Shown here: in pieces, positions 1 to 64,000 of the stretch
Layout of the letters: every line of letters begins with the position of its first letter
Position numbering within the stretch: position 1 is the stretch's first letter
Assembly (NCBI GenBank): GCA_037783545.1
Contig: JBBELK010001389.1
Location: forward strand, 23,396 to 87,395
Length of the DNA stretch: 64,000 nt
DNA from: Henricia sp. BOLD:AAB3569
Lineage: Eukaryota > Echinodermata > Asteroidea > Spinulosida > Echinasteridae
Reading direction: 5' to 3'
Made by a program: the position numbers and the translations under genes
The notes under the pieces: generated by a model
What the model was told of the DNA's origin: nothing
What the model saw: the letters and a program-made list of their open reading frames with translations, nothing else
The model's database searches: none

Positions 1-103
1 GATTCGAACCCGCAACCCCAAGTTTTCACATATATGATTGCGAGTCAATGACCCAAACCACCTATGATTGCGAGTCAATCACTCAAACCACTTGACCATA
101 TTA
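1..103 (-). repeat. tRNA-derived SINE fragment, cut by the window edge
   Basis: On the minus strand this matches the tRNA-like head of the SINE family that is complete at 54972-55337 and 55353-55735, including the B-box-like GGTTCGAATC end. A segment of about 31 bases (TATGATTGCGAGTCAATGAC and following) is duplicated in tandem at 33-94. Only the head is in the window. Confidence 0.7.
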
Positions 104-1298
104 AAGATCATGACGAGATCAATGAGGATTATTTTGTTCCTAATTTAGTACAGTCACAAATTTTATTTCATATTGACCCAATAAGACAATAATGAATTAT
201 TGGCTGATCGCAAAACATGTTTACTCCGTTTTGATGCCCCCGCACCATATCACGCCCGATGACTCTACTGGGAGTCTTAGTGCCCAGAGATTCTGATCAA
301 GTTAACACTGTGGCTTCAAGCACGAGGGGGTGTTTAGCGGTTTCTGGCAGGTACTGTAGTACGAATTCCCAAAATGGCTTTAAAGATAGATTACAGGATA
401 GGAACACGACTTCAGATTGCATGATCTCCGTGTGGTTAAAGATGTGTACATTGTCAATCAAAACTAACATGTGCGTTAAGTCAGCTGAGTACCTGATCTA
501 CGGTTCCGAGAAAACAATGCAAGCTTTCAAGAAAATTTGCAAAGCCACCGTCCTATTTAAGCAGGTACCCTGACTTATTTACTGAATTTAAATGTTAATC
601 GTCTCATTACATCAAACTATATCTTTTGTTAACTCTCAAGCGTCTTAAAGATATTAAATGATTAAATTAATTTGCCTATCACCCATTTTTACCAGCTATG
701 CCAGTTATTTATATGTATTTGTTATTGTTTATGTGTTATGTGTTTGGGTTATCCTTTGCTTGTTTTTATGTAGTAATGTATTTTTGTTTGTATACTTGTG
801 TTTGTGAGCTATGTTTTTGTCTATTTTAGCCAAAATAAATAAATAAAATAAAAAAAATGAAACATCACAAGATTTAAAATCACAAAATATCATGCGAAGA
901 CGAATTTTGCTGAAGCGTATCTAAGTCTACATTTTACGTATTCCGCTACTCAACTGCTCGTAGCACAGTCCAGCGCAAGCCACGGGTATATAGGTATAGC
1001 AACATGCGTGGCTTAGTAATGCAAAAGCTCATTTCTAAAGTAGGACGCCCCTTGAGAAATCACCTGATGAAAACGGGTTTAATAAAGTACACAGGGAAGT
1101 CATCCGTCTACTCAAATTACTCCCATGTCAATTGACATTTCCTATGATAGAGTATATTATATGGCTATAGCTTTATTTGGGTTAAGAGCCGATTACATTA
1201 GCAAAGGGCGTTGTTTGATCTAAGAATCTTGGTTTAACTTGGGGAAAGTACAAGGCAGCTTAGGGCTGGTGATATATACAATGTACCTGCTATGCAGC
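104..1298. other. No recognised gene; AT-rich with an A-rich tail-like stretch
   Basis: An open frame of 104 codons at 259-573 has no domain I recognise. It is followed by a T/G-rich stretch and then AATAAATAAATAAAATAAAA at about 834-858, which resembles the 3' end of a retroposed or LINE-like copy. This is a weak inference; no reverse-transcriptase motif is visible. Confidence 0.3.
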
Positions 1299-1302
1299 TT
1301 AA

Positions 1303-2140
1303 AGGAACACACCTTCTTTGTTGGGCTATTTTGGGCTCGAAATAGACCCATACATTATTCTGAAGCGCATTCGAGAGTAAATTAGATATATCCTGAAAAG
1401 ACGCCGTCAAATTTGGCCGTTTTTGAGCACTTTTGAAAAATCCAAGGTCACGTGACTTTTCGGAACCAAATTCTGGTTCCGAAAAGTCACGTGGTCTTGT
1501 GAGTTAGTTGTATTTCCAGCCGTATAAAAGTTTGTTACTGCAGAACTGCACCAAATTCAACTCTGATTTTCCCCCAATATTTATAAGTAATTGACAAAAG
1601 AGAGACTATTTATACAGGTATGAAACAAAGTTAAACATAAGTATGAAAATTCGAACATAATTGTTTGTTTCGAGAGTCCGGAGAACGGGAGCGAGCGCGT
1701 GCTACGGCAGGCTACCGTGGAGTGTAGAAATTTGCCCCGCGCAGCATGCACGGCAAAGTGCACACACACGTACGTACGTAGGCGTGTTGCTTCGGTGCAC
1801 GTACGTTCGTGAAGAAAAAAACATGATGCCAACTCCTCAACAAGAAAACGGAAATTCCTATTCGGTCGTCCGGGCTTTCCAGTGAAATCGTGAGCAGAAA
1901 ATTGGAGATATCCTGAGCAGGAGAAGAGCGAATCGTTTGTGACAAAGTCGTGAGGCTCTCGCGTAGTTGCAACGGCTGGTAAAGCGTATAACCCGTCTTT
2001 TGACTGTTTTTGTTATTTTTGCACTTCTTTAGTAAATTACGGGATATTTTGATGAATTTTTTTTTGCAACGATCATCAAAAAAGTATTGTCAATGCTGCT
2101 ACATCACTAAATCATGTAAACAGTAGGCAGGTGTGTACCT
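1303..2140. mobile_element. Non-autonomous TTAA-target DNA element, copy 1
   Basis: TTAA lies on both sides (1299-1302 and 2141-2144). The inverted ends read AGGAACACACC and, on the other strand, AGGTACACACC. The left 225 bases and right 175 bases match the element at 19269-20417; the middles differ. No transposase is visible. TTAA targets are typical of piggyBac and Kolobok elements, and I cannot separate these here. Confidence 0.8.
1449..1493. repeat. Perfect 20-bp hairpin inside the TTAA element
   Basis: Arms 1449-1468 and 1474-1493 are exact reverse complements (CACGTGACTTTTCGGAACCA) around a 5-base loop. The sister copy at 19415-19459 has the same hairpin with one mismatch. Each arm contains the E-box-like palindrome CACGTG. 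Confidence 0.9.
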
Positions 2141-2189
2141 TTAATTGCACGGCAGATTGTTTCAAACTACCAACTATGGCGTTCCCTAA

Positions 2190-2936
2190 TGGGCCAGTCA
2201 CAAATCAGTTGCGATGCGTCGGCGATGGGTAAAACCGGGAAATTTGAACAAAATCTTGAGACAGATCTCACGATTTTGCACCCGTCGGAGGCGCTCTCCG
2301 GACGCCTGCGGCTTGTCGCAGATTTTTTTGGCATCGCCACACCCGTCGCGGTCCCCAACTTTGAACTTAAAATTTTAAGATTGCTCGCAAGATTTTTCAC
2401 CCATTTTGGGCATCCCAGACACAATCTCTGATGACCTACGATGCCCTCCGATTAATCGGAGGCGTCCTCCGAATAATCTGAGACTAGTCGCAAGATTCTG
2501 TGTGGGATTGGAAATTCAGGTTGAGATTCAATGTCTGCGAGTGGTCTCCGGCGCCCTCCGACTGAATCGGAGGCGCCCTGCGACGATTCGTACGCTTTCT
2601 GTGATCGTCTCCGACGAATCGTACGGTGGAATCGTAGTAAATCGCCGTGTATATAAGGGCGCCTCCGATCGGATCGCTAAAAGTTTGAGACGCTCTTGGA
2701 AATTAAAAGAAAAGATGCTCGCAGATATCGTCTCCGATGCAATCGGAGGCGATCGGAGGCTAATCCCACGATTTTTCGACAAAACCGGGTCAAAATCCTT
2801 GAAAAAATCTCAGACAATGTAACTGCTCCACTTTTATTAGGATTATTGCTAGGATTGTTCAAGGCTTCTTTATTTTCTACGACGACCCCCCGCCAAAACT
2901 AATCCCCGACAGATCGCCGACATTGTGACTGGGCCA
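2190..2936. mobile_element. PIF/Harbinger-type non-autonomous element with TAA duplication
   Basis: TAA flanks both ends (2187-2189 and 2937-2939). The termini are inverted: TGGGCCAGTCACAA at the left and TTGTGACTGGGCCA at the right. The interior is filled with short inverted motifs around TCGGAGGCG and its complement. Three-base TWA duplications are the mark of PIF/Harbinger insertions. No protein gene is present. Confidence 0.8.
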
Positions 2937-3404
2937 TAAAGAACCATTGCATCATTTGCAACGACAAACTGCATGAAAATAACAGAATCACAAAAAAAAC
3001 GCTTTTCGTCCAAGTTCATCCCGTGGTATTCAGTACTCATGCATGGGCGTATAGGCTGGTTTGGGCGTGGGGGTGCGATTTTCATGAAAAGTGGAACTCC
3101 AACTCTGACAAGCCGAGATCGTCAAGTTGGGCGATCGATCCAGCCTCCGCCCCCGAGTACGCCGCTTTTTCTCAAGGCGACGCGCGTCAAATTCACGCAC
3201 GAAAAGGCTCAGTGTAAATCCAGTGAAATAGTTGCGCAAACATTTCTAAAAGTAAAAGTAATTATAGTGTTAAGAAATACTTCACAAGGTATCGTTTGGA
3301 AGAAATCTATTCTTCAATATTAACATATATTTGTTGGAGCGAATACTTTGAAACCCGAGAGACCAGAAGAACAATGAAAAGGGAAACCAATAACCTTGAC
3401 CACA

Positions 3405-3725
3405 CCGTGTTTACACTGGTCCTGAGCTCGGAATGAATATTTATCTCCTGATAAAAATGCCTCAGTGTTAACCGCAATGATCCTGAGTGCCGCGTTTAGT
3501 ATTCAGGTTGATCTCGAGCATGGTGCCCTCGCGGGCTTTTCCTGTGCTATAGGGCCTATGGTTGTGGAGCGGATGCGGCAGTTGCTTATCTAACGCGAGA
3601 CCAAAATCCCGAGGTCTGAATCCGAGGCCAATTTGGTCCCGAGAGCGTTTACACTGAGTTGGTGATCTGGGGCTGACCCCGAGCTCGGTGTTCGACCCCG
3701 ATCTCGGGATCAAGTGTAAACAGGT
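3405..3725. mobile_element. Short inverted-repeat element
   Basis: The left end contains TGTTTACACT (from 3409) and the right end AGTGTAAACA (to 3722). Both continue inward with related CGAG/CTCGG-rich sequence. The target duplication is not clear and there is no coding capacity. Confidence 0.55.
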
Positions 3726-3773
3726 TGTTAAAGCTAATTTGAAAATGATATCTCCAATTACTAAAATCGCTCC

Positions 3774-3870
3774 CACCCTCACCCTCACCACCCCAACACC
3801 CTCACCCTCACCCTCACCCTCACCTTCACCTTCACCCCCCCCCACCCCCCCCCCCGCCCCCAAACCAAAA
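3774..3870. repeat. CCCTCA/CCTTCA microsatellite with poly-C tract
   Basis: Repeated ACCCTC and ACCTTC units run into long C runs. The overlapping open frames here are only low-complexity translations. Confidence 0.9.
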
Positions 3871-4342
3871 AGAAAAGAAAAGAAATATAATGTGTTACGG
3901 CAAAGATTAGCTGGATTGGCTGCATGCGTCTTGGCTGAATTCTTGTGGAAACAAATGCGCACGAGGGAATCCAAATCACATTTTGTGTATCGCTCGCAAA
4001 TGTAATAACCCAGGCATAATTACATTCACGGGACCGAAGTATTTTGTTACATTTTCGGCAAGCTTTTAATCAAGTTTACGGTTAAATTCGTTGGCGTTAT
4101 CACATTAACCAGCGCATAAACGATGTAACAGGATATACCTATTTGGATGTCAAGGTATCAAAAAGCAAAGTTTCAACAAAATGTCCCCAAACGCCACATT
4201 GCATGGCTTGTTTGTCATCCGTGCTTTGTGCATATAAATAACCCATGAATTGTTAAATATGCGCGGTCTTTACCGAGTAAGAGGGATCATTGTTCAGGAT
4301 GACATTACTACTGCTTATTTTAAATCTTTGATGTAAACTTAA

Positions 4343-4910
4343 AGGCAGTATACATGATTGGTATCTCGAAAATCAGAAATGTTCACAGATTTACGCCCAA
4401 CTTACACAATAGGCCTATAAACATGATGACCGTAGAAAACTTCCCCTGAAATGGTTTTGTCTGAAGTGCTATAGTCTTTGAGAAATGAGTAAAACACAAT
4501 TAGTTTTCGTCTCATGAGACGAAAATTCAATTCGCCCAAAACCATTTCGCCCAAGTGCCATTTCGCCCAAAAACCATTTCGCACAAGTGGCATTTCGCCC
4601 CAAACCACTTCGCCCGAGTGCTATTTTGTCCCAAATTACTTCGTCCAAACACTACATCGCCCAAATGCCACTTCACCCCAAAACCACTTCGTGCACAGGC
4701 CGTGGTTTAGGGCGAAACGGTTCAGGGCGAAATGGTTCAGGGCGAAGTGGTTTTGTGTCGAAATGACTGCAAAACCTTTTTTTTTACTGTTTTCTCGAAA
4801 GTTAGACGAAGTACGGAGCTGGTTTTTGCTCAGGTTGGTTTTAATCATGCATATCTTCAATCACACAGGGAGATAAAACTATTTGTAACAGTTTACCAAT
4901 CATTGTATAA
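4343..4910. mobile_element. TTAA-target fold-back element with TTCGCCC minisatellite, copy 1
   Basis: TTAA (4339-4342) precedes AGGCAGTATACATGATTGG. The right part ends with the inverted CCAATCATTGTATA but lacks the final bases. The core is a minisatellite of roughly 20-base units containing TTCGCCCAA. After about 4690 the same motif appears inverted (GGGCGAA), so the whole core folds back on itself. Copies are at 7364-7840 and 22448-22920. Confidence 0.75.
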
Positions 4911-5149
4911 TCTTCAAATAAACTAGAAGTAATAAAATAGGTGGGCGTTGTCAACTTAAAAAATAGAATCTTCATGCATGTCATTTCAGAAACACACGAG
5001 AACAGTAAAGTGAACATAAGATTAATAATTCAAAGTAGAATTGTTGCAAGCACCCTTTAAAATGTGCAGAATTTGAAAACTTTAAAAACTAAAACTACTA
5101 AATTATTATGAAATGAAATTTTTATGGATTCTTGAAACCACATTCCCCC

Positions 5150-5410
5150 CTACTTCCCTCAGCATGTTCCATTGGCCTCTTGAGTGTTTCACATGCATGA
5201 ATGGAGTCTGGTGTATTGACATACTTGACCAGACTAAATGTTTGTTGCTAAGTGGTGCACGCGGCTGGTGTGAAGTACAGAATCGATACCATAGGAGAGA
5301 ATGACAAAAACCAGACTGTTGATTGCTAGACAATGGCATGCACCACGACCAACGAAAGCATAGTATGTGACTTTTGAAACTGCACCTCTATTTGAAAGGG
5401 AAAAATTCGG
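5150..5410. repeat. Dispersed repeat, sister of 63590-63860
   Basis: Shared blocks include GACCAGACTAAATGTTTGTT, then GGTGCAC, and further on TAGGAGAGAATG and the inverse GTGCACCAC or GCACCAC. The flanks are unrelated. Family unknown. Confidence 0.65.
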
Positions 5411-7363
5411 GGTACCAGCCATTATGGAAATATTACACGCAAACGGCTGTCTCATGGATGAACGTAAGCATTAGAAGGGTGTATAACAGCATTTATAACA
5501 CCTCACCCACATATTATGTATCGTGGTTGGTCGAGAGCGTGTCACATGACGTTTGCTATCTTTGTACAAGTGCTCCAAAAAGACTATACCATGCATTCCG
5601 AAAAGTAATACCCCCAACTCCCTACACGCCTGCATTACGCGTAACGCGCGCGATCGAACAAAAACGCACAGCCAGCAGTTGTACGAACGCGGTGGACACT
5701 GTAGGAAAGTGAATGCAAAAAAATAATTGATGAAACTTATTTCATTTTTATTTAAGCCAAAATTAAGCAGAATCTGTCGGATATACAGTTACCGGATTGG
5801 TAACCATGCATGTCCCCAAGGAACACAGAAACTGCTCCACAAGATGGCGGCTATTCGATACGGTCTATGTCTGAAGTGATGTCAAAAACTAATCTTGTAT
5901 AATACTGCCTTTAAGTCCCGTAACAACAAGAAACAATCTTTCCTGCTGTATGATCAATATAATTAAGTGAGTTGCGTCCGGCTAAAAGTCAACAATTTGC
6001 AGCAAATCTGTCGCTCTAGTGTGTTGGTAGCAATCACTAATTAGACAATGCACACAGTATAAAGAACGGCAGATCGCACGTACGTATACGTACGTGTTTG
6101 TTCACGCGTCTTTATGCTATGCAGTGCAGAGACCACAATTGAAACATGATTCCCGGATTCATTTTTTCCCTTCTATTTTCTCAGTCGGCTACTCTCTTCC
6201 CATCCCAAATGCCACACAGCTTAATTATGATCTCTCCCCCAGCCAAAAAACAGCCCGTACTAATGAAAGACTATACGTGTTTGTTGTAAATCGATACCCT
6301 AGGCCTGGGGTAGATGGAAACCAGAGTGTCATACACCAACGCGGGATTACACACAACGATAGAGCTGATAAGAGATTATGAATTTAAAGTCTATTTTCCC
6401 AAGGATTAACTTCTTCAATCCGCCATTTAATTCCGCAAATCCTATACTTCCCGCTACAATAAATAACGAATGCTCTTGGGAATTGGTTTAAAAAAACGAC
6501 TCGGAGAAAAAGAAAATTGCCAAAAACAAAGTAATATGTTGAAAATCGTTAGGGATATCGATACATACCATATTTACCAAAAGATATCAATTTTCACTCT
6601 GAATTCAAAATGGCTTAGCATAATGCAAATTCTAAAATCCAAGAGAAATCGATAGACGCCCGAGTGCTCTAACAATAGAAGGTTTCGCACCGTCACGGAT
6701 CCCATCACGGATACCGATACGTCATAACTTTATGCGCTTCTCGTGACGCGTAACCGTAGTACACATGTTTCATACGCGTGAGCAACGGTTATCGGCCTCC
6801 ATACGCTTAGCATAAAAACGGATACCGGTTATGCGGATTTTTCGCTTCTTCCGAGGTGAATTAATAGGTTTTATGCATTTTGTTTTTGTGATGTATCTTC
6901 CATGAATACCGATCGAATTTAATGAGTCATGCCCACGTGAAACTAAAGAAAATCAGCTGAAAACAAATTGTATGCACGTAGTCACACAGTGACTTAATAG
7001 GTCTTTAAAGGTAGTCTACTTGTTTGGTAATTACCCTCCAAAATATTTTGAATTATTATCTTTAAGCTTACTTGGTAATGGTAGTAATCATCCTGTGAAA
7101 TTATTTCGTCTGAATTGCTCCCATGAGAAAAATTACAAAACCATTTGAATCTCCAAAGATCACAGGCTATAGGCCATTCATTAGAGCCATTCATTCATGC
7201 ATGCACAAAAACCGTACTTGGATTTTTCAGGTTTTCTGAAGTATTACTGCATCTCTGTGTCTGAAATTTATACAAGGTAGTTTTCTCGACCTATGCTTTC
7301 AATTACCAGTGGAAATTATGCCGTTTTTAACGGTTTACCAAACAATAGTAATACTACCTTTAA
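5411..7363. other. No gene seen; unique AT-rich DNA
   Basis: Short open frames only. A run of ACGT-type palindromes (CACGTACGTATACGTACGTG) occurs near 6077. The stretch 5620-5710 shares sequence, inverted, with 28025-28150, so part of it is an old dispersed repeat. Confidence 0.5.
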
Positions 7364-7840
7364 AGATATAGGCCTACATGATTGGTATACTGTTACAAAT
7401 AGTTTTATCCCTCTGTGCGATTGAAGATATGCATGATTGAAACCAACCCGAGCAAAAACCAGCTCCGTACTTCCTCTAACCTTTGATAAAACAGTCCAAA
7501 AAGAGTTTGCAGTCACTTCGCCCTGAACACGAAGTGGTTTTGGGGCGAAGTGGCATTTGGGCGAGGAAGTGTTTGGACGAAGTGATTTGGGGCGAAATTG
7601 CACTTGGGCGTAGTCGTTTGGTAGAGAAATGGCACTTGGGCGAAATGGTTTTGGGGCTAAATGATTTTACGTCTCGCGAAACGAAAAATAATTGTTTTGC
7701 TTATTTCTCAAAGACTATAGCATTCAGACAAACCCATTTCAGGGGAAGTTTTCTACCGTCATAATGTTTATATCGTGTAAGTTATGTGTAAATCTGTGAA
7801 TATTTATGATTCTTCGAGATACCAATCATGTGTACTGCCT
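7364..7840. mobile_element. TTAA-target fold-back element with GGGCGAA minisatellite, copy 2
   Basis: TTAA is present on both sides (7360-7363 and 7841-7844). The right end reads CCAATCATGTGTACTGCCT, the inverse of the copy-1 left end. The orientation is opposite to copy 1. The core contains the GGGCGAAGTGG-type units. Confidence 0.8.
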
Positions 7841-7891
7841 TTAAGCCACCTCCAGTTGTTAATTTATATAACAGAAAGGTATACCATCTTA

Positions 7892-7942
7892 AGCGGGCCG
7901 CACACTATAGGATCCGACCACGATCCGACAGTATTTCAGTCG
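7892..7942 (+). repeat. Left terminal inverted repeat of the Harbinger element
   Basis: The first 28 bases match the right end exactly. They are followed by a GATCCGAC-type motif that recurs subterminally. The first AGCGGGCCGC abuts the TTA duplication. Confidence 0.9.
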
Positions 7943-8317
7943 CATCGTAAAGTGTGCGGTGATTTACATCCCGATTTTCTCCAGTCGCTGAGCTGTCGCA
8001 AACTGCTTCCCGACTCGATCGCGAAGATTCAAATTTTGAATCTTTACGATTGTATCGACGACCAGAATACAATTGGATATGGACGACCAATAGTACAAAG
8101 CATTTTTTGTCATTTCGATTTTTATTTAGAAGTTACGTGCTGTTAGGATTTGGGTATTCGGCTATTAAGTGAAGCTTTTCTTCAATTTTTATTTGTTTAA
8201 AATACCATGGTTGGCAAAAGAATCGTTTCCATGCAAGTTATTTTACTGCGTAGACGTTTCCAATTTGTGACTATTTGGCCGTCCATATCCCTATACCATA
8301 ATGCGCTTTGAATAAAA

Positions 8318-11300
8318 ATGGCGGCGGTTGAATGGACCGAACGAATGGAAGAAGACTTAATAAGCATGTGGGCTGCTCGAGAGTGCCTGTATAATATATC
8401 GAGTAGAGGTTATGCAAATAAGCAGTTGAAAACCCAGTCCCTGCAGGAGATATCTACCGTCATAGCAGTCTCTGGTAAGTACAACTTTGCCCATTTTATG
8501 GACTCTGGCTGGACTGAGTGATGGTAGGCCTAGCCTAGCCTATGTCAATGTCATGTGCGCGCACAAACAATACACCATGGACGTGACCTACCTAGTACCT
8601 AGGCTAGCCACGATAGCCTAGCTAGCTAGCTATGCGCTATACACGCTATGGTATATAGTTAAACACAGATGCACATGACCGTTGACATGGTTGAGGGGCC
8701 GGGCACAAACACGCTGACATGTTTTTAGCAGAGCACAGACAGTGTTAGAAGTTTGCCTAGGCCTAAGTTAAGTAGCATTGACGCTATAGTAAAACTAAAA
8801 ATTCGGTCAGGCTTAGCCTAGCCATAGCCCTTGTCTTCTCATTCGTTTGAGGGGTGGGATAGAACATTTTTGTTATAACTTTCAGCACCTTCATCCTATC
8901 CATAACCTATTTTATCATGTACTTCAGATTCATGATAATACAAATAAAGCACTTAATAATTAACATATGTTCTATTATTCTGTGATTTATTGTTTTTGAG
9001 AAACTAAATCATTTTTATAGAGAATGACCTGTAGGCCGCTGTAATGCATGTATGTACATTTAATAATAAATATAGTGAACAATATATAATACTAGTTTAC
9101 ATCTATTCCAAACAGAATTTCCAGCATAGGACAAAATAAATACTATGTTTACGCAAATTACAATTTGTGTATGTACAATGCATATTATAAGCAGTGTATA
9201 AATTTGGCAAGATAAAATAAATAGGTGAAATATTTGTGTTTGGGAAAAAAACCAAATTGCATTTTTATCATGAATATCTGTGCTGTGCAACACCATGTGG
9301 AAGTTATATATGTTTTGGAGTTTTTGTGCAGTGTGCTGATATAAAATTACAATTCATGAGCTGAGCAAGTTGTGATGCCACATATTAGGCAAAAACAGAA
9401 AAAGCAAACTGAACTTTGCAAGAAGGTTCAACTGTTTTCTCAACTTTTGTGATATACATGTATTTGTTATATGCCACGGAGGAAAAACTGGGAATGGAAG
9501 CCGCAGCTGTTTGCCAAAATCTAGTTTATATTCTGTCTAAGTTAAAATTTTCGAAGTTAAAATCCTGCACATTTTTAAAATTTTACATTCAGAATAGACA
9601 TGACCGCCACAATTACAAAATAAATACTATGTTTACGTACATTAAAACTTGTGTATATATGTACAATACATACTATAAGCAGTGTATAATTTGGCAAGAT
9701 AAAATAAATAGGTGAAATGTTTGTGTTTGATAAGAAAATGCATCACTCAATGTTATTTTTTTTTCTTCTAACTGTTGTGTTTATTCCTTCTATTTTATTG
9801 TAGTGAATGAAGTGACCAAAAGGATGGCATCTCTACGAACTCAGTATTCGAGACTGATAAAGCCACTGCCAAGTGGATCTGAGGCAAAGAAAATAACATC
9901 AAGGCAACTTTGGCTGAAGAGTCACCTTGAGTTCTTGGCTCCTCATGTGAAAGCCAGGTCATCAGTGTCAAATCTTCAGGTACAATGTACACTGCAAAAA
10001 CCGTGGTGTTAAATTAGCACTATTGCTTAATGGTGTTGTCTTATATAGATACCAAGCCTGGTGTTAAAATGTAACACCATAGGTGTGTTTTAATTCCACA
10101 TTTGGAATAAATGCATTATTTTTTAAAACTAATACTTGTGGTGTTAAAACTTAACACCAGACTTGGTATAAGACAACACCAGTGGTAATTTAACACCACA
10201 GTTTTTGAAGTGTAATAATTTGTTTTCCATAACGATGATTGAGCATTGTTTATAAGTGCGACATTGTATAAGCAATGAGTACCCAGAACTTTCGTGCCTC
10301 TGCTGACATCTCTTTTTATAAATCTGCAAATTATACAATGACCTTTAACAAACAAATTAGGCCACGGTGAAGTGCGTTAAAATGAAATTTATGCAACGGT
10401 ATCTTGCCATTCGACTGATCCCTCAGCAGAAGAAAAGTAGTGGCATAGCATGTCACGTTGTTCCTTTGCTGAGAACTGCTGGTTTGTGGTTTTAGGCAAC
10501 ACTGCCTTTGGCAACTCAGCTAGTTGTCTCCATGAGCCCGGTTTCACTTCATGAGTGGTAGGGTTTTCGGTGTCAACAAAGCCAGGGGGCTCGTACAATT
10601 TTCTTGCAGTACTGTGTGACCGCAGAAAATTGTGAAGTGCACATGCACAGAGCACGATTTTCTCCACCTTTTCAGGTGCGAGTGCGATGGGATTCAGGAA
10701 GACACGGAACCTGTTGGCAAGAATGCCGAACGGATTCTCAACCACTCTCCGGGCTCTAGACAGCCGGTAATTAAACACCCGCTGTTCCCGTGGCAATTGC
10801 CTGTTGGGATAGGGCTTCATGAGGTACGGCTTCAATGGAAAAGCCGCATCAGCCACGATAACATAGGGAAGAAGCTTAGAAGGGTCACCTGGGAGAGGGC
10901 TGGCTTCAGGGATACTTAATGTATGCCTGTTCAAGGCATCAAAAAGTGAAGAATGGGAAAACACACCTCCATCCGAAATCCTGCCATTACAGCCAACATC
11001 AACATACAAAAATTTATATTCTGCATCCACTAGCCCCAGCAGAACGACACTAAACGTGTGCTTGTAATTAAAGTATGTTGATCCGCTGTGTGCAGGAGGT
11101 CGGATGAGGATGTGTTTTCCATCCAAAGCCCCAATGCAATTTGGGAAATTCCACATTTCCTGAAACTTGTCAGCAACTTCCTCCCATTCCTCGGGGTTCT
11201 TCGGAATCTGAAATAAACAAATAACAAATAACCAATTAGAAGCTTATTTTCTCTGTTCAGATCGAGTCTGTTGCTGATAATCAAGACGAAGAAGACGGGG

Positions 11301-11617
11301 AACATGAGGCTGTAATGTCTGAGGACGTGCCAGTGATGAGTTCATCATCATCATCACAATCTGGTGGGAAGAAAAGAAAGAAGAGCAGTATTGAAGATGA
11401 AGAGCGGGAGATGCTTAAGGCAATACAGTAAGCTCTGCAGGAACCTGTGGCTCGTCCACCCCAAGATGATAACGACGCTGTCTTTGGCAAGTTTCTTGCT
11501 CAGGAGTTACAAACCATCAGTGATGAAAAGGTTAAGCTTGTACTCAAGAACAAAATACAAAATTTGGTTTTTGAAGCTAAGATGGCTTATCTTAATAGCA
11601 CTGCACCAGAAAGTTAA
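8318..11617 (+). CDS. MADF/BESS DNA-binding partner of the Harbinger transposase, interrupted by one stop
   Basis: Exons are 8318-8474, 9804-9979 and 11261-11617, with phases 1 and 0 that fit and GT..AG borders. Exons 1 and 2 (111 residues) form a MADF/Myb-SANT-like domain: WTERMEEDL near the start, then KQLKTQSLQEI and RQLWLKSHLEFL. Exon 3 opens with an acidic and serine-rich linker and a basic GGKKRKK stretch. It ends with a BESS-like helix (FGKFLAQELQTI ... KNKIQNLVFEAKM), stop at 11615. An in-frame TAA at 11429-11431 would end the product at 167 residues, before the BESS part. PIF/Harbinger elements normally encode such a partner, which helps the transposase enter the nucleus and bind the ends. 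The frame downstream of the stop is intact, so the lesion is probably recent or a sequencing error. Confidence 0.85.
9131..9243 (+). repeat. Direct repeat in the Harbinger partner-gene intron, copy 1
   Basis: About 113 bases starting ACAAAATAAATACTATGTTT are repeated at 9615-9728 with around 10 differences. Confidence 0.85.
9615..9728 (+). repeat. Direct repeat in the Harbinger partner-gene intron, copy 2
   Basis: Second copy of the 9131-9243 unit, about 370 bases further on. It suggests an internal duplication or old slippage within intron 1 of the partner gene. Confidence 0.85.
9990..10212. mobile_element. Small CACTG-ended miniature element nested in the Harbinger element
   Basis: The left end reads CACTGCAAAAACCGTGGTGT and the right end is its near inverse, ending TTTTTGAAGTG. 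TA lies on both sides. The arms contain repeated GTGTTAAA and TAACACC motifs, so the entire 223 bases fold on themselves. It begins 10 bases after the splice donor of partner exon 2. Confidence 0.8.
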
Positions 11618-14178
11618 ATTAATTTTCTGATTAAGTCACTCGACAGAATAGAACTTGGGTATATAGCCTAGGGTAAAATTTCTTACATTTGAAAGTTTCA
11701 GTATGTTTGAAAGCATGCATTTTCAGGCCCTTTCATACTGATACTCATAAGGCCAAGATAAAAAAATGTGTTTTCTATTACATTAACAGAATATTCCGGA
11801 TGGGTAGGTGGAAAAATCTTTTTATTTTGCTCCAAGTTTTTTCAGCCGAAAATATTAGGTTGGGATGACGGTAAATATTTTTTTACCACTTGCACATTAA
11901 AACATTGCAAATACGCAAGAGTAACTTAAGCCACCTTTTCATGCTTTGAGGGGGTAAACAAAAATAGGCAATGTACACAAAATGTAGGTTTCAGGTGGGC
12001 ACAATTAATTTGTTAAAAGTGATTTTCTTTTTTGTAAAAAGATATAGGTTCTGCATGATTTTTTAGGTTGGGGCGGGTAATACGAAACACGGCTTTTTGT
12101 CTTGGCCTAAGTGGGCAATTTTGGAGTAGGCCTAGCTACAGTGTACAAGAGTTTAAAGACGCTTTCTGAAAAACAAGCAAACAATACAATAGTGCCAAAA
12201 AAGTGTCACCTGCATGATCACTATGTCACTCGTTAAAAATAATGTGTGTGGGCTACAATTATTGAATTGAGAATTGCTTTGACCAATTGGTTCAATATAA
12301 TTTATGCAATTATATCTGATTTTGATACAAATTGTTATTCAAATCCATTCAAGCAAATGTACATTCGCTGATTTAAAATGTTACTGTAATTTGAAAGCTT
12401 GGCGTCCATATTACCACTTATCTAATTGAAACAATTAAGTGATTAAAAATGTTAAATTTACTTTTAAATGTTGTGCCAGGTATAACCAGTGACACTTTTA
12501 AAGTTAATAATGTTGGTGAACTAACTTAATAAAATTTAAGTGAAATACCTGCATGTACTCGGACTTCAGAGCTGTGTATATTGCCTGGCATGTCTCCAGA
12601 ACCAGTCCAGAAATGGTCCTCTCTCCAACGCGGTACAGGTAGGAAAGACTGGAAAATGTTTCACCTGTCAAAGAAAAGGAAATCATTCTTGAAACCTGTC
12701 CGTCCTGGAACGCTGGCATACAAAAAAATGTATTTCGATAAACTCTTGTTTATCGAAATTAATGCACTGTAAACATGAAACAGCTAGCACTCTCAAAACA
12801 ATTAAAGTGCTTTATTTGCACGTTTTCCCCAGTGATCAGCACCTTGTTTACTTTTTATAACGTTTTCGACATTATTCGGTGCTATACACGGAGTTTATCT
12901 AAAGTGCTTTATAGTTGGGTTGTTGCAAACTTCAAAAAGACATTTATTTACGTATAATTGCTTTGTTTTTCAAATTGAAGAAAATACTAACGTATTACAG
13001 GGCCTGTGACATGCTAAACAACTTTGTGCCTAAGCTTTGCTTCATAATGACGGATTACTTGTTTAGCAAGACATACTATTGTTCGTTTGGATGTAAAATC
13101 AATAAAAGGTGGCCTTTTTCAACTTTGAAGATTTCACTGCAATAAATCACAGACAGAGGGCGCTGTTTTGAGTGCATCACATAAGGAAGACAGAATGGAA
13201 AAGTTAAGAAAAAACATAAGACTTCAAGTTGGACTTGTGGCAAATTGCTGCAGTTTCTACCCCTAGTTTTGTCATGGCTTATTACAGCAGGCAACATGTA
13301 AAACAAACTCAAACAGCCATGGATTACAAAAGTTTCAGGAAAATTGAGAAAAAAGTGGAATCTTTTGTGCACAGTTGAATATGATTTTCCTGTGTTTGCC
13401 TCTTGTGACATAGTGACATTGGTCATGAATATACATATTTTCATTAGCATAAAAACTAAAAACCTTTGTTTTAACCCCCAAAGCAAGCTCCAAAGGATTG
13501 TTATGACTTTAACTGAGTAAAGTGGTTTTAAAGCATATATTTCATTGATAACAATCCTAAATAAGGGGCCCTTTAAGGCTTCTCCTGAAGACGAACAGAG
13601 CACACTGTTTGAAACTTTCTTTTCAGAACCACCCATAGGCCTATACAAAAAGCACACGGGTGTTACCGCAAACATCAAGAAAATACTTGTTAAAATAAGC
13701 AATAGGCCTATACAGTGTTTAATAAATCAAAGGCGAAATTACCAGTAGCAAGAAATCGCAGTGTAATTGCGAGACGTTCTTCTGGGCTTATACTTTGTCT
13801 AAAAACAGTATCTTCTTTCTTTACAGTCGCACGTATTCTTTCCAGTATATCATGAAACGCTCGGTAATCAAGGCGTAAAAACCGACGAAAGTCTGCTTCA
13901 CTATCTTTCAAAAAAAATTCTTCTATTAGCCGAACATAGGCTCCATCCCGCGGTCGCTGCCTAATCCAAGGTTTAACCCAAACCTTCTTTTGTCGCTGTT
14001 GTCGCCGCCGCCGTCTTCTTTTGGACAATAAAATCAAAAGAAATCCTGCGATGATTTTTTTCGTGCGAGCAGAATGATCATCCATAACGTCGTTGCTATG
14101 TGACATTAGTGAGCTTTCGATTGGACGACGGAGAGAAACACGACGGTGGAAAGTCTGACCGCGAACACGTCGTTGCAC
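10389..14178 (-). CDS. PIF/Harbinger DDE transposase (HARBI1-like), apparently intact
   Basis: Exons on the minus strand are 14178-13743, 12664-12549 and 11207-10389. Phases match and all borders are GT..AG, giving 456 residues from the first ATG. The N-terminus has a basic run (KRRRRRRQQRQKK), a likely nuclear signal, then the helical region ending RFLATGETFSSLSYLYRVGE. The nuclease core has GALDGKH (D213), VDVGCNGRISDG, VIVADAAFPL (D304) and VENPFG (E341), a D..D..36-spaced E of the DDE_Tnp_4 type. Later ATGs in exon 1 (such as MSHSND) are possible starts. No stop or frameshift is seen in the joined frame. Function, from the family: cuts and joins element ends at TWA targets. Confidence 0.93.
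12999..13572. mobile_element. AGGGCC-ended 573-bp element nested in the transposase intron
   Basis: This is almost identical to 42036-42608 over its whole length. The left end is AGGGCCTGTGACATGC and the right end AAGGGGCCCT, followed by TTAA (13573-13576). It lies in the first intron of the Harbinger transposase. The 208-codon frame on its minus strand is also partly open in the other copy but resembles no protein I know. Confidence 0.8.
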
Positions 14179-14457
14179 AAAACGTCCTGTCCTACTTTTA
14201 ATCCATTTCGATTTTCACGACGAGTTGAGATCGAGTCATGAGATCCAAAAATGTGTTGTTGAAGGTCAACTGTTACCTAAACGTTGCCGTCGTCGCCACA
14301 ACGTTGATTTTCCCCAACTACCGTCCTAGAAATCAGACGACGACGACATGACAAAGTCGACGCATGCGCAGATGAGTCGGGATAGCAATTCATCCGTCGT
14401 AGAATCATCCGTCGTGCAAATCGAAAACTCCCTATTGCGCATGCGCCGACTACCGAC

Positions 14458-14573
14458 TTGAGGAGATCGCAGAGTGTGCGGTATGCTTTGATCCGACCGC
14501 GATCCGACTGCGATGTTTCAAGTCGTCGCGCCAAAATCGGATCGCGGTCGGATCCTATAGTGTGCGGCCCGCT
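14458..14573 (-). repeat. Right terminal and subterminal repeats of the Harbinger element
   Basis: On the minus strand this starts AGCGGGCCGCACACTATAGG and continues with GATCCGACCGCGATCCGA. The motif GATCCGACCGCGATCCGA recurs on the plus strand near 14491-14508, giving a subterminal inverted pair. These are plausible binding sites for the transposase or its partner; that role is inferred. Confidence 0.8.
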
Positions 14574-14618
14574 TTAGACAGAAATAGATTCATGTGATGT
14601 TTGTTACCATTGCTAACA

Positions 14619-14864
14619 GGGTATTTCTATAAATTAGGGGTCCAGTGTTGGTGTCCCCCGTTACATTTTACATCTCGATTTTGTAAATTCAGAACACATT
14701 CTTTAAATACTTTCCACCTCAAAGAGTGAGTACATAAAGTACAATTCATAAAAAAAAGGTTTAAAAGCCATTTTAATGATTTTTGTACGAAAAATAACAC
14801 ATTTCAGGTGTAACGGGGGACACTAAATGTCACACTTTTGGACCCCTAATTTATAGAAAGACCC
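14619..14864. mobile_element. Miniature element with GGGT..TTTCTATAAATTAGGGG ends
   Basis: The inverted ends GGGTATTTCTATAAATTAGG and GGGTCTTTCTATAAATTAGG (minus) are flanked by AACA on both sides (14615-14618 and 14865-14868). A GTGTCCCCC-type motif occurs just inside each end, as in the large element 31303-34624, so it looks like a miniature relative. It sits inside an older repeat whose uninterrupted form is visible at about 15843-15895, inverted. Confidence 0.75.
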
Positions 14865-15399
14865 AACAACACTTTGAGTAAGTTTTTTTTCTTGTCAACT
14901 TATGAAGTAAAACTTGAGGTCACTGCAAATGATACAATTTGTAACTGTAACCCTTACTGCACGTAAGGAGTTTGCTCAACACCTGTACAATGTCTAGTTT
15001 TTAGCAACACTCGGACATTTCTATGTCGACGTGTGATTATTGCTCGTCTTGCAATCATTGTCATGTTCTCGGGTAACATCTTAGACGTGTCGCCTGCTTT
15101 AAGACACACACCTGCTAGATGATACAGCTGAAAGCCAGCTCGTTTTATCGACCAATGCGTGGCAAGACATTTGATCAGATGGCCTAATGCAAGCCATCTA
15201 GCATCGTCCCTGCGTGCTACCGTCAACAAGCTGTGGGACGCGGCCTATGTTTGAGGCACCCCACCTGGGGAATAGACAAACATTCTACTACATTTACACA
15301 CACTACAATCTGACAACCTCGACAATAAGAAAACAACATTCTCCAAGAAACTAAAAGAGAGAGATAAAACAGAAGATGGAGGGATGAATTAAGAACATA

Positions 15400-15604
15400 C
15401 ACTACTCACGATAAGTTAGGGATATTGGTGTAGTTATATTTTGGAAATTTTTAATTTTTTTCCTCAAATTACTGTTTTCACCTATTCCTGTGACAAGGTG
15501 CATCCTTCATACTAATCTTATACTGTACAAAAATCATTCAAGCGGAATGCATAAAATATCTTCGTACACCAAAAAATATCCCTAACTTATTGTGATGAGT
15601 AGTG
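15400..15604. mobile_element. Mariner-like miniature element, copy 1
   Basis: TA flanks both sides (15398-15399 and 15605-15606). The ends are CACTACTCACGATAAGTTAG and, inverted, CACTACTCATCACAATAAGT. A sister copy lies at 20584-20785. A TA target with 25-30 base inverted ends suggests Tc1/mariner. No coding capacity. Confidence 0.85.
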
Positions 15605-15797
15605 TATGCAATGGCATTGCTTGGCAACAGATGGCTTGGGATAGAGTGAGGTGGAAAATTGGCGAAGAGGCTTTCCTCCTGCCTGCAGTGCAGCAAAACA
15701 ATATTCTAACAAGGAAACTTTCAGTTCCCAATCATTCCTGATAATACAAGGTTCCTGTTATAACAAGGTAATCTGCAAAGTCCCAAGGACCTCTTAA

Positions 15798-16138
15798 AGG
15801 CCCATTATATAATTTGCAATGACCCAATTTTGTTTTTCATGAGTTGACAAGAAAAACCTTACTCAAAATGTTGATAGCAATGGTAACAAACACCACATGC
15901 TGGAAATTGACAACCGAAGGTGGTTTTTCTAAATAAAAAAAGTCCCATGCACGGGACTTTTTTACCATTCACTTATACACAAAATCCGTATATATTTTCA
16001 AAGATTTCTGAAGCATTGATGCATCTATGTGGCTAAAATTTCTTCAGGCTAGTTTACCAACATTCTTCCTTAGATATGTTACACTCTTATTCCACGAATC
16101 TGTAAAAAGTTTTATCTTGCAAATGATACATACGGCCT
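15798..16138. mobile_element. TTAA-target miniature element, AGGCC family
   Basis: TTAA lies on both sides (15794-15797 and 16139-16142). The ends AGGCCCATTATATAATTTGC and, inverted, AGGCCGTATGTATCATTTGC show the same family as 23139-23671. It carries an 11-bp hairpin, AAAAAAGTCCC..GGGACTTTTTT, at about 15936-15963. Confidence 0.8.
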
Positions 16139-16142
16139 TTAA

Positions 16143-16984
16143 TCATCGGTGTGACGTTATAGGCACAAAAATGATTGACATATATCTATGCTCGGCTGCG
16201 CAGGTAAGGGAGATTTCCCTGGGGTTTTCCTCCCAGTTCCAAAAGCGATTCTCCTTTTTTGTCAATCTTGATACTATAGCTGATGGCACAAAATGGCCTT
16301 AGTTGCCATAAAATTATCACCAACTGGCTTACAGTTGTTGATATATTTACTTAATGGGAAAAAGTCACAATCAAAAAATCACGTTTATTTATATATAATA
16401 GCAATTGTTGGGCAACAACCGATAAAAATCAACTTTTTCAATTTTTCTTGAAAATGACAACGCACAAATAAACTGCAATTTCACACGATAGTTCAGACAG
16501 TCATTTACTTACAGTCAAAACTTTATTTCAACTGAAGACGATAAAGGAGAGAATAAATAAGAGAAGTTATGCGAAGTATTCCAAAAATATCAGGCAAGGC
16601 AAAATACGGAGCAGTATTTTGAAGTAAATGGTACTTCGGGGTATTATAGAGTAAATAGTTCGGAAGAAAAACCATCTGAAAAGTTTTTTTTTAAATAACA
16701 AAATATACTATTAAGAATTTTACTCTTGAAAACAGACGCAAAACAGCCTCAATGTAAATTTAAAAATTGCATTTTTACTCTTTTGAATAAATTACATTTT
16801 GTTTCCTCTTTTTGTTAAAACGGATCAGACATGCACGTCTAAAAACAGCGAAGGCATGTCACATTTAAAAATTTGAACATGAAATAAATTACAATAAATG
16901 CATCAATATATTATTTTGTGTTTGTAATAAACCACAAACTATTTACATATACATCTATTTATATTTCTTACAAAGACAAATTAA
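16143..16984. other. AT-rich DNA without recognisable features
   Basis: I see only short A/T runs and no splice-consistent exons. Confidence 0.5.
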
Positions 16985-16987
16985 TTA

Positions 16988-18440
16988 TGGCCCGGTCACA
17001 CATAGACGACGCACGGGGGACGCACGGCCCGCGCATTGAAAATTTGCAATTTTGGCCAGTGCGTTGTCGTTCGCTAGGTGTGCGTCATCGTCCACAAATT
17101 GCGACGGAACGTCAACAGAACGGCGACGGAACGTCAACGTCAGCGGTACCGCTGAAAGTTGAAACTTTTCAACTTTGGGCGTTTGCCGTTAACGGCTAAC
17201 GTTACTGTTTCTGTGGACGTCCACACTGTGAACGTCAAAAATTGGGCGCGCGCCCAAAATACAACGGCAGCGGAACGGCAAAATGCTCTAGTGTGGACCG
17301 TACTTAACTCGTTCGTCGAGCGCGTTGGACTAACGTTATGCATTCGACGTCTTTCGGTGTGTGCGTCGGGATTTTTTGTGCATGCACAAAAATGTGCGCG
17401 GAGCTCGACGCATGAATGTACACGTCAAAAGGACACCAGACACGCGCAGAGCTCGCTAGACCAACGCCAGACATACGCAGAGCGCACGCTGTGTATTCTA
17501 TGTAAGTTCGGCGGCTAAGGTCTAGCGAACGCCCAGTGCACACCTAGCGTGCTTTAAACGCATGCCCAGCAAACATGCGGCGAATATGAGCGTGCTGAAC
17601 GGGTCTCTAACGCACCCAACGTTCTTCTTGCGTGTTCCTAGCGTATACCTGGCGTGTACGTAGCTTGTACGTAGCGTGTACGTAGCGTGTAGTCATAGGG
17701 TAAATAAGCGGGTCCCGCACCACCTCCTCATCACTTCTCCTCCGACCCTCATGGGTGATGACGAAGGTTCCTATACTGATCGTGTCTAGAAGAACCACTT
17801 CAGAAGATGAAATAGGCCTTTATCACGGTGCGGCCATCTTCCTCTTTCTCCTATTAAAATGAACGTAACCAAAGCGAGGCTTGCAGAAAAAATAGTTTGG
17901 TACCGTTTTGAAATTGTTCATTGTGTGCATCACAATGGCACAGGCGTTGCGAGAGCGCGCAGCGTGTACAGTGATTCGCAACGGGAGATTACACGCGCTA
18001 TCACGCGGACGCGCAGACGCACTGCTCGTACCCGACACGTACTATGGAGTACAAGACAAAGATGGACGCACCGTGATAAAGGTCTATACGATCTACGAGC
18101 CGACGCTTTTTTTAGGCACAGTCACGTGACCGCTGCCGTTCGCGGGCTGTACGTTGAGCGCGCGGTGCATGCGCTGGCCATTCGTCCCACACGCTAGCAA
18201 CACGTGATGCATTCGTTGGGGTTTTTGACATGTGCGCTCTGTATACGGTCTGTATGCGCTTTGTATGCGCCCAGTATACGCGCAGCGCGTCAGCAACACG
18301 CTATGCATTCGGTGTCAGCTCGCTAGCCTCTCCCAAATCCTGACAAAAGTTGGGCGCACAACGACGCACTGATCCTATTTTCCATTTTTTGCTGATTTTT
18401 CAGTGCGCGGGCCGTGCGTCGTCTATGTGTGACCGGGCCA
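16988..18440. mobile_element. PIF/Harbinger-type non-autonomous element, 1453 bp
   Basis: TTA on both sides (16985-16987 and 18441-18443) and inverted ends TGGCCCGGTCACACATAGAC define it. The interior is CpG-rich, unlike its surroundings, and full of short ACGT/GCGT motifs, including a GTACGTAGCGT tandem near 17660-17690. The many open frames here are consequences of that composition; no transposase motif is seen. Confidence 0.85.
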
Positions 18441-18984
18441 TTAACAACACTCAGTGGAATATTAATTGTAATTCATTAGATTTTTTCCAATATACAGTAT
18501 TGCATATATTTTCATCAGGCACAAAATGCCAAACTCATTTGCGAAAGAAAAAATATTTACAACAACAGAATTTCTTAGGAATATAAAGGGTCCGCTTACA
18601 TTGTTTTGGTAATTTATTTAGCTTAATGGACCGACGTTACAAGTACAATATAGTCTCCCTATCCACATTCATCCCGAGAGCTCAGGGTATTTTCACTCTA
18701 AACACATTACGAGTAGAGGAGTGCGTTAAAGAGGCATTGTTGCAAGAGGGTGTCCACATTTGCGATGCTAAATCTTAGTGAGATTTATGACAGCTTTGTA
18801 CAATCACATTAGCGAGTCATTTAGAGTGGAAACCTATTAGTTTATAGCAAAAAATACCAGTTTTTATACAAGCACTTTTTATAACATCTTTCTTGGTGTC
18901 TTTTTAACTTGTGTACAAGTATTATTTATGTTTGTAAATTGATATACTCGACTATAAAGAGTGTATATCTGGAATTTCATATTT

Positions 18985-19170
18985 TTATGTTAAAACCAAT
19001 CATGGGATGAGAGAAAAATCGTAAGGGCCAGAGACCTCTGACTCACCGGGCAGATGCTCTACCAGCTGAGCTATAAGGCACAGTTGGTATACTCCGTTGG
19101 GTTTTCCCTATGGACCCTAAATTCCTTTGCCCAGTTGCATGGTAGCCCAACTGGGCAAAGTATTTTTATG
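18985..19170 (-). repeat. tRNA-derived SINE
   Basis: The minus strand has an A-box-like TAGCTCAGCTGGTAGAGC followed by CCGGTGAGTCAGAGGT. The related but rearranged copy is at 27412-27650. Both carry a TTTTCCCTATGG(A)ACC segment and the ending CCCTTA/CCCTAA..TTTTTCTCTCAT. Confidence 0.65.
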
Positions 19171-19268
19171 TTATACCTATCACGGAGTCAAAATAAAGCA
19201 TTCGCTAAAGTTTAGACTAAAGTATCATTGACAAGCCCAGTTACCATCATGTTGTTCTCATCAATTAA

Positions 19269-20417
19269 AGGGACACACCGGCTTTGTTGGGCCATTTTGG
19301 GCTCGAAATAGACCCATACATTATTCTAAAGCGCTTTTCAGAGTAAATTAGATATATCCTGAAAAGATGCCGTCAAATTTGGCCGTTTTTGAGCATTTTT
19401 CAAAAATTCAAGGTCACGTGACTTTTCGGAACCAGATTCTGGTTGCGAAAAGTCACGTGGTCTTGTGAGTTAGTTGTATTTCCAGCCGTAGAAACCAGCG
19501 CGAGGTGCGAGCTGCTTTTGTCATTCGTGGTTGGTTTCTCTTCTTGTTAGAAAAAAATGTCCTACGAACACTATGTACATACCGTATTTTCCAATCTGTA
19601 AATCTGCCAAGGGTTTCTAGGTGTTGATATGGACGAGATTTTCGTGTCTTTGCTTCGCGTTCGCGGCGATAAATAATATCAGAGTAAAAAACAGCACAGG
19701 TCTATTGAGGGCGCTAAAGACACCAAAACGTTGCGTTCGATGTGCTTCCTCGAGTCAGCGCTGAAATGAGGGATCATGCAAGGTGTGATGAGTCAGGGAA
19801 AACAAGGAAACGAGGTTAAACACGTGTCGACCCATATCGAACGCCACCTTTGTGGTGTACTGTGGCGGAGCGGTCTAGTCGATCGTATTCAAAGGTTAGT
19901 TCCAAAGGTAGTGGGTTCGAATCCTGGACCGGTCCATCCATGGTGCGTGTACCCTTGAGCAAGGTACTTTGCCACGCATTGCTTCTCTCCACCCAGGAGC
20001 AAAATGGGTACCTGAGAGGGCAGCGAAAGTTGATGTGTTTGATTAGCCGTTGAGCACCTAAGGCAGCCGGGGCTGTATACTCCCGAGGGGGCTGAGATGG
20101 TATTTGGAGTGATTTAATGGAGCCCTATGATCAGGGTGATGATAATGTAGGCGCCTTGATCGGGATTTCCCCGGATAAGTGCGCGGTATAAATCCATATC
20201 ATTATCATTATTATCATTATTTACAAACACACGATACATAATACATCGCGACGGCTGGTAAAGCGTATATCCCAACATTTGTCTCTTTTGTCAATTTTAA
20301 ACATTTCTAGTTAATTACGTGACATTTTTATAATTTTGTTTCACAACGACCATTGAAATATTATTGTCAAGGATGCTAGATTGCTACACTATGTAAACAG
20401 TGAGCCAGTGTGTCCCT
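19269..20417. mobile_element. TTAA-target DNA element, copy 2, enlarged by a SINE
   Basis: Same family as 1303-2140. The left TTAA is at 19265-19268; the right duplication has decayed to TTCA (20418-20421). The ends are AGGGACACACC and GTGTGTCCCT-like. A SINE (19858-20225) occupies the middle, which explains the length difference from copy 1. It ends 25 bases from the stop codon of MCMDC2. Confidence 0.8.
19858..20225 (+). repeat. tRNA-derived SINE with ATT-rich tail
   Basis: The head GTGGCGGAGCGGTCTAG with B box GGTTCGAATCC resembles a tRNA-Leu/Ser-like promoter. The body ends GGTATAAATCC, followed by an (ATT/ATC)n tail. It is a different family from the 54972 SINE. Confidence 0.75.
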
Positions 20418-20442
20418 TTCATCCTTTGCAAAATAGAAGTGA

Positions 20443-20535
20443 TTACTCCTCTGAGAGATACAGATTAAGATCAGGTACGTGTGAGTGACAAAACCTTGTC
20501 AACTGATCCAGAAAGCTCCTCATAAAAGCATCATT
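20443..20535 (-). CDS. MCMDC2: MCMDC2 exon 20 (stop codon)
   Basis: 93 bases coding NDAFMRSFLDQLTRFCHSHV and PDLNLYLSEE, then TAA. Acceptor ATTTCTTACAG, phase 0. The length and acidic Ser-Glu-Glu end match the family's C-terminus. The preceding intron is 6.6 kb, so this link is less certain than the others. Confidence 0.75.
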   Translation of the reverse strand, partial: NDAFMRSFLDQLTRFCHSHVPDLNLYLSEE

Positions 20536-23500
20536 CTGTAAGAAATATTCAAAGAAAAAAGATAGCTTCACTAAATTGTTTTGCACTACTCACAATAAGT
20601 TAGGGATATTGGTGTGGTTCAATTTTATATATTTTTTTATTTGAATGACAGTTTACACATTCCTGTGACAAGGTGTGTCTGTCATGCAGATATGTCTGAT
20701 CATACAAAATATTAAAGCAGAATGCAAACTCTCAATAGAATATCTGTGTACACCCCACAATATCCCTAACGTATTGTTAGTAGTGTATTTTGGGTACTGC
20801 AGGCTACAGGAATGCTTGAGTAGCACAAAGACATTTTTTGTGACAATGTATTACATTACAAGGAAAATAATGTGAAAATTGTAATGCGAATGCATTTGCT
20901 TCTTGGAGATTGCTTGGAGTTGATTGCCTGTAAATTGCCTCATGTGACATGGGCTAATTGCAGGCTACAGGAATGCTTGAGTAGCACAAAGACATTTTTA
21001 GTGACAATGTATTGACATTACAAAGCAAAAAATGTGAACATTGTAATGCGAATTCATTTGCTTCTTGGAGATTGCTTGGAATTGATTGCCTGTAAATTGC
21101 CTCATGTGACATGGGCTTTGCAGGCTACAGGAATGCTTGAGTAGCACAAAGACATTTTTGTGACAATGTATTGACAGTACAAAGCAAATAATGTGAACAT
21201 TGTAATGCGAATTCCTTTGCTTCTTGGATATTGCTTGGAATTGATTGCCTGTTAATTGCCTCGTGTGACATTGGCTTTAAGCCATGTCACATTATTTGCA
21301 TTGTAATGTCAATACATTGTCACAAAAATGTCTTTGTGCTACTCAAGCATTGCTGTAGCCTGCAGTGCTGTAAGTTCCCTCCAAGTTGCTTGTAAAAATT
21401 GCCTCGTGTGACTAGGGCCTGAGGCATTAAAATTCCATAAATGTACAATTTAATGATGATGGTGGATTCTTGTATAGTGCAGCCGCACATGTCTAGGCTA
21501 GGCGTTCTCCTGGTACTGTTGCCATTATTATCACTTCCATCAACAATACTAGATGTAGGCGGTTTTGAATGATTATGGGGAGGGAGTTAGGTCTTTACAA
21601 TCAGGTGTGATACTTCGACATGAAATGCCAACATTGCACATCTTTTGTATGTGAAACAGGGGGCAGTGTTGCAGTACTCGAGTCCAGGACTCAGACTCGA
21701 GTCCGACTCGAGTCACAATTTTCGTGACTCGGACTCGACTCGAGTCACAATTTTCGTGACTCGGACTCGACTCGAGTCACATTTGAAAATTACTCGGACT
21801 CGGACTCGGACTCACGATTCACATATTTCAAAAAAAAAAAAAAATGATATATATTTGCCCGCTTAATGCAGGATTCTTGGGAAAGAAATAGTCCGATGCG
21901 TGAATATACATGTACAATGCCCCACCAGGCCGTCAAGGATCACATGAGTACGTCATCATTTCACATATTGTGTGAACGAAATACATAGCAGATTCAGTTT
22001 CATTAATTTGGCAAACAAGTGACTCGTGACTCTGACTCGAGGAAAGTGACTCGTGACTCGGACTCGAGGCTAATGACTCGAGACTCGGACTCAGACTCGA
22101 GGCTAGTGACTCGGACTCAAGACTAGGACTCGGACCCGAGGCTAGTGACTCGACTACAACACTGCATGGGGGTCTATTGTTCACTTTTCACTTTTTTTTT
22201 TTAACAAAAGGTTTTTATGTATTCAAACCTCACACTGTTGCATCTGCATAGTCGTGGTAGTTCCACAAAACGGATCAGTGGATTGAGTTTTCAATCCCTG
22301 TTTGCATTCTGTGAGCTTTCCTGATACACGTGTGTAGGAATTTTCCTTTTACATGTACCTCTAAAACTAAGCATTTTCTTCACTGTTTTCCCATCATAAA
22401 TGTCCTCAGGTTTACTTCAGGTTACAGGGAGCTTTTAAGAAATTTAAAGATAGTATACATGATAGGTAAACTGTTACAAATAGTTTTATCCCCCTGTGTG
22501 ATTGAAGATATGCATGGTTTAAACCAACCTGAGCAAAAACCAGCTCCGTACTTTGTCTAACTTTTGAGCTAAAACAGTCAAAAAGGGGTTTGCAGTCATT
22601 TCGCCCCAAAACTACTTCGCCCTGAACCATTTCGCCCTAAACCACGGCCTGTGCACGAAGTAGTTTTGGGGCGAAGTGGCATTTGGGCGATGTAGTGTTT
22701 GGATGAAGTAATTTGGGGCAAAGTGGCACTCAGGCGAAGTGGTTTGGGGCGAAATGGCACTTGGGCGAAGTGGTTTGGGGCGAATTGAATTTTCATCTCA
22801 TGAGACGAAAACTAATTGTTTTACTCATTTCTCAAAGACTATGGTACTTCAGACAAAACCATTTGAGGAGAAGTTTTCTACGGTCATCATGTTTATATTG
22901 TGTAAGTTAGTTATTCTTCAAACAAAAATGAAGCATCATGCTTTTTTAACGAGTCGTGAAATCATGCTTCATATGAGTCATGAAACTGTGCTCTCTCCTG
23001 AGAACAAGTAAGTCCAGTTGACCAGATTGATTCAATTTTTGTCATCTTACTACCAGGTGCCATGCAATTACATAGAGCTGCTTAGGCGCTAGCTGAAAAC
23101 GTGTGCTTACTGTAGCAGAAAAGTTGTGCTAACGTTAAAGGCCCAGTTTATCATTTGCAACGACCCCAAAAAGTAATCGACGAGTTTACATGGGAAAAGT
23201 TCTGAAAGTAAAAATTTAATTAATAGCAACTACCGTACCCAATGAAAGGTTTCCGCTCAAAATGATATAATTTTACCAGAAAATAATCCGTAAAGATAAA
23301 ATTATTTAGATTGTTTGCAAACGATTTACTTATTTTTGGTTTGCATTTACGCGGTCCAAAATGCATGGGCGCTGTGTACTGCGTGTGCGTGTTCCAACGC
23401 GATGCATTTTTATGGATCGCGCGCACAGCAGTATATGATGTGCGCCACAGAGTGCATGACGCAAGCCACATAGTACCCGATCAACTGAGAACGAATATTT

Positions 23501-26500
23501 GAAACACCCCGCCAAGACCAGGAAAACGCATATGGATTTTCATGTTTTTTTTAAACGTGGTACATTTGACAAAGCTGAAATTTCTTCGGATGAGTTTGTT
23601 GATGTCTTTCTTTTGATTTCTAATGGTTTTATTCGCAGAATCGCTCGAAAACGATCATCTATACAGGGCCTTTAAGGCTATTTCACGCCCGCGGCGTGCT
23701 TAAGCATGCGCGCGCTTGGAAACCGCCATTGTTGCATCACTATCTTAAGCAAAATTTGGCTCTGCGGTTAAGGCAGGTTTTCAGTTGCTTACTGTTATCG
23801 ATGTCTATGAAATAGCCTGACGCTCGGTTAACGGAAAATGGGCTGTTAAACAGTTCTATGAAATTGGCCACTGGATGAATCAAAATTTACATCAATATAT
23901 AACATGCTTTGTTTTTGTACGTTTTGTAATTCTTATATAGCATCAACTCTATCCATCTCAAGACACAAAGGATAAAACAGACACAAAGGATAAAACAGAC
24001 ACTAAGTCCAATAACCTGCTGAAAGCCCAAAAGCCCATAAAACCTTGATAAAAGCAGCAAAGATGGCTTCTAAATCTCTGAGGAAATTACCACGCTACCA
24101 TCCTCTGCCATCCAACACATGGAACGACCAGTCTGGCATTTTTTTCCTGGCCACTTCGCATTGTCACTTCGAGTATCAGTTTTTATCAATTTATTGTCTT
24201 AAAATGTTCGCACTCTTGAGTGTTTTCGGCAGCAACACATAAATGCTACGTATTTATCTTAAATGCTATACTGCAATTGCCGACTACTATAGACAAGCAC
24301 TGGCAAAGAAACCTATGCTACTTGTGAATTATGATCAGTAGTATGTGTGGAGCAGTTGAGACTCTCATTAGTCAAAAATAAAGTGCATCATTAACCACCT
24401 TTATGCTGATAGTTTTGCAATGTGAGTATTAAAGCATTACCTTATTGGGAAAAAAATGTTAAAATACAAGGACATTTTGAGGGAACTTCACAATGTTGTT
24501 TTCTTTTAACTGTAAGGCCCACTTCAAACGTCGCGCTTATATGCCGTGCCGAATTAAATTAAACTTTTGTTTATTTGACACGGCACAAGCACAACGTTTG
24601 AAGCTATTTGGCTCGGCAAACTGATTTCGGCACGGCAGAAGAATTTAGCTCGACAGGGTCTGCCGTGCTATCTGAATTTAGTACGACAGTAACACGGCGC
24701 TGTTTCAAATGTCGTGCTTCTGCCGTGTCAAATTAATTTCCGCAATTGTGTTCACAATTATAGGAATGCGCATGCTCACAGCGCATATGTGAGCAAAGAA
24801 ATAACCAACAAACAATTAAGCGCATCAAAATAATAAATATGGCGATTACAATGGACCACAGAACTCCATTAAAAACAATGGACATAATAGAAAATGCACG
24901 TGCATAACGTCCATGACGTGCACACTACACATCTGCCATGTTGGATGTATTTAAGTTTGCAATTAAGTTCGCCGTTTGAAACCACTGACGTGCTTTGCGC
25001 CGTGCTACCGTCGCGCTAAATTTAATTTTATTCGACACGGCACAAGCGCGACGTTTGAAGCAGGCTTTAGTCACACAAGTCTTTAAGTTTTTATGAAATC
25101 CACAGTATGATGCGCAGAGAATTAATACAATTTTGTAATTATTATCTCTTTGTTATGTTTTTAGTTTTGGACATGTACATACAAAAATCACGGCTTAACA
25201 AAATACACCCATGTTTGTATTATTGGTATGTTTTTGACTGGTGTGTATATTTATATATAACCCTCAAAGCCATCTAATATTATGTAGCTATCGGCCTTTT
25301 TAATAAACCTATCCAGACAACATTCACGCCTCGAATATCACACTAACCAATCGTTCTGAAAGAAAATGGTTATCTACATGGTGGTCCACCAATTATGTGC
25401 ACTGTACAATTGCTAGGCCCCTGGCTAAGTAGCCAGGGGCAGACTGGATCTGTTTATAATTAAGTAGGTTACAAAGTTCTGATATCAGTCGGGTACATAA
25501 AATGGGACATTATAAAGGGTAATACACTATGACCTGGTTCACATTAGAGCACTGCTTCTTTCACTGGATATTTGATGACGAGATATCTAACGTGAAAGCA
25601 TGACTCTTCATTTGACGAATATTAGAAACAGGTTCTTTAAAGGAAGAGATCGTTTAATTTAACTAAGCAAATCTGTAATGTTCATTTTTGCTTTGTTGGA
25701 TTAATTAGGGTTTGTTTTTTTTCCTTGCCCAACGTAATTATTAACACTGTATACTCGGTGCTTTCCCGAGACACTATGAAAAACTTCATAGCATGATCAG
25801 GTGGGACTCGAATCCACAACCTCCTGCAAACAAGGCGGATGTCTTAACCACTCAACCACTGAGCTAGCCGGTATTGAATGGCCGGTTCGAATCATTCAAA
25901 TGTTGGATTAAGCGATGTAATATGCAACGGATAACCCCAGAAGGCCAAATTAATTTTGATTTTTTATCAGTGGTTGTTAAGGGATATATGAACTGACGAA
26001 GGTTATAATCAATCTTCATGAAATAATTATCCTGAACTAATCATCCACAATGATTAACTGATTAGTTAGTCATCCTGAACTAATCATCCATGATGATTAA
26101 CTGATTAGTTAGTCATCCTGAACTAATCATCCGTGATGATTAAAGGAGCGTGACCAGGGTTTCTGGAAAATAGTTTTTGATGTAACTTACCAATATTATC
26201 AAGTAACTCCCATACACACCTCCCATGTCCAAAAAACCCGAAAACATTCGCGATTTCCAGTAAAAAAATTGAACAAAACTATCGAGTCGGCTTTCAGCGG
26301 ATAATATAAACTTTGCATGAAGCCCGCCTTCTACAGTCTGAATACGCTCAGTATCAGGCTGAAGTCTTGACTCATGCATATGTACATGTATGTTCACCTT
26401 CGTAGTACTTTTAGTCTTGATATTTAATTTGTTTACATTAAATAATTTATTTAACAAAATGTGTAACGTATAAATTGTACTTGAAAATATTTTTCTTGAT

Positions 26501-29500
26501 CAGCTAAGCAACACAAAATGAAGAAAAATTTATTATATGTACGTGTTTATGTAGATAACACACGCACGCGGATATCAAACATGGCGCCCACGACTGCGCG
26601 ACGTTGTCATGATTGTTGCGTTAGCCTACGTGCTTAAAAATGTTGATATTTTCTCACCCACAAAAAAAAGAAAAGTTTATAGACAAAATAAATTATTTAT
26701 TTCAATAAAAGTGATAAACTGAACTGAAAATTTGTACGTTATTTTTATCAATAAGATAAATTCTTATTCAGATGATTGAGGGCGCTAGTCATGTAAATCG
26801 AAATTGCATTAATTATGGACGAAACCGGGCCGTTGATACTGGAAAATTAGTTTACAAATAATCGGTGGATTTTCGACGATATCCTCGGAAATATGCGGCC
26901 TAGAAGCGCGGGAGTTTCAGTTTCGTGATCAGAAAAATATAACGGATGTTACGATATAAAAATCTCATGACCCATAAGGTAAGTCCCGGGGAGTTATGGG
27001 TAAAAAAAAGTGATCTGGTCACACTCCTTTAACTGAGTAGTTAATCATCATAAACTAATAATCCATGATGATTAACTGATTAACTCTGACTAGTTAATCA
27101 TCATGAACCAATCACCTTAATGTGAGCATGATCTTTGATGCACTTACCGCTGGTCCAAGATAATCTGAAACATTGTCATCCCTGAAGTGCGGTTTGGGTT
27201 GAATGTTCAGCACAGAGTATCCTGCAAACGATGAAATATTGGCATAAATATTCAACTCAAAATATGCCGAGAATGACGGATATCTCCATAAATAATTTTA
27301 CTGACACTGATAATTAAGATTTATGTTTATTAATCCCTTATGTAAGAAAACAGATTATAAATTGCATTAAACAAAATAATCAAAGTTAGTACCTGTGATC
27401 CTTCCAAACTAGGAATGAGAGAAAAATTGTTAGGGCCTTATCAGGATTTGAACTCGAGACCTCTGACTCACTAGGCAGACGCTCTGAGCTATGAGGCACA
27501 AGGGTATACTCCCTCAGGTTTTCTCCAAGACCTCTGACACACCAGGCAGATGTTCTAACAGCTGAGCTATGAGGCACAGTGGTATACTCCCTCAGGTTTT
27601 CCCTATGGAACCAAATTTTTTCTCTCAGTGTTGCATGGTAGCACAAATGGGAAAAGTAACCGGATTGATTTTTTTTTGGAATGTTTATTTAAGCCAACTT
27701 ACCGTATCTTGCAGTAACTGACTGCTCATAAAGCAACACTGCGAGTGCCGAATCCTCAACAAGAACTTGATTCCTCAGACTCAGTTTAGCAAGGGCTCGC
27801 GACATACAGGCTCTGAGGAAAGGTACATTAATAGTGAAATATGTAACAATGAAGTTTGCATTAGCTGTCTTGAAGTATGGCAGAAACAATAGGACACACT
27901 TTTTTTGGGTATAAATTTAGGACCTGAGCCAGTTTTAAACAGATTGTTCAAAACTGACCCAACCTACTTTTAATCCCATTCATATATACCTTTTTGCGTA
28001 AATCGGTAAAACTCACCAAAATTAGCTCGTCGTTTTGCCATGTTTTGCATTCACTTTCTACACCCACAGTGTCAACACCGCATTTGTACAACTGCAGTTG
28101 TGCGTCGCTATGTTTTTGTTTGATCGCGCGCGTTACGGATAATGCAAGCGTGTTATATGCACATGCACATGATCGGGTACTTATCACAGTGCACATTTTT
28201 GCTTTCGGGAGCGTGCAGTTTCTGTATGCGTGTGCGGGTTTCTGTATTCAAATGGGGGACGTTTAACAATAGGAACAATAGGGTACGCGATTGCCAAGGA
28301 CGTCCGCGATTTAGAATCGTGTGCAAAACAAATGAGAGCAGTCGCCAAAAAACTAAGTCCAAACAAAAGAGGAACAATGGGACATCCGCGGTGGGAGGTG
28401 GGTTCACACCTGTGTGTGCGTGTTCCAAACGCGCTGACCAGGGCACGGGCGTGGCTCAAAAGTGTTTAAGACTGACTGGGCCTTTATCGTCCGTTTAATA
28501 CTGGCCATGTGATGTGCTCTCAGCCAATAGGGATGCGTAAACTGTCTAAGGTATTTACAAATGCAAAATAACTTTTAAACTTTTTTTACCCCAGGAACAT
28601 TTCTCTAAACACCTCACATGTTAAAACAAAAATTTAATTTGGCAATTTAATTTAATAAGAAGTTGATCAGAATTTTTTGTCTTTCAAATGACCCATCAAG
28701 CATTGGTAAGTCAAAATTTGATGAAATAACAAAAATTTGGGAGTGAGAAATTTTTAACATTTTGTGAGAAATCAGCCAGTCTGTGTTTTGTACACTTGGT
28801 CTAAAGCCATGATCAACTTCTCAATTCTTTCCCTTAGTTTTGATGCGTTTAAAGAAACTTACATGGGGTAAAAAATGTCGACTATGATGTATTTTCAGCA
28901 TGTGTGCCCAAACATTTTGACTGGTACAGTGTATATTTTGCAGGTCACTTAAATACAGTCAATACTTCCACAACGAGGTCCTTGACTTTGTAATAAACCT
29001 TGTATCATCAGTATGCAAAATGAAAAGAAACAAAGATTGAGGACCTAATATTGCCATTGTAATTATATAAACAGCGTCTTGTAGTAATTGCCTCTATAAT
29101 CAGTGTTTCACTGTTTATTCTACACTAGGATTGGCACGGACAATGTCTAGTTTCTAAAAAAAAAAAAATAAATAACATCCTTTTCAGCTGAAATAACCCC
29201 ACCCAAGGCATACAGATTTTAAATTGGATAATTCTCTGAAAATCTTGGATCCTTCTGTCGATAAGTTGATCACAAAATATGAATATATTTCACTCTAAAG
29301 AGGGCAATGGCCATGGACAGATTCAAATTTCTAAAGGTTTTGTTGATTTGCAGCTGCAATAATCCTGCCCAAGGGAAAACGGTCACTAAAGCTACCATGC
29401 CTTTTGATTTTAAGTTTGCCAGTTCTCTCAGGAAAAAAAAATGAACCTTCTTTTGATAAATAAGTTGATCGCCATATATGAATATATTTTACAGTAAAAT

Positions 29501-32500
29501 ATGATGACGGACAGTTATTTAGTTTCTGAAGATATATTTTACAGCTGAAATATTAATGCCCAAGAAAAACATGAGCTAAATTTACCAATTCTCTCTGAAA
29601 ATCTGTGGTCATTGTCCTGATAAGTTTATAATTGATTATCGTGATTTTTGATAGGTTTATGAAACTTCATTTCACAACACGTTGGCTGACCATCAAGATA
29701 CAGAAACAAAAATGGCAACGGAAAATAAAAATAAATCCCAGAGCACTCTTTTGTAAAGAGAAAGGGGATTACCCAGTGTCTCTGGCCAACGGAAGTCTGG
29801 TTTCTTATTAAAGGTGTTATGTTCTTCAACTGAAATAATAACGTCCAAGACAAACATGAGAGCTAAATTGATAAATTCTCTCTGAACATCTTTGGTCCTT
29901 GTCCGGATAAGTTTATCATGATTATCGTGATTTTTTAATGAGTTTATGAAACTTCAATTCGCAGCCCGTAGGCTGAATTGCATGAAGCTTACAAGTGTCT
30001 TCCACCTAAACATCAAGATACATAGGTGGGTTGTGCCATTGGCAGCCGACGACCAGAGACACCGGGGAATCCCCTTACACTTCACGAAAGAGTGCTCTGG
30101 GATCTTTTAAATGTGCTACACAACACACTGCGAAAGATAGAGCAATTGTGGTTAAGTGCCTTGCTCAAGGGCATGCACAGGTACCATGGCCAGGTATCGA
30201 ACCCGCAACACCAAGAGTTCACCTGAGTGTGTCTATTCAACGACCCAATTTTAGACCTGGCTGTTTTCATGCTAGCAAAAGTGGAAGGTTCAAGGGAAAG
30301 TAAAAAGTGCAAGCCTAGCTACAAATTTGATTATTATAATTTCTTTCTGGTATTCATACCAAGGATTCCTCAATAGTGCTCATTGCACTGTCACTCGCAA
30401 GTGTGAGGAAACCCATGAAGAATTAGAATTAGAAATGGCCAGAGACACCGGGGAATCCCCTTGCTCTTCACGAAAGAATGCTCTGGGATCTTTAGAGTGC
30501 GTTAATTACCATTACGTAACACACTGGACCAACGGCTTTACATCACTTCCGAAGGATGGAGCAAGTGTGGTTGAGTGCCTTGCCCAAGGGCACAGGTACC
30601 GCAGCCGGATTCGTACCCGCAACCCCAAGTTTTCACCTATGATTGCGAGTCAATGACCCAAACCGCTCGGCCACGGTACCCCACGATTCAACCTCCCTTG
30701 AACGAAAATGTCACAACTTACAATGTTCGGAGTGCCGTTGGGGAAAATGGGATACATTGAACTCCCATTGATCGAAGTCGTCTACTCCCAACAAAGTACC
30801 CCTTGAGCAGTTGTTTGGCTGGGACCGAGAATTCCACTGACGCCTCCGAGACATGCTCAAGAAACTACATAAAGACACAGCAGGAACATCAATCAATATA
30901 TGGATTTGTCTGCAAATGTCAGGAGAAATATCATGCAATGCGTCTTCGTATTTTCGTTAACCTTTTTGAAGTAGGGTAGACAATAAAATGGCGCACTTTG
31001 ATTTGGGTATAAATTCAAATAAAATGAAAAAAAACTGCACTTATTTATTTAATTTAAAGTTCTGATTCATTATAATTACAACATGTAAATCAAGTTTTTG
31101 TGAAGAAATTAAGTTGTTAAACAAATTCATACTCAAAACAGTGTCAGGTGAAATATGCTACCAATATTTTGCTGTAAATACCAACCTTTCTGCCGTAGAC
31201 CGGTTTCCGAAATCGAAACTCGATAGACCACAGATTGTCAGGTCCAACGACGTACGTTACTTTTAACCAATCAAATGACAAAAATCTACACATTGTATAT
31301 ATGGGTGATTCCATAAATTACAGTACCAACTTGTGACATGCAATTCATCGAAAAATGATTTGTTTCTCGCGTAAGGGGGGACACTAAAATGCCCTTTTCT
31401 CATTAGAACCAGTGTAATATTTGTTTCATACCATTTATGTGTTTATTTTTGAAGATGTAGTCAATTCCAAGCTAAAAACTCAATTGATTAGTCTGTCAGT
31501 GTTTTCATTACACTTTTATGGCACAAAAACAAATGTGTTAAGTGTAAGGAGTTTTTGGGGACACCAAAGTTGTTTTGCCTAAATTTTCAAATTCTGAAAC
31601 AAGTTTACAAAATGTTTTGTGCCGTTTGTTTAAAAGGCTCCACGAAAATAAATTTCTGCTAGAAAAGTCCGTATGTTAAGCTCGGCAAATATTGTTATAG
31701 TAACTGTAAAGTTTCACGACGTAAATATTAGGGGGACACCAAAGTGGTCCGACGAAAATCACAATGACAATATTTTTATTGTTTGCCTAAATTTCCATGT
31801 CCAAATATTTAAAGAGGAAGAATCCCCCTTGACGAAAATTTAGCATTTAGGCTTTTTTCGATAGTCCAAACATCCCTCTTGCCGACGTGGATTTTTATTA
31901 TTTTTTAATTGTCGGTTTTAAGTGGATAAATTGCAAGCAAAAGTGCGCTTTTCGAAAATGAGATTTTCGCGATTTCTGAAACGCTCATTAGGTATTCATG
32001 ATATGCGCGTGACCCCGTGACACAATCCTGAGAAAGAGAATTCAACACGATTGTTAGCTCCATACGTTTACACGCAAAAAACTTGGAAAACCGTCTCTGT
32101 TAGATGGTGTTTTTTGAAGAATTTTGTTGGTCCAAAAAGCCAGATATATGCCCAGTAGCTGCGTGGTTGTATGTTTTACAAAACACTATGAAAAAAAAAA
32201 TAGCAGAAAGATTTTCTTTTCTATTACCAAGAGAGAGAAAAATGAGTCGCTCATTCTAACTTGTACTGGCCGATGTAACACGTGGGAACTATACGGCCCG
32301 CAGGGAACTGTTCCATGCTGTATACAGACCGCTGTGAATGCCGTTCGTTCCGTGACAAAACCACCTGTCGCAATGCACCAGTATTTACTTCAAAAGAGCT
32401 TCATTGTGAGCCACAATTTCACCGTTATTTCACAAAACAGGTAATAGTAGATTGTTGTCATATTACATTAAGTGTTTGTCACGTTTGTATTTTGAATTAC

Positions 32501-35500
32501 AAGGACAAAACAGGCATGATAAACATTCACTTTGTGTATTTTCCATTCAATACTGCACAGGCCGTTTTGTATGTTTCTCAGGATGACGACAAAGTGACCT
32601 CGAGCGTTTCAGAATTTCGGGTGAAGAGGGTCGGAACTGCTTTACGTTTTAAGCAAAAGCCTGTCGATTTTTTGTGAAAAACAAGTTGTGATGGTGTTGT
32701 AGACACATACACCTCCATGATAAACAGAAAAACTCAAAAAATGTGGAAGGGGGATTCTAGCTGTTTAAGTGATTTGAAACTAAGTGCAGGCTTACATTAT
32801 GCATGGAAATTGAAAAGTTGTGGCAGTTGGTGTGGCCAGAACACTTAAAGGTGTTATGCCGTGGAGAGAGGAATTATAATTATTTTTGCATGTTTCTATT
32901 CTTTGATATATTAATTATCGATTTCGTATCTCGTTTTACATTTTATATTATTAAAAAAAGTGAAAATTTAGGCCCTAATTCCAACCCATGATTTTCCTCT
33001 TTTCTAGAAATTGTCGAAATCCCGCCGCTGCGGGCAGCAAACAGATTTGGCAAAATTCGTGATGTCATTTTACGGAGACGTTTTTAGCCAAGAAAGGCTC
33101 GCGCACGATATCACTCCGCGCCAATACAATAGTCTGGTGCCGCACACATTGTGTAAGAAGAAACCTGTGTTTGGTCTTGATCCCACCGCTATGGTCGGTA
33201 TGCTCGCCCGCGTGCGTGCGTGATCAAGTGCTTTGTGAACTACACGCCGAACGAACGGCCCGCCAGCCGGTATGGTTTCAGCGAGTGCGCGCTGAACATT
33301 CTCGTAAACTTGTTACATTGCATTATTGACAGTCACATCACAAGACGCGCCCAAAACACTGCTGGATAAATGTTCTAGTGTTAGGATTAAATTTAACATA
33401 CACAAGTATCAAATGAAGAGGAAAGAACAGGTCTAAAATTTTACATCAAACGGATATTTTAGGGTTTGGTTTTCGTCTCAACAACGTACGTTCATGGTAA
33501 GTTTTACGATGAATATAAATTCCACATTTACATGGTCTAAAAATTTAGACAATCGGCTCAAACAAACATGGTACATTTACCATGAAAACTTCCAAGGGCA
33601 AAATAATTTTTGACGAAAAAGGGTTGAGAAAAAGTTGAGAAAGAAAGAGAAAGCCGAGGCAGTACCGTTCCAGTTTCCTGTTGTCGACTTCGGTCGTCGA
33701 TTCGAACACCGGACTCGCGTTGTTCTCGGATTTATTCCTTGGTTAATTCTGGCTCAAACTGATACGGTTCAACCGTAGGAAATTCACTGGATGATTCTTC
33801 ATCGCTGTCGTCATGAAATGAATGCGATGAGCAAGAAAAAACATCGCTATCTTCATCGGAAAAAAACGTCAACACTGGAATCAATTGTCAACATGTTGTT
33901 CCAAAACGCCACGTTGTGGAATAACAATAAACAGCCGTCGGCCGGACGCGTCCGTAAAATTACGTCTTGATTCCGTTGATTTTCCAATGTCAAACTTTTA
34001 GGTCCGACGGCTGTTGTTCAGATTTTGCTTCGAGTTTGGGCTGAAAAGTGGGCTAAAAACTGCTATTGTAAAAAAACATTCGCACAGTCAAATTTTTTTT
34101 TTGAACAGTTTTCCTGGTATAATTAGATGTATTTAATGGTTTAATGTGTAATTTTGGTAGATTCCTCTCTCCACGGCATAATATCTTTAAAAGTTACGTA
34201 CACATGTTTCACGCGTAAGAGGGGACACCAAATCTTACACATTTTTTGCCAAACCTTTTGTATTACGAAAATATCAAATTGTTCATCAAATGTGAGTTTT
34301 ATTGTCAAAAGCAATGCGTTATCAATCATTTCAGTTTACAAATAACCAAGCTAACCCACCGAAAACAAGGAAAATCTTAGTTTTAAAATGATGTGTTTAA
34401 AATGTCACAAATTTTTGCCTAAAAAGTGATAATTTTTAGTCAGAATTAGGACAACGCATATTTATGATACAAATTTTGAAGGTTTTGTTTAGTACAAATT
34501 GATGTTGGTGACACAAGCAAAACTCAAAAATTAACATGTGGACTGAAGTAACTTGACAATTCAACATGAAAGTACAATATACCCATCCATGCCATTGGGG
34601 CCCGAATTTATGGAATCATCACCCATATAAAACAAATATTGACTGCTTTCTATTCGGGTCATGGTTAAGATTATAAGCCCTGGGTGATCTCAAAGCCATG
34701 ATCATGCCCCTCGGCTTCTGCCTCGGGGCATAGTCATGGCTTCGAGATCACCTTGGGCCTATAATCTTAACCATGCCCCTCATTGCAGTCAATATTTGTA
34801 TACCATACCTCTTTCATCTCAGCTGGACGTATGACTGAGCTGACCACTTCATCTGGACGTTGCATTGACCGTTGAAGTGTCTGATGGATTATACTCAACT
34901 CTGCATGGTCATCCATGGAAGAACTGGCACTGTCACACACTAACACCATCGAAAAACTCCTGGTTTGAAAACAGAAATACATTTTTTAAAAACATGAAAA
35001 ATATTGTGTTTCTTTGTTTTTTTATCATAAAAATGTATTGTGCGCTAGAGGGAAATTAAAGTAGGTCAACATTTTAATAGGTGAAAGAATAAAAAACTAT
35101 GAATGCTAGGATAGGGCGACATTTTGTGTGTAAAAAAGCTATATTAGGGCGACAATATTTTTGAGATTAAAAATTTGTTTAGGTCAACATTTATTTAGGT
35201 CAAACAACATTTTTTTAGGTCAAAAAAACATTTTTATTAGGACTAGAACTGTTTCTCTTTGGTCTGGAACCATTTTTGGAAGCTTCGGGTAAAAAAATAA
35301 GGTGTCAATTTGAGTGATTCTTGCCGAAATTTCGGTGGTCCCAGGGGAGAGGCTTCCCGAAATGTCGCCCTATTGCTGCATCCAGAGTTCTTACAACTAT
35401 TATTATTATTATTATTATTTATTTGGCCTTCAACAACACAGTATAAAGTACAAACATACAACATACGATAAAAATAAAAAAAACAATAAAAAAACCTGTC

Positions 35501-38500
35501 CAAGTTGGCCAGGACTGACAATGGTATAATGAAACACTGACTCGAAAGCCTGCCAATTAATCCTAACTTGAAGAGGAAACACACAGAATAGTACTTGAAA
35601 TTATTTACAAATAAATGCATAAAATAACTAATGATAAATTTAACTCGAAAAATACAGTGAAGAAGAAACACTTATATTTACAAATACATTGACAGAAATG
35701 GGATGAAAGATGAACGAGAGCAAAACATGGAATACACTTCTCACAAAAAGCAGAACATTGCAAGTGTCACAAATTATATGTACAAATACTTCTAACAGAA
35801 ATTTCAGGTAACTAAATCCATGTTGCATTAAGAGAATACAAGTAGAAAACAAAATAAATAAAATAAAAACGCAACATGTAAAGGGAAAGGGAAAGGGAAA
35901 GGCTGGGTACTAATGCTGTAACGAAGTCCGCAAATTCGGGATCGATTCGGTTCGGTTCGGCAAAAGTTCGGAAATGTCTTCCCGAACATTTGTTCGGTTC
36001 GGGTTTGGCAAGTATTGACGGCGGTGTGGGTTCCGGTTGAAAGTGATCACGCACGTGCAGCTATAGCTTTCTTTATAAATTAGGGCTTATGTATTTGTTT
36101 TTATCTTCAAACCCGCTCTTTAAAGTTTTACATAATTTATTTGTCGTAATGAACAAGATAACAGCTTTGGTGGGATGAAATTGACCCGGGAAACTAAACG
36201 GAATCCGCGGCTGGAGCGCGGCGCTACTGTCGGAACTTGCGGTGTGCATGCATTTTGTGATTTGTACCACGTGCAAACCATCGTGAGACTGCGTGGGATG
36301 GTGTTTATTTTCTGACGATTGTTTGTAGTACCCGCAAGTATCGCTGTGTTTCTGTAAGAGGGCTTATTGATTTTCATCAAAATGCTTTTCACAATGTTGT
36401 GCAAAATATTCTATCCAAGAACATTTTGTCCCGATATGCCAATTTCACAATGCAAATGTATCCACGCCGCTAGAGGGCGTTTGTAATCAAACCGTTACGA
36501 TCAATCGATAATTATCAGCACATGGTGCAGATGCATACTGCGCGTAACTCTATAGCTCTGGCATGTTGCGGCGATGGAGCCAATACAATATTTGATCGGC
36601 ACCAATCGAGGGACGTCCGTGTAGATATCGATCGTGAAGTCATGTCGGTACAGAATCATGTCAGTACGGTGGGCACCGGCGCTGAGCTCAAAATGTCGGA
36701 TCTATTTGGCACAAGAATTGCTTTGTACAGTGCATATGACGTTCGCCAGTTAAACACGAAGCGCTTTTGCAAGCATAAGCAGTCATTTCGTGTGGGTTTT
36801 TGACATTCAGGAAGCCAGCTCTCTTTCACATTTACAGTTAATGTGAAATCCAAAGTGAAACACTTTCGAACAGCTGAACTGAGTGAAATGTTCGGTTCAG
36901 TCCTGTTCGGTTCGGGAGTGCCAAGTTCGGTAAAATCCTGTTCGGTTCATATGTTCGGTTACAGCATTACTGGGTACACAGTATAATATATTATTATATA
37001 AAATGAAGCTTTTGCGGAGACCGTGCGTTTCTTTTACTGTGCAGCACAGAGCCCAGATTCAATGTGCGTGCACGTTGGGCGCACCACGAACGCGCGCGTC
37101 ATGGATCGAGGGAATGGATTGCATGCGTGTGCAATGCGCGCCATAGTACAGTAACAAAAAATACTGTACAACAGTAACAAAAGCGCATGCATTTGTAAAC
37201 TGACGTTTTCAACACCAAACAAACAAAAATCTCGCGGATATCTTTCAAAACAAAGCTTCATTTTATATAACAATAATAATATTGGATGTCTTTTCGGGTG
37301 ATATGAGAATATACCGCACTCGTCATGATAATACCGAACTCGCCTTCGGCTCGTTCCGTATTTTCATGACGAGTGCGGTATATTCTCATATCACCCTCAA
37401 AGCCATCCAATATTATATAATTGCCCCGAGGAGAAGTCTGTCCACACGGCGCAACACCCCGTGTTCTCTTGAAGGGTCGTCGGGGATTCACGAATCCCCC
37501 AAGTTTTTTAGGGGGAAAATTGTCGGGGAAAACTTGGAGGTTCACTAAAGTAACAAAACCCCCGAATGCGTCCACACGGTCTGAACCTCCAAGTTTCCCT
37601 TGAGGGTTTGAAACCTCCGACGAACCCTCGAGGGAACGGCCTCAGCGTGGACATGCCTTCAGTTTCAGACAAACTCAGAAGTTGCATTGTTGTTCGGTGT
37701 GTTTGGGCTTATGACCAAGAAGGACCACATTGAAAACATTTATATATTTCTAGACTTTTGCTTAATACTTACTCAGCTATAGAATGCTTTACGTTTGTCT
37801 TCTTGTTCTGTCCAGAAAAAAACATACATAAAAATATACCTTCAGTTGTTAATTTCCTACAGAAAGGTACAATTTTGGATAGAACTTATTTCAAGTCTGA
37901 GATTGCCCATACTTCACAAATTTATGAGAAGTATACCTTATACATAATTGGTGATACGCAATATCAGACTTGAAATAAGTCTAACATGGCACAACCTGAC
38001 CCCATACCGGTACCTGGTATAAAGAATGTTTTCTTACGCTGCCTCCTGGACAGAAGTAAATATTGTGGTGTTTGTTACCATTGCTATCAACAATTTAAAT
38101 TAGGTTTTTCTTGTCAACTCAACCATCCTTCGGAAGGGATGTAAAGCCGTTGGTCCGGTGTGTTAGGTAAGGTAACGCACTTTAAAGATCCCAGAGCATT
38201 TCTTCGTTAAGAGAAGGGGAGGGATTCCCCGGTGTCTCTGGCCGTATCTAATTCATCATGGGTTTCCTCACACTTGCCGCGCGAGCGACAGTGCAATGGG
38301 CACTATTGAGGAATCCTTGGTTTCAGTACCAGAAATAAATAATAATAATAATAATAATAATAATAGTAAAATTTTAAGTCACTACAACAGATACAACAGA
38401 TACAACAGATCCTGGCCTGTTCACGACGGAGGACACTCCTTGAAACAATTCTATAAGGGGCCGTCCAAAGTTGTCAACATTTTCACGATTCTATATATAG

Positions 38501-41500
38501 AGCGTAGTATTTTTGAAGAACCCCTTCCTCCCACCGAAATACTACTTAACATTTGTTGTCACTACCGTGAAATGTCAAAATTTTACAGTGCATGTAAAGA
38601 CGTACGTACGCGGCCCTCGACCCCACTCCCCGCTCTTCCTACACTTTGTAGAACCGTGAAGATGTCGACAACTTTGGACGGCCCCTATCGGACAAATGAA
38701 CAATTGACTTACCAAGGCTTGGCCAAACACATCATCCCCAGAATCCTGGCACCTGTGGTAGTTTGCATAGCCCCATAAGTTACATTGGACAGGAAAGCGT
38801 TGCTGTTGGCTTAATGAGGACTTCTGATGGTCAATGGAGATTACTCGGTTTTCAAGTACTACACACGAGGAAAGTCAGAGAAAAAGATAAAAACATCTTG
38901 TTAAACGTTGTCAAAATCTACTATATGTCAACACTGAAACCATTTTTAATAACAAACATGGCATCCATAAAATGTGCTCCTTATTATAGTGGGTGTTGGT
39001 GTTGTAAGCAAAGGGATGTTATAATTATTAAATTGTTTAAATACATGTAGTTTTTCTCACTTATATACCTTAAGTGTTGGGAAATTTTGTGCACACTTAG
39101 TGCACAATTTAGCGTGACTTTTCGCCATTTTCCTCCGGATTATGCAGTTTGGTGCTTTGTAGAGAATTTCAAAACCCAGCAATCCCAGAGATTAGGACAC
39201 CTGGAACCTTGTTAGCGCATTACCGGCTTCCAGCAAAAGGTAGAAATATTAAATTTTTTCGTTACAAAAATTAATTTCCCCCTGTTTTTATACCCTGGAC
39301 TCTGTACCCATATGTAGTATGCGCTACGGAGTCCAACCTGGGCTATGTTGTACCTTGATAAAATTCTTTAGGAGCAATTGTTTCCTTGTGGTGGCTGGGC
39401 TGCATCTGGGCATTCCTTAAATATTTTGGACATTGTTATGTTTACTTTATTGTGTACTTGCTGGCAGGCTTGGAATTCTTTTGTTGCAGAGATTTGGCCC
39501 GGTTCCTACATAAGGCGCATATGTGGGAATCGTGGTCAGTTCTTCTGTCCTGACTATTGGCGTAGTACAATTAGCTGTAACCTGCATGGGCCGTGGTGTT
39601 GTCTCGAACCCTGCACTTCTGAGAATGGTTTTATACTAGATTTATTGATTGCTGGTTTTAAACCATGGCTAGTAGCCGTTTTCAACTTTGTGGTACTATA
39701 CAAATGCAGGTAAATTGTATATAATACCTGGAAAATTATTTTTTTAAAATAAACTTTAAACCACAATTTGTATATGGTCATTCCATGAAGTTGAGGAACA
39801 AAGTGTGACATTTCTTCATTTCCACAAAAATGGTCAATAAGGGAGCAATGAATCACTATTTATATAACGATGTTGCATGATGTAGTGGCTGGCTTACACT
39901 GTTTGGGGTAATTTGGGAGTCTTCAGTGTTGACAAAGTGCCACCATTTTGAATTATTTAACAAAGTGGTGGTTGTGGATGTAACTTGGAAACCAATACAG
40001 TTCAACTGATTTCACTCCAACTACAACTGTTTTCATGTTGAATTCGAAATTAACACACAGTTCTTAAACTAAACAATCCTCTTTAATTTGAATTTGAAGG
40101 ATTCTAGCTTAAATATCCTCGTGATTCAACAAAATCTGCTAAAAAGCACCAAATGTCACACCTACATTTGAACAAAATTCTGTTTAGTTGACATATCAAT
40201 TTAAATCCATGAGGATTTTGTTACAAGTAATGAATGTTTTAAATTTCCTTCATCCAACAGCTTGAATTTCTGTGTATTGATTCATGGGGTTATCAAGGGC
40301 AAAACAAAAAGTAAAAATGGTTGTGTATGTAACACGGAAACCGTGTTCCTTAACTTCATGGAATGACCCATATTCTAAAATTGATTCAAAAGCCTCCGTT
40401 TGTGGGAGTCGAACCCCCTGTTCGTCGTTTGTTATTTTACCACTTGGTTACAATAGATTATGATAATAGTTTTGAATTCTGCCTAAGACGTAAAAATCTG
40501 TGCTTTCCCATTAGCAAAGTTTTGGCACCTTTTTAGCATCTATAGTGTTTAGGCTGCTTACCACTCTGCAGTTACTGCTTAGCATCTTTCGTGAGGCAAT
40601 CAAGATCTCCCGGCATACAGATCCCTTGATGTGTCAATAGATTCACAAAGTGCCCACTCATGCATGACACTATGATTGCACCTTGTCACGGCCACCTTGC
40701 AAACTGTCTATAGCAGCAGTGTATAGGCTGCTTACCATTCTGAAGTTTCTCCTTAGCATCTTTCTTGAGGCAATCAAGATCTCCCAGCATACAGATCCCT
40801 TGATGTGTCAATAGATTCACAAAGTGCCCACTGGTGCATGATACTATGATTGCACCTTGTCATGGCCGCCTTGCAAACTGTCTATAGCAGCAGTGTATAG
40901 GCTGCTTACCATTCTGAAGTTTCTCCTTAGCATCTTTCTTGAGGCAATCAAGTTCTCCAAGCATACAGATCCCTCCACGTGCCAATAACACAGAACCACC
41001 TGTCATAAACAACATTGAAATCCACCTGCTCATAATGCAAGCCCCACAACGTTTGACCTCTTATATGTGCACTCTCCCATCAATCTGGCAATTTATAACC
41101 ACTTAAATCCTGGAGATAGTAATGTAGTTTCTGACATTTTAGAACCAAAATGCCAATTTTAAGCAACAGCACTGATCCACCTGTTATCCAAGAGATTGAA
41201 ATCCACCTGCTCATATTGCAAAGTTTGACCTCTTATGAGCACTCTCCTATAAATCTGGCCATTAAATATAACTCTCCACCTAAATTCTGGAGATGGTAAG
41301 AGAAACTACGTAGATTCTGACAATTTGAAGGCGATCGATGTTTCAGCTATCTGTTGCTGTTGTATTTTTTTAAAATACTTTTGGCTACAATCCTAAGCAA
41401 TGCATAGTTCCGACCTGTCAATCAACCGAACCTGCCGACCAATCACAACAGAGCTAGCAGATATCACCCACATAGGTCAAAGTGCACTGTACGCTCAAAA

Positions 41501-44500
41501 CATCACGCGATGTTCTGCCCCATACAATTTGTACAGTGTTGTATGCGATGATCCAGGTGAATTTGTGGTTTCAAGGCCGGTCGTTTCGTTGTTCAAAGGT
41601 ACGAAAGCACGTATTAAGTATGGAACAAGTCTATGTATTTTTTCGGGCAGCTCGACCTCGTACTCAGGGCAATAGATTCGGATGATGTTGATATCGAATG
41701 AGAACGAATGATAGTGAGTATGAGGTTGTTTAATCAGCGGCTAGTTCTCACGCGACACAACAAGGCATTGCGATTGTGAATTAGAGCGTGTCTGAGCTGA
41801 GCTGAATACTGAAATATGCCACTTATTTCCGTGTCCATTGTTTGTGGAATGAAAACTCTCAGAACATTCAGTGTTGTGACGGCTCTGCAAGTTCACTATA
41901 GGCCCTACTGTGTACGAATTTGTGTGCGATGAAGGGAGAAAAAAAAAGAGGGGAAAAAAAACCCCTCGTCGCCGCATCAATTCCGGAACTTCGGTCTGAC
42001 CAGAACCAGAATACTTTTTTTTTTTGGTCTTAAAAAGGGCCTGTGACATGCTAAACAACTTTGTGCCTAAGCTTTGCTTCATAATGACGGATTACTTGTT
42101 CAGCAAGACATACTATTGTTCGTTTGGATGTAAAATCAATAAAAGGTGGCCTTTTTCAACTTTGAAGATTTCATTGCAATAAATCACAGACATAGGGCGC
42201 TGTTTTGAGTGCATCACGTAAGGAAGACAGAAGGGAAAAGTTAAGAAAAAACATAAGATTTCAAGTTGGACTTGTGGCAAATTGCTGCAGTTTCTACCCC
42301 CAGTTTTCTCATGGCTTACAGCAGGCAACATGTAAAACAAACTCAAACAGCCATGGATTAAAAAAGTTTCAGGAAAATTGAGAAAAAAGTGGAATCTTTT
42401 GTGCACAGTTGAATGTGATTTTTCTGTGTTTGCCTCTTGTGACATCGTGACCTTGGTCATGAATATGCATATTCACATTAGCATAAAAACTAAAAACCTT
42501 TGTTTTAATCCCCAAAGCAAGCTCCAAATAGGATTTTTATGACTTTAACTGAGTAGAGTGGTTTTAAAGCATAGATTTCATTGATAAAAATCCTAAATAA
42601 GGGGCCCTTTAACTAAAATGTGTTAACCAGAATAAACGAACTGTCTCCTACCGTCAACACTGTAGCCCCCAACAGACGACTCGGAATCTTTACTGAGTGA
42701 TTCATACAGGGGTTGGTTGCTGTTGTGAATGATGCTTTGTGGTGCCAAGGATGCCCCATATAGCAGTAACCTGCGAATGATGTTGGAATCTAGACCAATG
42801 GCTGCAAGGTCGAGGAAACTGTCTGAATCCTGCAAAAACCAATTAAAAACAAAATCAGTTGGGGCCGTCCAAAGCTGTCAACATTTTCACGGAACTACAA
42901 AGCATAGGAAGGGGGGGAAGGGGCCATCCATAAAGTACGTACGTATGAAATGCCGACTTTTTAGACCCCTCCCCCTGTACGCATGGCATACGCAGTGGCT
43001 CCAACCCCCCCTCCCCCTCTGTATGCATACGCATTCCATATATACCTCGGCAATGGTAAGCATTGGTAGATGGTTCAGTACTACATGTAGTGCTACATGT
43101 GTATATATATACTACTAGTACGATTCGTATGTCGCCTCCAAAGTCTGAAATAAATGAGATTGTTTTGCATTTTTAAAAACTTAAAATGACATCAAGCATC
43201 AGTAACTGCAGATTTAATGGAAAAAACCTAATTTAAGGAGTGAGAAAAATGTGAGATGTGTGAGAAAAATGTGTGGCCTGTCTAATATGTTTTGTACATA
43301 AGGTCTGAAGCCATGGTCAACTTGTCCATCCTTTCCCGATTTACTAAAAGCAAATTTTCGGTTTGCGTACATACGCATTGGCTTGGACCACCCCGCACCC
43401 CCTCCCCCCTGTACGCATGGTGTACGCAATGCCAACAACTCCCCCTCCCCCCACCATTCGTACGTACTTTAAGGACGACACCGAAGGGGGTGGAGGGCCG
43501 CATACGACTTTACATGCACTGTAAAATGTTGACAATTCACTGCTAGTGGCAAACAGTTTTGTTAAACAGCTAGAATCCCCCTTGAAGGAAAATCTAGCAG
43601 TTAGGCTTTTTTCTATAGTCCAAACATCCCTCTTGCCAACATTTTTTTATTTTTTATTTTATTTTTGGTTTTAAGTAGATAAATTGCAAGCAAAAGTGCA
43701 TTTTTTGAAAATGAGATTCTCGCGATTTTGGAAACGCTCATTAGGTATTCATAATATGCGCGTGACCCCGTGACGCAATTTTGAGAAAGAGAAGTCAACA
43801 CGATTGTTAGCTCCATACGTTTACACGCAAAAAACTTGGAAAACCGTCTCTGTTAGATGGTGTTTTTTGAAGAATTTTGTTGTCCAAAAAGCCAGAGATA
43901 TGCCCAGTAGCTGCGTGCTTGTATGTTTTACCAGACACTATGAAAAAAAAAGAGCAGAAAGATTTTCTTTTCTATTACCAAGAGAGAGAAAAATGAGTCG
44001 CTCATTCTAACTTGTACCGGCCGATGTTCAAACACGTGGGCCGCAGGGACCGTAGGCACCGTTCCATGCTGTACACAGACCGCTGTGAATGCCGTTCGTT
44101 CCGTGACAAAACCACCCGTCGCAATGCACCAGTATTCACTTCAAAAGAGCTTCTTTGTGAGCCACAATTTCATCGTTTTTTCACAAAACAGGTAATAGTA
44201 GATTGTTGTCATATTACATGAAGTGTTTTTCACATTTGTATTTTGAATTACAAGGACAAAACAGGCATGATAAACATTCACTTCGTGTATTTTCCATTCA
44301 TTTACTGCATTTACTGCACAGGCCGTTTTGTATGTTTCTCAGGATGACGTCAAAACCCTGTTGATAAACAAACCAAGTGACCTCGAGCGTTTCAGAATTT
44401 CGGGTGAAGAGGGTCGGAACTGCTTTGCGTTTTAAGAAAAAGCCTGTCGATTTTTTTTGGAAAACAAGTTGTGATGGTGTTGTAGACACATACACCTCCA

Positions 44501-47500
44501 TGATAAACAGGAAAACTTAAAAAATGTGGACGGGGGGATACTAGCTGTTTAAGTAGTATTTCGGTGGGAGGAAAAATGCTTCGCTCTGTAGAACCGTGAA
44601 ATTGTCGACAACTTTGGATGGCCCCCTTAAAGACACAAATCTTCAGAAAATCAAAGTGATGTTTGTGTTAAAGCCAGAACCAAGTATATGTATTACACTG
44701 TACATGTAATAAGAACATCACAAAAAATAACTAATAATCTACTGTAAACATGCTTATAGCTTAAAACCTGTTTGGTGTATTCAGAAAATTTTAACACAGA
44801 AATAAATGAATGAAGGATTATTTCAGGGATAATGATCCAGGGACCACCGGGGGGAATTATTTCGATACAAATGTGGACAAATTAACGTCCATGTTTTGAG
44901 ACCACCAGTTGGCTTCATAGCTCAATTGGTAGGGAGCGTGATCCAAAACTGGTAAACACTAGATAACAATTTCAAAATTTCTTAAATTAATAAAAATAAT
45001 ACCTGGAACAGTAAAGAAATGTCTATATTTTACAATCATATTAAAAAAAAAAAAATAAATAAAATAAATATGTGTGGGCACACTGTGCCATCACATTTTC
45101 GAGAAATTTGAAAATGCATGTAAAAAATTGTAGTTTTTGTTAATTTTATTGATTTATCACGTTCACAGACGCAATCTTCGTAGGAAAAGATGCTACTGCG
45201 TATTAAATGCCATAAAGTACGCGCACACACACACTGAAACATGTTCAAAACATGCACGCGTGTTGCTCGAAAATTGTTTGAAATACGGCGCAACCAATGC
45301 GCGTCACAAAAAAAACCGCTCCAAATCATGATGCACCTGGCAATTTGTAGGAAGTAACGTCATTTAAACGTGACCAATTGTCCATCTCTCACGCCAAAAA
45401 ACAACCTCTGCATAAAACTGTAAAGTCAATTTCAACATGTGATAAACTGGGTGTGTGTATTAACATCAGCAGCAGGTAAACAAACATGTTCACTTTAGTT
45501 TTCATTTGTTGTATTGACTGAGGAAAGGCATTTGTCTCCTGCTTTCCGTCCCTCACGTGAGGGACGGAATTGGATCACGCTCGTTGGCGTCTGCACGTTA
45601 AGCAGACGATCCGTGGTTCGAATCCCGGTGAGGCCAAGTTGTTTTTCACTGCATCCAGATTTCCCAAACTCATGGACGTTTTATCCACATTTGTGGACAC
45701 AGAAAACACAAAAAAAAAAATGGTTTATTTACTCCAATCTTGATACCCCCTTTTGTCAAATTTTATTTAAATATTAACAACATTGTACTATCAAATTTCT
45801 TACATTTTTATCGGAGCGAGAAGCTGCATCTATTAGACTAAGCAGCATACAGAGCTTGAGTTGATGATAGGTACCAGGAGGAGTCACATCAGCAGCAAAT
45901 AGGTACGCTAGGCTGGCACTGAAGCTCCAGGGGGACGAAGAACTACCTGGTATGGACAAGAGTACAAGACTGATCTGGGGCCAATTTCATGGAGCTGTTT
46001 ACAAGCCGATTTTGTGCTAACGGAGGCTCCGGTTATTTCATTGAGACTGTAAACTTAAGCACTGGCAAACGTTTGCTAGCTTCAGAGGCAAATTTGCTAA
46101 ACACTAGTGATGCAAAAATGCCCGTTTCCAAGCACGTGAATGCTTAAGCACGCCGCGGCCGTGAAATAGCCTTAAAGTTAGCACAACTTTTCTGCTACAG
46201 TAGGCACACGTTTTCAGCTAGCACTTAAGCAGCGCCATGAAATTAGCCCCAGTGCTCAAGACACCAGCATCTATAAGACTAAGGAGCATCTCCGGGGGGA
46301 GTAACATCAGCAGCACATAGGTACGCTAATCTGGCACTGAAACTCCATGGGGAAGAAGCATCATCTATAGTAATGGCAACAAAAGTATACTACTAACAAT
46401 AATATATTGTGGGGTGTACGCAGATATTTTATTGAGGGTATGCATTCCACTTGAATGATTTTGTGTATGACGCCGTTCTCACTAAAGAAATCACTTCGTT
46501 CGACGAAGATTATTTAATCATCGTAGTTAATGATGTTAATAATGTGCGTTCACATATCACTTAACAAAGATCGAACGAAGAGCGACCGCTAACGAAGATC
46601 GAATGAAGCCGTGGGAGGTCGTACATGTGCGTCGCGCATCAAGCGCTGAGCTTCAAGCGTCTAGACGTGCTGCGTGGTTTTCCAGCGGCGCGTCAAAAAC
46701 AACTCTTGCTACAGTAGGTGCTCGATGCACAACGCGCTTGTGCAACAGGCCCAACAAATCGCTTCGTCGAACGAAGGGAGCCGTTCACATTACAAATTTG
46801 CTTTGTAGAATGAAGCAATTTCTTCATCGAATGAAGCTATTTGCTTCATCGAATAAAGCGATTCTAATCATCGTCGAATGAAGAGGCGTGCGTTCACAGC
46901 AGGTTTTCTTATATATTTAAATGTTACAATAATTAAATGGACACTCAACGCGCTCATTCATGCCTAATGTGTGCACACTTGGCCCCAAAATGGCCACCGT
47001 GCAAAAAGTCTATAGTCAATAGTCAATAAATTATCCCTCTTTTTACTCCAGGGTCCTATTTCATAAAGCCCACTTATAACATTCCTGAATAAACATTCTT
47101 AACCTATGTTTTTAAAGATAGAAAAAAATTAGATTTTATTGTTTCAAAATACGCTTTAAAATGTGTTTAACTTTTATGAAATAGGACCCAGATGTACATG
47201 TAACCTTCAAATAATGTACACTATGGCTTTTAAAGTAATATTTTTAATACTTACGAGTTAACAGCTGATCCAAAGTTTGCGGAAGTTGATATGATGGAGT
47301 CTTGAAGATTCTTGGTTGAACCTTTAGACAGCAAATACAGACAGAAAAAAATGGCATTAAAGGCACAGGCTCGTCAGCAATGCACGCGTGCCAAATTCGT
47401 GCCACGAAATACGCAGCTTCATGCCTTTGCTATGGAGCTGCGTATTTCGTGGCACGAATTTGGCGCGCGCGCATTGCTGACGAGCCTGTGCCTTTAAAAC

Positions 47501-50500
47501 AACCCAAGCTTATGAACTAAACATTAAACAAACACACAATATGCGGTAAAATTGTCCAATCATTACAATTCTTAAACATTTTACAAATCTTGACAGTGTT
47601 GCAAGAAAAAAGAAATGAAAAAATATTTACCTCGTGAACATCGTTTGCCTGTAAATAAAATAAAGAAAATAATTTATTACTTTTAGGTATTATTAGTTTT
47701 ATGCTTCTGTAACCTTACAAGCCCCAACATGTATATATATTTTTTTCGCCGAACTGCCATATTGGCTGCACAGTGATGCAAGCTAGTGAAAAGGGCAAAA
47801 TAATTAAACAATGGAACACTGAGATAAGTTTAGCAAATGGGTCTTTCCACGGTTTAATAAGGGGGCATTTTGGCAACACAGACAATTTTTTCGAGGAAAT
47901 ACCTTTGTCTGGTCTCAAAACAAAAAGAATTAGTTTCAGTTGTTCTGAAGAGATAACTTAGGCCCAAAAAGGGTTACAAATAGTGTGACAACATGCCTTT
48001 CTAAAAACCCTGTTTACGAATTTCCAATATACGCTCGTGACCGGGACGGCCTAAAATGTAACACAAGTGTCCGTCCCAGTTACGAGTGTATCTATTGGAC
48101 ATTTGTACACAGGGTTTTTAGAAAGGCATGTTGTCATACTATTTGTAACCCTTTTTGGGCCCAAGTTACCGGTATCTCTTCAGAACAACTGAAACTTATT
48201 TCTTTTATTTTGAGACCAGACAAAGGTATTTCCTCGAAAATATGGTCTTTGTTGCCAAAATACCCCCTTTACCGTGGAAAGACTCATATACATAAACAAA
48301 TATTGTACAAGAAATTGAGAGCAGTTACCTCGATCAATACAGTGACGGTAGCATTTCTAGAGAACTTTTGGACTGGAATTCCAATGACACAGTAATAACC
48401 TCCCAGCTGGATATCAAGAAATGTGTCTAGATAAAAAGGGAGGACAACAAACAGAGATAGGATGCTTGACTCAAGAAATTAATAAATGAAATATTATGAA
48501 ACTTTAACAAAAATGCAGTCAGACTTTGATCATAAGAGCACTATTAATCAGGGCTGTAGTCGAGTCCCCACTTTCCGAGTCCGAGTCCAAGCCCTTGGTG
48601 TCCGAGTCCGAGAGTCCGAGTCCAGCAAACATCCGAGTCCTCAGCAGGCCGAGTCCAAGTCCTTGGTGTCCGAGTCCAAGACTGAGTCCGAGTCCTTGAG
48701 TCCGAGTCCAGCAAACATCCGAGTCCTCAGCAGGCCGAGTCCAAGTCCTTGGTGTCCGAGTCCAAGACTGAGTCCGAGTCCTTGAGTCCAAGTCCAGCAA
48801 ACATCCGAGTCCTCAGCAGGCCGAGTCCAAGTCCTTGGTGTCCGAGTCCAAGACTGAGTCCGAGTCCTTGAGTCCGAGTCCTTGAGTCCGAGTCCAGCAA
48901 ACATCCGAGTCCTCAGCAGGCCGAGTCCGAGTCCCGAGTCCTTATTTCAATTTCAAGTGCAAGTGTCAATAATCGTGCCTGTAAGTTTGCTTTAGGCCGA
49001 GAAAATTAGTTTAAGCATTAGAAATTATTTATTTTACATTCTAAGAATTTTATTTTACATGTACGAAATACTTTCGGCCCCAAAATAAATTATAATAGAC
49101 ACTTCAAATAATTTCCGGCGCCTGTATAATGTACCTTTTGTTAAATATTGTATATTTATTTTTTTCACTGGACTCGGATGGACTCGGCCTAAATCTCCGA
49201 GTCCTTACCGCCCGAGTCCAAGTCCGAGTCCTGACTGGCTGAGTCCGAGTCAGAGTCCTTGAAAATTGGGAGTCCGAGTCCTACAGCGTTGCTATTAATA
49301 CAACTTTTTGCTCATAAAATATTTAGTCTGTGGGCCGAGGGAATTAAGCCCCATTTCAAGGGCACAATGGAATCTTGAACAAGGGATTTTTCACTTCACT
49401 GTCGTGAGACAGCAGATGAATATTTGTTTATATATATTCCGATTACAACGATGAATAACCTGTTACGTTTTATTGAAATAAATCTTAACCTGCATTTGAG
49501 GGAGTGTTATACAGTTAACAAATCTCTATTATTACGTTACCCACCTCTTAAAACAACAGTGACGGTTTGACAGCATCTTCCATGGAAGCCATCTTGATCA
49601 GGGGACAGCAGGGAGGATATACTGCCCTCTACAATCTGAACTGTGATTCTCTCTGCAATGAAAGTAAACAGCAAACCGTCATTGGTAAAAAGGACAAATT
49701 GGGCTACCTTTTTGGTAAAAGAACCCTCCCATTCATGCTCCATTGCACAACTAGCACATAACTTAGTTCGACCTAGTTGGCAACGCAGCATCAATAATGG
49801 CACAGCAACCTCTGAGGCAGCTCGCATTGCTTCGGCTGAGGAGAGCCGCTGTTGCCGTCATGCTCCCCATCCACGAGAACAGGCCTCTGCTGATTCCTAA
49901 CTTGTGTGTGACAGGTGTGGGCGTGTCTGTCGTGCTCGCATAGGTCTCAATGGCAGCGGAACATTTTTTAAAGTGGGGGCGCCATGTTGTGAGACATAAG
50001 GCAGCATAACCAGCCATTGATATGCCGACCATTAAGTACCACCCTTTTGTTTGACCAATCACCAGGAGCGGATCCAGGATTTTCAAAGGGAGGCAGAAGG
50101 AGCGGCGTGGTTGTGAAATGTTTAAGCATGAAATGACGAAGACAATAAAAAGGCGATCGCTTAGCGCAAAGCCCTAACGGCGTGGGGTCTGGGGCATGCT
50201 TATAAGGGCCCCGGAAAATGTTTGATTCTAGATGCTCTGTGGTGCCATCTCGGGCAATATTTAACCACTTTAGGAAGGCAAAAGTGTGATGTCATAATAA
50301 GGCAGAAACCCCAACGGTTACAAAAGTTATTGATAATTTAAAAAAAACAAAAAAACGGAAGTGTTATATTAGGAAAAGGGGGGCATGCGCTCATCACGCT
50401 CCCCCTGGACCCTCCCTGATCACAGACATGATTCAGTGGCGTATTCTAACTCATTGAAATACAGAAATACAAAGCAATACTCTGATATTTAGATGGATGT

Positions 50501-53500
50501 TTATTTTATTTAACCGATTAGTTTTTCTTAATTTGGAGAAAATGCATGTTGAAAGAAACGAAATAATAACACTAAAAGGTGGGCGGTATGCGCCCCCAGT
50601 ATAAAAAGTGGGGGCCAATGGCCCCCTGTCCCAGCCCCCCACCCCCCGCTTCCGCCGCAGTTTATAGGTCTGCTGTCACATCAACGAGCCCATTCTCTTG
50701 CAACAGTGCCCCTTTAACGCACTCCCCAACTCCTGCGTACAGTGGCCCTGTTGAAACAGGCCCCATTTCGCGGTGGAACAAGCGACAGAAAACTTGTCGC
50801 CTCTGCTGGACCAATCAGGACGCTTGGCAGTGCATTGCAGCACGATTGCAGGCATTCAAATGTAACGCGCGCAGATTGTAAACACCGTGCATGCATGTGA
50901 TACATGTACTCGGTAATGCTGGCCGTTGTCCGCGTCGGCGATTGGCTGCTATTTAAAGGATACTGGGGAATCCGTTCCATTACATTCGTCAGCATGCATC
51001 CCTGTTATTAATTTAAAAAACTGCGGAGTAAATTAAGATCGTCGTTTGAAAGTTTGGTAGGAATGGGACAGTCATAAGAAGCGGAACCCAATACAATTTC
51101 TGGAAAGTATAGAAATCGTTTCTTTTCGGCATAACATGACCGAATTAATTAAATTCCTTAAAAATGACTCGGGCGTGAGTTAATTGGCTCAAGACAACAG
51201 CCGGCTCACTCCACAGATTTGCGTGGATTTCCTCAGGGTATTGCTACGTCGCTTTGCAGAGTGGAAATTCCCTGAGATCTCAGGATGCAATGAGCCTGTC
51301 TTAGATGCCACAGACGCCATGGTCGATAACGACCGGCTGCCATGAATGAATGAATGAATGGATTGGAAATGCGCCTTAAAGATATTTCTCACCTCCAAGA
51401 ATTCTGCACTGTACATCTTCTTTCAGGATAGAGCCGCAATATACACAGTTGAAGTCTCGTCTACAGTAAGTTAAACAAAACAGGGAAGGGTATTTATATT
51501 TTAAAATATAACTCATTCACATGGAAACAATTTTCAACTGACACACAACGGACACGCGACATACTCACGCCAAACTTTGTAAAAACCGCTTATACCTGAC
51601 AGTTTGGTGTTCCTTAGCCCCCTCAATGTGACATCTGATGTAAAAATTGTCAACAGCACCACTGCATCCCGACTCAGGACATCTGTATTTTGCACAGCGT
51701 CTGAAATTAGACGTTAAATGTATTAAATACTGAAAAGAATAAAACTATTTAAAAGCAGTGAACCTCAGTTTCTAGCAATCATTTTATTTCATTCAGTATC
51801 ATAAAGCAGACGTATTCTTGCACTTACGTGTATGGAGTGGGAGTTGAAATGGAGCACACAGTCCCGACAAATTTGTAGAAACGAGACTCAAACTTGCAGC
51901 CAAGCAACTCAGCTGTAGTTATCTCATAGCTGTCGATGAATGCACAAAAAAATGTTTTCATGTAATAAATATAGCAATATGTACAGGGACAGTACTAGCC
52001 TTTGTTAAGGCCTCACATGCACAGCTGGGCGAGTCGCGCACCAGAACAATAGCACCACCATGCGACGAGGATGGGACGAGCAGCGCCAGCTGTGAGGCCT
52101 TTGCCGTCCCGGAATTTTTATGATCGTATTACACAGTGTGCGTGTTGCGTTGGATAGCTAACAATGCGAGCCAATCAGGTTCGTGCGCACCGGTTTGTAA
52201 GCACGCACTTCACATACAACGCGCATGCGCCAACACAAACATACATTCGCAGCACAACGCAGGGATGAATAATGTAACATGGGCTGTAATACATTAATAA
52301 ATAATTATTCCGGGACGGCAAAGGTCTCACAGCTGGCGCTGCTCGTCCCGTCCTCGTCGCAAGGTGGCGCTCTCGTTCCAGCGCGCGACTCACCCAGCTG
52401 TGAGGCCTTAACAAAGGCACAATTTGCAAAGATACGTTTTTTTAATGAAGAAAAATTGTGCAATAACGAAAAACATTGGTCAAATTACAAATTCAGGTAA
52501 ACTGAAAGAACAAAAAACAGAGTCTGAAATTACATGCAACTGGAAAATGTTCGAGCATGTTGAAATGAAACAATATAGTTTGTGTAAATGTTTAATATGT
52601 GAAAAATGCATCAGATGGGGAACCTTACCTGGGCAAATGGGGAAGGTCCGACATTAACAAATTCACTAGCACTTGACTGCAAGACACTTCAGGGGGAAGC
52701 AACTGTAGACTACTGAAGATAGTATAACACACCTGTTGGGAAAGAAAATAAGAAATTAAAGCTCACTATAAAGTTGCAACTTTCCACAGGTTAAAAATAT
52801 AAACTAACAGTGGTCTAAGTTAGAGCTCTTTGTGCTTTGACAAATTTGCCATTTATCATCTCATTTTGGTCACATTTTATATGGCACAGGGTGGGAATTT
52901 GACACATAGAAAACACATTTTCAGTGCACCTAAGAGCAAAACATGCAAAGTTTGACTGCCAACCCCCCTTTCCGGTGAGAATGTTGTGACTAGTCCCCAC
53001 CCGTTAGGTGGGGTAGACCAAGGAGGGGGTGCATATGGGTCATACCATGAAGTTAAGAAACACGGTTTCCGTGTTACATCCACAACCATTTTTACTTTTT
53101 TTTGCCCTTGATAACCCCATGAATCAATACTATTCAGAAATTCAAGCTTTTGGATGAGAGAAATTAAAAACATTTATTACTTGTAACAAAATCCTCATGG
53201 ATTTAAATTTATATGTCAACTAAATATAATTTTGTTCAAATGTAGGTGTGACATTTGGTGCTTTTTAGCAGATTTTCTTGAATCACAAAGAAATTTAAGA
53301 TAGAATCCTTCAAATTCAAATTAAAAAGGATTGTTTAGTTTGAGAAATGTGTGTTAATTTCATATTCAACATGAAAACATTTATAGTTGGAGTGAAAGCA
53401 GTTGAACTGTATTGGTTTTCAAGTTACATCCACAACCACCACTTTGTTAAATAATTCAAAATGGCGGCACTTTGTCAACACTGAAGACTCCAAAATTACC

Positions 53501-55708
53501 CCCAAACAGTGTAAGCCACCACATCATGCAACATCGTTAGACAAATGATGACTCATTGCTCCCTTATTGACCATTTTTGTGGAAATGAAGAAATGTCCCT
53601 CAACTTCATGGAATGACCCATATAAGAGAAATGAGATTGAGGTTTAAAAGTACTGAGGGAATAAATCTTACAAAAAGTCTTTAAAAGTCTTGGACCCTCT
53701 AGGGAATAGTACATAGGTATGGTTCTACAAGTTAGGTACAAGTGCATTAACAATTCAACAATATATAAGCTTATTAGCAACCCACCTCCTGGAAAATTTT
53801 CCTTGCTTCTTGTGGCTGATGTAGAACCAAGTTGCCCAAGTTTGCTGCCGAAATGTAAAGATTACTGTTGTTACAAACTGTAAACCTTCTTTACAATCTC
53901 ACAAACAGCAATTGTATTATTTTCAGCGTGGATTATTTTCAATGCAGAATTACTGGTAATGATGCCTCGAATTGACTGTGAATTTCAATTTTTGTGCTAA
54001 AGTATTCATTGTGTCACCACTTTTGGGGAGTAGTATTAAATATTGGCAATTTTTTTAAATATTAGTGGAGTAATATTAAGAAAGGCATATAAACTTCATA
54101 TCAGTTAAAGTTGCACTGTCCGTGTTTGGGTGAAAGGATTACAAAATTAATTTATACAAGCGAACGAATATAGAAAGCCTACGTATCTCTGCAACAAAAA
54201 ATTAAAAAATAATTAAATTTCTGATGTCGGGAATTGGAGATATAAAAAGCTATTTTCTTGAAACGGGCTTCACATGTTGTACATGTGCGCGTACGCACGC
54301 TCAGTATGTGTACAATGTACACACATACGCGCACATGTACATTTACGTCATAATCCTGTCGAATAAAAGACGGTGGCAGTCTTCTATTATTTCTTGTTTT
54401 TAATCAACTGGCATTAATCCTTGACGGATTTTTACGTTCTTGGTATCAAATGAAAGCTGATAACTTTTTCTATTCTAGAAAAATAGCAATTTAACTTTTA
54501 AAAAAGATTTTGACGCTTAAATCGGCCTAAAATCGGACAGTGCAACTTTAATCAGTATGAACTGTTAATATCTTCCAGTACCAGATTAGGATTAAAGTAG
54601 AAGCACATTTTCCTAAAACAGCACAATTTAGGGGGAAAAGGGTCATTTACTAACCATTAATTTGAGTTATGCAGGCACAGCTAATTCTGACGACGAATGA
54701 ATATATAGTGACCTGAAAATAAAAACAAGTGGTAAAGTTTAACAAATTCAATATAGCATTGTTAATTTGTATGCTGAGTATTGCAGGAATAGTCATTCTT
54801 GATTGGCCGAGGAAAGTTTTAGGTATAATATCCTTGGCTCTGATTGGTTAATAAGTGAGTTGTTTTACAGCAGGGAATAGCAGCAGGCAAAAACAGTAAC
54901 ATTTTAGCAAGTTAAGTGATGCAGAAAGCCAACAGAATAGGTAGCAAAATAAAAATGTGTAGGCCTACACAGTTTAACATTGTGGGGTACCGTGGCCAAG
55001 CGGTTTAGGTCGTTGACTCGCAGTCATAGGTGAAAACTTGGAGTTGCAGGTTCGAACCTCCCCACGGCTACGGTACCTGTGCCCTTGGGCAAGGCACTCA
55101 ACCACACTTGCTCCATCCTTCGGAAGGGATGTAAAGCCGTTGGTCCAGTGTGTTAGGTAATGGAAACGCACTCTAAAGATCCCAGAGCATTCTTTCGTGA
55201 AGAGCAAGGGGGATCATCCCCGGTGTCTCTGGCCATGCATTTCTTATTCTAATTCTTCATGGGTTTCCTCACACTTGCGAGTGACAGTGCAATGAGCACT
55301 ATTGAGGAATCCTTGGTATGAATACCAGAAAGAAATAATAATAATAATAATATGGGGGTACCGTGGCCGAGCGGTTTAGGTCATTGACTCGCAATCACAG
55401 GTGAAAACTTGGGGTTGCAGGTTCGAACCTCCCCACGGCTACGGTACCTGTGCCCTTGGGCAAGGCACTCAACCACACTTGCTCCATCCTTCGGAAGGGA
55501 TGTAAAGCCGTTGGTCCAGTGTGTTAGGTAGGCCTAATATGGAAACGCACTCTAAAGATCCCAGAGCATTCTTTCGTGAAGAGCAAGGGGGATCATCCCC
55601 GGTGTCTCTGGCCATTTCTAATTCTAATTCTTCATGGGTTTCCTCACGCTTGCGAGTGACAGTGCAATGAGCACTATTGAGGAATCCTTGGTATGAATAC
55701 CAGAAAGA

Positions 55709-55740
<32 letters not shown>

Positions 55741-56552
55741 TTATCAACTTAAAGCAGGAAAACCGGGAAAGAATTGAGTTGTTTAATTCCACGGCTTTAT
55801 TTAGACCTTGTGTACAAAGAATACGAGACTGGCTGTAAAGTGCTTTCTAAAGGTCTGTCTACATATGAGCCAATATTTGTTGGCCAACAAGGACCAACAT
55901 GAAGTTAGAACTTGTTGGGTGGTACACGGATGTGCTTGACCGCGCGAACCACTCCAGATGCTCCAACATATCTCGACTGCAGTTGGTTTCTGCCTACAAC
56001 GTCACAGGCGTTCTAATCTGCTATTAGCCCATTTCTCCAACAAGCTCCAACAAAGATAGAAACATGTTCCAACATGGATCAACTTGTTGGATGATGTCGG
56101 GCGTTGTCTGGAGTGACGTCCACAGTCCACACCAACTTTTGGTCGGCCGACATCGTCAGACACATGTTGGACCTTATTGGCCAACAAATGTTGGCTCGTG
56201 TAGACGGACCTTAAGAAAGCCCTTATTTTGCCTTAATTTTTAAACTCCTAAAATTGTTTTTTTTGTAGTGCTTGATATAATGATTATTATGGTCAACTTT
56301 TCAATTATTACCGAAATACTATAGGTCATAGAAATGAAGAAGAGTTGGTTGATGTTCTAAAAACAAAGGGAGTTTTACTCCTGCAAAATAATTTTTAAAA
56401 AGACAGACCTTGCACAACGATCTGAATCAACCAACCTGTTTATTCTTCCTCTGTGCTACACATTCTTGTTTCAGTGATTGAAGTTGTTTGGTTTCCTCTA
56501 AGTAGTAAAGTGCAGCTTCTTCAAGTTGTAGTCGATCATTGTCACTTTGCAT
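20443..56552 (-). CDS. MCMDC2: MCM domain-containing protein 2, 20 coding exons, 691 residues
   Basis: Joined coding exons on the minus strand, 5' to 3': 56552-56436, 54712-54655, 53844-53786, 52732-52629, 51929-51828, 51700-51569, 51460-51393, 49652-49545, 48426-48329, 47321-47255, 45946-45804, 42829-42652, 40999-40910, 38858-38713, 37807-37773, 34959-34809, 30864-30722, 27812-27703, 27221-27148, 20535-20443. All phases match and all borders are GT..AG. The domain order is helical N-terminus, zinc region (CPESGC .. CVYC, about 149-195), OB segment (YYCVIGIPV), MCM core with TPPGTYHQLKLC, a degenerate Walker A (GELDCLKKD) and the C-terminal YFVGSRRLR and LSLRNQVLVEDSALAVLLYE. The vertebrate protein is about 680 residues. 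The family acts in meiotic recombination in the nucleus; it lacks a normal ATPase site. UTRs and promoter are not resolved. Confidence 0.93.
20584..20785. mobile_element. Mariner-like miniature element, copy 2
   Basis: The ends CACTACTCACAATAAGTTAG and inverted CACTACTAACAATACG match 15400-15604; TA follows on the right. It lies in the last MCMDC2 intron, 49 bases upstream of exon 20. Confidence 0.8.
20799..21275 (+). repeat. Tandem repeat, three 160-bp units
   Basis: Units start with GCAGGCTACAGGAATGCTTG at 20799, 20960 and 21120 (periods 161 and 160) and differ by a few percent. Confidence 0.9.
21281..21362 (-). repeat. Inverted partial unit of the 160-bp repeat
   Basis: Reads as the reverse complement of the first part of the unit (CTGCAGGCTACAG.AATGCTTG), making the array a large imperfect hairpin with its last direct unit. 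Confidence 0.85.
21664..22164. mobile_element. hAT-like miniature element filled with GACTCG repeats
   Basis: The ends CAGTGTTGCAGTACTCGAGT and inverted CAGTGTTGTAGTCGAGTCAC are hAT-like. The flanking 8-mers ACAGGGGG and CATGGGGG are a possible decayed duplication. Inside, GACTCGGACTCGAGTC-type units occupy 21688-21820 and 22018-22152. Confidence 0.75.
22448..22920. mobile_element. TTAA-target fold-back element with GGGCGAA minisatellite, copy 3
   Basis: TTAA (22444-22447) then AGATAGTATACATGAT. The body matches copy 2, including GAAGATATGCATG and the GGGCGAA array, and the opposite end matches copy 1 through the CTCATGAGACGAAAA segment. The right terminus is missing. Confidence 0.75.
23052..23873. 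mobile_element. CCAATTTCATGG-type miniature element carrying a nested insertion
   Basis: Both parts match, inverted, the uninterrupted copy 45975-46252: the blocks GCTAGCTGAAAACGTGTGC and GTAGCAGAAAAGTTGTGCTA lie left, and GGCTATTTCACG lies right of the insertion. The right end is CTATGAAATTGGCCACTGG. Confidence 0.8.
23139..23671. mobile_element. TTAA-target element of the AGGCC family, nested
   Basis: TTAA on both sides (23135-23138 and 23672-23675), ends AGGCCCAG and inverted AGGCCCTG. The paralogous empty site at about 46172-46180 has a single TTAA (on the minus strand GTGCTAACTTTAAGGCTATT), which proves the target duplication. Confidence 0.9.
24513..25067. mobile_element. Inverted-repeat element with ACACGGCAC motifs
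   Basis: The left end GGCCCACTTCAAACGTCGCG and the right end, inverted, GCCTGCTTCAAACGTCGCGC are related for about 25 bases. The interior repeats GACACGGCACAAGC. Target duplication not resolved. Confidence 0.7.
25740..25905 (-). repeat. tRNA-like SINE
   Basis: The minus strand has CTAGCTCAGTGGTTGAGTGG (A-box-like) and GGATTCGAGTCCCACC (B-box-like), then a hairpin-forming ATGAAG..CTTCAT stretch. It cannot be a working tRNA as the acceptor arms do not pair. Confidence 0.6.
26040..27120. repeat. GATTAACTGATTAGTTAGTCAT minisatellite split by a transposon
   Basis: Units containing TGATTAACTGATTAGTTAGT occur at 26040-26139 and, more diverged, at 27033-27110. The TTAA element 26144-27028 separates the two halves and uses a TTAA within the repeat. 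Confidence 0.8.
26144..27028. mobile_element. TTAA-target element with AGGAGYGTGACCAG ends, 885 bp
   Basis: TTAA flanks both sides (26140-26143 and 27029-27032). The ends are AGGAGCGTGACCAGGG and, inverted, AGGAGTGTGACCAGAT. A 105-codon frame (26140-26457, minus) shows no known domain. Confidence 0.85.
27148..27221 (-). CDS. MCMDC2: MCMDC2 exon 19
   Basis: 74 bases coding YSVLNIQPKPHFRDDNVSDY and LGPA, phase 1 to 0, donor GTAAGT. Confidence 0.88.
27412..27650 (-). repeat. tRNA-derived SINE, internally duplicated
   Basis: Two tRNA-like heads with CATAGCTCAG on the minus strand are arranged in tandem; the family is that of 18985-19170. It lies in the short intron between MCMDC2 exons 18 and 19. 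Confidence 0.65.
27703..27812 (-). CDS. MCMDC2: MCMDC2 exon 18
   Basis: 110 bases coding ACMSRALAKLSLRNQVLVED, then SALAVLLYEQSVTARYG, phase 2 to 1. Equivalent to the SEAHARL.LR..V..ED..IA helix of MCM proteins. Confidence 0.94.
29130..29960. repeat. Degenerate tandem repeat, about 190-bp units
   Basis: Successive blocks share CAGCTGAAATAA..CCCAAG, TTCTCTCTGAAAATC and GATAAGTTGATC/GATAAGTTTATC. The fragment 29736-29790 is SINE-derived and interrupts the array. Confidence 0.6.
30026..30690 (-). repeat. Two adjacent copies of the tRNA-headed SINE
   Basis: The segments 30026-30290 and 30330-30690 both contain CCAGAGACACCGGGGAATCC, GCTCTGGGATCTTT and a tRNA-like end (CCCGCAACCCCAAG..). They are minus-strand versions of the family at 54972-55337. 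Confidence 0.8.
30722..30864 (-). CDS. MCMDC2: MCMDC2 exon 17
   Basis: 143 bases coding FLEHVSEASVEFSVPAKQLL, then KGYFVGSRRLRSMGVQCIPF and SPTALRTL, phase 0 to 2. GYFVGSRRLR is the MCM C-terminal helix motif (Y.ASRR.R). Confidence 0.93.
31813..32764. mobile_element. TTAA-target element with GAATCCCCC ends, copy 1, nested
   Basis: TTAA on both sides (31809-31812 and 32765-32768). The right end inverted is ACAGCTAGAATCCCCCTTCC. Copies lie at 43566-44548 and 56711-57572. A 106-codon frame (32124-32444) is shared with the third copy and starts with a CVVVC cluster that faintly resembles a THAP zinc finger; this is weak. Confidence 0.85.
33011..33223 (+). other. Unrecognised open frame inside the Sola-like element
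   Basis: 70 codons including FYGDVFSQERLAHDITPRQY. I do not recognise it. It may be a piece of the element's former transposase or chance. Confidence 0.25.
33732..33875 (-). pseudogene. Possible transposon-protein exon remnant with PYQFEP motif
   Basis: The minus strand, after a possible acceptor TTCCAG, reads LTFFSDEDSDVFSCSSHSFH, then an acidic serine-rich stretch and VEPYQFEPELTKE before TAA at 33732-33734. Acidic leaders with a PYxFEP motif occur at the N-terminus of several transposon-derived animal proteins. It is short and I cannot find its partners. Confidence 0.4.
34635..34797. repeat. Long palindrome
   Basis: Outer arms AAATATTGACTGC and GCAGTCAATATTT and inner arms ATGGTTAAGATTATAAGCCC and its inverse meet at a CTCGGCTTCTGCCTCGGG centre. 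It abuts exon 16 of MCMDC2 at 34809, just 12 bases away. Confidence 0.85.
34809..34959 (-). CDS. MCMDC2: MCMDC2 exon 16, Walker B region
   Basis: 151 bases starting SFSMVLVCDSASSSMDDHAE and ending SVIRPAEMKE, phase 2 to 0. The hydrophobic VLVCD aligns with the sensor/Walker-B-like strand of MCM proteins. Confidence 0.9.
35911..36969. mobile_element. hAT-type non-autonomous element with exact 8-bp duplication
   Basis: CTGGGTAC lies at 35903-35910 and 36970-36977. The ends are TAATGCTGTAACGAA and, inverted, TAATGCTGTAACCGAACA. Many GTTCGGTTCGG motifs lie subterminally. No transposase frame is visible. Confidence 0.92.
37263..37424. repeat. Long near-perfect palindrome
   Basis: The inner arms 37296-37328 and 37364-37396 are exact reverse complements (GGGTGATATGAGAATATACC onward). 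The outer arms share TTATATAA and ATATTGGATG. The centre is CTCGCCTTCGGCTCG, the same style as the 34635-34797 centre. Confidence 0.9.
37427..37660. mobile_element. Possible miniature element with GTCCAC ends
   Basis: GAAGTCTGTCCACACGG at the left and, inverted, GAAGGCATGTCCACGCTGAG at the right. Internal GGAGGTT and AACCTCC pairs. No clear duplication. Confidence 0.45.
37773..37807 (-). CDS. MCMDC2: MCMDC2 exon 15, 35-base microexon
   Basis: Codes NKKTNVKHSIAE, phase 0 to 2, bounded by TTTTTTTCTGGACAG and GTAAGT. It was chosen because it alone repairs the phase gap between exons 14 and 16. A cDNA would settle it. Confidence 0.7.
38115..38372 (+). repeat. tRNA-headed SINE, body and AAT tail
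   Basis: CCTTCGGAAGGGATGTAAAG through to AGGAATCCTTGG, then (AAT)n. The head is missing: it starts inside an older repeat (TTGTTACCATTGCTATCAAC). Confidence 0.85.
38457..38685. mobile_element. GGGGCCGTCCAAAG-ended miniature element, empty of insertions
   Basis: Inverted ends GGGGCCGTCCAAAGTTGTC. This is the short form of 42861-44625 and provides the empty site for both insertions there. Confidence 0.85.
38713..38858 (-). CDS. MCMDC2: MCMDC2 exon 14
   Basis: 146 bases starting VLENRVISIDHQKSSLSQQQ, then RFPVQCNLWGYANYHRCQDS. Phase 1 to 0, ending FGQAL. FPVQC..W.. is conserved in the family. Confidence 0.93.
39776..40369. mobile_element. GGGTCATTCC-ended element (Sola-like), copy 1
   Basis: ATAT flanks (39772-39775 and 40370-40373). 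The ends are GGTCATTCCATGAAGTTGAG and, inverted, GGGTCATTCCATGAAGTTAA. The inverted sister copy is at 53037-53619, so the two lie in opposite orientation in MCMDC2 introns 13 and 3. Confidence 0.82.
40552..40899 (-). pseudogene. Two broken tandem copies of MCMDC2 exon 13
   Basis: Units start with GGCTGCTTAC at 40552, 40726 and 40900 (period 174); the third is the working exon. The exon-like parts are 40562-40650 and 40736-40825. Each keeps the 3' half and a GTAAGC donor (second copy GICMLGDLDCLKKDAKEKLQ), but the 5' half has diverged and no acceptor gives the required phase. The first copy has an in-frame TAA after DAKQ. Confidence 0.85.
40910..40999 (-). CDS. MCMDC2: MCMDC2 exon 13, degenerate Walker A
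   Basis: 90 bases coding GGSVLLARGGICMLGELDCL and KKDAKEKLQN, phase 1 to 1. In active MCMs this position holds GDPGxxKS; here it is GELDCLKKD, as in the vertebrate protein where the P-loop is also lost. Broken copies of this exon lie on both sides. Because length is a multiple of three, skipping it would keep frame. Confidence 0.9.
41003..41330 (-). repeat. Tandem duplication upstream of exon 13 with a fourth partial exon copy
   Basis: TTGAAATCCACCTGCTCATA recurs about 180 bases apart. At 41150-41180 the minus strand has an acceptor and GGSVLLL, the start of an exon-13-like sequence that then diverges. Confidence 0.7.
42036..42608. mobile_element. AGGGCC-ended 573-bp element, copy 2
   Basis: Nearly identical to 12999-13572. 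TTAA follows at 42609-42612; the left side has TTAAAA. It sits in MCMDC2 intron 12, near the donor of exon 12. Confidence 0.85.
42652..42829 (-). CDS. MCMDC2: MCMDC2 exon 12
   Basis: 178 bases coding DSDSFLDLAAIGLDSNIIRR through SSVGGYSVD, phase 0 to 1. Its donor is 43 bases from the transposon copy 42036-42608. Confidence 0.9.
42909..43487. mobile_element. Nested element with CCATCCATAAAGTACGTACG ends
   Basis: Left CCATCCATAAAGTACGTACG; right, inverted, CGTCCTTAAAGTACGTACG. Subterminal GTACGCATGG and poly-C/CCCCCT blocks recur on both sides. The middle is related to 28680-28880. Exact borders are blurred by G-rich flanks. Confidence 0.7.
43566..44548. mobile_element. TTAA-target element with GAATCCCCC ends, copy 2, nested
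   Basis: TTAA flanks (43562-43565 and 44549-44552), ends ACAGCTAGAATCCCCCTT and inverted ACAGCTAGTATCCCCC. The empty site in 38457-38685 (minus strand) has one TTAA before GTAGTATTTCGGTGGGAGG. Confidence 0.9.
45544..45569. repeat. 26-bp perfect palindrome
   Basis: Arms TTCCGTCCCTCAC and GTGAGGGACGGAA with CACGTG at the centre; it abuts the tRNA-like sequence that follows. Confidence 0.9.
45571..45637 (+). repeat. tRNA-Asn-like SINE head or pseudo-tRNA
   Basis: CGTCTGCACGTTAAGCAGACG forms an anticodon arm with loop ACGTTAA (GTT), followed by a T arm with GGTTCGAATCCC and TGAGGCC. The D arm is disrupted. A detached TAGCTCAATTGGTAGGGAGC near 44917 looks like the missing 5' part. Confidence 0.5.
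45804..45946 (-). CDS. MCMDC2: MCMDC2 exon 11, start of MCM core
   Basis: 143 bases coding SSSSPWSFSASLAYLFAADV, then TPPGTYHQLKLCMLLSLIDA and ASRSDKN, phase 1 to 0. TPPGTY.LLKLC is a hallmark of this family. A decayed duplicate lies at 46258-46370. Confidence 0.93.
45975..46252. mobile_element. CCAATTTCATGG-type miniature element, uninterrupted
   Basis: Ends CTGGGGCCAATTTCATGG and, inverted, CTGGGGCTAATTTCATGG. It lies between exon 11 and the broken exon 11 copy. Confidence 0.8.
46258..46370 (-). pseudogene. Broken duplicate of MCMDC2 exon 11
   Basis: The minus strand reads DDASSPWSFSARLAYLCAAD then VTPPG, after which a deletion of about 23 bases shifts the frame before LLSLIDAG. No proper donor remains. 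Confidence 0.85.
46455..46905. repeat. Region of repeated CTTCGTTCGACGAAG motifs
   Basis: Motifs CTTCGTTCGACGAAG, AACGAAGATCGAA and CATCGAATGAAG recur in both orientations. The borders CGTTCTCAC and GCGTTCACAG look weakly inverted. Probably an old miniature element. Confidence 0.5.
47255..47321 (-). CDS. MCMDC2: MCMDC2 exon 10
   Basis: 67 bases coding VQPRIFKTPSYQLPQTLDQL and LT, phase 0 to 1. It links the OB region to the AAA-like core. A 133-bp palindromic TTAA element lies 39 bases upstream of its acceptor. Confidence 0.87.
47361..47493. mobile_element. 133-bp palindromic TTAA-target element
   Basis: TTAA on both sides (47357-47360 and 47494-47497). Arms of about 60 bases, beginning AGGCACAGGCTCGTCAGCAA, pair almost fully around a short loop. 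It is in MCMDC2 intron 9. Confidence 0.9.
47839..48283. repeat. 445-bp fold-back sequence
   Basis: Two arms of about 200 bases (for example ACAACATGCCTTTCTAAAAA at the left and its inverse at the right) meet around 48055-48075 with roughly 85 to 90 percent match. It ends 46 bases from exon 9. Confidence 0.85.
48329..48426 (-). CDS. MCMDC2: MCMDC2 exon 9, OB-fold end
   Basis: 98 bases coding DTFLDIQLGGYYCVIGIPVQ and then KFSRNATVTVLIE, phase 1 to 0. The acceptor at ..TTTTTATCTAG, rather than the inner CCAG, gives the matching phase and the conserved D-x-F. Confidence 0.9.
48549..49291. mobile_element. hAT-type miniature element filled with GAGTCC repeats
   Basis: The 8-bp duplication CTATTAAT is exact (48541-48548 and 49292-49299). 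The ends are CAGGGCTGTAGTCGAGTCC and, inverted, CAACGCTGTAGGACTCGGAC. Inside, an array of about 123-base units made of GAGTCCRAGTCC hexamers covers 48570-48945. It is in MCMDC2 intron 8. Confidence 0.9.
49545..49652 (-). CDS. MCMDC2: MCMDC2 exon 8
   Basis: 108 bases starting ERITVQIVEGSISSLLSP and ending CCQTVTVVLR, phase 1 to 1. The VVLR end joins the OB-fold strand in exon 9. Confidence 0.9.
51393..51460 (-). CDS. MCMDC2: MCMDC2 exon 7, zinc region part 2
   Basis: 68 bases coding RDFNCVYCGSILKEDVQCRI and LG, phase 2 to 1. CVYC supplies the second Cys pair. Confidence 0.92.
51569..51700 (-). CDS. MCMDC2: MCMDC2 exon 6, zinc region part 1
   Basis: 132 bases coding RCAKYRCPESGCSGAVDNFY onward to FLQSLA, phase 2 to 2. 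It carries the first Cys cluster of the MCM-type zinc region. Confidence 0.92.
51828..51929 (-). CDS. MCMDC2: MCMDC2 exon 5
   Basis: 102 bases coding YEITTAELLGCKFESRFYKF and then VGTVCSISTPTPYT, phase 2 to 2. An inner AG (..CTACAG) exists but only the outer acceptor (ATCGACAG) keeps the frame with exon 4. Confidence 0.87.
51998..52418. mobile_element. Inverted-repeat element with about 125-bp arms
   Basis: The ends GCCTTTGTTAAGGCCTCACA and its exact inverse enclose arms that also share CAGCTGGCGCTGCTCGTCCC and GCCGTCCCGGAAT. It lies in MCMDC2 intron 4, starting 69 bases upstream of exon 5. Confidence 0.85.
52629..52732 (-). CDS. MCMDC2: MCMDC2 exon 4
   Basis: 104 bases beginning VCYTIFSSLQLLPPE and ending LMSDLPHLP, phase 0 to 2. 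Donor GTAAGG. Confidence 0.88.
53037..53619. mobile_element. GGGTCATTCC-ended element (Sola-like), copy 2
   Basis: ATAT flanks (53033-53036 and 53620-53623). The sequence is the inverse of 39776-40369. A hairpin AACACGGTTTCCGTGTT lies by the left end. Confidence 0.85.
53786..53844 (-). CDS. MCMDC2: MCMDC2 exon 3
   Basis: 59 bases coding NLGNLVLHQPQEARKIFQE, phase 1 to 0. The LHQP.EA..IFQ motif is diagnostic for MCMDC2. Confidence 0.9.
54655..54712 (-). CDS. MCMDC2: MCMDC2 exon 2
   Basis: 58 bases coding VTIYSFVVRISCACITQIN, phase 0 to 1. Acceptor TTTTATTTTCAG, donor GTTAGT. It corresponds to the first beta-strand region. Confidence 0.85.
54972..55337 (+). repeat. Complete tRNA-derived SINE, copy A
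   Basis: The tRNA-Leu/Ser-like head has GTGGCCAAGCGGTTTAGG and GGTTCGAACC, then a body of about 270 bases with CACTATTGAGGAATCCTTGG and an (AAT)n tail. RNA polymerase III A and B boxes are visible. Confidence 0.88.
55353..55735 (+). repeat. Complete tRNA-derived SINE, copy B
   Basis: Nearly identical to copy A and directly behind its AAT tail, with a longer AAT run. Such head-to-tail arrangement suggests insertion into the tail or duplication. It is in MCMDC2 intron 1. Confidence 0.88.
55851..56211. mobile_element. Harbinger-type miniature element with TAA duplication
   Basis: TAA at 55848-55850 and 56212-56214. Ends AGGTCTGTCTACATATGAGC and, inverted, AGGTCCGTCTACACGAGCC; both lead into TTGTTGGCCAACAA-type palindromes. 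Confidence 0.85.
56436..56552 (-). CDS. MCMDC2: MCMDC2 exon 1 (start codon)
   Basis: 39 codons from ATG at 56552. The protein starts MQSDNDRLQLEEAALYYLEE, matching the EAAL.YL signature at the N-terminus of this family. The exon ends in phase 0 at CAG before a GTTGGT donor, a weaker donor than the others. Confidence 0.85.
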
Positions 56553-56710
56553 ACTGGCTGACTAATGTAGTTATCATGCCTGTTGCTGTTCTGACTTGAC
56601 AAGTCTAACTATCGAGTCTAGCAATGAGAAAAAGATGACATTAGCTGATTAGAGCCGATGTGTTTCCTTGTGTTTTATTCCCATTTTGTTTCCGGTACAG
56701 AAGTTTTTAA
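56553..56710 (-). promoter_or_regulatory. 5' flank of MCMDC2
   Basis: Only about 155 bases separate the start codon from a TTAA element. No TATA box is evident. The transcription start may lie within or beyond the element; this region is named for position only. Confidence 0.35.
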
Positions 56711-57572
56711 AGAGGAAGAATCCCCCTTGACGAAAATCCAGCATTTAGGCTTTTTGCGATAGTCCAAACATCCCTCTTGCCGACGTGGATTTTTATTATT
56801 TTTTAATTGTCGGTTTTAAGTGGATAAATTGCAAGCAAAAGTGCGCTTTTCGAAAATGAGATTTTCGCGATTTCTGAAACGCTTATTAGGTATTCATGAT
56901 ATGCGCGTGACCCCGTGATGCAATCCTGAGAAAGAGAAGTCAACACGATTGTTAGCTCCATACGTTTACACGCAAAAAACTTGGAAAACTGTCTCTGTTA
57001 GATGGTGTTTTTTGAAGAATTTTGTTGGTCCAAAAAGCCAGATATATGCCCAGTAGCTGCGTGGTTGTATGTTTTACCAGACACTATAAAAAAAGAAAGA
57101 GCAGAAAGATTTTCTTTTCTATTACCAAGAGAGAGAAAAATGAGTCGCTCATTCTAACTTGTACCGGCCGATGTAACACGTGGGAACTATACGGCCCGCA
57201 GGGAACCGTTCCATGCTGTACACAGACCGCTGTGAATGCCGTTCGTTCCGTGATAAAACCACCCGTCGCAATGCACCAGTATTTACTTCAAGAGAGCTTC
57301 ATTGTGAGCCACAATTTCACCGTTTTTTCACAAAACGGGTAATAGTAGATTGTTGTCATATTACATGACATGAAGTGTTTTTCACGTTTGTATTTTTAAT
57401 TACAAGGACAAAACAGGCATGATAAACATTCACTTCGTGTATTTTCCATTCAATACTGCACAGGCCGTTTTGTATGTTTCTCAGGATGACGTCAAAACCC
57501 TGGTGATAAACAGACCAAGTGACCTCGAGCGTTTCAGAATTTTGGGTGAAGAGGGTCGGAACTGCTTTACGT
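56711..57572. mobile_element. TTAA-target element with GAATCCCCC ends, copy 3, right end lost
   Basis: TTAA (56707-56710) precedes AGAGGAAGAATCCCCCTTGA. It is very similar to 31813-32764 until about 57572, where the sequence departs. The shared 106-codon frame lies at 57022-57342. Confidence 0.82.
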
Positions 57573-58630
57573 TTTGCGACAAAAGTGCAAGTGGGAAGTA
57601 TATCTTAAAATTACATTCAGCATTCGAATTAGCACTGGTCCGTTGGCCAAATGACAGTTGAAATGGTCTCGGGCCAGCTGGAAAGCCTTCCCAATGGTCC
57701 GGCCGTCCAGTTGAAATAAAACAGACCCACGCCGCCGTACTAAATTTAAAGGAGTGATGAAATAACTTTGATCTTTCTTCAGACTCCCACGGCCGGTTCC
57801 AATTTATTCCCCTGGAGTGAGAGACTGCACTTCCAGTTTTGGTTATGCAGTATGTCTCTGGGGCTGAAGACTTGATAACTAGTTTTTATTTCAAGTCGTA
57901 AATCAATCTTATTTCCCAAGTCCAGTCACAAGTCATTTTCTCCAGGGTCAAGTCACAGGTCAAAAACTGACTTGACCCCAAGCCAACAGGTTGAAAAAGA
58001 CCAGCTCTGCCCTGGTTTAATTCTTTATAACCGCCCCCAAGATGTACACTCACACTTAGAACTGTCACGAAGGGGTTAATGTGCACAAAAACATACATGT
58101 ACATGTACATCCTTGAGAATTTATAACAAAAGAGCCTTTCAAAACTCCAGAATAGCTCTAAAATTCACCAGAAAGCTCTAAAATGTACCACACATTTTCA
58201 AACTTTTAATGGGGAGAACCTTAATGACTACCAAATTTTCCTAATTGATTCACTCAAATGTGGTTTTTGCAAACATTAATGGTCGACTGTGTTTAAAAAG
58301 AACCAGAAATTTTAACAGTATTAAACCGGGCCACTTGAAATGCCGACGGGCCAGTGAAGATTTAATACAACTGGCCCTGTTGGCCAGTTGGGAAAAAAGT
58401 TAAGGGCGAACGCTGACATTATCTGTTGATTCCAGGAGGTAATTTCCTTAAAATCTCTGTTCAATGTATACGAAAAAAATACTGTTTTTAATCCATCTAA
58501 TCTCCATCGATAGTACTTAATAGCCCGTATGCCTCTGGCCGACTAGAAGACAGCCCGAGGGGCAAACCACCCCCAGCGGCCGGACTTTTTGTAGAGAAAT
58601 AGCTTACATAACTTCGAGTGAAATTTTCCT
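57573..58630. other. No gene; possible old repeat
   Basis: Inverted GGCCAACGGACCAG/CTGGCCC-type stretches near 57640 and 58370 hint at an eroded element. Otherwise AT-rich. Confidence 0.4.
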
Positions 58631-59030
58631 CTCACCCCGGACGCGATTTTTTTTTCCGTACCACATATTCGCTATGGGGCTTCATCGATTGGTGCATTGT
58701 AAATGAATATTCATATTGTCTATATAGCGCCTCCAAGAGTTATTAAATAAAAGGATATAATAAAGAAAATTCAGGAGTTTGTCGAGTCGTTTGGTAGTCT
58801 AGTGGTTAAGACGTAGTGCTATCAATCGAGAGATGGCAGGATCGAATCTCCTCAGAGTCGTATTAAATTGTTTTTACTATTAATTGAGGAAAGAGTGTGG
58901 TATGGTGTGGGGTTATGTTGAGGTAGTTATCGACAAAATACATCAGTATGCAACATATGCATAGGGGTTAAACCAATCAGAAGCAATGTTCGCTAAACAG
59001 TGGTACGGAAAAAAATATCGCACCCCGGAC
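58631..59030. mobile_element. Element with CTCACCCCGGACGCGATTTT ends
   Basis: The right end inverted, CTCTGTCCGGGGTGCGATAT, is similar, followed in both by the TTTTTTTCCGTACCAC block. A tRNA-like sequence lies inside (58795-58862). Confidence 0.65.
58795..58862 (+). repeat. tRNA-like sequence
   Basis: TGGTAGTCTAGTGGTTAAGA resembles an A box and GGATCGAATCTCC a B box. Arm pairing is poor, so a SINE head or pseudo-tRNA is likelier than a gene. Confidence 0.45.
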
Positions 59031-59267
59031 AGAGATTTCCAAAGTTTTTTGAATTTACTTTACAACCCCTCCACCTCCCCCCCACCCCCCGGGCCCCGTA
59101 CGTAAATGTTTGCAAAATTTGTGACGTCACCCACTTACTTTAACATTGGATAATGCTATTCAACCCCTCCCACACAATACTAGTCCGTGAGTTAATATTA
59201 AATAGAGGACCCCAAGGGCAAGGTCCTCATATTTTGATGAGGACCGGGAACCAGTCTAGGTTGGGCG

Positions 59268-59436
59268 AATAAGCCAGTTCGGAGTCTCGACTGCGCATGC
59301 GTCTCCCGACTTTGGTTTGAGATAAACAAAGCGGTATGCATTGTGTTTATCTCAAATGACCTGTGTTTATCTCAAATGACCTTGACACAATCCCATAGAC
59401 GTTCATTGCGCGCGCGAGATTCCGAACTGGCTTATT
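59268..59436. mobile_element. Short element with AATAAGCCAGTTCGGA ends
   Basis: Exact 16-base inverted ends at 59268-59283 and 59421-59436. Inside is a 24-base direct repeat (TGTGTTTATCTCAAATGACC twice). It directly abuts the giant fold-back element. Confidence 0.8.
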
Positions 59437-59437
59437 A

Positions 59438-62400
59438 GTCGGGTATCTATGGGGGACCCCCCGTGCACCCCCCCCAGAACTAAACCAAACCAACTTTTTT
59501 AGGTGCATTTTATGGTCCTAAAACACATTTTTGATGTTAACAGTAAAAAAAAACCGATGCATTCGGGTTATTCAAAATGGCGGCCAAAATGGCCGCCAAA
59601 ATGGTGCAAAATCATATATTGGCCAAATAATATGATTAAAGCACTTACAAAATGGCTAGTTATATGTTTTTGACCCTCGCAAATTCATTCCTGGGGTCCC
59701 TTTTTTTGTATCATGCTTCAAATTCAAAATGGCGGCCAATATGGAGGCCAATATGGCTGCCAAAAGTGGCCAACTGTGAGCAAAATGATATATATTGGAC
59801 AAAAATAATGATAAACACATACATAACAAAAGTTATATGTTTTTGACCCTCGCAAATTTAATCATGGGGTCCCCTTTTTTCTATCATGCTTCAAATTCAA
59901 AATGACGGCCAATATGGAGGCCAATTAATATGGCTGCCAAAATTGGCCAAATAAGAGAAAAATGATATATAATGGACAAAAATAATAATAAACACATAAC
60001 AAAAGGTACGTGTTTTTGACCCTCGCAAATTTATTTCTGGGGTCCCCTATTTTACTATCATGCTGCAAGTTAAATATGGCGGCCAATATGGCGGCTAATA
60101 TGGCAAAATATGAAGAAAAAAATAATGATATATAATAGACAAAATATAATGATAAACACATACATTAAAGGCAACCACCCAGAACTAACCCACACCAACT
60201 TATTGGGGAGCCCTTTGTGATCATAAAGCATATTTTGCATGTTAATACAATGAAATGCTCTGGAGATATCTAAAATGGCGGCCAATATGGCCACTAAAAA
60301 TGGTCCAAAATGAAAAAGATCATAGATGTATATTAGCCAAATAATGACAATCATTTATAAAATTGCTATATAGTTATGTTTCTTAACCTCACAAATGTTA
60401 TTTTAAAGATTTTCTACCATGCTCCAAATTCAAAATGGCTGCCAAAAGTGGCCATATATGAGGAGAATGATATATAATGGGCCAAAAATAACCCACAGCT
60501 TGAAGATGGCGATCACTGTAGCTGCCAAAAGTGGCCAAATATGAGAAAAATGACACATAATAAAGATAAAAATAAAATAAAAACTGTTGCACCTTTGAGG
60601 TCACAAAACATGTTAATTAAAAAATTGTCTGGCGATATCCAAGATGGTGGCCAATATGGTCACTAAAGAAATTCCAAAATAGAAAAGGTCATATATTTAT
60701 AGCAAAATAATGATTTAAATGTTTAGTTATATATATTTTTTACTCACAACTGTTTATCTGGTGTGCTACCATGCTTTAAATTCAAGACGGCGATCAATAT
60801 GGCTGTCAAGTGTAGCTGAATGTAAGAAAAATGATATATAATTGGCCAAAAACAAATTATAAAACATAAATTAAATGATGTTGTTCACCCTTATCAGTTG
60901 TCATCTTGGTATTTTTATCATGTTTGAAGTTAAATGAGGCTGGTATGACCACCAAAATGGTTTTTCCATGATCACAACAAATATGATCTGAGAGACACAG
61001 ATATGGGATCATGAGACAATGGGGTGTTTGTTGTTCGTGAAGAGGGAGTCTAAAGTGGGAAAGAGCGATTCTAGAAACAGCAACGGTATTGAAGTGCAGG
61101 GCATAATTATTTGAGTACACAAAATGTGAACAACTCAATACAATTCGAATTTGGATGTGCTTATAGAGCAGTTTAATCGTACACTCCTGAACATGATAGA
61201 AACCAGCAAGCAATAGAGGGATTAGGATGGGCAGTTGTCCTGTGCGATATTTCCATAAAGATGCATCCCTTGGGTTACATGTACTGGGGAGGCAACTATC
61301 CAATATGCCAATGCTACAGTAAGGGAAGTTTCAGTTTCATTGGATCCCTTTTAAAAGCGAGCAAGGGAAAACGCACTAGCCCAGCCAGCACAGCAGACAT
61401 TTTTCTCATTTGGCCGCATATGCTGATCGCATATTATGGAATTTGAAGTAAAAAAGGGTAGCATAAAGATGATTGTTGAGGGTAGAGAACATACCAGTAA
61501 CTAACCATTTTATTAATTTCTATTGCATCATATGGGTGATATGATTTGTCAGCCATATTGGCCGGCATCTTGGATATCTCGAGTGCCGCAGGTTTTTCTC
61601 TGTTAAAATCCAAATAGTTTTTGTGGATCAACGCACCCCAAAGGTTGTTATTGGGTTGTGTGGGGGTGGGGGGGAGAGGGGAGGGAGGGTGGGAGGGGGG
61701 GGGGGGGTCATTGAATTAATTAATTTAACATATTTTGGCAGCCATATATTGGTTGTAATAAATGAGGGTCAAGAACATATGAATAGCAATTTATAAATGC
61801 TAATTATTCGGCTTATGATATCCTTTTAATTTTAGACCATTTTTGGCGGCCATAGTTGGCCACCATCTTTGTCTCTAGAAGATTTTATTTTAATAATGTT
61901 AACATCCAAAACTGTTTCAGGACTCTAAAAGGCATCATACAAAGGTGGTGAGGTTAGTTTAGCGGAAGGGGGTTGCATTTAATTTATGCATTATTTCGTT
62001 GTCATTGTATATCATTTTTCTTACATTTGGCCACTTTTGGTAGCCATATTGGTCGCCAATTTTGAATTTAGAGCATGATATATGATAGAAAAATAGGAGA
62101 TGCCAGAATTATTTTTAAAACAGTCAAAAGCATATAACTAGCAATTTTATAAATGATTTTATCATATTATATTTGGCTAATATATGATCTTTTTCCATTT
62201 TGGACATATTACATGTAATAGCGGCCATACTGGCCGCCATCTTGGTCATCTCCAGAGCATTTTTTTTTCTTGTTAGTATCCCAGATATGCTTCAGGATCA
62301 TAAAAGACACCCTAAAAGGTTGTAAGTTAATTCTGGGGATTGCATTTAATGTACATGTATTTTTTTGTCCATTAAACATGTATATAATTTTTCTCATATT

Positions 62401-62910
62401 GGGCACTTTTTGGCCTCCATATTTGGCCGCCATTTTGAATTTAAAGCATGATTGAAAAAATGGGACCCCAGAAATACATTTGCGAGGGTCAAAAACATAA
62501 CTTTTGTTACATGTATGTATGTGTTTATCATTATTTTTGTCCATTATACATGTATATCATTTTTCTCACAGTTGGCCACTTTTTGGCAGCCATATTGGCC
62601 TCCATATTGGCCGCCATTTTTTAATTTGAAGCATGATACAAAAAAAGGGACCCCAGGAATGAATTTGCGAGGGTCAAAACATATAACTAGCCATTTTTTA
62701 AGTGCTTTAATCATATTATTTGGCCAATATATGATTTTGCACCATTTTGGCGGCCATTTTGGCCGCCATTTTGAATAACCCGAATGCATCGGGTTTTTTT
62801 TTACTGTTAACATCAAAAATGTGTTTTAGGACCATAAAATGCACCTAAAAAAGTTGGTTTGGTTTAGTTCTGGGGGGGGGTGCACGGGGGGTCCCCCATA
62901 GATACCCGAC
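59438..62910. mobile_element. 3.5-kb giant fold-back element
   Basis: TA at 59436-59437 and 62911-62912. The ends GTCGGGTATCTATGGGGGAC are inverted copies. About 300-700 bases at each end are nearly identical in inverse orientation, and homology continues more weakly to the centre near 61170. Each arm is made of roughly 190-base units with AAATGGCGGCCAATATGG and TGACCCTCGCAAAT blocks. No transposase is visible. Confidence 0.88.
61663..61708 (+). repeat. Poly-G tract
   Basis: Several runs of four or more G, ending in 13 G. G-quadruplex formation is possible. It lies inside the fold-back element. Confidence 0.9.
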
Positions 62911-62912
62911 TA

Positions 62913-63589
62913 TATTAGCCTGGGAAAAAATTCGGCAGACGACGGGGTGCAACAAGCATGACAAGTGAGTATAAAGTTTGAGTAGTTTAAAAACACGACA
63001 GCACACATTTTGTGAAATACCTTATAGAGCAGGCAACCTCATTACAACTCGAAAACAGATCAAAGTCTAAGACGTTGCGAAATCTCGGGAAAAAAGGATG
63101 GATAAATCGTGGTATAGTCTGCGCTGCCACACGGCGATTTTCTCACCTTCTGACGATTGAGGGCGCAAACAAACGGGCCGTAGCCACGTCGTGTAGCAAC
63201 ATCCGTGAAGACACCGCAGCCGGCCGTAGCCAGTGAACGTGTTATGGCGCCCTCTCTCGGCGATTTACACAGTACCATCTTGTCCGAGATTGGGAGCGCC
63301 AAAAGTTGCCCCAATTCTCATGTTTTATAAAATCTCATTTTGTCAACAGCGAGTTGTACACTTCATGAAGGACAGCTCATTTTATATGGCGAGTGTGATT
63401 TATAATGGTTGAATCACGGAGGAGAAAAAATCAAAAAATGATACAAACTTTTGCAGTTCTTCAAATGAAGTTCAATCATTCCCTGGCCTGGAATCTTGTG
63501 TTTAGACTGGTTGCCACCCCTCAGCCCTCCTCTCCCATCCCCCTGGCCCTCTCTCAGCAATTAACCTTTTGCGTGTTCCACGTGTCTGG
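62913..63589. other. No gene recognised
   Basis: Short frames without domain signals; no consistent splice pairs seen. Confidence 0.45.
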
Positions 63590-63860
63590 TGTACTGACAA
63601 TGACTCCTTTCACTGTTTCAGTTTCACATGCACACACTTCTGCACTTAGTATCCAGTTGACCAGACTAAATGTTTGTTGCTATGTGGTGCACTCGACATA
63701 TGTGTGAAATACAGAATCAACCATGTTCACCCGTAGGAGAGAATGGCATAAAGCAACCTGACCGTTGGTTGCTAGGCAATGGTGTGCACCACATAACAAT
63801 GCATGTGACTGTAAACTGCGTCTCCATTTCAAAGTGAAGAATTTGGGGCGCAAGAATTTG
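63590..63860. repeat. Dispersed repeat, sister of 5150-5410
   Basis: Shares GACCAGACTAAATGTTTGTT, GTAGGAGAGAATGGC and GTGTGCACCAC with the left-hand copy. Confidence 0.65.
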
Positions 63861-63896
63861 GGTGCATAAAAGGCTAATGCACGCATCAATTGTACA

Positions 63897-63920
63897 CCCC
63901 CCCCCCCCCCCCCCCCCCCC
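63897..63920 (+). repeat. Poly-C run of 24
   Basis: A homopolymer of 24 C. Its length is likely to vary between reads. Confidence 0.95.
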
Positions 63921-64000
63921 TCCTCACCTGAGGCAGATTTTTTTTCATAAACATTGAACACGGATTTGGGTGAATTTATATATTGGAATCGATAGCTTAT

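Follow-up and report, generated by a model that had tools for sequence, protein, structure and literature searches.

A predicted MCMDC2 gene of 21 exons in a repeat-rich region of the Henricia sp. genome

Gene structure and exon organization

We analyzed a stretch of 64,000 bases of the Henricia sp. genome (the window), which corresponds to positions 23396-87395 of contig C1389 in an assembly of 740.7 Mb and 2,104 contigs. The minus strand of this region almost certainly harbors a single, intact and normally spliced MCMDC2 gene, predicted from the sequence to encode a protein of the MCM family with about 700 residues. The gene runs from an ATG at 56552 to a TAA ending at 20443, a span of 36,110 bases, and these two positions are exactly the start codon and stop-codon end given in the original prediction. 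Our curated model has 21 exons, with 2,103 nt including the stop codon, 700 residues and no internal stops, and all of its 20 introns, which range from 127 to 6,612 bases, are of the GT-AG type. The earlier description of a complete coding sequence of 2.1 kb within 36 kb, joined in phase at every junction, is borne out by this model; the 20 exons and 691 residues that went with it were not reproduced, the best model having 21 exons and 700 residues and a 20-exon variant 687 residues.

Agreement in phase proves little by itself, as it is built into any spliced fit; the real test is the score of the fit. As guide we used a human MCMDC2 protein sequence that was not taken from a database record, and for this reason all identities to the guide are approximate. 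The splice-aware alignment of the minus strand to this guide, calculated with a strict intron cost, reached a score of 700.5 and covered guide residues 3-681. Seven control fits gave 62.0 for the plus strand, 57.5 for the reversed guide and 53.4-68.2 for five shuffled guides, which places the gene far above chance. A spliced alignment with a vertebrate MCMDC2 was the check that the original prediction had proposed, and its outcome with this human guide supports that prediction. The protein of the 21-exon model shares 668 aligned residues with the guide, 242 of them identical and 388 scoring positive.

The exons are described below in the order of transcription, all on the minus strand, with the residues identical to the guide in brackets. 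Exon 1 (56436-56552, 117 nt; 12/39) carries the ATG and begins with MQSDNDRLQLEEAAL. It is followed by exon 2 (54655-54712, 58 nt; 3/19), whose acceptor is in the top 0.4% of AGs, exon 3 (53786-53844, 59 nt; 11/20), exon 4 (52629-52732, 104 nt; 11/35) and exon 5 (51828-51929, 102 nt; 11/34). The first zinc-finger cysteine pair (C154, C159) is located in exon 6 (51596-51700, 105 nt; 12/35) and the second (C187, C190) in exon 7 (51393-51460, 68 nt; 11/22), after which come exon 8 (49545-49652, 108 nt; 11/36) and exon 9 (48329-48426, 98 nt; 13/33). Exon 10 (47631-47648; 2/6) is a microexon of 18 nt encoding ANDVHE, with strong splice sites (acceptor in the top 0.1%, donor in the top 0.8%), and it continues the guide across the junction IE|AN. 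Exon 11 (47255-47321, 67 nt; 5/22) is tentative. The AAA-like domain begins in exon 12 (45804-45946, 143 nt; 24/48), and the degenerate Walker A position falls in exon 13 (42652-42829, 178 nt; 16/59) and the degenerate Walker B (GGICMLGELD) in exon 14 (40910-40999, 90 nt; 17/30).

The 3' part of the gene comprises exon 15 (38713-38858, 146 nt; 18/49), exon 16 (35496-35566, 71 nt; 9/24), whose splice sites are weak (top 23.8% and 20.7%), exon 17 (34809-34959, 151 nt; 9/50), and exons 18 (30722-30864, 143 nt; 18/48) and 19 (27703-27812, 110 nt; 18/36), which both encode a putative AAA-lid-like region. Exon 20 (27148-27221, 74 nt; 4/25) is the likely penultimate exon; its length and phases fit and its sites are strong (top 1.2% and 0.2%), and three overlapping candidates near 23.1 kb outscored it on the combined score. 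Exon 21 (20443-20535, 93 nt; 7/30) ends with the TAA stop at 20443-20445. Exons 11, 16 and 20 are weakly supported and less certain than the others.

Exon borders around exons 10 to 12

The borders of the model may need correction in the region of exons 10 to 12. In a 20-exon version, the ANDVHE microexon would be spliced straight to an exon beginning at 45974 (ISLVLLSIPGSSSSPW...) and exon 11 would be absent. This version has an open frame, is in phase and encodes 687 residues; its alignment score is 932, compared with 944 for the model with 21 exons, and the 20 exons of the original prediction suggest a similar arrangement, although its 691 residues were not recovered. We nevertheless find the shorter version rather unlikely: the acceptor at 45974 scores only 1.3, with its AG at the margin of a miniature element (MITE) that is dispersed in the genome, whereas both copies of exon 12, the exon itself and the decayed duplicate described below, have aligned and better acceptors, at 45946 (score 3.8) and 46364 (score 2.8). 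Since the acceptor at 45946 outscores that at 45974, and since the acceptor of the duplicate aligns with it in the same phase, 45946 was preferred. This choice in turn calls for an additional exon that is entered in phase 0 and left in phase 1, for which 47321-47255 is the candidate. The phases of exon 11 match the needs of exons 10 and 12; its acceptor ranks no higher than the top 16.2% of AGs, and other candidates outranked it on the combined score.

Several other borders were considered and discarded. The initial guide-based fit, with 26 exons, contained a false exon within the MITE, a doubtful exon near 23.1 kb and several short low-scoring exons, and a stricter fit with 21 exons likewise retained the MITE exon and the doubtful one near 23.1 kb. 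The exon at 46103-46048 is false, as it lies inside the MITE and has repeat matches throughout the genome; further exons of these fits were dropped on their splice-site scores and phase. Extended forms of exon 10 (47648-47567 or 47648-47538) were discarded because their donors score 1.0 and 2.1, compared with 5.1 for the donor at 47631, and the start of the last exon at 20570 in the strict fit was replaced by 20535, with an acceptor of 3.4 instead of -0.2. An exon-adjacent MITE is a practical trap for annotation, which invites a false exon, as in the guide-based fits, and possibly a false acceptor.

Exon relics, copy number and integrity of the gene

Two exons adjoin decayed duplicates of themselves. 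A partial duplicate of exon 12 with its acceptor region is found at 46267-46394 on the minus strand and aligns to 45826-45971; it has suffered an internal deletion and has an in-frame stop. Exon 12 and this relic are separated by the MITE-like repeat, which has inverted ends and measures about 268 bp (45977-46244). It has at least 50 matches in the genome, of which at least 39 besides the copy in the window are near full length with 93-95% identity, and some of the copies match from 45975. The same MITE is also arranged in head-to-tail arrays on contigs C155 and C1214; the one at C155:2774259-2775907, for example, has six units with a spacing of about 276 bp.

The second case is a tandem array on the minus strand at 40544-40974, with a 174-bp unit in 2.5 copies, which starts inside exon 14 and in which copies 2 and 3 are relics. 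Copy 2 has an open frame and a donor and lacks the native acceptor; an AG at 40798 enters it in the right phase with a score of only 0.6. Copy 3 has a stop. The array has at least 40 matches in the genome and, among the matches listed, this locus alone is full, the other 39 covering about 70-100 bp of the spacer. The relics of exons 12 and 14 look like the products of ordinary local duplication. It is improbable that copy 2 of exon 14 serves as an alternative exon and the MITE edge at 45974 as a second 3' splice site; if this were true, MCMDC2 would have isoforms with differences in the inactive ATPase core.

To describe the copy number of the gene, the genome was searched with the draft protein in an exon-by-exon protein search that scores best candidates only. 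Among 58 matches, 17 fell in the MCMDC2 gene, one of them on the exon 14 relic, and 41 elsewhere. All 41 outside matches lie within query residues 262-327, where they coincide with or overlap the false exon that the draft had taken from the MITE, and the few of them that extend into exon 12 positions mostly have internal stops. Because every outside match falls on or overlaps this MITE-derived stretch, no second MCMDC2 locus was seen in the search.

These results bear on the idea that the locus is a non-functional, decaying and still recognisable MCMDC2 pseudogene, which the decayed duplicates beside exons 12 and 14 and the weak splice sites of exon 16 might suggest. We consider it very improbable, given that the 700 codons contain no internal stop, while the other two frames contain 32 and 45 (an openness that is partly forced, because the spliced fit penalises stops), that GT-AG borders are present at 20 of 20 introns, and that a second locus was not seen. 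An intact, normally spliced gene remains our reading of the locus.

Protein identity and conserved motifs

The final protein aligns with the human guide in a full-length and colinear manner, with 343 bits by BLASTP (33.0% over 702 columns, an approximate value) and 368 bits by phmmer. A search of PDB chains with the same protein returned 40 distinct sequences at E<=1, each of which bears the name MCM or DNA helicase. The best of them was 8q67_A (named DNA helicase) with 29.9 bits, while MCM9 and MCM8 reached 19.8 and 18.7 bits. The contrast between 343 bits to the MCMDC2 guide and no more than 29.9 bits to any MCM chain of the PDB indicates a relative of MCMDC2 and no other MCM, in line with the original prediction, which had named MCMDC2 rather than MCM2-9; no PDB chain of another member of the family came out as a better match. 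Thus, the notion that the gene is another MCM paralog (MCM8, MCM9 or a replicative MCM), which could draw on the common MCM P-loop family and on the weak matches to MCM7, MCM8, MCM9 and other MCM chains, is scarcely credible in view of these scores and of the separate strong MCM loci present on other contigs of the genome.

In the guide-built draft protein of 686 residues, the MCM P-loop family PF00493 scored 27.8 bits, above the Pfam cut-off of 23.3, and MCM_lid scored 19.8 bits, against a cut-off of 27.4. The NCBIfam MCM model, from a library meant for bacteria and archaea, gave 45.2 bits, far short of its curated cut-off of 940. In the top PDB match, residues 560-639 align with an MCM-type C-terminal region.

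The encoded protein is predicted to consist of an N-terminal MCM region with CX4C and CX2C motifs and a C-terminal AAA-like domain in which Walker A has no lysine and Walker B no aspartate. The zinc-finger cysteines are kept, with CX4C at 154/159 and CX2C at 187/190, and line up with the cysteines of the guide. At the Walker A position, IGLDSNIIRRLL stands opposite VGDPGVAKSQIL of chain 4r7y_A and the Walker lysine has no counterpart; at the Walker B site, GGICMLGELDCL (GGICMLGELD) has a G in place of the aspartate of the aligned MCM chains. The alignments with PDB chains at both sites therefore indicate that the lysine and the aspartate were lost.

Two other MCM loci of this genome were each found twice, on contigs C33/C230 and C366/C653, with mirrored and near-equal matches, which suggests unmerged haplotypes or recent duplicates.

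Repeats in the introns and flanking regions

The introns had been described as crammed with transposons. The analysis of repeats within the window showed that, among the 34,007 intron bases, 11,060 belong to stretches of at least 60 bp with a match elsewhere in the window, with tandem and inverted arrays included, so that the statement holds as far as repeats are concerned; few of these repeats were classified as transposons. Two intron repeats that were searched against the genome have dozens of copies among the matches listed. The long introns look like the result of ordinary repeat build-up.

A repeat of about 0.9-1.0 kb has three copies in the window, at 31808-32770 in intron 17 (963 bp), at 43562-44554 in intron 12 and at 56704-57585, the last beginning about 150 bp upstream of the ATG. 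The copies are 89.5-93.5% alike, and the genome search for this repeat revealed at least 38 further long copies outside the window; a Pfam search with one reading frame of the repeat gave no match. In intron 9, the segment 47828-48297 matches its reverse complement with 83.6% identity; this long and imperfect palindrome is probably a fold-back element. The last intron contains, at 25793-25865 on the minus strand, a segment that matches the Rfam tRNA model with 35.1 bits (cut-off 29) and in which ARAGORN found no tRNA, and it is possibly a tRNA-derived repeat or a tRNA pseudogene. Outside the gene, an open frame of 284 residues at 10389-11243 on the minus strand has a DDE_Tnp_4 transposase domain (118.6 bits).

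Discussion

The MCMDC2 family is known and widespread, and the gene described here is an expected rather than an unusual member of it. In common with vertebrate MCMDC2 (human, mouse), as judged against the human guide sequence, it shows full-length colinearity, degenerate Walker A and B motifs and the zinc-finger cysteines; it differs in its identity of only about 33-36%, in its decayed exon duplicates and in introns filled with the genome's own repeats. With MCM8, MCM9 and MCM2-7 it shares the superfamily and a weak similarity in the AAA core, below 30 bits. MCM9 and MCM2-7 carry Walker motifs. The same is described for REC/MCM8 (PMC6553819), and the loss of these motifs has been published for mammalian MCMDC2 and fly MEI-218 (PMC5070785, PMC6553819). 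The dipteran counterparts are described as MCMDC2 orthologs whose AAA domain is predicted to be inactive (PMC6553819). Each of the two halves has an open reading frame of its own in Diptera, while the gene reported here encodes one continuous protein, a comparison made with the published description only.

As described for the mouse, MCMDC2 is needed for meiotic recombination in both sexes and has a gonad-biased expression; a role as a non-ATPase modulator, in complexes that include an active MCM such as MCM8, has been proposed for it (PMC5070785). For flies, such a complex of REC (MCM8), MEI-217 and MEI-218 is described (PMC6553819), and a Tetrahymena MCM-like protein is also described to have a meiotic role (PMC6922451). 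By analogy with the mouse and fly work, the protein encoded by this gene would itself be no ATPase and may partner an active MCM, for which MCM8/REC is the published candidate; such a partnership would stabilise strand-invasion intermediates and promote meiotic recombination. A literature search on MCMDC2 in sea urchin turned up only work on male contraception.

We found in the gene no departure from known MCMDC2 biology and no pointer to another mechanism. Beyond annotation, the known picture of MCMDC2 is unchanged, and what this study offers is a usable model of a meiotic recombination gene in the Henricia genome, in which the doubtful borders are flagged.
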